This document shows positions 1 to 64,000 of a stretch of DNA of 64,000 bases, in pieces. The DNA comes from Undaria pinnatifida (lineage: Eukaryota; Sar; Phaeophyceae; Laminariales; Alariaceae). The translations under genes were made by a program, and so were the position numbers. The DNA lies in assembly GCA_012845835.1 (NCBI GenBank), contig JABAKD010000010.1, positions 13,697,401 to 13,761,400 on the forward strand, read 5' to 3'. Each line of letters opens with the position of its first letter. The stretch's first letter is position 1. The notes beneath the pieces are model-generated. The model ran no database searches. It saw only the letters and a program-made list of their open reading frames with translations, and had not been told where the DNA came from.

Positions 1-789
1 CTTATGACGAGGCCAGTAGGTACGCAATGCTATACCACTCACAGGGGTGACTGCAAGTCGCCAACTGTTGGTACCAGGTATCAGGTACCAGGTAGTTATC
101 ACCGGGTAGTTGGCTAGGTATACCGCTAAACGGTTGAGTGCGGTAACTTGCGGATTTCTGCGTCTTTGCATCCGACTGGCGCGCTTGTGGCTCGACGTGT
201 GGTCTTCATTTACCAAGACTGTGAGTTTGTTGGCTTCTAAAATGCCGCTCAAGCAATAGCTACCGGTAGTCGTGCATTCCAGTCAACTCACAGCCCTGCA
301 GGTCAGGCAACCTTTCGGTCACCCTTTCCCATGCGTTTGTTCGCCGTGAAAATGCTTTTTTGCGTTTGTCGTGGGTGCTGTTGTGCGATTGCGTGTGCAC
401 AACTCACAGCACAGGACCATTAATGCATCACGTAGTACGCTGTCTTCAAGGGTTGGACCGCATTTGCTGGTGTGCTGGTACTTGAAAGGCTTCGGTCTGC
501 GTGTTTCAGGTACCTGATCGGACGAGGAGGCTCGTGAGCGGAAGACGCGATTTCCCCATCGTCTGTACCTGGCCTAAATCGCATCACGGCTATGCATACG
601 TATTTCCGTCCTACTGCAACTCGTATATACAAACCAACAGGTGTATAAGACCGGTCCTTTCGCGACTTGCACTTGCGCCGGCCCTTTTTTACTTCACTGC
701 ATCTCTTACAAATAGCAGTATACCCGGCTCCCCCGTGTATTGCATTTGCACCGCCCCTTTTTTCTTGAATCGGGATTATTCTGGATCAG
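1..789. other. Intron or upstream sequence of the SCO1 gene
   Basis: No exon is recognisable. The stretch holds short GGTACC-rich repeats near 70-110. It is probably the intron before the exon at 790. Confidence 0.4.
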
Positions 790-970
790 CATCGAGTACC
801 TAACAGGCACGAAGGACCAAGTGGCCAAGGCCGCGAAAGCTTACCGCGTTTACTTTTCCAAGACGGAGGAGCACGATGAGGACGAAGATTACATGTTAGA
901 CCACTCCATCGTTATCTACCTGCTTGCGCCGAACGGGGAATTCTTGGATTTCTACACGCAACGATCCACG
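790..970 (+). CDS. SCO1: SCO1 internal exon (copper-ligand His exon)
   Basis: 181 nt, entered with one base completing a split codon and left in phase 0 at acg|gtaagc. It contains the thioredoxin-fold C-terminal half with the conserved LTGT, RVYF, DEDEDY and DHS motifs of SCO proteins. Confidence 0.92.
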
Positions 971-3905
971 GTAAGCTTAAGCTTCGCCCTTGCAAGCAAG
1001 CCAACGTCATTTTTTTTTGTCTGGAGAGTACAGCGGCGTTTGGTATTACCAAACACCTTGATCTTGCCAACCACATGGTTGTGCGGGAAAACCACGCGAG
1101 CGAATTAGCCCCGCTCGCGCCGTGATCAAACACTGCTCCCGTACGCGGTCAGTCTGCCCTTTGACTTTTAACCCTTTTCCAACTACTACGTAAAAATATC
1201 CCATCATAGTCCCACATGTTTAGTCCTCACAACGGGGGTGAGTCGGTCGCCCCGATGGTCTTGTGGCTACCCTCGAATACTGCTAGAATTGGTTCTGGGG
1301 TTCGAATCCCACGTGGCATAGGCCGGGCTTTTTATTTTATTTGCAAAAATAAAAAATAAGTGGATCAACTGCTGAGAGCCCCCTAGCGGCGTGGGTGGGC
1401 GCAATTGGACGCGAGTCGACGAGGGAAAAAAGGGCTGGAGTCTTGTCGCGATAACAATGAAGGCATGTACCGTAGTGGGGAGGGGGCAGAAGAGCCTTCT
1501 TAGTGACGCTGGGTCTGAGCTGCATCTGCGGAGGGAGAAAGAGAAAGAAAAATCCGAGTATAGTAGATGGGATGAGCAAAAACAAGCTCTAACAGGGAAA
1601 AAGGATGACATTTGAATCGTGCAAGTGCTAAGGGTTGGCTGTTCTGTGAAGGCATGCGAACTGCCGTTGGCGCTGCCAGGGGGCTTATAATTTGGCTTAG
1701 TCTAGGCCCTGAAAAATGATGCCCACGCCGTGCGGTGCTGGTGTCTCCCAACAGTGAGATCCTGCTCCACCCTACCCCCGCCGAAAAACTACGTTTTGGT
1801 CTCCCGTGTTGGGTAGGCGATAGCCCGTTTAACACTGCACTTCCGTTTCGGGAACAACGCTTGGAATTAGACTAGGGTTATGTTTGGAATTGGAAAAGGG
1901 TCAAGACTTGAGCCCGGTGCTGCTGCCTGATCCTTGTCATGCGCGTTGCTCCTCGTTGGCGATAAAACACGCACCTTGACCATCAGAAGTCACGTGATAT
2001 ACACACGTGCAGAATGAGTGTCCTTGCCCCGCTCTGGGCTTCTATTATGCTGCTCTATGGACACTTTTTGCTTTCAGAACGTCTGCCCGTCCGGAAAGCT
2101 CGGGGCTATACCGTGTAAACACGGAAGATAACCCTCCCCTCTGGAACGAATTGCTGACCCGATTTTCTCCAGAACCAGAAGGGCACACCCAACGAAAGTC
2201 ATGGCTTTGGGGCGCGTGATACGGTATAGAGGTAGCAGTTTTTTGGCTGAAACGTTTTCTGAACGACGGGGCTCCTTAATCCAAAATCGTCAGAATTTCG
2301 CTTTTTTTTTGCCATGTTTTTCGTTGTATACCTAGGTCATGGGATTGGTTCATATACTCTCGAAGTACTATTATTAGTAGTAGGACATTTATTTTCCGCG
2401 AAATCGTCATTTTTGGGTTAAGAAGGTAAGAAGGTAAAAAGGTATAGAGCACAAAAAATGGTGCCACCTCTACCGCAACGTGTGCCTTGGAACGACGTCG
2501 ACGAGATAGTTTCCATATTAGGCGCATCGCTTAGTGTTTGCACTCTCCCCGTGACGCATGCTACAGTAAAGGTGTTATGTTAGTTATATAGCGCTACCCA
2601 CTAGACCACTCAGTCACGTGACTAGGCGGTGTGATGAATAGCGCTATATAACTACTATAACAAAAGTTGGGTGTTCGGGTTCGTTGAATCCCACCGACTT
2701 TTAACCAATTCCGAGGCATCTCACCCCTCGCCACGAGACTAGTGTCTAGGAATACACTCATACCCGTTCATGATGTCTCCGGCGCGCACACTCGAGAAAG
2801 CCAAATGTGAAGTCGGTGGGTGTGGAACCCACAATCTCTGCTAGCTATTTACCGCTATCCACTAGACCACGAAGTCACGTGACTGTTGTCTAATGGATAG
2901 CGCTATGTAACTAACCGTGGACTTTTTGTCTTTTGTTTTCTGAGGCTCTTCACTTGAGAAGCTGTATACCCTATTAACCCCTAGTAACCCTTGTCAACCT
3001 CTATTAACCCCTGTTAGCCCTTATTAAGCCTTGTTAAGCCTTACTAAGCCTTATCAAGCCTTATTAAGCCTTATTAAGCCTTATTAAGCCTTGCTCGACC
3101 CTTCCTGGCCCTTCTTAACCCTTCTTAACCCTTCTTAACCCTTCTTAACCCTTCTTAACCCTTCTTAACCCTTCTTAACCCTTCTTAACCCTTCTTAACC
3201 CTTCTTCACCCTTCGTTACCCCAAAACCGATTGATTTTGAGTGAACTGAAACGTCGCGTGTTACGATAGAGGTGTACCGCTTTTTTTCTTAATACTACCC
3301 CTCAATTTGGGAGCTTAAGCCTTCCCCTAAAAACTGATTTGAACAAGAGTTGAACTACTGCTGCCGGCGGGTGAAGAATCCATGGCCTGGGTATACAACG
3401 AAACTCATTGAAAAAAAATGACCTATTTTTCGGACGATTTGGGGTAAGGAGCCCCGTGATTCAGAGTACATTGCAAACGAATTGTGCTACCTCTATTATT
3501 GTAGTACGCGTTAAATTGTGCAACTCGATCGCCATAACCCGCGGCCTAGGTACATAGAGAAATCTTCGCGTTGTTGCAAAACAAGAAATGACATTCCGAC
3601 GAATTTTGGGTTTTAAAGAGCCCTGCATTCTGAAAATAGGGTTTGCCCACAAATGCTACGTCCGTCGTGGCACGCGTTCCTCGTTTTGTATTGATAGTAA
3701 ATTACCTTGGAATTATGTCCGACGTTGTGCACGATCTTGCGTGTTGCACGGCTTTTTGCTAACCCTGCGCTTACTCGGACCTTTGAAACCGTCCCTATGT
3801 ACCACCGGTACGACGGGGTTTTGTGGTTTGCTGTGCTCGCCCGCGCAGATAACCGATTGCGTCGAGAGGACCGTCAAGCAGGTCAAGGAGTTCAAGGCAC
3901 AATAG
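790..3905 (+). CDS. SCO1: SCO1/SenC-family mitochondrial copper chaperone, 3' part (two exons, 5' end outside window)
   Basis: Two exons, 790-970 and 3849-3905, join in phase 0 and give about 78 C-terminal residues. The first carries the SCO signature: YLTGT, then KAYRVYFSK, then DEDEDYMLDHSIVIYL and GEFLDFY. The His of the DHS motif corresponds to the conserved copper-ligand His of SCO proteins; the CxxxC motif would lie in an upstream exon. SCO1 proteins sit in the inner mitochondrial membrane and deliver copper to the CuA site of cytochrome c oxidase subunit 2. The acceptor is ag|c at 789/790. The first exon ends at an excellent donor (acg|gtaagc) and the last begins after a pyrimidine-rich tract ending in cgcag. 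The upstream exon must end in phase 2; no fitting exon was found in 1-789, so the 5' part probably lies left of the window. The family call is secure; the short last exon is slightly less so. Confidence 0.9.
1245..1595 (+). repeat. tRNA-derived SINE-like repeat, type 1
   Basis: The head resembles a tRNA: an A-box-like stretch near 1255-1275 and a B box ggttcgaatcc at about 1298-1308. The body shares long stretches with the reverse complement of 40835-41205, including ccgtagtggggaggggg and an end near gatgggatgagcaaaaaca. Polymerase III promoter boxes followed by a non-tRNA body are typical of SINEs. Confidence 0.7.
2213..2500 (+). mobile_element. MITE-like element, family M (TIR tacgatagaggt)
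   Basis: It starts near tacggtatagaggtagca and ends near ccacctctaccgca, an imperfect terminal inverted repeat. The interior holds the family core: gttttctgaacgacggggct, then ccttaatccaaaatcgtcag. The same core recurs at more than eight other places in the window. No coding capacity was seen. Confidence 0.65.
2580..2660. repeat. Palindrome with tRNA-like D-arm sequence
   Basis: The arms gttatatagcgct (2580s) and agcgctatataac (about 2640-2653) are inverted copies. Between them lies acccactagaccac, which on the minus strand reads as a tRNA A-box-like GTGGTCTAGTGG. Confidence 0.55.
2805..2915 (-). repeat. tRNA-like relic within a palindrome
   Basis: On the minus strand a D-arm-like GGTCTAGTGGATAGC is followed by a good T arm, GTGGGTTCCACACCCAC (stem GTGGG/CCCAC). 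I could not pair a 5' acceptor stem with the 3' side, so it is a relic or SINE head and not a working tRNA gene. The flank at 2885-2915 repeats the D-arm part in inverted orientation. Confidence 0.5.
2960..3215. repeat. Degenerate to regular decamer array (cttcttaacc)n
   Basis: The left part drifts (ccttattaag, cctattaacc). The right part, about 3112-3195, holds roughly nine near-identical units of cttcttaacc. Confidence 0.85.
3250..3510 (-). mobile_element. MITE-like family M copy
   Basis: It is bounded by gttacgataga on the left and gctacctctatt on the right. The core is in reverse orientation (cggacgatttggggtaagga, then gccccgtgattcaga). Confidence 0.6.
3540..3690 (-). mobile_element. Partial MITE-like family M copy
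   Basis: Reverse-orientation core: gacattccgacgaattttgg, then ttttaaagagccctgcattc. It is preceded by the family segment gcggcctagg. No clear outer end on the left. Confidence 0.5.
3849..3905 (+). CDS. SCO1: SCO1 terminal exon
   Basis: 57 nt, starting in phase 0 after gcccgcgcag and ending at a TAG stop (3903-3905). It encodes 18 residues, ITDCVERTVKQVKEFKAQ, the amphipathic C-terminal helix expected to follow the FLDFY strand in SCO proteins. Phase, strand and helix pattern agree with the exon at 790-970. Confidence 0.78.
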   Translation: MTDCVERTVKQVKEFKAQ

Positions 3906-4947
3906 GCGTAGCTGTACCTGACCAGTAGATCCGTAGAATATTATTCCAGCACAGATTGATGCTGTAACGCCTAGGAAAACTATTTTTTGTGGAAGACAGG
4001 GGGTGCCGAGCCGACGACGCCGACCCAAGCGAGGACGCAGTACGAGCGAGAAGTGGCGTATGATATGGCGCCGATGATTTTTTTGGCGGGAGTTTTTTTG
4101 TGTGTTTGCTCCATACTTCGTGTTTTTGCGCCCGCGAAAAACGAACAGCTTCTACGCGGGGTCGACGTTTCTGCAAGGTGTACTTTCAGAAGGCGCTAGA
4201 CTGTATCGCCTGTCGCCAATGGTGCGTCTAGCGTTCCTTGTGTTAGTTGATTACCCGCTTCGTGTGTCGGTATTTGAGGGAGGGGATTTGAGGCGGCACC
4301 AAGCGCACCTAGTCGCCTGGGCCAACTGCGAAGAAGGCTATTTAATGGATGGAACGCGCACCAGGCTCAGGTGCAATATGGTGTCCGCCAATACTAACTT
4401 TGTTGCTCCGAGCTCCAAGTTTGATGTGGTGCGACCAGAAATATATCTCCTTGCTCGTGTATGTGCTGTTCCCAGTGTTTTCGGGTTGTTCCTTTAGAAG
4501 GAATTGGCCCCGAAAATTTGTATCTTCCAGTAGAAAAATGCGTGCATGCGTGCGTACTGGTTCTGCGGCGATGTCTCTGACCGTACGCGTGTACATGAGG
4601 ATACAAATCGTGAAGTTGTACGGCCGAAATTGTGCACAATGCCGTAAACCGCGAGACATATTCCGTACTACTTGTAACGTTTGATCCCACAGCAAACATG
4701 CGGCAATTGCGCCATGAGCACCTTTCCAACACGGTGTCGCCCTGGAAGTCATCAAGCTATTGTCTACCCTCACGCAATTAACCTCTCAACAACTGCACCC
4801 ATATGGTGAGCTCGCACCAACACTTGAGCCGATTAGCGGCGAGGTTTCGAGGCCGTGGGTACCAAGCGATCGGGAAGTGTTGCACTCAGTTGCATTGTGG
4901 GTGCATGTGTAATTCGTGCGTTCTCATTAAACGTGAAACGATCGTAC

Positions 4948-5080
4948 TGATTGGTCGTACTATTACGGAGGACGATAGTAAATAGGACCAAATATTGTTT
5001 GTAAAAATAGATGAATATAGAGGTTTTTGTGTCCACCGTAGGTCCTATTTACTAGGGTCACCCGTAATAGTACGTTGTAG
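4948..5080. repeat. Fold-back (hairpin) repeat of about 130 bp
   Basis: The left arm (cgtactattacgg ... gtaaataggacc, about 4950-4987) is matched by the inverted right arm (ggtcctatttac ... ccgtaatagtacg, about 5040-5076). The loop is roughly 50 bp. It looks like a small MITE or solo palindrome. Confidence 0.7.
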
Positions 5081-6499
5081 AAACACCAGCCTGTTCGATT
5101 TTCTTCTTCCGTATTGCCATTTTCACGGGCGGCCTGGTTTTTAAATGTGTTTCATATAATCGCCAGGGGTAGCCCCAGCCTCGATCTAAATCCCCACCCT
5201 TTTTTTCCCCCTGGGCAGCGGCGGCTGGCACGAGGGTATTGTTATTGATAGGGACGTGCGTTACTCTCACCGTTCAGCGTGGTTTCAGAACGATTTGGTC
5301 CAATGGTGACAGTTAGCCCACGCCTTAACGCCCTTTTCGCTATACCGGTGCCTTAATGGCTGTTGAGCCTTAAGGCTTGCCTTCCACGCGTTTACTGTGT
5401 CCAAGCACAACGCCGCTAGACCGGAAACCTATAAGCAGGGGATACGGTAGATACTCTAGGTATTTCGTGGAGAAGTTGAAGTCCGTGTGGGCCTAAAGCG
5501 CATTTTGAATACATCGCCCTTGTCCACTACTTTTGGCAATTCCCGCCTAAAAGCGTGTTGGTTGACACGATACTCGCCGATCAAGGTAAGTAAAACACTT
5601 GATTCTGTAACAAATATTTCACTCTAATTCCAAGTAATTTCCCCTCCAAACGTGGGAGCACGAGCCTTGAAACATGCCTTACCAGGTATATCTGACTACG
5701 GGCCTTAACCATATGCCTTAACGCCATATGAGGCGTGCCTTTAAGCATAAAGACCGACGTGCCATGGTGTAATCTATATTGACACACGGACAGATAGTTG
5801 ATTAAAGCACCATAACAAGTGGGAGAACAACATTGGTTGGATAACGACGATTGATGGCTTTTAGTGCCAATTTTTCTTCTCTAGTGTTGTTTTCTTTCTT
5901 CCTTGCAAGTAGTCTGGTGGGCTGGCTTGCATATACCAGTATATGCCCAGCCTTCGTATTCGTTGCCGTTGGCATTGCATGGCCAAATCACCTTGCGGTA
6001 TTTGCAATGTGTATCTCTGTCTTGAAGGTTGTGACCACAGAGCTCGTCTCTCTAAGGGGAGGTATCGGCACGGACATTGGGTGTACTGGATGTAGATGGG
6101 CGAAAACAACCAGTTCAATGTGAAGAGCACACGCACATTTTTGTTGTTTTCAACACTTTTTCAGCCTGAGTTTCTTGTGGGTTGCTTCGTTTAGAGCAGG
6201 CCGGTACTGCACACACGCAGCAGAGACAAGAGTGGCGTGGGCTTTCGTTTTCGTATTGGGGACGGGGGTCATGATGACGGTATGGGCACCACTCACTGCT
6301 GTCGTTAAAAACAGCGCGCCGGTGATAAACACCGGTTGTACTGGATGTAGATCGGCGGCAATAGAAATGTCAGTTTAATGTGGAGAACACACACACCGAA
6401 AGCCCAGAGCCCATACGAGAGAGAGACATACGCTGGCAGAAGGTAGGCGCCGCCGTTGGAAAAACGATTTAAAACTCATGGTCTCGATTAGTCGAAAGG

Positions 6500-6785
6500 G
6501 TTATGTGATTGTAATCAAGTAGCTATCGATTAATCAAGACTGGTTGCGTACGGTTAGGTGTCCCTCTTTGAGGGACCCCGAGGTAAGTTATATATGGATA
6601 TAAGGTACCTCAAATTTAGTAGATTAGGGACCTCGTCACATAAGGGACCTTCGGGGCCCGACGCATTATGGTCCCTTAAAGGTGGACACCCACTGTAAGC
6701 GTAATCACACAACCCTGACCTCGTTGATGTTACAATCGCAAAATTCAATCAACTTGTGCGTTGATTATTTGTCTTGATTGCCCCC
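6500..6785. repeat. Fold-back repeat with nested arms
   Basis: Inner arms ggtgtccctctttgagggacc (left) and ggtcccttaaaggtggacacc (right), and outer arms aatcaagac (left) and gtcttgatt (right), are inverted copies. The interior also has paired gaggt/acctc segments. It is a plausible non-autonomous TIR element. Confidence 0.55.
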
Positions 6786-7089
6786 ACTAGATTAGATAGT
6801 GCCATTTATGTTGATTATTTTCGACTTGAACATAGAGAGTCCGAACACGCGCCAGCCTGGCACAATCCGTACCGGCAATTGACAGCTCGACGGCGATACG
6901 GCACACTCGGCTTATCTGTCGACGGCACTGTCGGGGACACCTCTTTTAGTTTCAGAACATGCTTGTGTACCTGTATCTAGCCTGTCTAATACCGCAGCAC
7001 AAATCGCCTTTGTCAAGAGCCCACGGGCTCCTACGCCGTCTGTTGACGATTTTGATGGCGTAGTAACGGCGGCGGGAACCAGCGCTTCG

Positions 7090-8395
7090 AGCGTGGTTTC
7101 CCTTAGCCAGGTTAGTATTTCGACGACGAAGACGCGCGCTCCTAGGGCCGTTCCCCTTGGTCATGGTCCGAGTTCGGCGACGGGAATTCGCGCTTCCACC
7201 GACGTTCCCCTCAGCCGCGGCATACACTCGGCAATGGGGGTACGCGCTCCAAACGACGCCTCATCAACCATGCATGGCACGGGAGCCTGCGCTTTGCGCG
7301 CTCCCCCCAGGCACGCGTCGCGTAGCAATATAGCTGCGGTGACGGCGCGTCGCCTTTTTAGGCAAACGTGTTCATCCCCCTGTCTCCCTGACCATGCGGG
7401 GGCGGTCGGTTTGAGGTGTGGGACGGCCGACCCTCAAACACTTTTCCTGACCACGAGGTGACGGTCGGTTTGAGGTGTGGTAAGGCCAACATTAAACCCC
7501 CAAGATTTTTTGCGAGGCTCGATCCGGTATTTGTTCACGATAGCAACGGGCACTCTCTCCTTTTTTTCCATCGAGGAGTCGAAAAGGTTAGCTACCTCGT
7601 CCCCGTTCTTCAAGAGGCCTAACGGAATAATAGTGCCTTCTCGGGTGGAGTATTTGTTGTCACCTTCCCGAAAAACCGTGGGTTCGGACTCGCGTCGTGC
7701 TCCCGAGGCCTGGTGTTCCCGCAAGGGGACACTACAGGCCCAAAGTGCCGAGGACTGGAGTTCCCAGAGGGGGGCATTGCAGACCCAAATGCCCAACTAG
7801 GCTACCGACGGGTTGGCACCGTCGGTGTTGAACTCTTTTTCAGGGCGGATTCCTACGAGTTTCCGCCAGCGAGTGAAGAGGACCCGAGGCGAGAAAACCG
7901 CAGGTTCGGACCCGCACCATGCTTCCGAGGCCTGGTGTTCCCGCAAGGGGACACTACAGGTCCAAAGACCCCAGGACTGGTGTTCCCAGAAGGGGACATT
8001 GCAGACGCAAATGTCCAACGAGGCTACCGACGGGTTGGCACCGTCGGTTTTGACCATTTATCAGGCGCAATTAGAGCGGATTCTTGCGTTTTTCCGCCAA
8101 CGAGCGAAGAAGACCCGAGGCGAGAAACCGCGGGTTCAGCTTCGCGTCGTGCTCCCGAGGTCGGGTGCTCCAGCAAGGGGACACCACAGGCCCACAGTGC
8201 CGAGGCCTGGTCTTCCCAGACCGGGACTTTGCAGGCCCAAATTCCAACACGGCCTTTGACCCTTCTCTCGGATACTCCACAGAGGCCCACAGTGCCGAGG
8301 CCTGGTGTTCCCGGACCGGGACTTTGCAGGCCCAAATTCCAACACGGCCTTTTACCCTTCTCTCGGATACTCCACAGACAAAGCGGTGTTGTTCT
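7090..8395 (+). repeat. GC-rich nested tandem repeats in coding-like frames
   Basis: At 7090-7260 a roughly 60-bp unit recurs (gcgctcc, then gttcccctt). At 7690-8160 a unit of about 230 bp occurs twice, built from an approximately 45-bp subunit (ccgaggcctggtgttcccgc, then aaggggacactacaggccca). At about 8200-8380 a roughly 85-bp unit is duplicated. Long open frames run through in all three + frames, as expected when unit lengths drift. The array leads straight into the NADAR segment and may be its former repetitive N-terminal part; this is inference. Confidence 0.6.
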
Positions 8396-8748
8396 GGCAG
8401 CCCTCATCCTATTTTTCACCGTGGTCCCCTTCGTCGTTTGTCGTGGATGACGTGTCATATTCTTTCGCGGAGCAGAATATGATGGCCGAAAATACCAGGC
8501 TTTTAAAATACCATCGAGCAGTGGAGCTCATCATGTCGCCGCCTGGCCCAAGCACACACAAACGCATCGGTCGAGGCGTGCGCAACTTTGACTCCGGTGT
8601 TGGGGACATGGAGAAGAAAAACGACGTGTTATCTGGCACCTGCGCCAAATTCGCGCAAAATCCTGCATTGAAAAATCATATTTTGAGCACTGGCAACAAG
8701 CTTGTGGCTGAAGCCAGTCCCCTGAACCCAGTGAGGGGCATTAGTTAG
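8395..8748 (+). pseudogene. NADAR (RibA/RibD-fused, YbiA-like) domain, degenerate
   Basis: The frame ending at the TAG before 8749 reads FVVDDVSYSFAEQNMMAEN, then IGRGVRNFDS, CAKFAQNPALKNHILSTGNK and VAEASP. This is the NADAR order: (F..F), saEqymma, lGr.v..fd, KF.qnp.l...Ll.tg, lvEasp. NADAR enzymes cleave the N-glycosidic bond of riboflavin intermediates or of ADP-ribosyl groups. The usual Trp after the RNFD block and the closing WGIG are not kept (GDME and VRGIS are seen), and the usual EQYMMA is EQNMMA, so it is probably a decayed copy. The upstream frame merges with the tandem repeats. No neighbour suggests a pathway. Confidence 0.7.
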
Positions 8749-9011
8749 GTCCGGGCGGATGATCCCAGGGCCGACGATCCATGCCAGTGGAGAGGAAAAC
8801 TATGCTCGGTGAGGCACTTTCTGCCGTTCGCGAAGAAATTCGCGACAGTGAGATCGGGTCAGCGCACCCGGCCTCCCCTAGTCGGTTCCGCACCTGCACC
8901 GCGAATGAAGGAACCAAAAAATCTCGTCCGCGCCGCGGCCGGGCCGTTAGCAGCGGCCTGCGCTCGTAAAGGTCCTCCTTTTCCGACCTATTTCTCGGAC
9001 GCATTGGCCGA

Positions 9012-9482
9012 CTAAAAGCCGTCTAGTTTTGGAGATAGCCTCTGGCGTCGGCCCTTACCTTGCGCTGTCAACCCCCATTTCGTCGGGGGTGCTGTGACGT
9101 TGGAGGACATTTCGTTCACTATCAAAACCGCGTGTATCAGTCGACCAACGCTCGACTCGAAGAGGCGCTGGACTCCTCCAGAGTTGGAGACAGACAGCAT
9201 TGTTTGGGCTCCCAAACGCCTCCGAGGGTACTTTGGGGAACAGGATTCCGCATATCCTCTGGCCACAAGGCACAGGAGAGCATTGACAAAGTGAGGACCC
9301 TCAATCCACGAGTCCAGCGGTAGCCTGAGTTCGTCGCCGCGTTCGATTGCACACTCGAGTACCGCAAAGGCAGCACCAACGGTAACGCTGATTTTTCTGG
9401 CCCACTTGCCAGAGACTGCAGCGGAGTACGACAGTGGCTTGACAAGCTTCAACCCCGTGGGGTTGACAAACCCCAACCCCAT
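9012..9482 (-). CDS. Unrecognised open frame (156 codons)
   Basis: It starts at ATG (9482) and ends just upstream of the NADAR relic on the opposite strand. The protein has mixed, non-repetitive composition, with SGKWARKISVTVGAAFAVLE and LDSWIEGPHFVNALL. I do not recognise a family. It could be a former transposon protein or a chance frame in GC-rich DNA. Further minus-strand open frames (9498-9719 repetitive, 9732-10274) precede it. Confidence 0.3.
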   Translation of the reverse strand: MGLGFVNPTGLKLVKPLSYSAAVSGKWARKISVTVGAAFAVLECAIERGDELRLPLDSWIEGPHFVNALLCLVARGYAESCSPKYPRRRLGAQTMLSVSNSGGVQRLFESSVGRLIHAVLIVNEMSSNVTAPPTKWGLTAQGKGRRQRLSPKLDGF

Positions 9483-9539
9483 TGGAGATAGCGGTATCTA
9501 CCTCCTACGGACCGGCGGGCTGCGCGCTCCCTCCTCGCC

Positions 9540-9720
9540 GATCCCAGGGGTCGGTTTGGGTGGGCTCGTGCCCCGCACCGAAAGCACTGCTTTGGGAGGG
9601 TTCGTGCCTCGCACCGAAAGCACTGCCTTTGGTGGGCTGGTGCCCCGCACCGAAAGCACTGCCTCGGGTGGGCTCGTGCCCCACACTGAACATGCTGTCT
9701 TGGGTGGGGTCCCCCTCACC
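9540..9720. repeat. 39-bp tandem repeat, about four units
   Basis: The unit gggctcgtgccccgcaccga, then aagcactgcctttgggt, recurs about four times. On + it translates to GLVPRTESTA-GG repeats. The 39-bp period keeps the frame open. Confidence 0.8.
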
Positions 9721-10300
9721 TCTACCGATTTTCACGACTTTCGCACGCACAAGCCACGTATAAGGGTTGACGGCTTTTCTGCTCCCCCGGGGAGATTCGT
9801 CGCTCGTTTTTCTGCCTTCGTCACCATTGCCGAAGGCTGTACCGGCCGCGGGTCGATTTCGCCTGCCGCTGACACCGTTTTCGCTTCGGTTTTTGCCATA
9901 CTCATCGAGGGCGGCAGGGGCTCCGCAGAAGCCCTGGCTTCAGCGACGGCCATCGCACAGTCGACTCCTCTATCAAGGAGCCATACACAAGAGGCGGACT
10001 CCGCCGCGATCACCGTTTCAACCGTGTCCGCCTCTGCCTTGCTTGGCACTCCAGCACCTCCGCCGGCGACGCCGCCTTCGGACCGCATCTCAGCTCGGAC
10101 GCGCCGACGAACAGCGACAACAACCGGTAATGCACCCCCGCTGTAGTGCTTGGACGGCCCGGGGCCGATTAAAATTCCTCTCCCTCCGCGCGCTACACGA
10201 CTTCGACGGGGACCGTACAAGGCTCTTCGTATCTTCCAGCCTTCGTCGATAGTGCCTTCCTGCGGGGGATCCAACGTAACGTAGATGAATCTCGAGGCGC
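9721..10300. other. GC-rich open region, no gene recognised
   Basis: Both strands hold long open frames rich in Ala, Ser, Arg and Pro (plus to about 10146, minus 9732-10274). There is no recognisable motif. Treat as low-complexity coding-like DNA of unknown status. Confidence 0.35.
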
Positions 10301-10638
10301 GGCCGTGGCTGGTTGAGTTTCAAGCCGTCGCCGCTCCTCGATAGTTTTCCATTTTTTTTTTTCTAGGTTGGGAGGTTTGGATTTCTTGTCCTTGGGTTGT
10401 TTGTGGTGCTTCGAGCATTTTGACTGGATGTGGGGCAGTTGTTACCATTTTTTTTTAGTCCTGCCGACCCCCCCGCTCAGTGTCGGGCCAGGGTCTGGAT
10501 AATCAGTCGCTACTTGAGGGACAGGACTGTCGGTTTTTCGTGTTTGTTCATATTCGCCCTGCCGACGCCCTGCTCAGTCCAGAGCCGGGGGGGACCAGGG
10601 CACCCTGTTTACGCATAACGTGGCATGGGGCTGTGTGT

Positions 10639-10641
10639 TAT

Positions 10642-10680
<39 letters not shown>

Positions 10681-10690
10681 TTGTTGTTGT
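10639..10690. repeat. (TTG)n microsatellite
   Basis: A nearly pure run of about 17 ttg triplets with one interruption. Confidence 0.95.
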
Positions 10691-11239
10691 ATGTGTTCTC
10701 CTTTTTTCGGCTAGACACTTCTCCCCCTCCCGAGGCTGTAGGTAGTGTCGCCTTCCGTTTACGGTATTTGTTGTTTCCTTATCTCCCCCCCCGCCGTGCC
10801 GGTGGGGCTGTAGGAGGTTTTTGGCATGACTTCCTCTTGTCCTAGCGCCTGTATTTCCCTTCAATTCTTCTTCGTCTCGCTCCCCCCACCACACTGACGG
10901 TACGCGCGAGGATTTCGACGATGGTTTTCCTTGCTGTAGCGCCTTCTTCGGTAGTTTGTTTTGTTGCGGTGCCTTTGCCGTTTCGCCCCCCCCCCCGCCA
11001 CACCGGCGGTACGCGGCAGGGTTTTGAACGGTGGCTTACCTTCTTATAGAGTCTGAGTTTCCTTTATTTGCCTTTCTTCGCGTTTCCCTGGCTTCATAGC
11101 CAGGCCGTTTAGAGGTGTGGGAGTGGGTTTTGAGGAGCCGCATCTTCGACTCATGGTCTAGTTCGTAGGACCGGAGTTTCTCCGAATCTCCCATAAATCT
11201 GCATATATATTCGACTTCGTCAGGGTGGGCTAGTGTTAC

Positions 11240-11505
11240 GGTACGGCCTCGAAATGCCGAAAATTCCCTGATTTAGATAGGTTATGGGCCGTTTTCGTAC
11301 GATAGGATGGCATTTCATATTTGAGGTAGTCAGGAGACGGACAGACTCGTGCCTCCCGTCCCAGTTGTCACCGCCTTGAAAGGCCGGAAATTCCCTGATT
11401 TAGATAGGTAATTGGCCGTTTTCGTACGATAGGATGGCCTTTTATACTCGGGGTAGTCAGGAGGTGGAGAGACTCGTGCCTCCCGTCCCAGTTGTCGCCA
11501 TCGGT
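11240..11505. repeat. Two tandem copies of a roughly 130-bp unit
   Basis: Each copy contains ttccctgatttagataggt, ggccgttttcgtacgatagg and gactcgtgcctcccgtccca. By eye the copies differ at about one base in ten. Confidence 0.85.
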
Positions 11506-11509
11506 TCGA

Positions 11510-14500
11510 GGAAATAATACAAGCTGCTTCTCTCCCGCTTTGAGCTACGAAAGTGAGTAAATTCCGGGGACATGCCCACTTGGTCGACCTGTAGGGATAC
11601 TCTGTGTCTCACCCGTAGCAACTTCACATTGGTCTGAGATTATGAGGTCAAGCAGTCATTGTACTGGTTCTCGATCAGTATTTTTTTTACTTGATACCTG
11701 GTATTAGACAACAGCAACCAGTGTATGCTGGATTGCATCAGCATGCTGTCATGATGGATTGCATCAGCATACTGGGCATATTTATCTTGAATATAGGAAC
11801 TTTACGCTTTGAGCAAGTGATGACGTCAATTTTTTTGGGACTTCTTGAAGCTAGGCAGGATTTCAACTTCACTTTGACTTCGCAACTTCGCAGATGGCGG
11901 CGGGTGTTACGTGCGGAGGCACTGCCACGAGCACGTGGCCGTCGGGGTCCTGAGACGGAAGCCATCAGCCGCTTAAAAAAAAGATAGAAGTCTGAGGGAT
12001 AGCCAAAACAGAAACTAAACCTAAAAGGAGAAGGTTATTAGAGGTACGAAGGGAACCGAACCAAGAACAATCTGGCTTTTGTTTCGAGAGAGTTTCGGGG
12101 CGTTTTGGTTCATAACTCTGTGGTTGAAGAATTTGCATTGACTACATCGGCATGGCAGGGTTAGTGGATCATGTTGGGGGCTATACCAAGTGGATACAGC
12201 ACGGGACGGTGCTGGCAGACTGGTAGAACACGCGAGCAGACAGTCGTGATGTTGCTAGTAGCTGGCCGGCAGCTGCTGGGTCAGGTAGTCGTGATTTCGC
12301 GGTCATAAAGAAAGGAGACCAGGCTCAAGTGGGCAAAGTAGTGGTACGTGCACGGAGCGAGATTTGGGGCCCGCGTTCCGGGTTGGGTGAGGGCGGCGGA
12401 GCCGTCGCTCTCATGGTGGCACTCATGTCGTGTCATGTAGCACTGCCCGAACACGCGCCACTTTCCTAGGACCGTTCCGAACAACAAATAAGAGCGTGGG
12501 GATATGGCTAGGCGTTGAAAGCGTTGAGAGAGGTGCTATACTGTAGTTTCTAAATCGGGTCGTAAACCCCAAGTGTACGCCCTTCACTCGCTTCGGATAG
12601 GGAGCGCATCGACACTTGCGGCCGGAGGCGGTGTGTCGGAACGTGTCATACAGCAAGAAGGAAGGTAGAGGTCTGATGTGTATAAAGTGTACACCCGCAA
12701 TAATGCGGAGGACGCGGGAAAGGTGTCTCGTAAGTTAGCAGCTGGCAAGGGTTTGCAGAGACAGCCTGGTCAGGATATTGTTTGGGGTAAACTGTAGAAG
12801 TCCCGGCGTAACCTCGAATGTGGAACAGTGGAATGGTGTTGAACCATTTCGGTGTCTCGGTAGTCCGATAATGAGTACCAGGTACTACAACAACAGTAGA
12901 AACCAGAGAGTGAAGAGAGGAAGATGCGTTTTGTTGGCAAAGGCGTGTGGGCATGCCACAGAGAGAAATGGATATTGCGGAAGACATGTTAGCCAGTAGT
13001 AGCTCTCCCTCCCAAGCCACAGAAAATGATACTTCGAAGTAATAAACAACGCAACAATTCGAAAAAATATGAAGCAAAAAAAGGGACCAATAATTCGTAG
13101 ACCCCGCCCCACCGACAACCCCGCGCGTGTGTGCTGAGGACGGTTTCGCCGACTCCATGGATTATTTTTGGGGTAGATTCGAACGAAGCCAACAGGAAGA
13201 ACAGTAGATATCCGCCTGTCGTTCGTGCCACTAGTATGCTTATATATTATGAAGCATGTTATTATTTGAAGCATGTACATGTCAGTTCGTTCCCCCGAGT
13301 GGAGGAGCAACGTGGGCGGGAGAGCAGTGGAGCTATGAATATATGTGGTTCTGTGGTGTGCTCGTATGAGAGGGTCTCTTTGTTTAACCCCTTTGGTACT
13401 TGAAAATGTGTGCAGAAAACGCCTGATCACATGAAAAAATACGCTATACGACGGGGGATTCGTCAGCTCTACGGTAGAGCTCGAGCTGAAAGTAGGCCCG
13501 ACGCAATGCTATCATGCGAAGGGACACGACGCTGTGTGAACTGTGTGGGTGCGAACGCAAGGAATCAAAGGACACATTACTTGAACGCCGTCGCCCAACG
13601 GAAGAGCTATTTACGAAGGATACGCTCTTCTACTTGAATTTTGTCGCCGCTGTCCAACACAACTATGATGCGAGACTCGTTTCATCAGCTCGATAGAGCT
13701 CGAGCTGAGAGTAGGGCCGATGCGCCATGGTATCGTGGATGCGATGCTGCTGGTGTACGACGGTACGCGACCTGTGGTGGCGCGTGCTCGACGCGTCGTT
13801 AACAATCAGGGTGTACATCTCATCAACATTTTTCTTTGTCGTCTCATCAACTCTCCTCCACCTATATATGGTACCAAAATGTACTTGCAAATAGACTAGA
13901 AACCTGCCTCAACGTGGTGTACAAAAAATGGACTCCACAATCGTCTACGAATCTCGCTTCAAACCAGTCGCTTCCTGATTCTATAGCCGATTTTGTTTCA
14001 CCCGAGAAGAACCCAAGAGTAAACTCTCAGGAACTATCTGGTACATTCGACCGGGACGGAAGATTGGAACGGAACGAGAGTAGTCATGATCGTTCATGCC
14101 ACTCCAAGCTATTGCTAGGGGGTTAGGTCCATTGTGGATTCTGGGCAACCGACCTTGAACAGGAAACAACCCAAAATACTTTTGCGGCGGAACCGTGCAG
14201 CTCGACGGAGATAGGGATGTCGCCACATGGGCAGTGAGTGCTCTCGACACGGAGAATGACCTCACACACAAGTTACGCGCAAGGCAAGACTCGAAGTCAT
14301 ACGGTTCTAGCCACCCAAGTGCATCCTAGGAGCCCTTCTATAGAATTATCCTATCGCTGCCGCGGCTCGACGAGGACTCCTGGATTTTCTATGAGCATCA
14401 GTTCCACACTGTTGCCAGATATATATCGCCAGAGTCTCGTTCGTCACCCCATATTTCCCTCGTGAGTCTCCTGGCCAGGCCATGGCCGTATCACCGTATC

Positions 14501-15300
14501 ACGTGGCTCCTGCCGCAGGCGGGTCCTGCATCGTCCGCATTCGCTCCATCCCGCGCTGACTATATCATCTCATGTACCTCCATACCCCCGTGGCCCCCCA
14601 GCAAAATTCGCAACACTCCCAGCACGAATCAAATGCACATGAATATCGTTCCAAGTGGGCCGTTCGGCCGTCCTAAACGAGATTAACCACTGCTGTGCCC
14701 CAGGGCTTATTTTTCCTCTGCCAATGATAAACGCGGTCGGGCTGGGAACGCTTGGGATACGTTCGTTGTCATAGTCCATCAGCAGCAATTCTAGGGGACA
14801 ATGATATTCCATGCCAAATATTCTCTTTAAACATAGTCAAATCACACCCTGAGGACCCCTCACTACCTTCGTCTGTTAAGACTTCATACTACTCTGCCGT
14901 AAGGTTTTGAGCGCAAAGCGGCAGGCGTTTTTCAGTAGCTCACATGAATATGTGTACGGAGCATCGTATCTATTAATATCTACTCCTCGTGCATGTCAAC
15001 AATAGTCCCTTAAAAACCCCTTCAACGGGTTGGGGCTTTCGTCCCATCGTGTTTCGTTCCAAGTACACGTTGAGCATTCGCACCCTTCCGAGGATGTACT
15101 TGAACAAAAGTGGATCTGATATTTCCAACACGGTGCGGTGGAGGTTATGCGAAAACGCACGCGCACGCAATCCGTTGCCCCGACCCGTTCCGGGAACATG
15201 CCGAAAAAAATCTACCAGGTATCCAGGAATATATTTACTCCCGCAGAAAAAAAAAGTCCCACTCGCGGATTGCCGAAAAAAACATAGAACATCAAATTCG
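11510..15300. other. Long stretch without a recognised gene
   Basis: Diverged copies of a segment with gagctcgagctga and aggcc/ggccgatgc occur at about 13460-13560 and 13690-13800. Minus-strand frames at 13981-14271, 14570-14812 and 14973-15311 are of moderate length but show no family motif. They may be remains of an unidentified element. Nothing else was seen. Confidence 0.4.
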
Positions 15301-15524
15301 ATGAATATCAAATTCGACCGTTTACGGCGAACAACAACAAATGGTTCTCAAACCAGCACAAATCAATAAAAAAAGCGGCCAACGCCGAAAAACACCAACA
15401 ACAGAAACACAAATTTTCGCACCATGCGACACATCCCACAATAACACATGTATATACACGACATTCCGGCGTAGGACAAAAGACGCCGCCACCGCCGACA
15501 GCACCACAGCAGTGCCAGCAACGG

Positions 15525-16463
15525 CTAGATACCCAGATCTTCGGCCAGCGCAGACGGCCGCATATCTTCGGGCAGCACAGGTGTCGGCAGACCCGCAGGC
15601 AGCGCAGATGTCGGCAGACCCGCAGGCAGCGCAGATGTCGGCAGACCTGCAGGCAGCGCAGATGTCGGCAGACCTGCAGGCAGCGCAGATGTCGGCAGAT
15701 CTTCACGCAGTGCAGATGTGGGCAAACCTTCACGCAGCGCAGATGTCGGCAGACCTTCAGGCAGCGCAGATGTGGGCAGACCTTCAGGCAGCGCAGATGT
15801 CGGCAGACCTTCAGGCAGCGCAGATGTCGGCAGACCTTCAGGCAGCGCAGATGATGGCAGATCTTCACGCATCGCAGATGACGGCGGCGGTGGCATCGGC
15901 AGGAGGCCCACCGCGCTTAACCTCGAAACTACCTCCGTGGTGCGCGCATCCAGCTCCGCGCGCGCCTGCAAGAGAGCTTTCGTCGACGCCGGCGGGTTTG
16001 CCCGAAGTTCCGCCAACACTCGCTCGGTTTCGGCCTCCACTAACTTGCGCGTGACACCGCCCTCGCCACCCTTACGGTCACTACTCTTGCCACCATTATT
16101 GTCAGACGCGTCACCGCTGTTACCAGCGCCGCCGCCGTTACCCTCGGAGGAGGCCACTTTGTTGTTGGCATCGCTAACTGCAGCCTCGTCCACCACCGCG
16201 GGTCGTTGTCCGTCGGCTGGGCTACCGGGGGCATTGGCAACCCCGGCGGCCGCCTCCGCAACCAACGCCGCCGCCGCCGACAGCGACAGGCTCTCTACCT
16301 TCACGCGCAGGGAAGACGCTTCTTCTTCGAGCCTTCTGTTCTCGCTCGCGAGCCGGTTTCTACTGTTCGCGTCTTCCTTCCCTAGCTCTGGAGACAAGCA
16401 CTCCACCGCGGAGGCTTCTGGGTTCTGAGGTGTTTGAGCTCCGCGCGCCTTACGGAGGGCCTC
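15525..16463 (-). CDS. Coiled-coil gene, repeat-bearing exon
   Basis: The exon starts after the acceptor accctcaacaaacag and stays open to a TAG at 15525. The 27-bp repeats at about 15575-15870 preserve the frame, giving LPTSALPEG, LPTSALPAG and LPTSALRE variants. Only the strand and frame given here also carry the helical part, which picks it over the repeat shadows in other frames. Confidence 0.65.
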   Translation of the reverse strand, partial: EALRKARGAQTPQNPEASAVECLSPELGKEDANSRNRLASENRRLEEEASSLRVKVESLSLSAAAALVAEAAAGVANAPGSPADGQRPAVVDEAAVSDANNKVASSEGNGGGAGNSGDASDNNGGKSSDRKGGEGGVTRKLVEAETERVLAELRANPPASTKALLQARAELDARTTEVVSRLSAVGLLPMPPPPSSAMREDLPSSALPEGLPTSALPEGLPTSALPEGLPTSALPEGLPTSALREGLPTSALREDLPTSALPAGLPTSALPAGLPTSALPAGLPTSALPAGLPTPVLPEDMRPSALAEDLGI

Positions 16464-17289
16464 CTGTTTGTTGAGGGTGTAAGTTACACCATGAAAAAAC
16501 GCCCGCAAGTAAGAAGGGAAAGCGCGAGGTGGGGAGGGGATGGGGGGGAGGCGGGGGGCCGGGGGTTGAGAGCATTAGAGAAAGGATGCAAATTACATCG
16601 GACTACACGTTTATGCCACGACTGAGATGACAAGACCAGAGGGGGGGCATGGGGTCGACTCGCGTTCCACAACGCATCACTGGCAACGCACGAAATTTCG
16701 CATGCCGTCGAAACGCGTGCTATGCAGTGAGGCTACTGCTGCTGTACGCAGGGCATCACGACCGATGCGTGCCACGATGGAGGTACCCTAGCACTTTCTG
16801 GCACGAAAAAAAAAAAAAACTGACGGGGCTGCTCAATCGACCAACTAACAAACTACACATATATAAAAAACCCAGAACAATAATCCCTCGTCACATAGTA
16901 TCAACCCAAATCTCTGGAGAACAGTATCGAGCCACCCCATACCGCACAGCAATCACTGTTGCCGTTTAACGCTTACAACAAAAATCGTTGTAAACCTAAT
17001 AGCATTAGGCCAGCAAAACTGTCCATCGGTTTGCACTTTCATTATTTCAACCGGGCGTTGGGGGTGGGTATGGACCTCCTCCAAGGAAGAGCCTCAGAAA
17101 ATTAGGCTGTACCCCCATCGCAGTATGCGTTACCTCCTGCTCCACCGCCGCCACCGCCGCGGCGCGGCTGAAGCTCATGGTGACATTTAGCTCCTCTTTT
17201 TCGGCCTCGATCCTTCTCTGCAAGGTCTCCTGCTGCCGCTCTTCGTCCTCCTCCAGACGATCCAGCACTTGCGAAAGCTGAAGCGAGGC
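15525..17289 (-). CDS. Coiled-coil protein with Ala/Gly-rich and nonapeptide-repeat region (partial gene, two exons)
   Basis: Two exons on the minus strand, 17289-17134 and 16463-15525, join in phase 0 (gag|gtaacg, then caacaaacag|gag). Together they give about 364 residues. The first exon is a charged coiled coil (LDRLEEDEERQQETLQRR). The second continues with a helix (RLASENRRLEEEASSLRVKV), an Ala/Gly/Asn linker and a further helix (KLVEAETERVLAELRA). It then has about 12 copies of a nine-residue repeat of the type LPTSALPEG before a stop at 15525-15527. A possible donor just before the stop (gatctgg|gtatct) means the gene might continue. Earlier exons are expected above 17289 but were not identified. 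No family was recognised. Confidence 0.65.
15570..15870. repeat. 27-bp coding minisatellite, about 11-12 units
   Basis: The unit (on +: gcagacctgcaggcagcgca, then gatgtcg) repeats in tandem with single-base variants. All units are a multiple of three long. Confidence 0.92.
17134..17289 (-). CDS. Coiled-coil gene, upstream exon
   Basis: 156 nt, 52 codons, phase 0 at both ends. The acceptor is cgtgaag|gcc and the donor gag|gtaacg. It is rich in Glu, Gln and Arg with heptad-like Leu spacing. Confidence 0.6.
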
Positions 17290-18098
17290 CTTCACGATAA
17301 AAAGTGCCCGAGCATTGCAAAGAGAGAGAAAACACAAAAACAGCAGCGACAAAGAGAGAAGGCGAAAAGCGAGGTCAGTGCGTAGCGAGGAACGACAGCG
17401 GTAAGGTAGAACCGGTGGCAAAGGCGGGACCAACGAACGTTTGGAGCAGCAAAGCCGCCCGAGGTATTTGTTGCCGCGGAGTACCGCCCTATGGTAGTTT
17501 TGGATGATTGTATACGTTGTTTTACGCTTTTCTTTTCGTGATTTGGAGCTTCTGTTATTTCGTCACCAATGCTACCAGGTATTGGATTTTGACTCTTACG
17601 TTGTACATTGTCGGATGACAAATGAAATGATACTATTAAAAATAGAACAGGCGAGAGGGTTACAGGCGATAGGGTTGTGCGAGCATGCATCTGGTGACCC
17701 CCCGTCTGTCGACGCCTCCACCCGAGTTTCTCATCGAGAGGCTTTGTTGCAGTGAGACGATATTACATTTAGTCACGACTCCCGTTTGACGGTCATACAA
17801 CAGCATCAATATCACCGGCACTCGTCCTTGACCAACCAAACCAAGAAACGTGCTAGATGTTACAAGGAAGACACCAGCCGCCGGTCATATAATGTAACTG
17901 TTGGATCGGATGAGGCCTCCCGTTCCGACCGGGGTCCCACATATACTTCAAGTATACTTCGCCATTCTGGACTCCATATGGACTCCTGGCTTCTACTTCA
18001 AGCGTATTTCGGCGCGCGTTGACAGAAGTCTTCACGAAAGCCGGCGACCGTGGCAACGTGAGGAGAACTATTCCTCAAAGCAGTAGACCTTTCCCAAT

Positions 18099-18367
18099 TG
18101 TACCGCTGTGGTCGAATCACTGGGCATTTTACCGTACACAGATTTATTGGACACGCTTTGTCAGGGAGTTCAATTGCCACTATTGGCGTTTCTTGCGACC
18201 TCTTGATATCTTGAGATACAAACGGGGAGGTTCATGGCCCATGTCACGACATCTTCCCCTTGTGATAACGAACGGACTATTGCATTGTGGATAAAAGCAC
18301 TCCGAGCCTACGAGGGGAAGTTGTCGGAGCAGACACCACTGGGCCCGCGGTCGCGCGAGTCGGTACA
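18099..18367 (+). repeat. 5' LTR of the fossil element
   Basis: Direct repeat of 21868-22133. It begins tgtaccgctgtggtcg and ends gcgcgagtcggtaca. Shared internal blocks include attggcgtttcttg and aaaagcactccgagcctacg. Confidence 0.85.
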
Positions 18368-18589
18368 ATTCAACTGAATTGGGTAAGATCTGCTTACTGC
18401 CCAAAATGTGACCAACCTACTTTTCGGAGGCCGGAAAGCAGCGCTTTGCGTTTTGGTGTTGGACACCAGCCGGAAGCAATTGAAGGCCCTACAGCAGCAA
18501 GAGGAACGCGAGCGCAGGGCATTGCCGGGGTCCATTCTGCAAGCTGGGGCAACGTAAGAGGCGGAGGCCGTGCCGGCGGCCGGCGGACG

Positions 18590-19210
18590 CCGGAAATCAA
18601 GGTAACGATTGGGGGAGATAGACAGCCTAGGTTGGGTGGTGATGTTGTTACCTTCGAAGATATGCGCGCATATTTCTTGCTGCGGACCCGGAGTCCATTC
18701 TGCACGCTGGGGCAACGCAAGAGGTGGGGGCCGTGCCGGCGCCCGGCTGACGCCGGAAATCAAGGTGACGATCGGGGGAGATAGACCGCCTAGGTTGGGT
18801 GGTGATGTTACCTTCGAAGATATACGCGAATTTCTTGTTGCATACTCGGAGTACGAGCCGCAGATGCGTATCACAAACCAAGATGGAGGAGACCAGGTGC
18901 TCGCGAGGAGGCGAGAGCTGGTAGATTCGGCGACCTAAATGATGGTGGCTGATGAGTTCTACGATGACGAACCTGGGTCGACCTCTCCGATCGGGGGAGA
19001 TAGACCGCCTAGGTTGGGTGATGTTGTTACCTTCGAAGATATGCGCGCATATTTCTTGCTGCGGACTCGGAGTCCATTCTGCAAGCTGAGGCAACGCAAG
19101 AGGTGGAGACCGTGCTGGCACCCGGCTGACGCCGGAAATCAAGGTGACGATCGGGAGAGATAGACCGCTTAGGTTGGGTGGTGATGTTACCTTCGAAGAT
19201 ATGCGCGAAT
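18590..19210 (+). repeat. Internal tandem segment repeats in the fossil gag region
   Basis: A block with agatagaccgcctaggttgg and gttaccttcgaagatatgcg recurs four times, at about 18610, 18775, 18990 and 19155. Longer blocks on either side are shared pairwise. This shows repeated internal segment duplication inside the element. Confidence 0.75.
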
Positions 19211-19803
19211 TTCTTGTTGCGTACTCGGAGTACGAGCAGCAGATGCGTACGAGTATCGCAAACCAAGATGGAGGAGACCGGGTGCTCGCGAGGAGGCGAG
19301 ACCTGGTAGATTCGGCGACCCAAATGATGGTGGCTGATGAGTTCTACGATGACAAGCCCTGGGTCGACCTCTCCGAGGAGGAGATAATACAAGGGCTCAA
19401 AAAGTTTGCTGGCGTTGATCTGTAGCAGACAAGTAACGAGGATTTTTGCCGCCAGATATTCTGTCCGCTGAAGATGGATGCCAGCGTGGAGGTAGATAGC
19501 AGGGTGTTCTTGCAAAACCATGCCCGAGTTCCGCCGCAAGGTGGAAAGGAAGATGCGTTTCGATCTCGTAAAGCATGATCCTGACGCACTGTTGAGCATA
19601 ATTGTCAAGCAGCACAAGGACCAAGCTGTAGTTGAGGCTAACGATGCTGAACGTCGGCAAACGGCAAAGCAGCGTGACGCTAGGTCGGCAGCTGTTGCAG
19701 GGACCAAGCCGCAGGGAAGTGCTGTGACGAGCACGACTCACGTGAGAGTACCAAGGCTGCTGGTGTGAAAGCAGAGCGGAATCGTCGGTACGACAAGAAC
19801 GAG

Positions 19804-19845
19804 TGTTTCGTATGTGGCAAGCAGGGACACAAGCAGTGGGACTGC
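19804..19845 (+). other. Gag zinc knuckle of the fossil element
   Basis: CFVCGKQGHKQWDC fits C-x2-C-x4-H-x4-C, the nucleic-acid-binding knuckle of retroelement nucleocapsids. Confidence 0.9.
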
Positions 19846-21867
19846 CCCCAAAGCCAGCAGGGTAAGGCGGGGAAAGGCGTTCATGGCCAGAGCCACGGTC
19901 AGACCCCCAGACAGCGGCAGCAGTCCACAAACGGTCCTGCTCAGCATAGCCGGGGCAAGACCACCGGGATGGCCCCTGCGTCTGCCACCCCTGAAGCTAG
20001 TGCATACAAGACCGCCTCAAAAGCTGTGGTTACGGAGACCGAACCTACTGCGCCTGAAGCGTCTACGCAGACGGATGACGACTACGGGTACATTGGCGTG
20101 CCGCGGGAGAAGATGGCGCTCGTGAACAGCGGGCTCATCCAGACGGCGCAGCACCAGGTTTCCCAAAGCGCTAGGCAACAGAATGCAGCACCTGTTCGTC
20201 ACTCCGTTCCGGTGCAGCCGCCGGCAACCGCGTCACAGCAGTGGCGTGGGAATTTCAGCACCCTTTATTCCGCGCATGTCGCGGTCGTGCAGCCTGGCAG
20301 ATGTGGTGACACGATCGTGGATTCGGTATAGAACGAACCGCATGTGGAGGGCCTGACGCATCATCTCGCGAGGCGCCTTGCCGTTCTCGGTGCTTCCGCG
20401 GCTGCTGAGGTCAATGTGTTCATGGCTTCTGGTTTAAGCATCACAGCAATGTCGGAGTAGCTGGTACAGACCCTGCGGGGACAGCCGGGGACGATGCAAA
20501 CCGCGTTAACGCAGGCGTTTGTTGGGCATGCGCGTGTGGTGGCGTCGTTGGGCCAGGAGTGTGATATTGAGATCGTGCCCTCTCCACTTAACGATCGAAA
20601 CACCATGGGGACTAGCCCGATTTACCATGCCGTTTATCGTGCTCCCTGGGAGGGGCGATGTGGTTATCATCGGGCAGAAGACGCTGAGAGAGAAACTTGA
20701 CATCGACGTCATGGCGCAGCTCAAGGCCCCTGTCCTGAAAGCACAAGGGCGTCAAGATGGCGTTTGAATGGAGCTTACAGCTCGTTCTGTGGGCGAGCCC
20801 AACGATGGTGCTGTGCTGCGAGCGGCGATGGCTGTCACAGCGCTCGTGCTGGGCGGCGACGCGCCAGGCGACGTGGATAATGAGGTCACACTGACGCTGC
20901 CGTCTCAACGACCCATGATATTCCAGGATTCCGAGTTGGAAATGCGGGATCGTGTGGGCGTGTTGGAGACGGCTGTCGATAACCCTGTTGACCATGGCTC
21001 CCCGCCGGAATGTGCCAAGATGCTGCGCGATACCGTTTTTCGCACGCACCTCAACGTGTTATGTCTGGCGTTGTTGGGCGACCCACCTGCACGCAAGAAG
21101 CCTGTGGCGGTCCGGCTTCATTCAGGTGCAAGGGTGGCGCGGGCGAAGCCTGCCGTGGAGTGCGGCAGAGTTTTGCCCCGACTGCCGCTCGGTGGTGACG
21201 ACGAGGTTGTCGTCAAGGTGGCCTGGGAAGGGCCGGAGGAGGCGGAGAGCACCTGGGAGCCGGTGTCGCGCATGTTTGATGGCGCGAAGGCCGTGCTGCG
21301 AAAATAGCTCAAGGCGCTGCGGCTGAAGACCGACCAGAAGCGGGGCCTCGTACAGCGGTATGGGCTGCGTTGATCATATTGTGGTTCGGAGGGGATCCCG
21401 GGTTCTGAGTCGCTGATTTTCTGTCTCGTCTGAATTTGAATTTCTACTTTTCTGGCTTGGAGTTTTTGCGCAGGGCGCTGGTAGATCCTGACGCAACCAC
21501 AGCTCGTGGTTCATCGCCGAGGCTGGGTGTAGACAGAGCATGTCCGGGGTTGATGCTTCCGTTTTACGGGTGACTGTTGTACTGAAATACACATTCCATA
21601 TGTGGTCTGTGTTTCGGCAAGTTGCATGCGCAATTGCAGGTGTGACGCTTGGTGCGTAGTTTGCTTGAAGATGCGTTGGTGATGACGCGGTTGCTGAGCA
21701 ATCGTTGTTCACGGTCAGTAAAAATGGTAGATCTTGGGTCGTGGTGAAACTGACCGGGATGTGTTGGACTTGAACATTGCCCAACGTACGGACAGCTATG
21801 TTTATTATAACTACTCAGTCTGAGTCAAGTTGTGGTTGGTAGCCCGTGGTGGGCTTTTGGAAGGTAC

Positions 21868-22133
21868 TGTACCGCTGTGGTCGTATCATTGGGCATTTTA
21901 CCGTACATGGAATGGTTGGATACATTTTGTCAAGGAGTTCATTTGTCACTATTGGCGTTTCTTGTGACCTCGTGAGACCTTGAGATACAAACGGGAAGGT
22001 CCAGGCCGATGGCATGGCACTTCCCCGTGTGTGATGAACGAGCTATTGCATTGTGGACAAAAGCACTCCGAGCCTACGAGAGGAAGTCCTCGGAGCTGAT
22101 ACCACTCGGCCCGCGGTCGCGCGAGTCGGTACA
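21868..22133 (+). repeat. 3' LTR of the fossil element
   Basis: Partner of 18099-18367, with the same TGTACCG start and CGGTACA end. Confidence 0.85.
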
Positions 22134-22960
22134 CATTATTCGACACTATGATTGACACAACTACGAATTGTGTCCTCGATGAAAAGGACTATTAATGCCC
22201 CTAAACACTGGTTGATTGGGCTGGGGTTAGGGCTAGGGTTAATCATATTCGTATCGTACACAGCGACCGATAACCATAGTGCTGAATAAATGATGAGGTG
22301 CCCTCCTTCAAAGGCCGGCGGCAGTGGCCACTCGGCGGCGGCCGCGGAGTCGCAGTCGCATGCATACGAGGTCCAGCGGCCCGCACGTCGTAACCGGAAG
22401 GCGAGGTTTTGTCCCCTCGACGCAGTCCCTCGTGGGTCAGTCGCGACCGCGCGAGCTCGGCTGCCTCCCAACATCTCCCCCTTTCATGACGCACCCACGC
22501 GCGGGAAGGAACCGTGTTTGGGCGTCAACAAAGCCGGCGTGCGCCGGCGGGATACTGTTGGTTGTGCTTGTCACTAGGATACCAACGCGATGGCGGTTGG
22601 GGAGAATAGGGAGTTCCAATGATATTTTGCCTTTACGATAGCGGGATGTGCATGGTAGATAATCCCCGTTGGTGGGAATTTGTGTCCCAACTTGCCGCCT
22701 GTTATGGTGGCGTGATTCCTAGTTAAATCAATCGATAAGGAGCAATAATATAGATCTACTTGAAATATCGTTTTCCATAGCGGCCTCCTTTTTTTTTTCC
22801 TTTCGCACAATCACTTTAAGATACTCCCCTTTCCAGACTGCTGTGCGGGCTCAGGTGCCTGAAACAGAGCTCCTCAGAGAGTTTCCACCTGAAAGACGCC
22901 GTGTTTTGCACGTTGACACCTAGGTTCTCTTTCTTTTCTTTTGATTACGAAGTATCATCA
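22134..22960. other. Non-coding stretch beside the fossil element
   Basis: It has a short telomere-like ggttagggctagggtta at about 22225. A GC-rich part (22300-22560) has open frames on both strands without motifs. No gene could be supported. Confidence 0.4.
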
Positions 22961-22964
22961 CACC

Positions 22965-23325
22965 AGGTCCGAGCTGAGCTGAGCTGAGCTCAGCAGCGCA
23001 CCGCAGCGTTATCTCAGCAGAGCAGAGCAGCTCTGTGCAGTGCCGTGCCCTGCCGTGCGGTGCGGGACTGCCGTGCTGTGCCGTGCTGTACTTACTTTTG
23101 TGCATGCCAGGTCTCATTCGACGACGTGTCATACAGCAGTACCGAGGTACACCACACCAGATTTGCACGTACTACATCGTTGAATTACAAAAAATTCTTA
23201 GCTTGAGCCCAGCTCAGCTATAGCTCAGCAGCGCGCAGCGCAGCGCTGTGCGGTGCCGCGTGATGCCGTACCTTGCCCTGCGGTGCGGTGCTGTGCCGTG
23301 CTACGCTGTGATTCTTTCGAACACA
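22965..23325. repeat. Paired GCTGAGCT / GTGCCGTGC simple-sequence blocks
   Basis: Two related blocks (about 22970-23110 and 23205-23320) each run from gagctgagctgagct-like palindromic repeats through cagcgcaccgcagcg into tgccgtgcggtgc runs. Each block is self-complementary over short stretches. Confidence 0.7.
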
Positions 23326-23950
23326 CAGTATCAGGTATCATGCAAAGTGTCAGGTACCAGGTACCTGTATGTACGTGTGTACTCGTCTTTTTTTTTTCTT
23401 CATTGATTGTCCTCCCTCTCGGCCCTCTTCATGTATTTTATCGCAAATCATACCCGTACTGTCGATCAGAGCGTGGCATCGGCAACAAGCACACTGCACA
23501 GCACAGAGCAACCAGCTCTGCGCAAGTAGCTCTTGGCATTGTCAAATCGCTAGTTGCACCAAACCATGGGCATATTTCTGCCCTCTTAACATGTTGTTGT
23601 ATTCTTCCTTGCGCGAGCGTAGCGGGCGGTGTCAGCTGCCTGCGGAGCGGAGCTCTTACATAATAAATAACAACCGGTTCATGTGGATTCATCCCGGAGT
23701 CTGTGCGCTCGAGCCCCGTCCTACGACGCAAGTCTTGTCACAGCCTCCGGCAATAAGCAACAGATATGCATAGTGAATACGCCTCCCAGGATTTTTCTGC
23801 GTCAAATAGGCACGTCGAAGGTCCCCGACGGAAGTCGACCAGGTAACCCGTGCACACTGAACCCGACACGCATATATATACCTGGCATGACACCGGTGCG
23901 TCACAGAGCGGATGGTCCTGCACGACTACTTCGACCCAACATCTACATGT

Positions 23951-24241
23951 TTACCGAACGAATCTCTGCCCTAACCCGCTCTTTCCATCCCCAACGTCCT
24001 CCAAAATAACGGGGACCCATATGGCGAAAACGGTCGCATGCCATGACAATCGTCGTAACGGCCCCGGCATCGGGTCCCCAACTATGTCTGCCCAAGTTGG
24101 CAGAGTGCCCGGGGCGGCGGACATTCCGCTCACGCCCACCCACTCGCTTTCATTGAAGGGTAACGCCGGCAAAGCGAGCCGCAGTAGCCGCGCGTGGGCC
24201 TTGCGGTGATCTACATGCCGACGCCATGCGCCCGGCTTCAC
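23951..24241 (-). CDS. Possible exon, unrecognised
   Basis: The minus-strand frame reads with GC-rich third positions and includes ARLLRLALPALPFNESEW, then GVSGMSAAPGTLPTWADIVG. An acceptor-like tag lies near 24250. I do not recognise a family and see no partner exon. It may be an isolated gene or transposon fragment. Confidence 0.25.
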   Translation of the reverse strand: MKPGAWRRHVDHRKAHARLLRLALPALPFNESEWVGVSGMSAAPGTLPTWADIVGDPMPGPLRRLSWHATVFAIWVPVILEDVGDGKSGLGQRFVR

Positions 24242-24689
24242 CTACCGCGTGCCTACAAGGCAACCGTAAATGGATAGCGTCCAACATTTCAACATAGAGG
24301 CTGCGATTGAACAGTCCTGCAGTCCGCAACAAGAGTTTAGTTAACGTGACAGCGGCGCTGTGTGACCAGGCGAGGCGCAGCACAAGCACCAACAACGCGA
24401 TTTCGAGCCACTCCTACCTAAATAACAGCGAAATTGAAAATCACGAAAAAGAAGAACGGTGTGACATACGATACGCGACGAGGCATGTCCAATCTATGCA
24501 TACAGCAGCGTAACATCCTAACGAGCTCAATGTGTGTCGGCGCGGCATGGCAACGAAAACCACGCCCATCGGTCTCACAGGCCTGCGCCGTATGCGTGTT
24601 CCGCACATTGCCGGCAGCTTGAGAACCGAAGTGCGATCTGACTGTCGTGCTTCTTGGAAGGTTAGGGGGGGCGCATACGATAACGGTCA

Positions 24690-26100
24690 TATAAAAAACG
24701 CGTGATCCTACCCTGATGACGAGATTCCTAGGCTCTCTGGGTATGTAATGCATCCAAATGGTTGTTGATGTTCTCACATAAAAATCGTCGCCACCTTGTA
24801 CATATAGTACGATATACTTACTTTCAGGACATTGTAGTAATTCATGTGGGAATGATCGCATGCGTTGAACCCAATGTCGGTAATGCACACCATCAATATA
24901 GGACATTGTAGCAATTCATGTGGGATTTATCGCATGCGTTGTAGACGTCGTCTTAAATTACTGCACACTGGCTCGTTTAGAGCGACTTGAACCCGAAAGT
25001 ACGTACTGACTGTTGGCGTGAATAGACGTTTCCGATGAGAACCCAAGTGTCACCCTACATATATATATATATATTTTTTTTCCCAAAACCGTCAATTTAT
25101 CCCCTTAAAGGATTTATAGCTTCCACGCACAAATTGCCCGCCCGTCCGCCCCCCCCTTCGTCCCCCCCCCTCCAACCCCGCTCCCTTTTGATCAAAACCA
25201 GGCCCCCACGTCCTTCGAAACTCCGCCCTCCCCTCACCGGTTATTCGACTTACAGGATTCACTTGATAAACGGATGCATTTCCTTCCACAGCTGTCAGAT
25301 TTTGTCCCCCTCAGAAACGGGTTTTATAGTTTCCGCGCACAGACTGACTAACATCACCCTGTTGACCCTGATAGCTACACTGCTGTAGTTGTAAGGGGAG
25401 TCGCCGACCTATATCCTTAATGAGGACACACAACCCGTAATACGCGCGATAGGAGTATCACACACAGCTTGCAAATATGAGTTTCGACAAAATATTCGAT
25501 CTCACAGCTGGAGTGTATTTTCATTTTTTAAAATATATATATACTGCTTCGAGCATATTCCATGTACAGTGGAGCGTGCCGCTTGTGCAAGAAAGCGATC
25601 GAGGCACACTAATATCGTGGAAATAATATTTCCCTCCATTGGTTGATTGGATTTGATCTGGTTAGGATTACCGTCAGATATAGTTCCGACGTGTATGGCA
25701 ACCGTTTTCTGGAAGAGGTGGTGAGGTGCTCTCAGCTTCTTAGGCTCGCGGGGTGCGTAATGCAGCTCACGTGAAACGTTGAGCATCGATATGGTTGCGT
25801 CGTTGGCGTTCTCACATAAATCCATCGCCATCATATAGGACATCGTAGTAATCCATGTGAGATGTATCGTCTGTGTCGGTGGCCGTGGTTATCATTGTAT
25901 GCGCATTTTGGCTCGTTCTTAGCTACTTCGACCAGGAAGTACTTGCTTGCTGTCGTGTTTCGGAGGGATTTTGCGTTTAGAGACGCTTCCGATGAGAACT
26001 CAAGTACTGTGGTCCTACAAATATGTACTGCTTTGAGTATGTTCCCATACTGCAAGCACGTGTGGTATCTCATTGTCACTTAGACTGTAAGCAACCCTAC
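24690..26100. repeat. Two diverged copies of an approximately 350-bp dispersed repeat
   Basis: The copies lie at about 24715-25060 and 25730-26040. Shared blocks are gttctcacataaa, then atcgccacc/atcgccat, ggacattgtagtaattcatg/ggacatcgtagtaatccatg, ttggctcgttt/ttggctcgttc and ttccgatgagaac. Confidence 0.65.
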
Positions 26101-27516
26101 TCTGCAATGTGTATACGAATTCCGCTGTGCCCTAGAGGCAGCGCGTGTCGAATAATCCGAGCATAGCGTACTCTGAGTTGCTGGTGCATTCAGGTAGACC
26201 AAGTATCTGCGATACTAATCTGCGACCAACACATCCAAGGGGTCAAACTAACTGTTCGCAAGCCGCAAATACAACTGCTGCATTAATATTTGGTTAGTGA
26301 CAAGAAAATAAATAAATAATATATACGGTACCAGATACGTACGCGTAGCCGTTCGGAGTGCATGGGCCGGAGCGAAGGAAAGCGGGCCACGCAAGGAGAG
26401 GTCTACAGTGTGCTATCAACAGCATACACGGCAGTGTACAGGGCTGGGTGCACTACACTGCTGCTGTAGTACAGCGAAGCGGGACGCCAAACTTGGAGCA
26501 ACTACTCGTCCGACGTTCGGCTTCAATTTCTCGACATGAATAGATATATACCAAGTAGTTGGAAATATCTTCATGCCACCGTACTTCTGCGGACTCTGCT
26601 GTAAAAAGTATATCAATGCAAGGAAGCTTGCTGTGAGTCGTAAAAAGCCATTCTCTCGCCGAAGCAGCAGCAACAACAGCATCGTTTAGCTATTAAGCTA
26701 CTGTTAATTGTACAGCTGTGTGCTTTGTTTTTTGTCTTGCGGGGGCTGGCCGAAAGGCAGCCGCTTCCCCCCCCAAAAAAACAGGCTTCGCATGACAACG
26801 AGCAAGCTTCCTTGAATGGACACGACATACGCGTTCCACCTCCAGAGGCAACCAGCGTTGCGCGGGCCAAAATACATTGGCGAGTGGTGACCACAGGCTC
26901 CAGAAGGTTCCTGCAATCCGATGAGAGTCTCCCTGCTTGCCATACTTATACAAATAGAGCGGTAATTGAGGCAAGGGTGTCCCATACTTGCAGAAGGCCG
27001 TGCGTTCCTGCTGCAAGGACGAGGGAGCCTCACCTCGTTCATCGTTCTACTATTAATATAATACATAGGGCAAGCATGGACACCCTCGCCAGGTGGCCGG
27101 AAGCTTCTGGTGCCTGACAAGTCCCCCACCAATGTTCTCCGTTATCAACAGGTCCGCGCAAACTGGTTGCCTCTGGGACGCATGTTACGGCAGGGACGCA
27201 AAAATTCCTTCTCAGGCTCCGCACTGAGGGTCTTTTTTCTCTATATATATTATAAAAATAAGAATACACCCCAGCTGTGAGATCGAAGATTCTTCAGGCT
27301 TCGTCGAAACTCATCTTTGCAAGCTGTGTGCGATACTCCGATCGCGCATATTACTGGGTTTGTGTCCTCGTTAAGGATATAGGTCGGCGACTCCCCTTGG
27401 AACTACAGCAGTGTAGCTTGTACCAGGGTCAACAGGGTGACGTTAATCAATCTGTTCGCGGAAACTATAAAACCCGTTTCTGAGGGGGACAAAATCTGAC
27501 AGCTGTGGAAGGAAAG
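25265..27516. mobile_element. 2.25-kb structure with terminal inverted repeats of about 280 bp
   Basis: The left arm (25265-25545) and the right arm (27235-27516) are reverse complements over most of their length. Examples are cttccacagctgtcagattt, tcgccgacctatatcctta and tcgatctcacagctg. The ends lack an obvious transposase gene between them. The interior holds another repeat copy (25730-26040) and a CAG-type fold-back element (26640-27190). It is best seen as a composite, non-autonomous element or an inverted duplication of one repeat. Confidence 0.65.
26640..27190. mobile_element. Fold-back element, family F, copy 1
   Basis: The left arm (cctccagaggcaaccagcgt, then tgcgcgggcc and acattggcgagtgg, about 26838-26890) pairs with an inverted right arm at 27125-27180. 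A left flank has cagcagcaacaacagc and a ggggctggccgaaaggcag block shared with other copies. No coding capacity is evident. Confidence 0.65.
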
Positions 27517-27939
27517 GCATCAGTTTATATATATATAGATATATCCTCCGCGGATGGGGAAAAATAAATCTCACCGCACTTTCCCATGTTTTCATACACG
27601 TGTCCGAGTGTGTAAATTTAACTCAATTGCGTTCGCAATCCAGCGCTAGCTGGCGTGTCCTTCACTTGCTCTACGGATGCACCCATCCAAAAAGTTGCCT
27701 CCGAGGGAAAATGAAACTGCAACCAGATGAACATCCCTAACGGCCGAGTCATACAACGATAACATAGGTGAATCACAAAACGTGGTTCAACGATAGTGAC
27801 CATTTCTTCAGTTGGGGAGCCTTGTAAGTCGGAAGTACATTCGCCAAAAAATGCCACAACCATCGTAGCAAGCGTCCTGGAGGCAGAATGCACACATCAT
27901 ACCTGGCACTGCTACCAGCTACGCAAGAAAGCTGCTGCC

Positions 27940-28700
27940 TTGTTGTCACGAGAAGGTTGCCTCTTTTCACTTGGGGGTCTTCGTTGCCATTTCTGCCAGC
28001 GCCCGCAAAACAAAAACAACGCAGTGGTACAGCAGCAGCGTGCGATCTCTACAGCAAAACGCTGCCGCTGTTGCTGCCGCTGCGGCTGCTGTGGCTGCAG
28101 CTGCTGTTCGCAGGAAAAAAAAAAAAGCACGGCGGTACGGCAGAAGCGTTCGCCCACAACACTGCTGCTGTTGCAACAGCAGCAGCAGCAGCAGCAGTCG
28201 CAGCAGCAGCAGCAACAGCAGCAGCCGCGTTTCGCTATTGAGGGCGTATGACGCTGTACTGCTGTGTGTTTGTTTTGTTTTGCAGCGTCTGGTCGAAAGC
28301 CAACGAAGGTCCCAGAGGAAAGAGGCAGGCTTCTTGTAACATGACAACAAGCGAGCTTCCTCGCGCATGCCTTGGTCTATGCGTTCTACCTCCAGAGGCA
28401 GCGTTGCGCGGAACTATTAATGACGGAAAACATTGGCGAGTGAGGGCCTGACAAGCGACAGAAACTTCCTGCTAGCTCGCGAGTCTCCCTGCCTACCCTA
28501 TGTATACTAGTGGAGTGGAAATGGAGGCACGCCTTACCTCATTCACTTCTAATATCATAACTACGGCAGGTATGGGGACTCTCACGAGCTAGCCGGGAGC
28601 TTCTGGCGCCAGTCAGGTCCCCATTCGCCAACGGTTCCCGCCATCAACGGGCCCACGCAACACTGGTTTCCTCTTGGACACATGCTACAGTAGGCGTGCA
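27940..28700. mobile_element. Fold-back elements, family F, copies 2 and 3 with CAG/CTG core
   Basis: At 27950-28350 inverted arms (cttcgttgccatttctgcca on the left, gtcgaaagccaacgaaggtc on the right) bracket a CAG/CTG-rich core, including the (CAG)n tract at about 28174-28225. At 28375-28700 a second palindrome has arms with cctccagaggcagcgttgcg (left) and cgcaacactggtttcctctt (right). Confidence 0.65.
28174..28225. repeat. (CAG)n microsatellite
   Basis: Interrupted runs of cagcagcag within the core of a fold-back element. Confidence 0.9.
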
Positions 28701-28799
28701 CCTGATTTTCCTGAGGCTCTTCAACTCGAGGAGCTCTAGGAATGTGCTCATACCTCACCCAAAAACTGACTTTGAGAGAACAAATTACTAATTAATACT

Positions 28800-29000
28800 T
28801 TTGGGCTTTAGTCGGGATGGTTTGGCAAAAATACAGGTTAAGCTCGCCACACTTACTTCCAGACATTTTCATGCACACCGCGTGTCAATTTAAGTTCTCC
28901 ATCGTATTCGCAAAATTAGATGCATCACGCAGCTTGCAAAGATGAGTATCGACTCTTATTTTATCGAACTCGCAGCTGACGTGTTTATAGCAGTTTCTGG
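28800..29000 (+). repeat. Copy of the arm repeat of the 25.3-27.5 kb structure
   Basis: The block acgcagcttgcaaagatgag, then tatcgac and atcgaactcgcagctg, matches the arms at 25470-25510 and 27270-27310. It is preceded by a ttttcatgcacaccgcgtgt segment also found near 27590 and 35010. Confidence 0.55.
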
Positions 29001-29489
29001 TTTTGTTTTTGTTTTTTTAATTAAAAAAACCCCGCCTATTATATGCATACTTCGTACAACGACAGCATAGCACATAGAACATATCTGACGGGTATTCCAA
29101 CGACATTGGACTGTTTTCAGCCAAGCAGCACAGTAAGTCAAGAGTGTTTTTCGCAAAAAAAATGCTGTCGTCACCGTAGCACGCGTCCTGGAGAGCCATC
29201 CCACGGAAGGGGTGCTGTGCAGCAGCATCAGTCCCTAAGGTCCTCACACGAGGAGCTCAATATCTCACCCGATACTACATGACTTGGAAGGCATTCGTTC
29301 GCACAACCCGACCAAGCTTCTATGCCTTAACTTAGTCCTAAAACAATATGTACTCGTGCAATTACTTGATCAATGACTAGTTGCTAGTTCCTCACTTGAG
29401 GAGCTCAATCAGACAGAGGCACATTATTAGTTAATCTAACAGCTACAACCTCTACCGTGGGATGATTCTGGAGCTAGGATGCGTATACA

Positions 29490-30200
29490 CCATACCATGC
29501 AAGGAAGCTTGCCCGCTGTCATGGGAATGCTGCCTCTTTTCTCTGGGTTCTTCGTTGCCGTCCGGCCGCCCCCCCGCCAAAAACAAAAACAAACGCACAG
29601 CGGTACAGCAGCAGCGTGCGCCCTCGGCAGAAGTACAATGCTGCTGTTGCCGCTGCTGCGGCTGCTGTGACTGCAGCTGCTGTTCGCAAAACAAAAACAA
29701 ACGCACGGCAGTACAGCAGCAGCGTACGCCCTCAAAAGCAAAGAAATGATTTCTGTCGCAACAGCAGCGGCAGCAGCCGCAGCAGGCTGGCCGAATGGGT
29801 ATGAAGAACCCAGAGGAAAGAGACAGACATATCATGGCTAGCAGCCGCAGCAACCGCTGCAGCAGCAATAGTCTCAGCGATCTGTCACTAAGTGCATCCG
29901 TTACTGCTGTACCACTGTGAGTGTGTTTTCGTTTCGCAGGGGCTGGCCGAATGGCAATGGAGACCTCAAAGGAAGGAGACTGACATTTTATGACCAGCAG
30001 CCGCAGCAGCCGCAGTAGCAAAACAAAAAAACAGCCGCGGCGTGCTGCTACGGAGGGCGAACGCTGCTGCTGTACCGGTATGGTCTTGAATTGTTTTGGG
30101 GGGGTGGCCGAATGGCAACGAAGACCGCAGAGGAAAAACAGCATGGTTGTCGACAACAAGCAACCTTCTTTGCATGGATAATGTAGGGTAAGCGTTCTGA
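29490..30200. mobile_element. Fold-back elements, family F, copies 4 and 5 with CAG/CTG core
   Basis: At 29525-29825 the arms tgggttcttcgttgccgtcc (left) and gaatgggtatgaagaaccca (right) bracket a CTG/CAG-rich core with cagtacagcagcagcg. Further core fragments with ggctggccgaatggcaa occur at about 29940 and 30100. Confidence 0.6.
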
Positions 30201-30860
30201 CTCAAGTGAAAACCTGTGTTGCGCGGACAAGTTGGTGGTGGGAAAAATTGACGAATAGGGACCTGACAGGCGACAGAAGCTTCCGCCTAGCTCGTGACAC
30301 AGTGTCGCCAGCAATTAATAGTCGGAAGCTTGTTACGCTTGCCAGGTCCCCACTCATGTAACCGCCATTAACAGGTCCGTCTAACACAGGTATCTTCTGG
30401 AGGTACCTGGTAAAAAGCTGAGATTTATGTCCACCCTAGGAAGCTTGTATGTTGTCATAAGATGCCTGTTTCGTTTCGCTGTCATTTGGCCAGGCCCCAC
30501 AACACAACCCAAAAACACATGGCACGGCAGCGGAGTACGCCCTCAATGGCAAAGCGCTAACACTGCTGTTGCGGTAGCAGCTATCCCGAAGAAAAGACGT
30601 AGGCTCCTTACGATACCAAGGAAGCTTCCTTGAAAGGATGTGATCAACGCGTTCTACCTCCAAAGGCAATTAGAGTTGCGCGGGCCTGTTGACGACAGGG
30701 AACATTGGCGAAGGGGGACCCGGCGGGCGCCAGAACCTTCCGGCTAGCTCGTGACAGTCTCCCTGCCTGCCTTACCTATATCATGCACAAGGTTTCCCTT
30801 CGAGATGTGGTTGGCTTGGAATCCCGGGGATGTCGCAAGTCAAAAAGGAGGAACAAAGGC
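30190..30860. mobile_element. Fold-back elements, family F, copies 6 and 7 (partial)
   Basis: At 30195-30410 a palindrome has gttgcgcggacaagttggtg and gacctgacaggcgacagaag on the left, with their inverted counterparts on the right (ccaggtcccc, taacaggtccg). At 30600-30800 a left half repeats cgttctacctccaaaggcaa and ttgcgcgggcctgttgacg. Confidence 0.55.
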
Positions 30861-32820
30861 ATTGCTATGAGCTACTACCTGGCATAACTAAAAAAAACTC
30901 CGGGAAGCTAAAGACAAATACTCGTATAGTTCGCCACCGCGAGAGTGACCCGGCAAGTAGCACCGACCAAAACTTTATAGTTTAGCTTTTATATAGCAGA
31001 AAATGGCGATTAAACTATCGGTCATACAAGGCCAGCCCGAGACGCCGTGTCCGAACAACAACGTAAGGAACTGGTACCAAGCGCTCGCAGCGTTGCGACA
31101 CCTGCACTTGCCGCAAACTCGTCCGATGGTTATCCTAAAGTAACACCGGGTGCATCCACCAGCGCACCCAGGAGCTGTGAGGGTTACCAAGTAGGCGCCT
31201 GATAAGGTCGCAGCCGTCATTCTTTTTGGTCGCTTTATAGGGTTCCCACAACAGTTATTAGTATGCAAGTGTCGCATCGGGCAACTCCCAGACGTTCCTG
31301 CACCACCACGCTTTCGGGCGTGTCAAACGGACCCCAGTCGCGTCGGGCGTGTCCATCAAACCCCGGTTGTTTACGTGGCGCGTGCGGCTGCTTGTACACT
31401 TTCAAGTATAATAGGAGCATAGTTGCTCGCACGCAAAAGGGGTTGCTTGGGGGACAACGAGATCGCTTCTTCCGCTGCTAAAAGAAACGCCAGTTACACC
31501 CACCAGCGCACCCAGGAGCTGGGCCGGGGAGAGGGTTAGGGTTAGGGTTGGGCTGGACGAAGAGACGGAGCACTTGGAATACTGACAGGGACACAGCAGC
31601 AGCCTATAGAACTGGCCTCACCCTCACCCCTCGTTTTTTGCTACAAATTTACTTGGTGGAATTAGAGTGGGAACATTTTCCCACTAGAAACTGCTTTTCG
31701 CCGCGTCATTCTGTCTTCGCTACCGGCGGGGCGGTATCATATCAGCTGGGCGGTATCGTTTGCTCAGCAACAGCAACAACAGCAATGTACTGCTGCTGTA
31801 AACATCTGCCAGATACCTGGTAGTGGTATCTGGTACCAGGTATGGTATACCTGGCACCAGGTGCCTGGTACCATATAGTCCAATGGATGTGTTTCATAAG
31901 GGTAGCATACGAGTACATAACACTGCTATGTACAAGTATCCTGCACGAATCAGTACGGCGCGCATATTGTTCGAACAACGGGCAGGTAGTTTTAGGACTC
32001 AAGACCTTCATGAAGCATGAAGCTCACTGTCTATGGGGATGGCTTCAGCTATACTCGACGAAGGAAGCAAAACATTTAGCAACTACACCGCTATCCATTG
32101 AGGCCCAGAGCACGATGTGCTTGTTGGACCGCCTCACCACACACTGCAGGACTGCAGGATGATATGTACGTAACAGCAGCAACAAACGAACAAAGACATA
32201 CCAGGTGGCTCCCAGCTACACGGACAGCGAGACAGGTACCGACCCAAACGGTGATACATGGAAAATATTTTATGTTCTTCAACGACAACTTCAGCACAGG
32301 CAAGACCAGCCTCGACACTTCAAGGCGGGCCCCGCAACAAGACCACCATCGACACAGACTCTTCGCCCTCACCATGCTTATTCTTCACCACCTCACAGCC
32401 CCAACTTCCAGACTGCGATGCAATGTCGTGGGGTGGGGAGGAGCGAAAAAAAACGGGGACGGGATATACGCGGTATAACGCCTTTTCGAATTGTGGAAAC
32501 CCCGAAAAAACGGCTCGGTTTTGTTTTGCAGCGATCGTATATCTTTATCTTTATTCTAGCGGTGTACCAGGTACAGTTAGAGAAGCATATCAAGCCCTAG
32601 CCCTATCTCATGGTCATGTGACTCCCATGGTAAGTCCTCCGTGGGAACCGTACCCCGAGCGGAAGAGGAAGCTCGAAGAACGAGCCAGAAGACCCAAAAA
32701 CAAACAAGGTCGACCAAAATCTAAAAAAAAACACGGTCGCAAAAGAAATCCGGAGACTGATTCGTCGTACTCTTCCTCTGGCTCGGAGGCCCCCAACAGT
32801 AGCATACCGCGAGAAGAAAC
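30860..32820. other. Upstream flank of the reelin-type gene, no secure gene
   Basis: Minus-strand frames at 30975-31277 and 31235-31432 look weakly coding (ARRDWGPFDTPESVVVQERL) but match nothing I know. A block caccagcgcacccaggagct occurs at about 31158 and 31502. A telomere-like gggttagggttagggtt lies at about 31535. A ggtaccaggta-rich patch spans about 31810-31880. Confidence 0.35.
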
Positions 32821-32825
32821 AGCAC

Positions 32826-33019
32826 ATGCTGAATATCACCAGCATCACACCCATGGAACTTATCGGAAGGACGGTCATGTTCGGGTGCGCCCTGAGGACT
32901 GTTGGTGTCTACGCGATGGCGGCTGCGGGGACGAGGATGGGTGCTGTGGTGAAGACTTCCCTGCTGGGATCGCGGGTTGCCCTTGTTTCGAGCGCCTTTC
33001 CGCTGTTCATGTGCTGGAG
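32826..33019 (+). CDS. Exon 1 (or first visible exon) of the reelin-type gene
   Basis: The frame starting at ATG 32826 runs MLNITSITPMELIGRTVMFG and on to FPLFMCW, then splits a codon at the donor ag|gtacgt (phase 2). The frame is open back to about 32634 without another ATG, so either 32826 is the start or a further exon lies upstream. A competing frame (Lys/Arg-rich from an ATG at 32627, phase 0) also fits the next exon. I prefer this one because its third positions are much more GC-rich. Confidence 0.5.
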
Positions 33020-36000
33020 GTACGTAAGCTGGATCCTGTAACTAATGTAAATTCCGTTGGGCTTTTTCTACGGCGCATAAGCTGCTGTTCCTCTGGGAGA
33101 CTTTCTAGGTAGATGTATCCGACTTGATCATGAGGCACCCTTTCTAGCTCACTTATTTCGTCGTGAGAGTGTACGTGCGATCTTGGGAGAGTGCAGAACA
33201 AAGGGGGGGTGCGCACGATATGAGTTCATCCCCGCAGTTACTACGTCGTACAAGCTGTATTATCCAATGTCCGTTGGGCTTTTTTCTACGTAACGCACGT
33301 ATGTAGACTGTTCCGCTGTGGGGCTTGCCAGATACACGATCTGGTCATTGAGCACCCGTATGTAGATTTCCTATTCCACGCATGTACGCGCGGTTTGGAA
33401 ATTTTGGAAGTGGAGAACGGCTGATAATTCTCACCCCCCCCCCGGCACCCAGACATATAGACTATATACCGGCAACAAAACATTAATTCCTCGCAGCGAG
33501 TACGAGCACAAGCAGTACTGCGATAATAGCTCTTACGTAGCACCCTCGCGCGCACCATCCGCCAACACATCACACCCTCAAACGCAACCCTCAGAGTAAG
33601 CTTGAAGTGGATGCCTGCGGCGTGTGCCTGGAAGACGGTAAGCTCCGGAGCTGCTGCCACCGTCACTACTGCAAGCTGTGCTACGAGGGCACCGGCAACT
33701 GCCCCGGTTGCCACCTAATCACGGTCGGCGCCAACAAGGGCTTGCTAACACAAGAAAACCTTAACCCTGACGGCGCAGCAGATGGCGCGGGAAACGCGCC
33801 AGTCGTTCGAGAGGGAGAAGAATGTCGCTCTTGTCTCCGGCAAGGGTTCGCCCGCAAATGCTGCGGGGAATTCTACTGCAGCGACTGCTACTTCCGGAGT
33901 GGCCATTGCCCAAGCTGTCAGTTTCCTGCGGAGAAAAGGATCAAGTACCAGAGGCTCCCCCGAGACCCCGGGTTCGTGCCCGTTCTCATTGGGTATGCAG
34001 CAACCTTGCTTGTCTCTCTAGCTGTGCTGGCCTGCGTTTCAGTGGCTGTGGCCAACAACAACAGCGCCATTAAGACTGTTTTCGGCCAGACGTGTTACGG
34101 TTTTTTTCCGAGCTGCATTGCGGGTCCGAAGTGTGTTGAATTTGCGGGGGATACAGCGACTGGGCTGGCGCCGATCACGGAGTGGAGCTATTGCAATGAT
34201 GAAACTACCGTGGAGAAGGTCTACGGTGGCTACTGTATCTTCGACGAGGAGGTGAGAGCTATTTATTATAGTGTTTTTTGTTTTTTTTCTCGCTTTTTGG
34301 CACGCCAGCTTTCCACTCGGTTCTCACGATTGGTCTATAAGGCTTGGTATTGTTTAGTGCTATACAAAAGCTGTAGCGGAGCATAACAATAGCACATACC
34401 TTGGCAATGATATATGATGATGATATTAATACCACGTTATAGGACACTTACCTGGAACCTAGCCCGTGGTAAACAAAAATAGCCCATATCGGTGTCAAAC
34501 CACGTTGCAAACGGGCAACCAAACCAACAAACACACCGCACTTCCCACAGATTTAGATCTAGATCACCTAGATAATATGCCTTCGAAGTATATGTGGTTA
34601 CGATCTGTTGTACAGGGTCTGCGCAGTTGCAGATCCAACCAGAGAAACAATACTTTTTAGATAATGCAGACGACACGGCTGCACACCCGGCAGCATAGCC
34701 TAGACCATGCAGATCGCATAAAATAGCAAAATATCTGCCCTGGGCGACAGGTCGTGAACGGGGCGCTATCCTGTCCACTGCTGTGTGGAACAATCACACA
34801 CGCACAGGGGGTTGCTGACCTACCTGGCGCATTCTTGAAGAGGAAATGACGTGTAAAAACGCGCAGCTTCATCTTTCGGGTGATATATTGAGCCCCTTAT
34901 ATGTCAGGGAGCTCAGAAAATTCTTGTTGTTGTTTTTTTTTCTTCTTTTTTTTATCCTCCGGCGGATGGGGAAAAATAAAGATTTAGCTCACCACACTTC
35001 CACGTATTTTCATACGCGTCGTGTGTCGATTTAACTCAGTTGCTTTCTTAGAATCTGCTGCACCCCTATAGCGTGGGATGACTCTCACCCACAGTTAATC
35101 CTATAGCTGCCGTTGCGGAATTGTTGTGTAAGATTTGTATGTGCATGCGGAGTACAGATTCAACCCAGAGAAAACGAGTGCTAGATCACGAAGATCGTAC
35201 GGCTCCCACCAGACATGATGAGCTAGATCAGACAGATTTTCCCTGGAAGGTCTATATAATCAAGTGAGGATAGATCATCTGTCCGACGCCTGTGGAATTA
35301 TTACATGAAAAAAAAAACAGGTGTACATTTATTCGGGTGGAAAATGGGGGTTCGATTTCTGCGTCGAAGATTTTCTGTCCTCGTCAAGCGGAGTGTACGT
35401 GTTCGAAGACACCTTCGAGCTTTGGACCACCCAAAACACATCCGGCAACGCCATGGCGTCTGCGCGCTGGGATCACGCGATTAACGGGGAGTTGTCGAAG
35501 ATCTGCGGCGTGGGGGCCGGGTCGAAAACGATGGTGTTCTCCGGCGCAAACTACAGGGAGGTGGAGACGCTGGATTTAGAGATGAGGTGAACACAGCCAG
35601 CCGTGGCTGGTTATTATCATCATTGTTGCCCTGGCCGTTCAGACATAATAAATCGAACATCCTCCCGTAAAGCAGTGGTATCCAGGGCGGTATCTCTCCT
35701 ATGACTCTCTGCCAACCATTTTCCAATTTTCTTGCCCCACATGTTTGCACTGCACTCACCGGCATTTTATTATGTCCTGTTCCTCATCAACATTTCATGC
35801 CCAGGTCGTTGGACGCATTTCTCCGGCTCCTTCCTCCCTTCTCATCGCGACCTGGCGGTCCCTGAGGGCTAGCTTGTACCTGTGGACTTGATGTGTCTTG
35901 AATTAAACACGAAAAGAAAAAAAAATCACCACCTCCCCACCCATACTTCTTGCTGCCCTGACATGTCGGTTATGTAGCCCTACCCACTGAGCTACTCGGT

Positions 36001-39000
36001 AAGTTGATAGGCTCTCCGCTTCTGAGCGTGGTATTAGCGGATTCCCCCCCCGGGAGACACTTGTATTCAGAAACACTTGTATTCCGAAACACTTGTATTC
36101 CGAAACACTTGTATTCCGAAACACTTGTCACGTGGCGAGGGGAGAGCCCCGAAGATCCCTGTTACAAATTCGACGAGATTCAATCAACGAAACCCGAAAA
36201 TTTATAGTTTGTTGGTCATAGTCTGACCAGGTGTAGCACTATCCACTGAAGAGCTGCTCTCATTCTCGTGACCGAGCAGATCAGTAGGTAGTGCCATAGT
36301 GACTGAGTAACTCAATGGGTAGTGCTACATCACCAAAACACACATCATATCTGGAAACTAAGTAACTGTTCTACATGTCATAAATGACAACCTTTCTATA
36401 CTCAACTCTCGGCTCGCTCACATGTGGACATTAAAGTATTGATAGCCGTCTCGTCGTCTCCTATTTTGAGGCCAAAATAAAAAACATTCTGCAAGAAGCT
36501 CCAGAGAATTAATTGCCCTGCCCCGGAGATTTGCGTCCATGCATGCGGAGTTTCGAGATGGTGTAACTGACACGGAGCCTCTAAGGCCCATTGTTATATC
36601 GTTTTGCCCAGGCAATAAGTTAACCATCTGCCAGTGGTCAAACGCATTAATACCCCATAGGAAGTGGCGCCGACTAACTCCGTCTCTCAGGCTAACGTTT
36701 TTTCTAAAAACTTTTTGCTGATATATACCTGGTACGAAAAAATATTAACTTATAATCTCAAATTTGTCTTTTCATCCAAAGTGTGGGCGCAGTTAAAAAT
36801 CTATCATTAAGCAGAAGTGAGTTGCTGGTCGCAGTTGCTGAACTTTTTGGTAGCCCCTCTGTTGGTGAACTTTCAGGTAGCCTCTCCGTTGATAAAGTTT
36901 CTGGCGATATCTCTGCTGTTGTATGTGCCGCTAAAGGTATGGTAGATACCGTTTTGGACCATGTCAAAATCACGAATTAAATCGAGTTGTGTAATTTGAG
37001 AAAGAGTGCCCCAAAGCAGATTTTTTATTTGCTCATGCTGCTAGTTATAGGGTATGACCTCGTTTCGGGCCAAACCCAAAAATCACGCAATGCGTTTTTG
37101 GCCTAAGATTGGGAGCCTTAATAAGTAGAGCTTTTCTTGGGTTCGGACAGTGCCAGCTCCGAACGAAGCAACAGCGGAGTCTTGTCACACTCCCGTCTGC
37201 AATGGCATTGCACTCTCTACTCTCGTTAGAATTCGAAAAGGTGTGTCACCTACGCTTGTACCAGGTGTGCTTCCCAGCGAATGCAGAGAGAGGGAGGTGT
37301 GGCCCACGGTTCGCCCGTGCCGCCGGAAGCAAGGACCCTCAGCAATCTTCTAGGCAGTCATCAGGACCACGCTTATTTGGCCTTTCGCAAAATATTTCCA
37401 CTGGATGTTTAGATAGCACTATTGTGTGCCATACATACCTGCTTTCAGATGCAGTTTACGGGACGTGTCTACATAGAACACCGCCAACCAGTGCTTTCAG
37501 ATGCAGTTTACGGGACGTGTCTACATAGAACACCGCCAACCAGTCATTTAGGGTACAGGGCTTGGTGTGCAATTTTTTTTTCTCAAGTTATGGAGCCGGG
37601 TTCGATGATGAACGAAAGTTCTGCGACCCCCCCCTCCCCCCGGCCCATTTTCGCGACGTTTTGCCCCCCCCCCGCCCCCCCGCTCCCCCCGCCCATTACG
37701 GTAAAGAACCCGCTTCCGCGTTTGGTGGTGGCTGACAGGTCGACTGTCCGCTACAAACCCGCTTGTCGGGGGCAATATGTGCTTCAGATTTCAGAGCATG
37801 GCATGCAAGATAAATTGCTCATTTTTGGCGCCAAGCCCGATGGCGATTTAAAAAAAACATTGTGCCGCCCTCCCCCCGACCCATTTCGCGTCATTCTCCC
37901 CCCCCCCCCCTCCCCCCCGCCGGACTATCACGAATGTTACAATGATGGAATCCATCTCCAACTTTAAGAGTGGTAGACGCGTCGATTGTCCTCAGTAAGC
38001 CCGCTTACTTTGGGAACGTGTATTTCAGGTTCGAGGGCTTGGTGTGCAAGATAAATAGCTTGCTTTTGACATCCGATCCCGATTATGAATGGGTGGTGAA
38101 CGAAAGTTATGCCCTCCCTTCCCAATTACTTCGACACGACACCGAGCTGAATTTTGAACGAAAGTCCCCTCCCCTCCCCGCATTTCCTAGTGGCCACAGA
38201 CGGCCAAAGAGGAAGGAGATGGGATAAGGACTTTTCTTTATATGACACCTAGTGTATGGAAGAAGCGTACAGAGCGCCCAAATGTTGGAGGTGTCTCTAT
38301 TAGGAGTAGGAACGGTACTCCGCCTCGAAAGAGGCGCATGGTCAATGGTCAAACGACTAAGGCAAAGCCACAAAAGAGTACGCCCCACCCCCCCTCCCCC
38401 CCCCCGCTTTTTCACGACCCGACACCAACACGTTTTCGAATTAAAGCTCTGCCCCGCCCCCCGCCTCCATTAGCCGGTCGCCCCGATGGCATATCAGGTT
38501 ATCCTCGAGCCTGATATAGGCCAGTTTCGTGAGTTCGAGCCCCGCCGAGTGCATACTCGTATAAATTCGTTGGGACTTTTTCTTGATCACAAATTGACTT
38601 GCGGAAAGCGCGAGAGCGTGAGTTAGCAACACTCGATGAAAAATCGACGAGCAGTAGGATTGCTGAACCCTATGCGCGATAAAAATTGAAGACAAGAACC
38701 GAGGGGGAGAAGAGACGACACCTGTGACCACGGCTTGTACAGAAGCTGGAAAGTAAATGTGTGTGAAAAAACAAAAAAATCACGACACGACGCCGATCCG
38801 AAGTTTCTATTAACGCTGTGCGCCCTCCTCCCCCCCCCGCCATTATGGCGACATGCTGCCCCCCCCCCCATCCGATACCGCGGGATTCTACGCCCCCTTT
38901 TCCATTATGACGACATTGTACGCCCCCCCCCCGCATTATCGCGACATGTTACGCCTCCTCTCCCATCATCACAACATTATACGCCCCCCCCCCCATTATC

Positions 39001-42000
39001 GCGACATGTTACGCCTCCTCTGCCATTCTGACGACATTATACGCCCCCCCCCCCTCCCCATTATCGCGATATTTTTACGCCTCCTCTGCCATTATGACGA
39101 CATTATACGCCTCCCCGCACCCTCATTATCGCGACATTTTACGCCCCCTCTCCCATTATGACGACAGTATACACCCCCCCCCCCCATTATCCCCACGTTT
39201 GACGCCCCCCGTCCCATTATGACGACATTATACGCCCCCCCCTCATTATCGCGACATATGTTGCCCCCCCTCCCATTATGGCGACATTATACGCCCCCCC
39301 CCCACATTATCGCCTCATTTTACGCCCTTCTCCCGTTATGACGACATTGTACCCCCCCTCCATTTCCGCGACATTTTACGCCCCTCCCATCCGTAAGCAA
39401 GAAAGTAGGCACAAGATGCCGAAGTCCGTCTTACAAGCGGTTCTTGGAAGGATGCAGTTCACCCTTCATGCGACTCGCCGATCACCTCACGGCGCTTCGC
39501 ACTTGAAGCAAGCAATGTCTGCCTGGTTCGGTGAAAACCCGACGTGCTCCGTCCCGGCATAGCAGGAATGCGAGGGTCTATGGTCATACATCCATCATAA
39601 CATGCACAAACTGAGTACACCTCCCCCATTATCGCGACATTTTACGCCCCCCCTCCCCGATTTTTGCGATATTTTACGCTCCCTGTCTCATAATGACGGC
39701 ATTATACGCCCCCCCCCTCCCATTTTGACGACAGTTACGGTGGTAGGCTGGTGTTCCTCATCAAGATGGGTCCACCTGTGGCGGACGCGTCGACTGTTCT
39801 TTGCAAGCCCGCCTACGGTGGGAACGTGTACATTTACTATTCTCTTGACGGTGGAGACACGTGGGAAACGTTGACCATCCTCGAGACGTTCGCTTACCGC
39901 AAGGAAGACTTCACGGAGGTGACAATCGAACAAGATGCTTACTAACACCGCTGTTTCGTCCGCCTCGGAACGTGGAAATCAATGTGTTGTCTTAAATTAC
40001 TATTACGGAGATCCACTGATAGAAGCATCAATTATCAAACAACGAAAGAGGGGGCAAGAACAGCACCCGCCTTTGTTGAATAGCGCTTGGCGCAGGTAGG
40101 TTTTACTTTGTTGGCCGGTCTTACCAGGCATACAGACCCTCAATCGCACACAGTAGTCGTAGCGTAGGAGAGCTCGCCTGAAAGGCGGCGATGCTTCCCT
40201 TTTTTCGTGTGTGTTTTCATCCTGGCAACAGTGAATCCACTTGATAATAGTATGAATTCGTTCATTTAGCCACCCCCACGCTAATATATGTGTGTTTTCT
40301 TCCAATTAAACTGTTATTTCCACCCATTTGCACCCAGCACTAAACCGTGTCCGTACTGATGCTTCATAGAGAGACGAGCGCTCTCTGTGATCACAAACCA
40401 CGAGACAGAGATGTACGCAGTATAAGACGTAACACGCCGTCTCTCTCTGCCATGTCGTCATTTTCAACAGCGGAAAATTGAGGGATATCTTGAATTGGTA
40501 TAGATTCATTTCATTCGGGGGCGTTTTACGGTCGAGTCGTGAATTCGTCGATCGCGGGGGCGAGTGTTTGCACTGCTGTAGTACAACATTGATGCCGACG
40601 CCTAGTAATAAAACAAATAAGAACGAGATTTGCCTTTCGTCAGCACCAAAGATCAGAAGACACGCCCAAGCAAAACGAAGATTAAATTATTCCGCACTAG
40701 TTCAAGACATGTAAAAATTTCCGCCTTCGAAACAGACGATATATATCGTCTCCCTCTGCCATAAAAAATAGTTAATGCCTAAAAATAGTATGAATTAGTT
40801 GAATCCCCGCCCCCGGCCCCCAACACACATTGCGTGTGCTTTTGTTTTGCTCATTCCATCTATTACCTTCGCTCTTGTCTTTTCATTCTCGTTTCATAGA
40901 CGCACCTCAGACCCGGGTTCACCAAGCAGACTCTTTTCTTCCCCCTCCCCACTACGGTACGCGCCTTGAAAAATTTGTCGCGAGAAGAACTCAGCACGTT
41001 CTTCCCCTCGTCGTCTCGCGTCGAATTGTGTTTTCACCCACGCTACACAGCAGTACACAGACAGCGCTCTCGGCAGTTAGTTGGTGTCTCTTATATCAAA
41101 TAGGAGATAAAAGAAAAGTCTCCATACCGAGGTTCGGACCCCTGACCTGCACCTTAATTCTGCTCCTGATTAACCACTAAACCACAGGGGCTACCGGCTC
41201 ATTTCGCCTCTCGTTGTATACCCATTAATACGCCATCAAATAGTCCATTGGGTCAGACTGGCGTCTAAAGAGTTCCTTAGACGCACGCTACGATATATCT
41301 AGACCAGGCGTCTAAATAGCTCCTTAGACGCACGCTACGATGGAGGTATACTTTTTTTTGGCGAAAGCGTTTTCTGAATGACGGGGCTCCTGGACCCAAA
41401 TCATCGAAAACAAGGCAAACATATATTTTTTTTTGCGTGAAATTCTCGTTGTGCACCTGGGCCAAGAGGGAGGGATCTTTCATTCGGCAACAGTTTAATT
41501 TTCTTTCCCCCCTCCGAAAAAGAAGAAAAAAAAAAATGGGGGGGGGAGGTCTTAACCCTTTTAGAACCCCAAAACCCGTCCCTATACTAATTCCGAGTTA
41601 TTTTTTCCCAAAACGGGTTTCCCGTTGTGAAAGCGTTAAGCTCCTAGATTGACGAACTTCTGAAAAATAGAGGCGCGCCTCTATCGTAGTACGAGTCCTT
41701 AAAGGGGTACCCCTCCGATGAGGCAGTATACTGCAGTAGGCGAATATCGACGCATGCTGCGGGTGATAGAGAGAGAGAGGTGGCGTCGCCATTTGCCTTC
41801 TGAGGGCACCCCGTGGCTCGAGGAGCTTGTGATGAGTCGTGGTGCCGGGAAGGTGTGAGGGAAGGGACGCGGGCTATCTTAACCGCATCTATTGCCAGCT
41901 ATGCTGACGCTCTATTACATACCTCGCTCAACACAAAATTTGGAGAAACTTAAAAAGTGCGACGAGTCGTGGTGCCGGGTAGGTGTGAGGGAAGGGACGC

Positions 42001-45000
42001 AGGGGTATCAGCTTCGCTTGGAGACAACACCGGTTCTTCTTGGTAGATTTCTTATTATTGGCGTGGAGCTATGAGAAGCTCGAGGAGACAGGAAAGGAGG
42101 AGGAGTGAGAGCATGGGGGTGGGGTGAGGCTCACAGAGTCCGCTTCCCCCCAGCATTGCTGCTGTGCTCTCTTCTGGACCTTTACCTCCGCGGAACGTAC
42201 AAGGAGCGTTCTCCTAGATGTTCTATATTCCTATGAGCGCTTAAAGCGCTTACATCTATCTATCTTGTCCAGAGGAGGAACGTTCCATTACCGAGAACTC
42301 TCTTCTTGTGGTATAAGCTAGCAAGATTATACGGGTTATCTTCTCCACTCAGAATATTCCGTTTAAGACAATCCTCTTCGAGGCCAATCGACCATGACTC
42401 TGTAGGCTATCCTGTCGAATCTGTTGCCAGCTAGCTATACTGACACTCTACTACAAAAGTGACCCTCTCTCTCTCCGCGACGAACACTCGAATGGCCTTC
42501 TTCGTAGGTGAAAAAGTCGATGAAGAGGTCTCTCGCACAACAAAAAAAGATCGATTTTCGTACGAATTCGGGCTAAGGAGTCCCCCGTCATTAAAAAAAA
42601 CGAGAAAAAAAAAGGACTGTACCTCTATCGTCCCTAGTAGCGTCAACGTCGTGGGTTCGAGTCTCACCGAGTGCATACTCGTGCACGAGTATAGATAGGT
42701 ACTTTTTCATTTGCGAATACATTGACGAGCGGGGAAAACACGAGTATATATAGGTACTTTTTCATTTGCGTATACATTTGACGAGCGGGAACAAAAAAAC
42801 GCGAGAGAGAGCGCGTGGGGTTGTCTGGCGAAATTCGATTCTTCGATGAAAAATTGAAGGATATGAAAAATCTGAAAAGTAAGTGGGAAATGCTGAATCC
42901 TATCAAATTCAATGCACGATAAAAATGAAGGCATGTACCCGGGGGGGGGGGGGAGAAGGAAAGACACCACCTGTGACCACGGCTCGTCCAGGAAGCCGCT
43001 CAGGGTGAAACCTCTTTCACGGGTTGGGCTTTAGCTATTAAAAAATCGATTTTAGTGAAAATAAATTAAACAGAGTAAAAAGGGGAGTGGCCTCTGAAAA
43101 TGTATAGATGCGCCTGCTACCGCGTAGCATTTGTCTCACGATGACTTTGACACACTCTTGTGTATATACGAAGTTTTTGCGTGCCATCAGGTTAGGTGTG
43201 CGTAGAGATGCCGTTTGCCGTAGTGCCGTTCGTGCCCATGCCGCGTGCGCGTGCCGGGTCTGCACCCTGGTACCCTCTTGCCTCTGTGGGTTTTGCTCAT
43301 CATGTCGTGATGACTTCTTGCGTTGTTGCTGACAGCTACGTACCGTAATTTTTTATGCGCTGCTTGACGTAAGGTGGAGATAGAGGTGCCGTCGTCTTTG
43401 GTGTCCAGCGCCGTGCGCTTCAAGTGGAAGCAGGAGAACTTCGAGAACGCCCTTGAATACTGGGCATTGGACGACGTACAGGTAAGGAGAGACTACCCAC
43501 CGGTGTATTAGAAGAGACGCGGACATTAATCTAGCATTTTCCCCTCGAATTATGAGCATTCATTTATTAGACGACGTATAGGTGAGGTGCACATGCTACG
43601 GTGAATACCCGGGCTACCGGTTTGGGGAAGGGGGCGGGGGGGTACTCAATATTCGGGCATGGCCGTAGTCCTATGACCATAGACCCTCGCATCCCTACTA
43701 TGCCGGGCCGGAGCACGTCGGGTCTTTGCCGACCATGCAGAAATTATTGCTTGTACCAAGCGCGAAGCGCCGTGAGGTGTTCGGCGAGTAGCATGAAGGG
43801 TGCGCTGCATCCTACTAAGAGCCGCTTGTGAGGCGGATTTGCATGTGGACGACAGCTTCAATGAGCTAATTTGATTTCCGGTATGACCACTTCCAGAGAC
43901 AGCAATGGGAGTACTTACGGGCTACGGTGGGAGGGCTATGTTGTTTTGGGTACTGCTTGGTTTCGCTGCGGCAAGGGGCCACTCGCGCGAGTTTTAACCC
44001 CCTGTTCCTTTGCGGTCGTGCCGTTTTAATTTTGCGATATCAACCCGCGCAATGGAATGGTAGGCAACGTTTCGCCAAAAATAAAACACCTACCAGGTAC
44101 CAATCACTAACGTAAGGTATTCTTGTCCGCGACGTACGGGAGTCACTCATCGTGCCGTGCGAGTGGCTCAAACTCGGTACTAACAGTAAAAACCGGAGTA
44201 TCCCCCCTCCCCCTACCATACCCGAGAAAACGATCGCTATCCTATAAAGGAGATAGATGGTGGCCGCAGACGGCGAAACAGGACGGAGATAGGATATGTA
44301 AACAGTGTCTATGTCGTGTACATGGAAGAAGCGTAATAAGCGCCCAAATGTTGGAAGTGTCTCTATATTAGGAGTAGAAGCGGTGCTCCGTCTCGAAAGG
44401 GATGCGTGGTCAACGGACGAATTACGAAGGCAAGCAACAAATGAGTACGCCCCCCCTAACATCCCCCCCTTAACATCCCCCCCTAGCATGCCCCCTTAAC
44501 ATGCCCCCCTTAACATGCCACCCTTAACATACCCCCCTTAACATGCCCCCCTTAACACCCCCCCCCCCACTGTAGACTTAATCTAAAGGTTGTGCATCCG
44601 TGTTTCTCTCGCGACTCGTCGCTTTAGGAGCTCATACACCTCACACACCTAAAAAGTGACGTAAACTCAAAAGTGCCAGCTGGTAAACAAGCGCATGGTG
44701 TAATGGAGTGCTCTCCGTAGAAGGATAGCTCATAGATTCGACGTGAAACCATGTCATGGTTGAGGTGAAACCACGTGATATTAGCTGTCACACTCACGTC
44801 AAGGTCATCATAAACGGGCGATAATGTAGGTGACGATGATGGGACGAGCAGGACGCGCCCCTCATCTCACTACCCTGTACTACTACCCTGCCCTACCCTG
44901 CCTAGCCCTGTTATGTCTGTCTTTTAGCGTTTATATTAAGGGAAATAATACAAAATAAGCTTCGAGCCTTAGCCAGCGAGCCATGACGAGAGACTACGAA

Positions 45001-48000
45001 AGACACCAGAACCCAAGAGGGGCACGCTTCCCAACACCGACCAACCACGCATCCCCCACTCGGAGTACTGCGACAATGGCCTTCTGCTGTAATGATTTTC
45101 CTTGAGGGTCCCGGAAGTATGATCTACAGAAGTTGAACACAGGTGTATCTACCGCTTTGACCACCACAGCAGTCAGATCGGTAAAACCCAGGTGGGCAGA
45201 ACCCTCTCTTTTTAGAGTGACTAGTCGTGCAAGGCTTCCTTGATTGCGCCAGGTTACAAGAGGAGTGACAAGCGGGGGGCGGGGGGGGGGAGCTGGGTCG
45301 TGGCCAATCTGCATGAACCGGCTCTCGTACTGGCAAGGATTCTGACGCATTGTACGAAACGTCATCGACTGTAAATCTCGCTGCGTCCCGTAGTAAGCTA
45401 CCCGCTACTGGAACACCCCGCCTTTGACGTAGCGCTTACTTGAAGTAGAGTACATACCAATGTCACACCACAGCCAATCACATAAAGTCCTATAGTACGT
45501 GGCTGAGAACGACAACATCCGCTATGCGCGCACGCCACTGGCAGTTAACAACGAATCGGATCAACCCGTGGCTTGAGCAATAGTGCCCCCATAGTTGTAT
45601 ACGTGCGTACACAGATGACGCGAATCAGAACAAATCCTTGGCTTGTCAAGGAATACCGTTGTGCTTGCACATCATAGCGCCACGTGCCGTCTTAATATTC
45701 ACTTCTTACTTCGAAGCAAGAGGATCTCCCTACTGGCGTGTGGTGCCCGGCTCCTGAGTTGTGTATGCTCCTGAGTTGTGTATGTACCGGTTCCGAATGA
45801 CACACATCAGATCCTACTAACTTTGCGGTCTGGATACATACGCGTCTACCCGGTAATTTAGACATATATTTAGATCCCAATAATAATGTACGGTTGGTCT
45901 ATTGCTCATACAGAAGAGCGCATACAAAAGAAACTCTATAACGCTACGGGCTGGTTCAAGTTAAACGACGGAATTGTATCCCCCGGCGGATGCCCACGCT
46001 GTTTTTTCGATACAGACCGTGAAACTTTGACCGCGCGTCTTCTATGTGCCGTTGCGAAGACCTCACCTGACGTTTGTTTGTTTTGTTTGACTGTTTTTTT
46101 TTCACCTGATTGTACGTCAGTGAAGATTTCTGGAATTGTTGGACCACCTTAGACCAAACATTTTCGACGAGAAGAACAAGAACAAAAAAGAACAGAGGTT
46201 AGAACTCGGAATGGGCATGTAGAACACATGTGCACAATTTCACGGTCAACCTCTCAGAAACGGCCTGGACATTTGAACCTTAGTGCGTAAAAATGAGTAA
46301 GACACCAGTACGTTAGTTATTTTTCGTGCAGGATCCAGTTTTTTGCTATGTTCTACTTGACACTGAACATACGCATGTCAGATTTTTGATTTTTTGCGCG
46401 AAAAAAAAAATCCATACAGACATGCCTTGGAGTACCTCCAACCGGGTCGTCCAAAATGCGGCGCAATCGTTTTTTTCGCCCCCGTTTGGAAAAAACCTGA
46501 ATATTATTTAGAAAAAAATGAAGGCCTACTATGTATTGCGAGTGGTTTTCGTGGGGGAGAGAATTTCCGACGTTTAACTTGAACCAGCTCGTCAGGTATA
46601 CCGAAAAAAAAACGTATTGCTCAACACAAGAATGGCATTCCCCGACGATTTTGGGTTAACGCCCCCACAACTGGAAACCCGTTTTACGGGGACTCATTTA
46701 CTTGGAAATAGTATAGGGAGTGGTTTTGGGGCTCTGAAGGGGGTTTATACGGGGGGCCCCGTCATTCAGAAAAAAAAAAAAGTGCTACCTTCGTCGCGGC
46801 ACGCGTCAAGGATAAAACCTGTGCTGGAGGAAACGGTAGTAAACGGTGCAACGCAGGTTACGCGCGTGCTACGCTAGAGTTATTAAGTGGTATACCGTTT
46901 TTTGGCTAAACAAATATTTTTGTGAATGTAGACCAAGGCTGCGGCAAGGGGGGTCACTGATGGCGCCTTTGTTTTTGCAGTGCCTCGGGGGTCACTCGCG
47001 CGAGTGCCCCCCCCCCCCCACCCTCCTGCCCCTGTTTGTTATTTGCGGTCTTAACGTCTTTACAACTAGAAATCAGTTTCTTTTTTTTACAATTTTACTT
47101 GAAGTTAGCATAGGGATGTTTTTTTCGGGGACTTTCAAAAGGAGTTTAAGAAGCTTCCGCGCCGTTTTGATTGTGCGATACGTCTCCGCAATGGAACTAT
47201 GGTCGTTTGCGCTTCGCCAAACTAATTACGTAAATAAAGTGTTTTTTCGTCAGTGAGGTGTGGAGTCACTTGTGCCAGCGGTTCAAACACGGTAGCGAAT
47301 AAACGGCTACCGCCCTACCATAGCCTTGATCCATATGGTCGGGTCGGGTCGGGTCGGGGGGGTACTCAAAATCCCACGGATCGGGTCGGGTCGGGTCGGG
47401 TCGGGTCGGGTCGGGACGGGGTCGGGTCGGGTCGGGTCGGGTCGGGTCGGGTCGGGTCGGGTCGGGTCGGGTCGGGTCGGGTCGGGTCGGGTCGGGTCGG
47501 GTCGGGTCGGGTCGGTCGGGTCGGGTCGGGTCGGGTCGGGTCGGGTCGGGTCGGGTCGGGTCGGGTCGGGTCGGGTCGGGTCGGGTCGGGCGGGTCGGGT
47601 CATGTTGGATCAGGAGTTTAACAGATATCACGGTTCGGGTCGGGCCGGGTCACCCTGACACGATCCGACCCGCGAACAGCCCTGAATATTTGTAACTGTC
47701 GACAACTGTATGCGTTGGTGTGAGTTTGTGAATCAGGCAGCAAGTCGTGAAAAAAATAACGAGAAAGTTCCTCGGTTTGTTCCTTTTGGAAGATTCCGGT
47801 CGTCGGACGAGACACGGGGGAAATTCAGGCACGCGAGGCTGAAAACGAGCCCTCTCTTCGTAGCTTGAAAACTCGCGAAAATAAGCGCGAGTTTTTATAG
47901 ACGGAAAGATACCTGTGACCACAGCTTGTCCAGAAGGTTGCTGAAGGGTAAAAAAAAGTATTTTCGAGTTAAGCTGATGAGCAAAAAGCGATTATCAACA

Positions 48001-51000
48001 AAAAGAAAAGAAATAAAACATTTGGCCGCTTCTTGTCACAACTTGAAACCGTTTTTGACCTATAAAAAACTGCTCCACTCCACTTCCAAGTTGTAACACC
48101 CGCTACGACAGGCGGGCAGCACTTTTTTGAGCTACAAAAAAATGTCCTGCATGGTGGTGCTCCTTAGCCCCAAATCATCGGATTTTTCGTTCTTGTATTC
48201 CAATGTATGACACGTGCCAAGATAGAGGTTCACCACTTTTTTTTTTTTTGAGGTTCCTCACTGTAAGAGCTTGAAGAAACAAGAAAAAAGAAATATTTTT
48301 TTGGAGAAAAATAAAACTGCTACGAAGTATGTACCGGATTAAAAATCCCATGGCCCAGAGGTGTATACCAACGAGAATCACGCCAAAATTAAGGGGGCGT
48401 ATTTTCCAACGATTTTGGGTTCAGGAGCCCCGTCATTCAGAAAATGTTTCAGACGAAAAGCGCTACTTCTATCGTATCACGCGTATAGTAGTAGTTGTAT
48501 GCCTAGGCCATGCGATTGCTCCTCGGGTTGGGCGTTTTCGTTTTTTGTTTTTGTCATAAGTCAAGTTTTGGAGTGAGGTATAGAGCGGCTTAAGTGAGGG
48601 TTTTCAGAAACGAAAGGGTGTGCACGCACACCTCTACCGTAGCCTGTGTCTCAGTCTGTAGGTAGGTGGCTTCAGAAAAGCGGCTTCAGAAAAATGGCTT
48701 CAGAAAAGCGGCTCCAGAAACGTGTGGCTTCGGCTCCGAAAAAATATCTACCGAAACAACTGCTGTAAAGACTGTGTGAGCTTCTCAGAGGACTCAGGCG
48801 GCGTGTCTAAAACCTTGGAGATGAATTCCAGCATGATCATCATGGACAGAATGCAAGTATTAGTAAGACGCATCCATCCGCCTCTCGATCCGACGATGTT
48901 CTCCAAGGGCGTCCATTCTTTAACTTTCGGTTGTTTCGGCACCGACCGTTGATCTGGCGAGACGAAAGTTGTTCCAGCCCTGAGATGTGTCTAGCTACGC
49001 GCACTTCAGAAATCATAACGATGTTAAGAAAAAAAGAATGTAAAGGACTTCTTCAATTCGAATTTGATTTTACTAAGAGTTTTCAGAGGCGTGTAGCTCA
49101 GTCGGTCGGAGTCTAGTGAAATGTCAAACCGAGGGTCTTGGGGTTCTTTTACCAACATGCCGACATGCGTTTGGTTCATTCTCTCAAAACCGAGGGTCTT
49201 GGGGTTCTTTTACCAACATGCCGACATGCGTTTGGTTCATACATGCCGACATGCGTTTGGTTCATTCTCTCTCAAGTATTAACTTTTTGGGGTACATCCC
49301 CGGCAGGAAAAGAAAACGTGCCTACACACACAAAAAAAATCGCGCGAGACACTCATATCGTACCCCATCCCGCCCCCCCGCCCCACCGGCTTGTTTGTGG
49401 CGATTCTTCGTTCTCGGCATGGGACAGGTGCTCAGCTACTTCTCCCCGGGTTGGCACGATGCCGCCGCTTTCGAAACGACTACAGATGACGAAACTGAGA
49501 CGCTGCGGGAGATTCGTTGCTGCTTCAATAGCGAGCAGTGCGACTTGAGCAAACGGCAGCAAGAGGCTGTGGACTGCTCTCAGTACATCTCGGAAACGTC
49601 TGACGAGCGGGCGCTGTTAGGTGCAGAGCTGTTTGTGGTGAGAAGCCAGGGGCAAGACAATTTCCAACAGCCGGGGGGGACGGGGGTGGAGGGGGTAGAT
49701 GGGGGTGCAAAGCATGCTGCTTGTTACATCTCTGGTATTGCGCTGCGTGATGTCGACCGAATGCCTCCTGGTAAGAAGGGAGCGGGTCGGGCTCATCTCA
49801 TCCAGGCAGGCGACAACGCCTGCCTGTCAAGAAATGAGGGGAAGCTTGCTATATATCATAACGCCGCCGGGGGGAAGGGGATACCATAACTTCACGCAGT
49901 TGGCGCCGCCGATATTTTTTCGTGAATACCGGACGGAAAGACGCCGGTGTCTGTAGCGATAAGGCTTCGCACTAGGTCTGATGTATTCACGGTCGTCGCT
50001 GCGTTTCCCTGTTGTGCGCAATGCCATCAGGGGCATCATCTCCCCGGCAAAAAAATACAGACGTTGTGTGAAAAAAGAAGTGGACAGGTGCGCTGAGGGA
50101 CCGTAAAACCTGCCCATGGCGTAGTGCCGACGCTTCGAACATGTTGCCTGTTCTACCACTAGAACAAAGAAAGCTCTGCGCCAATCTTGCGCGCAATCTG
50201 CGCCGCCGCCAGTATGAATAGCATTAGTAATTAATGTGGTCACGCTGCCTGACCTTTAAACAGAAAGGCACACAATATCAGACACAAGATAAAATGGCCA
50301 TTCCCACCTGCCACGACCCGCATAAACGAAGAAAAAGTCCTTACCTCCCCCCCCCCCCCCCCGTTCCTACCGCCCGCGACCGCCGCAGCTGTTGGCAGCA
50401 TTGGTGTCCCTAGCGAGATCTCTCTACAGTACGGGCCAGGGGATGGTCATTGAGGGGTGGGAGTACATCGTCCCCATTTCTTTGCGAAAGAGACGACCCA
50501 AGATTTTTATGGCTGATGATCCCACACCGGGTGCGATGAACAAGCTGTTCACCCTGGACTGTGACCTCAGGCGAGAACCCAGCGTTTTTTTTGTTATGTG
50601 CGGGGGGGCGCAAGGGGGGGGTGGGGGTACCTACTCGCTTGTTCCTTGCCTTAGTCGTTTCACCGTTGATCACATATCCCTCTCGGGACATGGAGCGGGG
50701 TAGGAGTCAATCTCGTCGAGGTAGCGGAATGACGATTTGGCGTTGTGATAAAGGCAACGTGTCGATTCGGCTTGTGTGGCTGGACTGTACCTGTTCGCAG
50801 GGCACAATCGATCGAGATAAACAAAATGTGGTTGGCCAGACTAATTTTATCTCGATCGACCACCTCACTGCCCTGCCACAACTAAATTCGATCGACCATC
50901 ACCAGGTGGCGGTTTCGTTTCCTGGCGCTCGTCAGCGTGCCGCTGTTGGTGTGCTGGCTGTACTGCGCCGCCCTCTTGCGGAATTTCTACCTGGTGGAGG

Positions 51001-54000
51001 AACTGACGCTACTCCCGGACATTGCTCCTACAAACGTCAAACTTAAGGTGTTTTTTTTCGTTTCCGATAGAGGTATTACTAGGATTTTGTTTTTACCAAA
51101 ACACTTTTGAATGACGAGGCTCTTTAACCCCTTTAGAGCCCCCCAACATTCTTCCCTATACTAAATTCAAGTAATTTTGGTCCCCAAAAAGGGGTTCCAA
51201 CATTGAAGGCGTTAACCCCAAAATCGTCGGGATGTCATTCTTGCTTGGCAAATATGAACATTTTTTTGTGTTTTTGGGTGAGGTGTATAGAGCTCCACAC
51301 GCAAGGGGTCTCAGAAAAAACAATGGTGAACCGTTGCCCTAGCATGTGTCCATCATCCATACCACAGTTCCTGGTTTGTCTGGGAGGTGTTCGACGTTAC
51401 ACACAAGCGACTGATTCTACGATAGCCCCCCCCCCCCCCCCCCCCCCCCAAACCAGCAATTTTCTTGAACAAGAACGTTTCATCATCATGGTTGCTCGAC
51501 ACGAGGAAGGATGCTATGAAAAAAATGTATCGTTACATACTTTCTTGTTTACAGCAAAGCTCTATCGAACGATGGCGTCGGGGTGGCAAGGGGCACAGTA
51601 TTTAAAGGAGATATCGCCGGGAGCTGGTTTTAAAACCGGCAATTTCGTTAAATGAAAGTTGGAGGGGATAACGTAGAACGACTCAAGTTCAGATCCGTAG
51701 GGTTGGCTTAGGCGTACACGCGGTGTGAGGTCTCACACGACGAGGTTAAGTGGGCGTTACCTGCGCTCACAAAACTTGGTAGATCACGGACGATCGGAAA
51801 TAGTTCTAATTCGGACGTGACCACGTTGTTTTCTTTCTTTCCTTCTTCGCGTGTTGTATTTCTCCTGTGAGCAAGTTAGACGCCACGGTCGTATCTCGGC
51901 GCGTTATATCTTGGTCGCAAACGCACATGCCAACCGGCCACTCCACGGTTCATGCGGTTACATCGACGAAAACGCGTTGGCAGTGCCGCCTGTCAGCTCG
52001 ATTGAAAAAAACATTTACCAATTCGTTGAAAACAGATCACTAAATACCTATTTCTAACATGCCCCCTCGATGGGGGCAGTGTGCAAGCAGTTTTTCCTGT
52101 CGGTTGCCCTGCTGAATAGGCTGTCTTGACATAGATTACTGCTCCGGCTCTTGCGATGTCGACCACAATTAAATGCGAGAGCTTTAACAGAATGTTTGCC
52201 AATTTGTTGAAAACACATAACTAAATACCTATTTCTAACACGCCCTCTCGATGGAGGCAGTGTGGCAAGCAACTTTTTATGTCGGTTGCCTTGCTGAATA
52301 GGATGCCTGGAAACAGGGTACCGCTCCGTCTCTTGCGATGTTGACCACAATTACACGTGAGAGCAATAGCAGGCTGTGCACCGTCACCGCCAACCAACAC
52401 ATACGACTACATACCGGTGCCACACCAAACACACTAGGTGCACATTTCGGGCCTCTTTCTTCTGGCCACGTTCATCGACGTCTACTCCGCGTTTCTCTTG
52501 GCAAGGGACGTTGTCTGCGTGCTCCCCATCTGGGTGCCGAAGGTGGACGTCGACCTTCGCCCCTCCGCCGGCTGGCTGCGAATCGGATCGCGCCAGATCC
52601 CTCTTAAAGACATCAAGGTGGGGGTATACAACACGTGATGCCGCACAATCCAACCGTAACGTTTGAGGGTTTCAGATTGAGTGTTTTCGAACCCGACAAC
52701 TCTACCGTAACGTTTGAGAGTTTTCGGGCGGGGACAAGGAGGGTTGTTGGGGTCTTTGGTCACGAACCTTTTTGGGATCCATGTACAGCGGCTCAAAATC
52801 TGACGATCGCGTAGACGATTATCGGTACAGCGTTCAGCAGCGGCAGAAGCGTCAAAATGCTGCACGCAGGCCGTACAGCTTTGCACGCTGCAGTTCAAGC
52901 ATATCCCCCGCTCCAGCAACTTGGGCTGCATCGTTGGACCAATGCCGCAAGGGTCCTTATTTTCGGCATCCGACGTCCCCAATAGATTTTAGCCCCCAGG
53001 GAGATGGGCAATGTGTTACCACCACTGGCATAGCTGTACACTTATAATATTGAGCAGTTCAGGCCTAGCATCGTCTTGAAATCAGGGATAATACAAGCTC
53101 GAATTATTTGTTAGTATTCGTAGTATGCAGGCCATCCGAAAAATGCGCTTCCATGAGCTTCAGCATCGATCACACACAAACGTGTTCAGAGAAAAGAGCA
53201 TAACCAAGGGGAAACAAAAATAAAAGGAAAGCCATCCTACACGAAGTCAAACTCCCTTCTGTACCTACTTCCGGCTTAGTGTATTATGCCCCGCCCGCCG
53301 GCCCGCCCGCTCCTATGTTCGTTTTACTTATTCAGGACACTGAAATGGTTAGCACACGCTTCTGCCTGTGGCTTGCCGCCGGGTACGTCACCGGCGTGCT
53401 GCCGTGGTCCCTGATCGCCCTCATCATCAAGTACAGCTACATCCCCTACGCCGTGGCTCGATACGTTACCGTCTCAATGGGCTCCGTGCTGCTGACACGA
53501 GCGTGGCTAGGGCCAGAGTGGGTGATCAAGTTGGCCTACTCGATAAGGTGGTTGCTGACCGTGAATATCTACAGGCGGGACGACATCGGGAACGCGTTTG
53601 CCGCAGGTAGGTTTCAATTTTAATATTGCTTTCCGCAACCGCAAACCAAGTGGCCGTTTCACCCCCCGCGCTGACTAAAGGGATTGCAACCTTTGGGTAC
53701 ACCCAAGGTCCAGGCTTAGCCGCCAGACGAACCCTGGATTGTGCAATCGGTTCCAAATACACGGTAACCACTGAGTTAGCAGCCAGCGCTGGCTACTAGC
53801 CTGCCCTGTGCCCCACGGACTTGATTGTGCGAGATAACGTGAGAACAGCTACAGTAGCTCAGTGGTTGTGATGTATATCTCTGGCAGGTCAATTCTAATA
53901 ATTGCCGAGCTCAAGCGACTGCACGGTGGCCGGCCACGCAATTTTGGTGACGGGGGAGAGGTTAAACTTGCCGTAGAAAATCGGGTGCCGCAGCGATACA

Positions 54001-57000
54001 GGTAAAAAAACACCGGATATGTGTTGGTATCCTTCTTCTACGCAGCATATCAGCGAACGGGGCCCTCTTCACATTGGGCAACCTAGGCGTTTGTTCGTTG
54101 CAAAACCTTTTATTCAACCTTTCCTGTGTGCTTTTCAATTCAGCCCGGTACGAAGTACTGAACAATTCCTAAGGCGAACAACTGCGACCAAGATCGCCAC
54201 ACAAACGAGAACCCTCCCTTTCTCCGCAGTCAGGTGCCTCCAGCGAACCGCATGCAATAGATTTAATAATTACCGCGCTTCGCTCTTGATGCACGCGATG
54301 TCTGCCTGGTCGGTGAAAACCCGACATGCTCCTTCCCGGCATTGTAGGGAGGCGAGGGTCTATGGTCATACGACCATGGCTATGCATTGTTAAGGTATTT
54401 AGAGGGTATTAGTCCGTTTGACCACTTGCAAAAGGTTAACCAATAGCTTACCCAAACTAAGCCTTATAACACTCTCCCCCCCTGAAACGGCGGGATAGCA
54501 GGTCGGCCGGATATACGGGCGGACCTGTCAATATATCCAAGCCGTTTCATCTCCTGGGTATACCGGGGAGAGTATTTTTCAAGTTCGCCATGGGAAAATC
54601 TGAAAAAGTTTATTATGGTGGATGTGGGGATCGAACCCACGACCCAAAAACCCATGGTCTGTCGACGACGCCATTTGTTAAAGGACTTTAGTGGGGTATT
54701 AGTCCGTTTGACCACTTGCAACTAGTTAACCGATAGCTTACCCAAACTAATCCTTATAACACTCTCCCCCCCTGAAACGGCGGGATAGCAGGTCGGCCGG
54801 ATATACGGCGGACCTGTCATTTATCCAAGCCGTTTCATCTCCTGGGTATACCGGGGAGAGTATTTTTCAAGTTCGCCATGGGAAAATCTGAAAAAGTTTA
54901 TTATGGTGGATGTGGGGATCGAACCCACGACCCAAAAACCCATGGTCCTGCCGACGACGCCATTTGTTAAGGTATTTAGAGGGTATTAGTCCGTTTGACC
55001 ACTTGCAAAAGGTTAACCAATAGCTTACCCAAACTAAGCCTTATAACAGCATGCAATGAGTACACCCCCCCCCCCTCCCCCGTAGCCAAGGGCCTCCAGC
55101 CTGCACTACATCTCTCCCCAATGCCATTGGTGCACTTGATACCCCCTTTGAGCCCAATGCCGTCTTTAGTATGTTCATAGGGTTTGCTAGTATGGTGTTT
55201 TTTTCGCTTTCCTTTCCCTGATTCCTCTTCTTGTTTATTTTCTCTTTTCTTTTCTTTTCCTTTCCTTTCCTTTTTCACTTTCTTTTATTTTCCCTTCTTT
55301 TGTGTCTTTTCGTTTCTTTTCTTTTTTTCCAATTGACTTGAGCCTGGCGTGCGTATGCGTAGTGATAGGTACCACGTGTAACATGTACGTGGTAGTCTTT
55401 TCTGGGTGGCAAGCGGTGTAGTCGTTTTTTTCAGGCGCGAGTAGTGCGACGTATGTACCAGTATGGGCCTGGCACATCGTAGGCCAACTCCCGATGTCAC
55501 TTTTTATATTTTTCTGGCGGAGGCATGAATTGCGTCAGCTATGATATATGCGTGTACCATTTTTTTTTTTTTTTTTTCTGGGGTATTCCTCCACTCCAGA
55601 GTGACTGGAACCTGTCCTATGACCACGGACTTGATTATGCGAGTTAACGTGAGAACAACAACACAACCACAACAATATCTGCTCCCACCCCCCCCTCTCC
55701 ACCGCAAACCTCGGTTCTCCGCGCTTTAAAAACAGAAAAGACAAAGTCGCTTGTGATATACAGCGCGATATTTGGCACGCTCTTGACCATGGGGGTCATG
55801 CAGCTGTTCAATACTCGATCCTTCGCCCTCGTTGCGGGGGTGGCGGCAGGCGCGTTTGCTTTTTACGGACTGGGCCTATCCGTAGTGCAGGGGTTACCCC
55901 TAACGCCGCTGTTCTGGCTCACGACCATCAGCAGGTGCGAGGGGAAAAAAAAGCGCGAGGGGGTGGTGGGGAGTGTAATCCTTGTCATGCATGACCGCAG
56001 TCGTTAGGACCATAGACCCTCGCATCCCTACAATGCGGGGATGGAGCACGTCGGGTTGTCACCGACTAGACAGGGGGGAGGGGGGCTGTGCTCACTTGTT
56101 GCTTGCCTTAGTCGTTTGGCCATTGACCACGCATCCCTTTCGAGACGGAGCACCGTTTCTACTTCTATCAGAGAGGCCTCCAACATTTGGATGCTCAGTA
56201 GGTGTTTTCCGGGGGGGAGGGGAGGGGGGGGGGGGGGGTGTCTCAGCACTCTCGTCGTTTCCCCGTTGTGTTGTAGATCGTGCGTTTCCTAAGGGAGGAT
56301 GCGCATTCACCGTTACGTGAAGAAAATTGCGACATGTTAGAGGCGAGCGACAGAGTATGAGCGTATACCGGTTCAGTGGTCCCTACCTCTATAGTGCCGG
56401 TTGCCCGCTATAGCGCTTGTGAAATCGATTGGCACTGATGGGAACAACCAGTAGTGGCGTTACACGGAGTAGTGCCGGTTTCCGCTATAGTGCTTTGTGT
56501 TTCCGACTGGCACACACCGGCACTACAGAGGGAGCACTACTGCTGTAGTCCCTTTCTCTCTGCCTAGGCAGGAAACTCCAGACACGGAGTAGTGCCGGTT
56601 TCCGCTATAGTGCTTTGTGTTTCCGACTGGCACACACCGGCACTACAGAGGGAGCACTACTGCTGTAGTCCCTTTCTCTCTGCCTAGGCAGGAAACTCCA
56701 GACAATTTCCCTGAAAGTTTAGGCTTGAGGGACGTCAGACAACAGCCACCCGATGTTTTCCGACCAATGAAATACTTCCTCCACAAAACGTTTTTTATCG
56801 ACCAATGAAATGCGTCCTGCATGAAACGGCTGACCAATGGGAACACTGCTGGTACCGTTACGCTTGTTCTCCCTCTTGTGTGGGAGGCAGGGGTCTGTTG
56901 ATTCGGGTGCACCACCAAGTTTTCTGCCCGTGCGAGCGCCACTTGGATCACTGCGGAAGCATGCACAGTCGGGACGAGCTCATTTGCGTGTTCGTGCGGG

Positions 57001-57050
57001 ACACGCTGACCTTCTCCGAGATGCTGAGGGGGGACGATACCATCGAGTAG
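32826..57050 (+). CDS. Cys-rich / reelin-type jelly-roll / polytopic membrane protein (12-exon gene)
   Basis: Twelve exons join with agreeing phases: 32826-33019, 33597-34251, 35321-35586, 39735-39918, 43374-43481, 49428-49637, 50389-50570, 50906-51047, 52438-52617, 53336-53606, 55736-55934 and 56891-57050. They give about 916 residues. Order: hydrophobic N-terminal part; two Cys-rich modules (about 72-103 and 141-172) of the form CxxC..CC..YCxxCY..CPxC, resembling zinc-binding B-box or RING-like folds; a membrane segment (192-217); a Cys-containing linker; a reelin-type region (about 300-490) with GELSKICGV, NVYIYYSLDGGDTW and ENALEYWALDDVQ; a Cys-containing stretch (490-540); then several membrane helices in exons 8-11 and a Cys/His-rich tail. 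Reelin repeats are extracellular ligand-binding jelly rolls. This protein is probably a surface receptor-like membrane protein with the Cys-rich part inside (inference). The true start may lie upstream. Confidence 0.82.
33597..34251 (+). CDS. Exon 2: two Cys-rich modules and membrane segment
   Basis: 655 nt, beginning with one base that completes the split codon (Ser) and ending in phase 0 at gaggag|gtgaga. It encodes CGVCLEDGKLRSCCHRHYC, then KLC..CPGC, a second module (CRSCLRQGFARKCCGEFYC, then CPSC) and the helix VLIGYAATLLVSLAVLACVS. The two modules share spacing and look like a duplication. Confidence 0.9.
34252..35320 (+). other. Intron 2 (1.1 kb)
   Basis: It has a copy of the gatggggaaaaataaa/ctcaccacactt repeat (about 34965-35045) also seen at 27555-27625. 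The acceptor lacks a pyrimidine tract. No exon was seen. Confidence 0.55.
35321..35586 (+). CDS. Exon 3: start of reelin-type region
   Basis: 266 nt, from phase 0 after an acceptor (aaaacag|gtg) to phase 2 at gatgag|gtgaac. It carries FEDTFELWTTQN, NGELSKICGVGAGSKTMVF and REVETLDLEM. These match the first strands of reelin subrepeats, which have a W, then a GG.i...CG..g.al.F pattern and a TLDL-like strand. Confidence 0.88.
36055..36125. repeat. 18-bp tandem repeat, about four units
   Basis: The unit acacttgtattccgaaac recurs in tandem. Confidence 0.9.
36220..36340. repeat. Palindrome with tRNA-like D-arm sequence
   Basis: ggtgtagcactatccactga on the left pairs with tcaatgggtagtgctacatc on the right. 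The minus strand of the left arm resembles a tRNA A box. Confidence 0.55.
37540..38190 (+). pseudogene. Decayed tandem copies of exon 4 in intron 3
   Basis: Segments at about 37720-37800 (VVADRSTVRYKPA) and 37970-38040 (VVDASIVLSKPAYFGNVYF) resemble exon 4 (VADASTVLCKPAYGGNVYI) in DNA and protein. Each is followed by the same spacer (ggcttggtgtgcaagataaa) and by a C-rich run. A third spacer without exon sequence lies at about 37555-37720. Neither copy has an intact downstream half. Confidence 0.75.
38230..38390 (-). repeat. Poly-C-tailed repeat, family P, subfamily A
   Basis: On the minus strand it reads ttgcct-tagtcgtttgacca, then ttgaccatgcgcctctttcg. On + it ends in gagtacgcccc followed by a long C run. 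The same layout recurs at 44170-44460, 50620-50720, 56090-56200, 63040-63160 and 63690-63830. Confidence 0.65.
38475..38750 (+). repeat. tRNA-derived SINE-like repeat, type 2
   Basis: The head gccggtcgccccgatggc matches the head of the copy at 1245. B-box-like gagttcgagccc lies at about 38530. The body end acacctgtgaccacggcttg is shared with 42970-42990 and 47910-47930. Confidence 0.65.
38800..39735 (+). repeat. C-rich minisatellite ending at the exon 4 splice acceptor
   Basis: Units of about 28-30 bp, often alternating as 58-bp pairs: cattatgacgacattatacg followed by 7-13 C, and cattatcgcgacatgttacg, then cctcctctcc. About 20 units lie at 38830-39400 and a further four at 39625-39735, split by a family P repeat. 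The last unit reads cattttgacgacag and supplies the acceptor of exon 4. Confidence 0.9.
39395..39615 (-). repeat. Poly-C-tailed repeat, family P, subfamily B
   Basis: Compare its reverse complement with 43640-43850: both hold catggcc-tagtc, accctcgcatcc, gagcacgtcggg, aagcgccgtgaggtg and catgaagggtg. It sits inside the C-rich minisatellite and ends gagtacacctcccccatt. Confidence 0.7.
39735..39918 (+). CDS. Exon 4: reelin-type strand exon
   Basis: 184 nt, with one base completing the split codon (Ser) and phase 0 at acggag|gtgaca. It encodes YGGRLVFLIKMGPP, then NVYIYYSLDGGDTWETL, the most diagnostic reelin motif (v.YSvdGG..W..l). The codon split fits exon 3 exactly. Confidence 0.92.
40835..41205 (-). 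repeat. tRNA-derived SINE-like repeat, type 1
   Basis: On the minus strand it begins ggtagcccctgtggtttagtg (A-box-like), followed by B-box-like ggggtccgaacctc, then a body matching 1330-1595, and ends near gatggaatgagcaaaacaaa. Confidence 0.72.
41325..41700 (+). mobile_element. MITE-like family M copy
   Basis: It starts cgctacgatggaggtatac, has the core ttctgaatgacggggctcct and acccaaatcatcg, and ends gcctctatcgtagtacg. Confidence 0.6.
42560..42990 (+). repeat. Partial family M copy followed by SINE type 2
   Basis: 42560-42640 carries the reverse family M core (ggctaaggagtcccccgtca, then acctctatcgt). From about 42625 a SINE head with gtgggttcgagtctcaccga leads into a body ending acctgtgaccacggctcgtc. 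Confidence 0.6.
43374..43481 (+). CDS. Exon 5: end of reelin-type region
   Basis: 108 nt, 36 codons, phase 0 at both ends (taag|gtg, cag|gtaagg). It encodes VEIEVPSSLVSSAVRFKW, then ENALEYWALDDVQ. In reelin repeats an a.RF.w strand is followed by W.iDDv. The fit with exon 4 (phase 0) is exact. Confidence 0.92.
43640..43850 (+). repeat. Poly-C-tailed repeat, family P, subfamily B
   Basis: It follows gggggcggggggg and reads catggccgtagtcctatgac, cctcgcatccctactatgcc, and on to catgaagggtgcgctgcatc. It matches the reverse complement of 39395-39615. Confidence 0.7.
44170..44570. repeat. Family P subfamily A copy (minus) with expanded tail array
   Basis: The copy ends in aacaaatgagtacgcccccc and runs into about eight units of taacatgcccccc. 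This suggests tail growth by slippage. Confidence 0.65.
46580..46810 (-). mobile_element. MITE-like family M copy
   Basis: Reverse core ccccgacgattttgggttaa, then gccccgtcattcag, ending at gctaccttcgtcgcggcacg. Confidence 0.5.
47337..47690. mobile_element. GGGTC pentamer array with one TIR-like end
   Basis: A nearly pure (tcggg)n array of about 265 bp (47337-47605) is followed by a segment ending gacccgcgaacagccctg. That end resembles the right ends of the elements at 61.4-61.8 kb and 62.1-62.7 kb. No left end was seen. Confidence 0.7.
48120..48670. mobile_element. Two family M copies in opposite orientation
   Basis: 48120-48210 has gctccttagccccaaatcatcg (+). 48390-48480 has ccaacgattttgggttcagg and gccccgtcattcagaaaatg (-). 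A closing cacacctctaccgtagcctg lies at about 48625-48645. Confidence 0.5.
49120..49265. repeat. 62-bp direct repeat
   Basis: The segment gagggtcttggggttctttt, accaacatgccgacatgcgt, ttggttcattctctc occurs twice in tandem, with a third partial copy. Confidence 0.85.
49428..49637 (+). CDS. Exon 6: Cys-containing segment after the reelin-type region
   Basis: 210 nt, 70 codons, phase 0 at both ends (gggacag|gtg, tttgtg|gtgaga). It encodes VLSYFSPGWHDAAAFETTTD, then EIRCCFNSEQCD and AVDCSQYISETSDE. It follows exon 5 as the next strand and linker would. The C-terminal half looks like an extracellular Cys-stabilised loop. Confidence 0.85.
50389..50570 (+). CDS. Exon 7, ending at a GC donor
   Basis: 182 nt, phase 0 start after a strong C-rich tract (polyC 50347-50362, then cgccgcag), phase 2 end. 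It encodes LLAALVSLARSLYSTGQGMV, WEYIVPISLRKRRP and NKLFTLDCDL. The only donor that fits exon 8 is ctcag|gcgaga, a GC-AG intron. Confidence 0.78.
50906..51047 (+). CDS. Exon 8: membrane helix
   Basis: 142 nt, with one base completing an Arg codon and phase 0 at cttaag|gtgttt. It encodes WRFRFLALVSVPLLVCWLY, then CAALLRNFYLVEEL, one clear membrane helix. The acceptor is accag|g. Confidence 0.82.
51048..52437 (+). other. Intron 8 (1.4 kb)
   Basis: It has a family M copy (about 51055-51345), a 24-nt poly-C run (51426-51449) and a direct duplication of about 170 bp (52010-52175 and 52195-52345, with gaaaacagatcactaaatac/gaaaacacataactaaatac and gatgtcgaccacaatta/gatgttgaccacaatta). Confidence 0.65.
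52438..52617 (+). CDS. Exon 9: membrane helices
   Basis: 180 nt, 60 codons, phase 0 at both ends (cactag|gtg, atcaag|gtgggg). It encodes VHISGLFLLATFIDVYSAFL, then DVVCVLPIWV, with a short polar loop (RPSAGWLRIGSRQIPLKD). Confidence 0.85.
53336..53606 (+). CDS. Exon 10: membrane helices
   Basis: 271 nt, from phase 0 after tttacttattcag to phase 1 at gccgcag|gtaggt. It encodes two or three helices (FCLWLAAGYVTGVLPWSLIA, ALIIKYSYIPYAV, VTVSMGSVLL) and ends NIYRRDDIGNAFAA. Confidence 0.88.
54270..55075 (-). repeat. Two tandem tRNA-headed repeat units plus partial third
   Basis: Units at about 54411-54663 and 54668-54955 are nearly identical. On the minus strand each has a T arm GTGGGTTCGATCCCCAC followed by ATCCACC. 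The D-arm side does not complete an acceptor stem. Each unit also holds an internal inverted pair (ctgaaacgg and ccgtttca). A third partial unit runs to about 55047 and ends in a gagtacacccccc tail of family P. A family P subfamily B copy (minus) precedes at 54270-54390. Confidence 0.7.
55736..55934 (+). CDS. Exon 11: membrane helices
   Basis: 199 nt, entered with two bases (Glu codon completed) after a pyrimidine-rich tract ending aaaacag, and left in phase 2 at agcag|gtgcga. It encodes LVIYSAIFGTLLTMGVMQLF, FALVAGVAAGAFAFYGLGL and LTPLFWLTTIS. Confidence 0.86.
55985..56235 (+). repeat. Family P subfamily B and A copies side by side
   Basis: 55985-56070 reads accatagaccctcgcatccc, then gagcacgtcggg (B). 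After a G run, 56090-56200 reads tgcttgccttagtcgtttgg and accacgcatccctttcga (A). Confidence 0.65.
56462..56701. repeat. Perfect tandem duplication of a 120-bp unit
   Basis: The segments 56462-56581 and 56582-56701 look identical. Each contains an inverted pair tagtgccgg and ccggcacta. A diverged partial unit lies just upstream (about 56390-56445). It lies in the last intron, 190 bp before exon 12. Confidence 0.9.
56891..57050 (+). CDS. Exon 12: Cys/His-rich C-terminal exon
   Basis: 160 nt including TAG (57048-57050). One base completes Arg, then GLLIRVHHQVFCPCERHLD, HCGSMHSRDELICVFVRDTL and a DDTIE end. The acceptor gtgggaggcag|g fits exon 11. The last codons and the stop are the first unit of a minisatellite. 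Confidence 0.82.
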
Positions 57051-57400
57051 GCCATGGTACCTACGAGTAGACTATGATAACACCCATCGCGTAGACCTAG
57101 ACCATGATGCCATCGAATAAACTATGATACCCGTCCTGCTTTGTGGGTACGACACCATCCAATTGAAGATAGTATACTACCATCGAGTAAATCATGGCGC
57201 CATTAAGCAGACCATGGTACCATCGAGTAGGCCATGGTACCTTCGAGTAGACCATGGTGCCGTCAGGTAGACCATGGTACTATCGAGTAGATCATAGTAC
57301 CATCGAGTAAACCATGGTTCCATGGAGTAGACCATGGCACCACCGAGTAGACCATGGTGCCACCGAGTAGGCCATGGTACCATCGAGTAGACCATGGTTT
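57037..57400. repeat. 20-bp minisatellite beginning in the last codons of the gene
   Basis: The unit gagtagaccatggtaccatc recurs about 14-18 times with variants. The coding end, gataccatcgag plus the TAG, is its first unit. Confidence 0.92.
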
Positions 57401-57815
57401 CTGTCCACCGTTCGTTCCCTTCGGCTTGATCTCTTCTACGGCCACGAACAACACGTAGATCTAAGGCTTTACGCGGTCGACGACAAAAAACGTTGTGCGT
57501 CGTTAGTCCCTCACTCCGCTCCGGCAACGTGCTGCTCTTAATATCGACGTCCTGGTGTTGTTATGCTGTTGCCCTCTGGGAGCCTAGCAAGACGTTAAGA
57601 AGGAGTCGAGAGCCCTGAGAGAGGAGCGCCCAAAAGGCTCCGCTCGGTCGGGTCAGACGGGATGGATACCGTCGGGACAGGCGTTAAGGCCCAAGATGTG
57701 CTCGTGCGGCAGCCAAAGGCGGTCGAGGCCACCTGCCTAGTAGAGAGACCTGCAAGAGGGTAGCCTGTGTCTGTAGACAGCGGGCCCCTAGCCTTCTAAT
57801 ACTGGGCTCATCATC
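57400..57815. other. Stretch with no recognised feature
   Basis: Intergenic sequence between the minisatellite and the next family M element. Nothing was identified. Confidence 0.4.
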
Positions 57816-58280
57816 GACGCGTGCTACGATAGAGGTATTAAGGTATACCTTTTTATGGCGAAAATGGTTTTTGAATGACGGGGCTCCTTGACCCAAAATC
57901 GATAGAGGTATTAAGGTATACCTTTTTTTGGCGAATATGGTTTCTGAATGATGGGGCTCCTTGACCCAAAATCGATAGAGGTATTAATGTATACCTTTTT
58001 TTGGAGAAAAAGGTTTCTGAATGATGGGGCTCCTTAACCTAAAAACGCCGGAAAACAAAAAAATAGTAGGGCTTTTTTTTTTCTTCATGATTTTCGTAGT
58101 TGTTATATGCATACAAGCCACGAGATTTGTTCATCCGGTAACAGTCAATTATATTTTTACTTTTTGTCCACTTTTTGTATTTGTCCATTTTTTTTTTGCG
58201 AAAAAAAAACAAAAAAAATGCTCCTCAAGTGGTCAAGAGCCTCGGAAAAAAGTGAATAATTCACCTATCTACCGCAGCAT
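57815..58280 (+). mobile_element. Family M copy with triplicated left module
   Basis: After gctacgatagaggtattaag a module of about 72-75 bp (ggtatacctttttttggcga, then atggtttctgaatgatgggg and ctccttgacccaaaatcgat) occurs three times before the rest of the element. The right end is near cacctatctaccgcagcatg. Confidence 0.7.
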
Positions 58281-59800
58281 GGGTCCATCCGCGAGACCGC
58301 TCTGCCCTCTAAACCTTTTCACCAAGCTGCGCGAACAACATGCCACAGCAGCAGTAATATTCCCAAGCAAGTTACCCCCCAAAAAACGCGTGCAGCGTTA
58401 AATGGGTTAACATCCAGATCAAGGAGCTATGCTGTATACCGTATGCAAGGGGGGGTCACTTTCAAAGGGTCTCGTTTTTTCAGAGGCTACAGGCTCTTCT
58501 AGTCGTTCGCGGCATCGACATTTAATTGATTTTTTACCTTCCTGTTAGTTGCGAGTCTGAAGGTTTGTTTTTGTTTGTTTGTGTTTTTTCGGTTTCGCAA
58601 CATCCAGACGGCCACGAAAACATTTGTGACGATGCGCCAAAAAAACGCTTAAACCCGTTATTGGGCGACGCACAGAGCCACACGCGCGAATGACTTATAA
58701 GCGGTAGTGAAAATGAGGGTATAATGTTACATATAATAGTTATATATAAAACTATATATGCTATGTATAGTGCGATCATACCGTAGGCTTGATCCCCATC
58801 TCGTGCTCGCCGAAGACCCCGACATCGCGTCCACGGGCGCCTCCATATAGGGAGAAGCTAAAGCTGCGAGTCGGCACGATTTTAGCTATCAACTGCATAC
58901 TTCTTGGACCAATAGTTAGTCGTTTCCCGGAGCCAACAACTTTTCGACTTATCGGATTTCCATACTTACAGGAAGGGTTGTTTAATGCAGGGTGAGATCA
59001 GTTTTTGGGGGAGGAGCTCCCTTGGCCGTGGGGAAGTTATTTTGGCCCGCTTCGCTCGAAAAGGTAAGTCGGCAAGTCGGCTGGCCATCAGTTGGCTTCG
59101 CCAGCCGAGTTTCCGACCAAAAGTCAGTCAGCTGGCAAACGGAACCTACCGACTAATTATTAGTCGCGAAATCCTGCCGACTCACAGCTCTAGTAAAGAC
59201 GAGCAGAATGCACCCTAAGGTGTTGGTAAACAACGCCGTCGATGCCAAAGAAACCTCGTACCGTATGTCACTACACTGCTCGCGCCTGGGGGAGGCGAAG
59301 CAGAAACACCATACGTAATAATAATAGAAAATCGTTCAAAGTACAGGTGTGCCCCCGATGATCAAAACTCGGGTATGCGAAACCCGCGGGTTTCGGGAGT
59401 GAGCGGAATTCGGGTACCCGGCGGGTGTGGGTACCACGAGTACCCGGGGTTCCCGGCGGGTTTGGATACCACGAGTACCCGTAGAAGCTTGAAGTGTCCC
59501 CCGTTTATTTTTCCGCACAATAAATATCTCTAGAAACAGTTAAAAAAAAAACTGGTATTAATAGTAACCACCGTTTTTTTCACATCGTTTTGTACGTCAC
59601 GTCCACGCGCAACTAAATACAAACAACGCTCAACACAAACAACACATCTAAACGCCAGAAAACGGCTCAATGCTACATAATCTCCCCAGCTCCCCAGGGG
59701 ACAAAAAAAAAAGAGGTGTAAATACTCCTGGACTTCCACTAGCCTTTTGCTCGGAAATGAGTGCAAAATGCCACAGCGTGAAAAGCGCACCAGATCGTGC
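58280..59800. other. Intergenic stretch
   Basis: It has short CGGGTACCC-type repeats (about 59370-59490) and an AGTCGGC-type repeat patch (about 59065-59125). No gene could be supported. Confidence 0.4.
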
Positions 59801-59801
59801 G

Positions 59802-60098
59802 CTACACCGCTCGACGCGTACAACTCTTGGCCGAGCGAGTCGACGTCCTTGACTCGCTACTGCTGCTGCTGCTTCTCGTTCCCACCCCATCAACCCCTGA
59901 CAACTGCTTCCCTCCTAACATTGCCGGGGCTGAGCATGGGATTCCCCGATTCGCCCCGGCCCCATCCCCCACCCCCGCCTCGCCCCGTATCACCCCCTCT
60001 AGACGCTTAACTTTGGCGCGCAAGTCCATATTTTCGCGTTTGAGAGCGATAAGCTCCCTCGATCTAGCGTCCATGTGGACGACCATCTTGTTCTTAAC
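59802..60098 (-). CDS. Terminal exon of a coiled-coil protein (partial)
   Basis: On the minus strand, after the acceptor ggacccccag, the frame reads VKNKMVVHMDARSRELIALK, then RENMDLRAKVKRLEGVIRG, a Gly/Ala linker and a Ser/Arg-rich tail to a stop at 59802. Leu residues seven apart (ALKRENMDLRAKVKRLEG) suggest a short parallel coiled coil; a bZIP basic region is not evident. Upstream exons above 60098 were not found. It is unlike its neighbours in composition and has no repeats. Confidence 0.4.
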   Translation of the reverse strand, partial: VKNKMVVHMDARSRELIALKRENMDLRAKVKRLEGVIRGEAGVGDGAGANRGIPCSAPAMLGGKQLSGVDGVGTRSSSSSSESRTSTRSAKSCTRRAV

Positions 60099-60099
60099 C

Positions 60100-61200
60100 T
60101 GGGGGTCCGGAGCGTTGGGTATATGGATGGGTTGGTAGGCGGGAGGAAGGGGTGAAGGGTGGACGAACGGGCGAGCCGGCGGGCGTGAGGAGGGAGGTAC
60201 TCAGAGCGATGCGTCCCGCCCCCAACCTGTGGTGCCAGTCTTTTTATCTTCAGGAAGCGTGCCCGAGTCGGCGGCAGCGAAGGACACAAATTAACCGCCG
60301 TACCAGCATCTACCGTGTGCTCTGAGTGGCGTCTTGGAGCTGAGATCAGGCGATCGGCAAGTGCATAAATGTGACACATGCGCGGTGGCCGCTTCGACGC
60401 GTGTGCTACGGCAAAACTTTTCGACGAAGGTATTTCATGACTGACGGGCGCTTCCAACTAACATACCATACCCAGTGCATTTGAAATACTATTTCAAATA
60501 CGTCAGCCGTGTGTAAGTTAGATAAATTTAAGGGTCGATGCTCACCTTTTCGAGCTTCGTGATACACCGGCCGCTCGTTTTTTACACATGTATTACTCTT
60601 CGAATACAAATATATATATATATATGTATATATGTATATACCTGGAACGTATTTCCCACAGATGTTGGCAGGGTGAACATCAACACCACATTATTTTCAA
60701 TAACAATGGTAGCAACTATAATACTATACCCTGGTACGCACTTTCATTCTGAGGTAGGAAATTGTTATGGCTCATCACATGTTTGCATTTGTACATCAGC
60801 GTTCGATACAATGTTCCCGTTCGGGACGGGCTGTACTCCGGACCCCGGGAACGTCGCAAGTCGAAAAGGGGGAACATACAGAGCCATTTCAATGACCTGT
60901 GTGAGGGCCGTTCCTAACAAAAACACAAAAAACGTCAAGAATCATGGCAAAAAATGAGCTACTGATTTTGCTACTGCAGCATGCTTCAATTACCTGGTGT
61001 TAGGTCCGACCATGGGTGCTTTGAGTATTGCATTAGACATGAAACCGTTGTTGCCGTGGTTCGATCTCCTGCAGCTGTGCACCAACCACACAAGCAAACA
61101 CCGGGACTATTGGCACAAAGGCAACAGCTTCAAACACGGCTCCAGGACCTACAGTTGCACTGCTGCTGCTGTTCTGCTCCTGTATACACGGGGTAAAGAA
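60100..61200. other. Stretch without secure gene
   Basis: An (AT)n tract lies at about 60610-60640. A + strand open frame at about 61000-61195 (MGALSIALDMKPLLPWFDLL, then CTNHTSKHRDYWHKG) looks weakly coding, but no family or partner exon was recognised. Confidence 0.35.
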
Positions 61201-61429
61201 ATCAATATCACGTTCTGTTAGCAACCCTGAAATTTGAAATTTTAACGAAAAAAAAAAAGAAAAAGTTCAGATTCCTGAAATAAAACCGCGCTTCGCGTGT
61301 TGGGACTATTTTTGCGCCAGAAAAGGGTTGCATTCTGAGATCGGTGCGAAAAAAGTCACGTTTTTTAGTCACGATTCCTGATATTTTGTTTGTGTACGAT
61401 GGGTACGACCCTAACACGCCCCCTTGGAC

Positions 61430-61840
61430 AACTTCCCTGGGGTTTTTATGGGTCGGATTACTTGTCGCGGGTCGGTGACCCGACCCAATCCGACCCGACC
61501 CGACCCGACCCGACCCGACCCGACCCGACCCGACCCGACCCGACCCGACCCGACCCGACCCGACCCGACCCGACCCGACCCGACCCGACCCGACCCGACC
61601 CGACCCGACCCGACCCAACCCGACCCGACCCGACCCGACCCGACCCGACCCGACCCGACCCGACCCGACCCGACCCGACCGGCACGACTTGAAAACGTTC
61701 CGACCAGACCCGACCCGACCAACTAGATTCGAACACCCTCTCTTGACCCGATCTGACTCGGCCCACAAGGTATTAAGAACCTCCGGACCTGACTCGACCC
61801 ACGGGTCGGATTGTGACCCGTGAAAAGCCCTGCAAACTTT
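61430..61840. mobile_element. CCCGA-array element with TIR-like ends
   Basis: The left end cctggggtttttatgggtcg and the right end gacccgtgaaaagccctg are near-inverted copies. They bracket (cccga)n of about 200 bp (61485-61680). Confidence 0.7.
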
Positions 61841-61967
61841 GAAGGTGTTTTTCTCGAGAACGGGGGGAGAGTGCAAACGCCGAGCAGCGATGCGACGCAT
61901 GTAGGTAAAAAACAGTTCTCGACGAGATCATCTACGCAAAGCCAACTACTACTGACTCGTGCTGCTA

Positions 61968-62860
61968 TTATACACTACGATGGAGGTATGTAGCACTTTT
62001 TTTTTTAACCCGTTTTCTGGGTGACGGCGAAGGGGAGGCTCCTTAACCCAAAAATCGTCGGAGTTTCATTCTTGTGTTGTGCAGGGGTTTTCGCCGGTCA
62101 TGATCCGTCCCGCGGGCCGGGTCAGGAGGTTACCGAAATCTCGCGGGGCGAGTCGGGTCGGGTCAGGGGGTGTTTGGAATATCACGGGTCGGGTCGGGTC
62201 AGTAGGTTTCCCAATCTCACGGGTCGGGTCGGGTCGGGTCAGGAGGTTTGCAAATCTCACGGGTCGGGTCGGGTCAGTAGGTTTCCCAATCTCACGGGTC
62301 GGGTCGGGTCGGGTCAGGAGGTTTGCAAATCTCATGGGTCGGGTCGGGTCAGTAGGTTTCCCAAATCTCACGGGTCGGATCGGGTCTGGTCTGGAGGTTT
62401 GCAAATCTCACGGGTCGGGTCGGGTCTGTAGGTCTCCCAATCTCACGGGTCGGATCGGTTCTGGTCAGGAGGTTTGCAAATCTCACGGGTCGGGTCGGGT
62501 CAGTAGGTTTCCCAATCTCACGGGTCGGATCGGGTCGGGTCAGGAGATTTGCAAACCTCACGGGTCGGGTCGGGTCAGTAGGTTTCCCAATCTCACGGGT
62601 CGGGTCGGGTCGGGTCAGGAGGTTTGCAAATCTCACGGGTCGGATCAAGTCACACCCTGGCCCGACCCGACCCGCGAGAAGTGACCCGACCCGTGAAAAA
62701 CCCTGTTTTTTGGCAATGTTTTTTCTTCGTATACCTAGGCCCACACGGGACTGTTCCACATCGGGTAAAAAATTTTATTTTCCTCCACATCAGTTTGCTT
62801 TATTTGATTTTTTGGAGGGTATAGAGCTCCTCAAGAAAGGAAGCTCAGAATGCATGCGCC
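61968..62860 (+). mobile_element. Family M copy interrupted by a GGGTC-repeat element
   Basis: The left part of M (ctacgatggaggtatgtagc, then gggtgacggcg and aacccaaaaatcgtcgg) stops near 62081. The right part (ttttttggcaatgttttttc, then ataccta-ggccc and tatagagctcctcaag) resumes at about 62706. The insert is the repeat element at 62082-62705. Confidence 0.7.
62082..62705. mobile_element. GGGTC-repeat element with CAGGG...CCCTG ends
   Basis: The left end is caggggttttcgccggtc and the right end gacccgtgaaaaaccctg, a good terminal inverted repeat. The interior has about ten units of some 55-62 bp that alternate aggaggtttgcaaatctcac and agtaggtttcccaatctcac, separated by gggtcgggtc runs. Confidence 0.75.
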
Positions 62861-63039
62861 CATTTTCCTTGTGTTCGCCCCCCTTGTTGTGTTCGCCTCC
62901 TCTTGTTTTGGAGAATATCGGCTCTGATATTGGTTCCTGAGGGTATATTACCTTACGTGCCACCTGGTATACGGCATGCAACGTATAAAACTTCAATTGG
63001 TACTCCAACTTCGCTATAGCCAGAGACGCGCGGGGTGGG

Positions 63040-63840
63040 GGGGGTGGGCGTACTCATTTGATGCTTGCCGTAGTCTTCTGGCCATTGGCCACGCATCCCT
63101 TTCGACACAGAGCACCGTTCCTACTCCCACCATTTAGAGACACCTCCAAATATCTGAGAGCTCAGCATCTTTCTTTCATGTACTACATTACAAAAAAACG
63201 CCTAGAAACGGGGGGGGGGGGTCAGCTACTAATATCAGCGAGCTTCGTACCAAAAGTAACTCAACACGCTAACCTCTTTGTAACTGCACGCATGTTTCTG
63301 GGGACAAACCGCTTGAAAATAGGCTAGACCGAGTGTTGCAGCACTCATAAGGCCAACTTAAGACCACGCACCTTCTTAAGGCGTTCGGCAAAACGGAGGG
63401 TGCTGAGAGTCTCCGGCTCGCTGGCCTCTATAGGGCTCACGTTGCAACACACGACCGTGTATGCGGTGCCGCCAAGGGAGTCCTATTCGACGGGCGGTCG
63501 AAACATGAAATACGACCATGCGAAGAAAAGAGCGCACACGAGAACGGGGGTGAGGGTTGGGGGGGGGGTGTACTCAGTTTGTGCATGGCCATAGTCGTGT
63601 GACCATATACCCTCGCATCCCTACTATGCCGGGATGGAACACGTCGGGTTTTCACCAACCAGGCAGAGGTGGGGGAGTGGGCGGGCATTCATATTATGCA
63701 TGGCCGTAGTCCTAAAACCACAGGGGGAGGGGTAGGACTCATTTGTTGCTCGCCTTAGTCATTTGACAATGGACCACGCATCCCTTTCGATACAAAGTCG
63801 ATACAGAACACCGTTCCTACTTCTAATAGAGATACCTTGG
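63040..63840 (+). repeat. Three family P copies (A, B, A)
   Basis: 63040-63160 (A: tgcttgccgtagtcttctgg, then ccacgcatccctttcgacac), 63565-63670 (B: catggccatagtcgtgtgac, then gaacacgtcggg) and 63690-63830 (A: gctcgccttagtcatttgac). Each is preceded by a G run and gtactcattt or a variant. Confidence 0.65.
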
Positions 63841-64000
63841 GTCCTCATTACGCGTTTGCCTTGTACGGGAGGGGGGAGGGGAGCGAAGACACGAAAAAGG
63901 AGAAAGGGCGCGTCGGCCGAAAGAGCGGAGCGCTCACTGCAGTACGCACGACAGCCAGCCAGGATAGCGGACCGGTCTGACAAGGCGAGAGGCACAAGGC
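63160..64000. other. Right-hand end of window, no gene recognised
   Basis: Apart from the family P copies, no exon or RNA gene was seen in the last kilobase. Confidence 0.4.

Follow-up and report, generated by a model that had tools for sequence, protein, structure and literature searches.

The window, by which we mean the whole 64,000-nucleotide stretch of DNA analyzed here, carries on its forward strand a predicted gene of about 24 kb (32826-57050), rebuilt as 12 phase-compatible exons that form a single open frame of 918 codons followed by TAG, with 0 internal stops. The preliminary description had proposed the same architecture, with a slightly shorter frame (about 916 codons). Introns follow the GT-AG rule in 10 of 11 cases, intron 7 being GC-AG, and intron 5 extends over 5.9 kb. 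All exons lie on the + strand. E1 (32826-33023, residues 1 to 66) encodes a weakly hydrophobic N terminus whose start codon is uncertain, and E2 (33595-34251, residues 67 to 285) encodes twin Cys modules, a helix (residues 201 to 219), and the onset of an acidic Cys-rich stretch. A putative reelin-type jelly roll is then distributed over E3 (35321-35586, residues 286 to 374; first part, with ICGVGAGSKTMVFSG), E4 (39735-39918, residues 374 to 435; middle part, with the Asp-box SLDGGDTW), and E5 (43374-43481, residues 436 to 471; end of the domain, RFKWKQ...YWALDDV). E6 (49428-49637, residues 472 to 541) supplies the final matched jelly-roll residue, an acidic linker with 4 Cys, and the onset of helix 2, which is completed in E7 (50389-50570, residues 542 to 602) and followed by a basic loop. 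E7 is the weakest exon and ends at the GC donor; by reading, a GT donor after 50597 offers a phase-compatible alternative that would add 9 residues. Hydropathy and codon score are the basis for E8 (50906-51047, residues 602 to 649; helix 608 to 626), E9 (52438-52617, residues 650 to 709; helix 652 to 670), E10 (53336-53606, residues 710 to 800; helix 722 to 740), and E11 (55736-55934, residues 800 to 866; helices 805 to 823 and 829 to 847), and codon score is the basis for E12 (56891-57050, residues 866 to 918 plus TAG), which encodes a C-terminal tail with CPC...C...C. The gene model is a prediction drawn from the DNA sequence itself. The window also contains a Gag-like open reading frame (ORF) at 19684-20331, which we take to resemble brown-algal retroelements.

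Codon usage backs 11 of the 12 exons, E7 being weak. In this leave-one-out test, the controls were open AG..GT segments from introns and from the minus strand, and the background codon model was also taken from introns, so that exons are somewhat favored; all 12 exons scored above 0 in the chosen frame, with the other two frames at or below 0 (-0.00 and -0.23 for E12). For 10 of the 11 exons with controls (E2 had none, n=0), no intron AG..GT segment scored as high, as for E1 (+0.24 per codon, 0/250) and E6 (+0.23, 0/217). Minus-strand segments reached the score of E5 once in 992 and that of E11 once in 361. The exception is E7, whose score of only +0.05 was reached by 5/308 intron and 13/446 minus-strand segments; it is not among the window's 45 top-scoring coding segments and is otherwise based on phase and helix continuity. 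At the 5' end, the upstream portion of the E1 ORF scores -0.19, and an alternative KR- and Ser-rich frame (32627-33019) could likewise be spliced to E2 in phase. As exon 1 it is disfavored: its score per codon is -0.01 where the two frames overlap and -0.15 along its entire length, versus +0.24 for the chosen frame.

The weakness of E7, its unusual GC donor, and the length of intron 5 could mean that two neighboring genes have been wrongly joined, E1 to E6 encoding a single-pass reelin-type protein and E7 to E12 a separate polytopic one. We regard this as improbable, given that E6 is in phase with E5 and gives the domain's last matched residue (one residue only), that helix 2 (residues 533 to 551) spans the E6/E7 junction, and that the + strand segments lying between E6 and E12 among the 45 best are all exons of the model.

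The central part of the protein is identified by homology. A Pfam search with the spliced protein, the check suggested in the preliminary description, matched Reelin_subrepeat-B (PF21471) at 2.7e-18, scoring 66.4 bits where the cut-off is 27, over model positions 2 to 126 of 127 (near full length), which places the reelin-type domain at residues ~328 to 472. Profile positions 12 to 57 fall in E3, 61 to 112 in E4, and 117 to 153 in E5, and both the Pfam and the profile matches stop at residue 472, supplied by E6. Since E3, E4, and E5 hold consecutive stretches of the domain, introns 3 and 4 are backed by homology. The three motifs originally quoted were located in E3, E4 (YYSLDGGDTW), and E5 (YWALDDV). 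SLDGGDTW conforms to the Asp-box pattern, given in the available text of PMC4882317 as x-x-S/T-x-D/N-x-G-x-x-W; the BNR/Asp-box hit itself is weak. Moreover, a search of PDB sequences matched five distinct reelin sequences (6e-20 to 4e-13), and 17 columns are invariant between the window copy and five animal subrepeats. On this sequence evidence, the domain is a reelin subrepeat B. As described in the same part of PMC4882317, a reelin repeat comprises two subrepeats with an EGF module between them, the subrepeat being an 11-strand jelly roll that binds calcium. When the full-length sequence was scanned against Pfam with E values up to 5 allowed, subrepeat A, EGF, and Reeler were all absent from the matches. 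The earlier assignment of a reelin-type domain thus stands for the B subrepeat and fails for a reelin repeat, the protein having a single B subrepeat with neither A nor EGF.

The introns carry minisatellites, and a degenerate 53-bp copy of exon 4 lies at 37970-38022. These marks of a disturbed locus could point to a decayed gene, if the splicing is not itself an artifact of assembly by eye. Either case is highly improbable: 12/12 exons are open, codon bias is intact in 11/12, and the homology runs unbroken across three exons.

Clues to the fold come from a bacterial homologue, whose AlphaFold2 (AF2) model (pLDDT 87) has 11 strands and superimposes on reelin's third repeat (2ddu) at a TM score of 0.88. 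Through this model, the window domain is predicted to be a jelly roll. The first two non-reelin structure matches of the bacterial model are carbohydrate-binding modules, one of them porphyran binding, and the protein-binding domains of Eph receptors fit it about equally well. No ligand residues could be read from the window protein.

The preliminary description called reelin-type repeats best known from secreted animal proteins; an essentially animal range is not supported for the domain, which is present at 15 of the 23 prokaryote loci selected by motif. All 8 prokaryote copies submitted to Pfam exceed the cut-off. The 15 bacterial loci belong to Bacteroidota (6), Verrucomicrobiota (6), Lentisphaerota (1), and Rhodospirillales (1), with 1 unplaced, and the ORFs bearing the domain range from 302 to 2666 residues. 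By BLASTP against the window copy, the best bacterial sequence (35% identity, 5e-21) ranks ahead of the best animal one (27%, 2e-13), and 8/15 bacterial copies outscore the top-ranking one among five animal subrepeats, while 7/15 do not; neither set is a fair sample, because the bacterial one was chosen by one motif and the animal one by its presence in the PDB. In a tree of 21 rows, the window copy sits on a very long branch (3.59) without a supported position. Given this unplaced branch and the split BLASTP result, transfer from bacteria is not established. A phage search yielded 20 weakly matching records (best, 2e-3), 18 of them from Synechococcus phages or cyanophages, and a plasmid search gave 0 matches at E up to 0.1. 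Among the literature matches listed, no title or abstract opening mentions a domain of reelin type in any alga or other protist; two of these matches were off topic as far as their text was available, PMC11333212 (Saccharina) dealing with F-spondin and PMC13030692 with the "reeling" of a line.

The order previously proposed for the protein, Cys modules and one helix, then the jelly roll, then roughly six or more helices, is borne out by a hydropathy scan that finds seven helices with a mean of at least 1.6. The Cys modules precede helix 1 (mean hydropathy, 2.48), and the jelly roll follows it. An extra helix at ~779 to 797 in E10 is possible by eye. By a crude, position-blind insertion scale, 2/7 helices are favorable (201 to 219 and 608 to 626). 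The helix 1-2 loop is acidic (D+E 50 versus K+R 21) and contains 12 Cys, whereas the next loop has K+R 9 versus D+E 6. Two of the three NxS/T sequons in the protein (221 and 324) lie in the helix 1-2 loop, the third being at residue 3. Charge and hydropathy suggest that this loop faces outward and the Cys modules the cytosol. The basic loop 741 to 804 (9 versus 4) fits the outside poorly unless it contains a further helix.

With six hydrophobic helices C terminal to the jelly roll, the protein could be a channel or transporter in which these helices conduct or transport, with the jelly roll as an accessory ectodomain. We consider this unlikely, because the multihelix part showed no likeness beyond noise to any channel or transporter, or to anything else, in Pfam, NCBIfam, or PDB sequences, which leaves the "channel-like" label of the preliminary description unsupported.

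The twin modules of E2 follow the arrangement CxxC-x8-CC-x4-CxxC-x6-CPxC. Their core pattern, built from these same modules, occurs 2 times in the window and 0 times in 100 shuffles. When the two modules were compared with PDB sequences, 8 of the 9 entries listed were RING proteins (BIRC7 at 0.055, others at 0.1 to 1.3; cathepsin F is also among the listed sequences, at 0.44). RING proteins likewise make up 8 of the 10 entries listed with a two-module profile (2.1 to 4.9), whose best match, at 1.1, is not a RING protein. None of these PDB matches is significant, and the modules fit no Pfam model, RING or other, in searches with the E2 ORF (E up to 1) and with the full-length protein (E up to 5). 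By reading, module 2 lacks the conserved His of C3HC4 RING fingers and has CC in its place. The modules may therefore be said to resemble RING fingers weakly. A single-sequence AF2 model of E2 has a mean pLDDT of 43, reaching ~70 to 74 only at the helix. Four viral matches to a corrected module pattern proved to be low-complexity Cys runs or stop-interrupted sequences.

If the modules were true RING-type domains, the protein could be a transmembrane ubiquitin ligase, in which ligand binding by the reelin-type ectodomain would control the ubiquitination of a surface partner. RNF43/ZNRF3 and the PA-TM-RING proteins are families that act in this manner. The eight-Cys order with its CPxC ending and the preponderance of RING proteins among the listed PDB sequences speak for such a ligase, but the insignificance of these matches, the presence of cathepsin F among them, the non-RING best match of the profile, the lack of a Pfam RING model, and the missing His of module 2 speak against it, and we hold it to be a minor possibility.

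Most likely, the gene product is a multipass protein of the cell surface or the endomembranes, with a jelly roll that has a glycan or a protein as its ligand. In the proposed mechanism, one nuclear gene would yield a 918-residue multipass membrane protein with its N terminus and two RING-like, probably zinc-binding modules on the cytosolic side. Helix 1 would lead into an acidic ectodomain of 313 residues, in which a Cys-rich stretch is followed by the reelin subrepeat-B jelly roll and then by a short linker containing Cys, and about six further helices would anchor the C terminus. The ligand of the jelly roll would most likely be a glycan of the wall or matrix, or else a protein at the surface, and the zinc modules may bind partners inside the cell, so that the protein could act as an adhesion or wall-sensing receptor. 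Plasma membrane location is assumed here, the endoplasmic reticulum or Golgi apparatus being equally possible. For this reading as a whole, from nuclear gene and cytosolic RING-like modules to a ligand-binding jelly roll in an adhesion or wall-sensing receptor, we see even chances. A bolder version, which we find rather doubtful, is that of a nonanimal receptor family, possibly brown-algal to judge by the retroelement, in which a glycan- or protein-binding reelin-type jelly roll of bacterial-like sequence in a polytopic protein steers cytosolic twin RING-like modules, forming a wall-sensing transmembrane ligase independent of animal reelin signaling. Viral contigs, the sole collection scanned for the whole architecture, contained no homologue of it.

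The available text of a review (PMC8307928) describes integrin-like proteins and LRR receptor kinases in brown algae, their interaction with wall components being unknown. If the DNA comes from a seaweed or related alga, where wall sensing is largely an open question, a polytopic protein that exposes a jelly roll and keeps zinc-type modules on the inner side would be a concrete candidate. Moreover, the occurrence of the domain in several bacterial phyla suggests that this building block of reelin may predate its animal namesake, or move more than it.

Compared with known systems, the modules share the CxxC...C....CxxC...CPxC order of RING fingers (BIRC7, XIAP, and others), a weak similarity, and differ from them by the CC pair that replaces the His ligand in module 2 and by the lack of a Pfam RING match. 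The jelly roll predicted for the bacterial homologue is similar to CBM16 and to a porphyran-binding module, with a TM score of only about 0.5. By BLASTP, the sequences nearest to the window domain are bacterial reelin-B ORFs (up to 35% identity), one of which has a reelin-like predicted fold. With the B subrepeats of reelin itself (PF21471; 2ddu, 2e26, 7lyu, and 6a48), the domain has in common the Asp-box, the core, and the W-A-L-D-D end. However, whereas reelin is a secreted chain with a Reeler domain and eight repeats, the window protein lacks Reeler, has seven hydrophobic helices, and bears its single B subrepeat between predicted membrane helices.

We rebuilt the exons of the predicted gene at 32826-57050 (plus strand) from splice sites and reading frame, which bore out its twelve-exon structure; after splicing, the open frame comprises 918 codons plus a stop, in keeping with the roughly 916 of the preliminary description. 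The introns measure 335 to 5946 bases, and 10 of them are GT-AG, intron 7 being GC-AG. In a leave-one-out codon-usage test, the chosen frame scored positively in all 12 exons, and both other frames scored zero or negatively. Ten of the 11 exons with intron controls (exon 2 had none) outscored every control, in a test that somewhat favors exons because its background model is also taken from introns. The exception is exon 7 (50389-50570), whose score is reached by 5 of 308 intron controls; minus-strand controls reach the scores of exon 5 (43374-43481; 1 of 992), exon 11 (55736-55934; 1 of 361), and exon 7 (13 of 446). A whole-window scan with a codon model trained on these same exons, and hence not independent, placed 11 of the 12 within its 45 best segments. 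Between 32.8 and 57.1 kb, the sole non-exon plus-strand segment among these 45 is a minisatellite (47377-47616), accompanied by a minus-strand segment opposite exon 2 (33595-34251); thus, no further exon is evident.

The chosen open frame has its first ATG at 32826; upstream of this codon, the frame scores -0.19 per codon. Exon 1 is also overlapped by another open frame (32627-33019), rich in lysine, arginine, and serine, that splices in phase to exon 2 and could be an alternative reading of this exon; its per-codon score is -0.01 within the shared interval and -0.15 across its own length, versus +0.24 for the chosen frame. As the sequence reads, a GT donor after 50597 might serve as a different end for exon 7, adding nine residues.

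Exons 3 to 5 (35321-35586, 39735-39918, and 43374-43481), with the first residue of exon 6, encode a reelin-type domain, a predicted jelly roll, at residues 328 to 472, approximately. Unspliced open frames containing exons 3 and 4 match Pfam Reelin_subrepeat-B weakly (E values of 0.021 and 4e-4), and the spliced protein matches it at 2.7e-18, with 66.4 bits against a cutoff of 27, confirming the proposed domain. Against a profile built from 20 domains of animals and bacteria, with the window sequence left out, the spliced protein scores 84 bits; exons 3, 4, and 5 align to profile positions 12-57, 61-112, and 117-153, in consecutive order and without overlap, and none of 200 shuffles and none of the nine remaining exons matches at E values up to 100. 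Among the 13 matches listed in a PDB sequence search (E up to 10), reelin sequences take the top five places, at 6e-20 to 4e-13; the remaining eight have E values of at least 0.29. The domain contains an Asp-box, which passages of PMC4882317 and PMC2716378 describe as a feature of reelin subrepeats. The Pfam scan of the spliced protein found neither a second subrepeat nor an EGF module.

Intron 3 holds a degenerate 53-bp copy of exon 4 (37970-38022; 81%), encoding VVDASIVLSKPAYFGNVYF, and by eye a still weaker one near 37730-37790; both look like remnants of exon duplication. The same intron carries a minisatellite (38840-39384 and 39620-39734) with units similar to the exon 4 acceptor region (CCCTCCCATTxTGACGACA), and the exon 4 3' splice site seems to lie within its last degenerate unit.

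Exon 2 encodes two cysteine modules with the pattern CxxC-x8-CC-x4-CxxC-x6-CPxC, which share 37% identity across 41 columns. The window contains two matches to a DNA pattern derived from the core of these two modules, and 100 shuffles contain no match. Pfam gave no match for either module. Eight of the nine PDB sequences listed for them are RING proteins (best, 0.055), and cathepsin F is included at 0.44; with a two-row profile, RING proteins make up 8 of 10 matches, at 2.1 to 4.9, but the best match, at 1.1, is a non-RING protein. This similarity to RING fingers, read from sequence, is suggestive only. The best rival to a receptor or adhesion role is a transmembrane ligase.

Seven predicted helices have a mean hydropathy of at least 1.6 (residues 201-219, 533-551, 608-626, 652-670, 722-740, 805-823, and 829-847). 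Only two of the seven are favorable on a crude, position-blind insertion scale, so the helix count is an estimate. Exon 1 encodes two weaker hydrophobic stretches (17-35 and 45-63), and a third (379-397) falls within the jelly roll, all at 1.41 to 1.45. The loop bearing the jelly roll, 313 residues long, has a strongly acidic composition, 12 cysteines, and two of the protein's three NxS/T sequons, features to be expected on the outside or lumenal side; loop 741-804 is basic, at odds with a simple alternation of topology. For the C-terminal domain, Pfam (E up to 5) and NCBIfam (E up to 1) returned no match, and PDB sequences returned noise only (0.68 or more), so a channel is unsupported.

Most economically, the gene product can be read as a receptor or an adhesion protein, located at the surface or in endomembranes; its jelly roll would be the ligand part, the helices would provide anchoring, and the zinc-type modules would engage partners inside. 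Individually, the parts belong to known kinds or are unknown; their combination is, to our knowledge, unusual. An uncharacterized but widespread family is quite possible.

Elsewhere in the window, the codon-model scan marked coding-like segments at 779-958 (plus strand), which resembles the C-terminal part of an SCO1/SenC copper chaperone, and at 63351-63482 (minus strand), which resembles the last part of a kinesin motor domain. Retroelement remains at 19684-21307 (plus strand) comprise a zinc-knuckle Gag-like open frame (0.0084), reminiscent of brown-algal elements, and a chromodomain-like one (0.055), both below Pfam cutoffs. CGGGT/GACCC pentamer arrays and a related 75-bp unit occupy 47377-47601, 61477-61720, and 62113-62643. 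A 349-residue open frame at 15525-16574 (minus strand) has a high codon score, contains the 9-residue repeat LPTSALPEG from a 27-bp tandem array, and has no Pfam match.

The idea that reelin-type domains are essentially animal is not supported by our search of a prokaryote genome collection. A degenerate motif from the domain matched 23 stretches; at 15 of these (L005-L007, L009-L012, L017-L019, L022-L025, and L027), the surrounding open frame contains the domain, with a worst E value of 1.1e-22 under a profile that includes the window sequence, and at the other eight it gave no domain match. All eight bacterial copies tested out of the 15 pass the Pfam cutoff. The 15 comprise six Bacteroidota, six Verrucomicrobiota, one Lentisphaerota, one Rhodospirillales, and one unplaced bacterium. 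By BLASTP against the window domain, eight of the 15 outscore the best of five animal subrepeats and seven do not (best bacterial copy, 35%, 5e-21; best animal subrepeat, 27%, 2e-13). The tree gives the window domain no resolved position. The building block of animal reelin may be old, or it may have originated in bacteria. Among the matches listed from open-licence papers, none described reelin-type domains from algae or any other protist. Synechococcus phage records (e.g., KU594605, 69132-69467) also show a weak tblastn match (2e-3, 30%) to the reelin-type domain, in cyanophage proteins that carry the annotations baseplate wedge initiator, gp7, or virion structural protein.

An AlphaFold2 model of one bacterial domain, built from 14 of the 15 sequences (only a piece of the L018 domain was extracted, and it was left out), has a pLDDT of 87 and 11 predicted strands. 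A glycan ligand for the jelly roll is plausible, given the carbohydrate-binding-module-like predicted fold, but Eph-type protein-binding domains are about as similar to that prediction. The modeled bacterial homolog resembles reelin 2ddu with a TM score of 0.88, and carbohydrate-binding modules and Eph ligand-binding domains rank after eight reelin chains at about 0.5, with a few other proteins mixed among them in the best 50 of 1697 matches.
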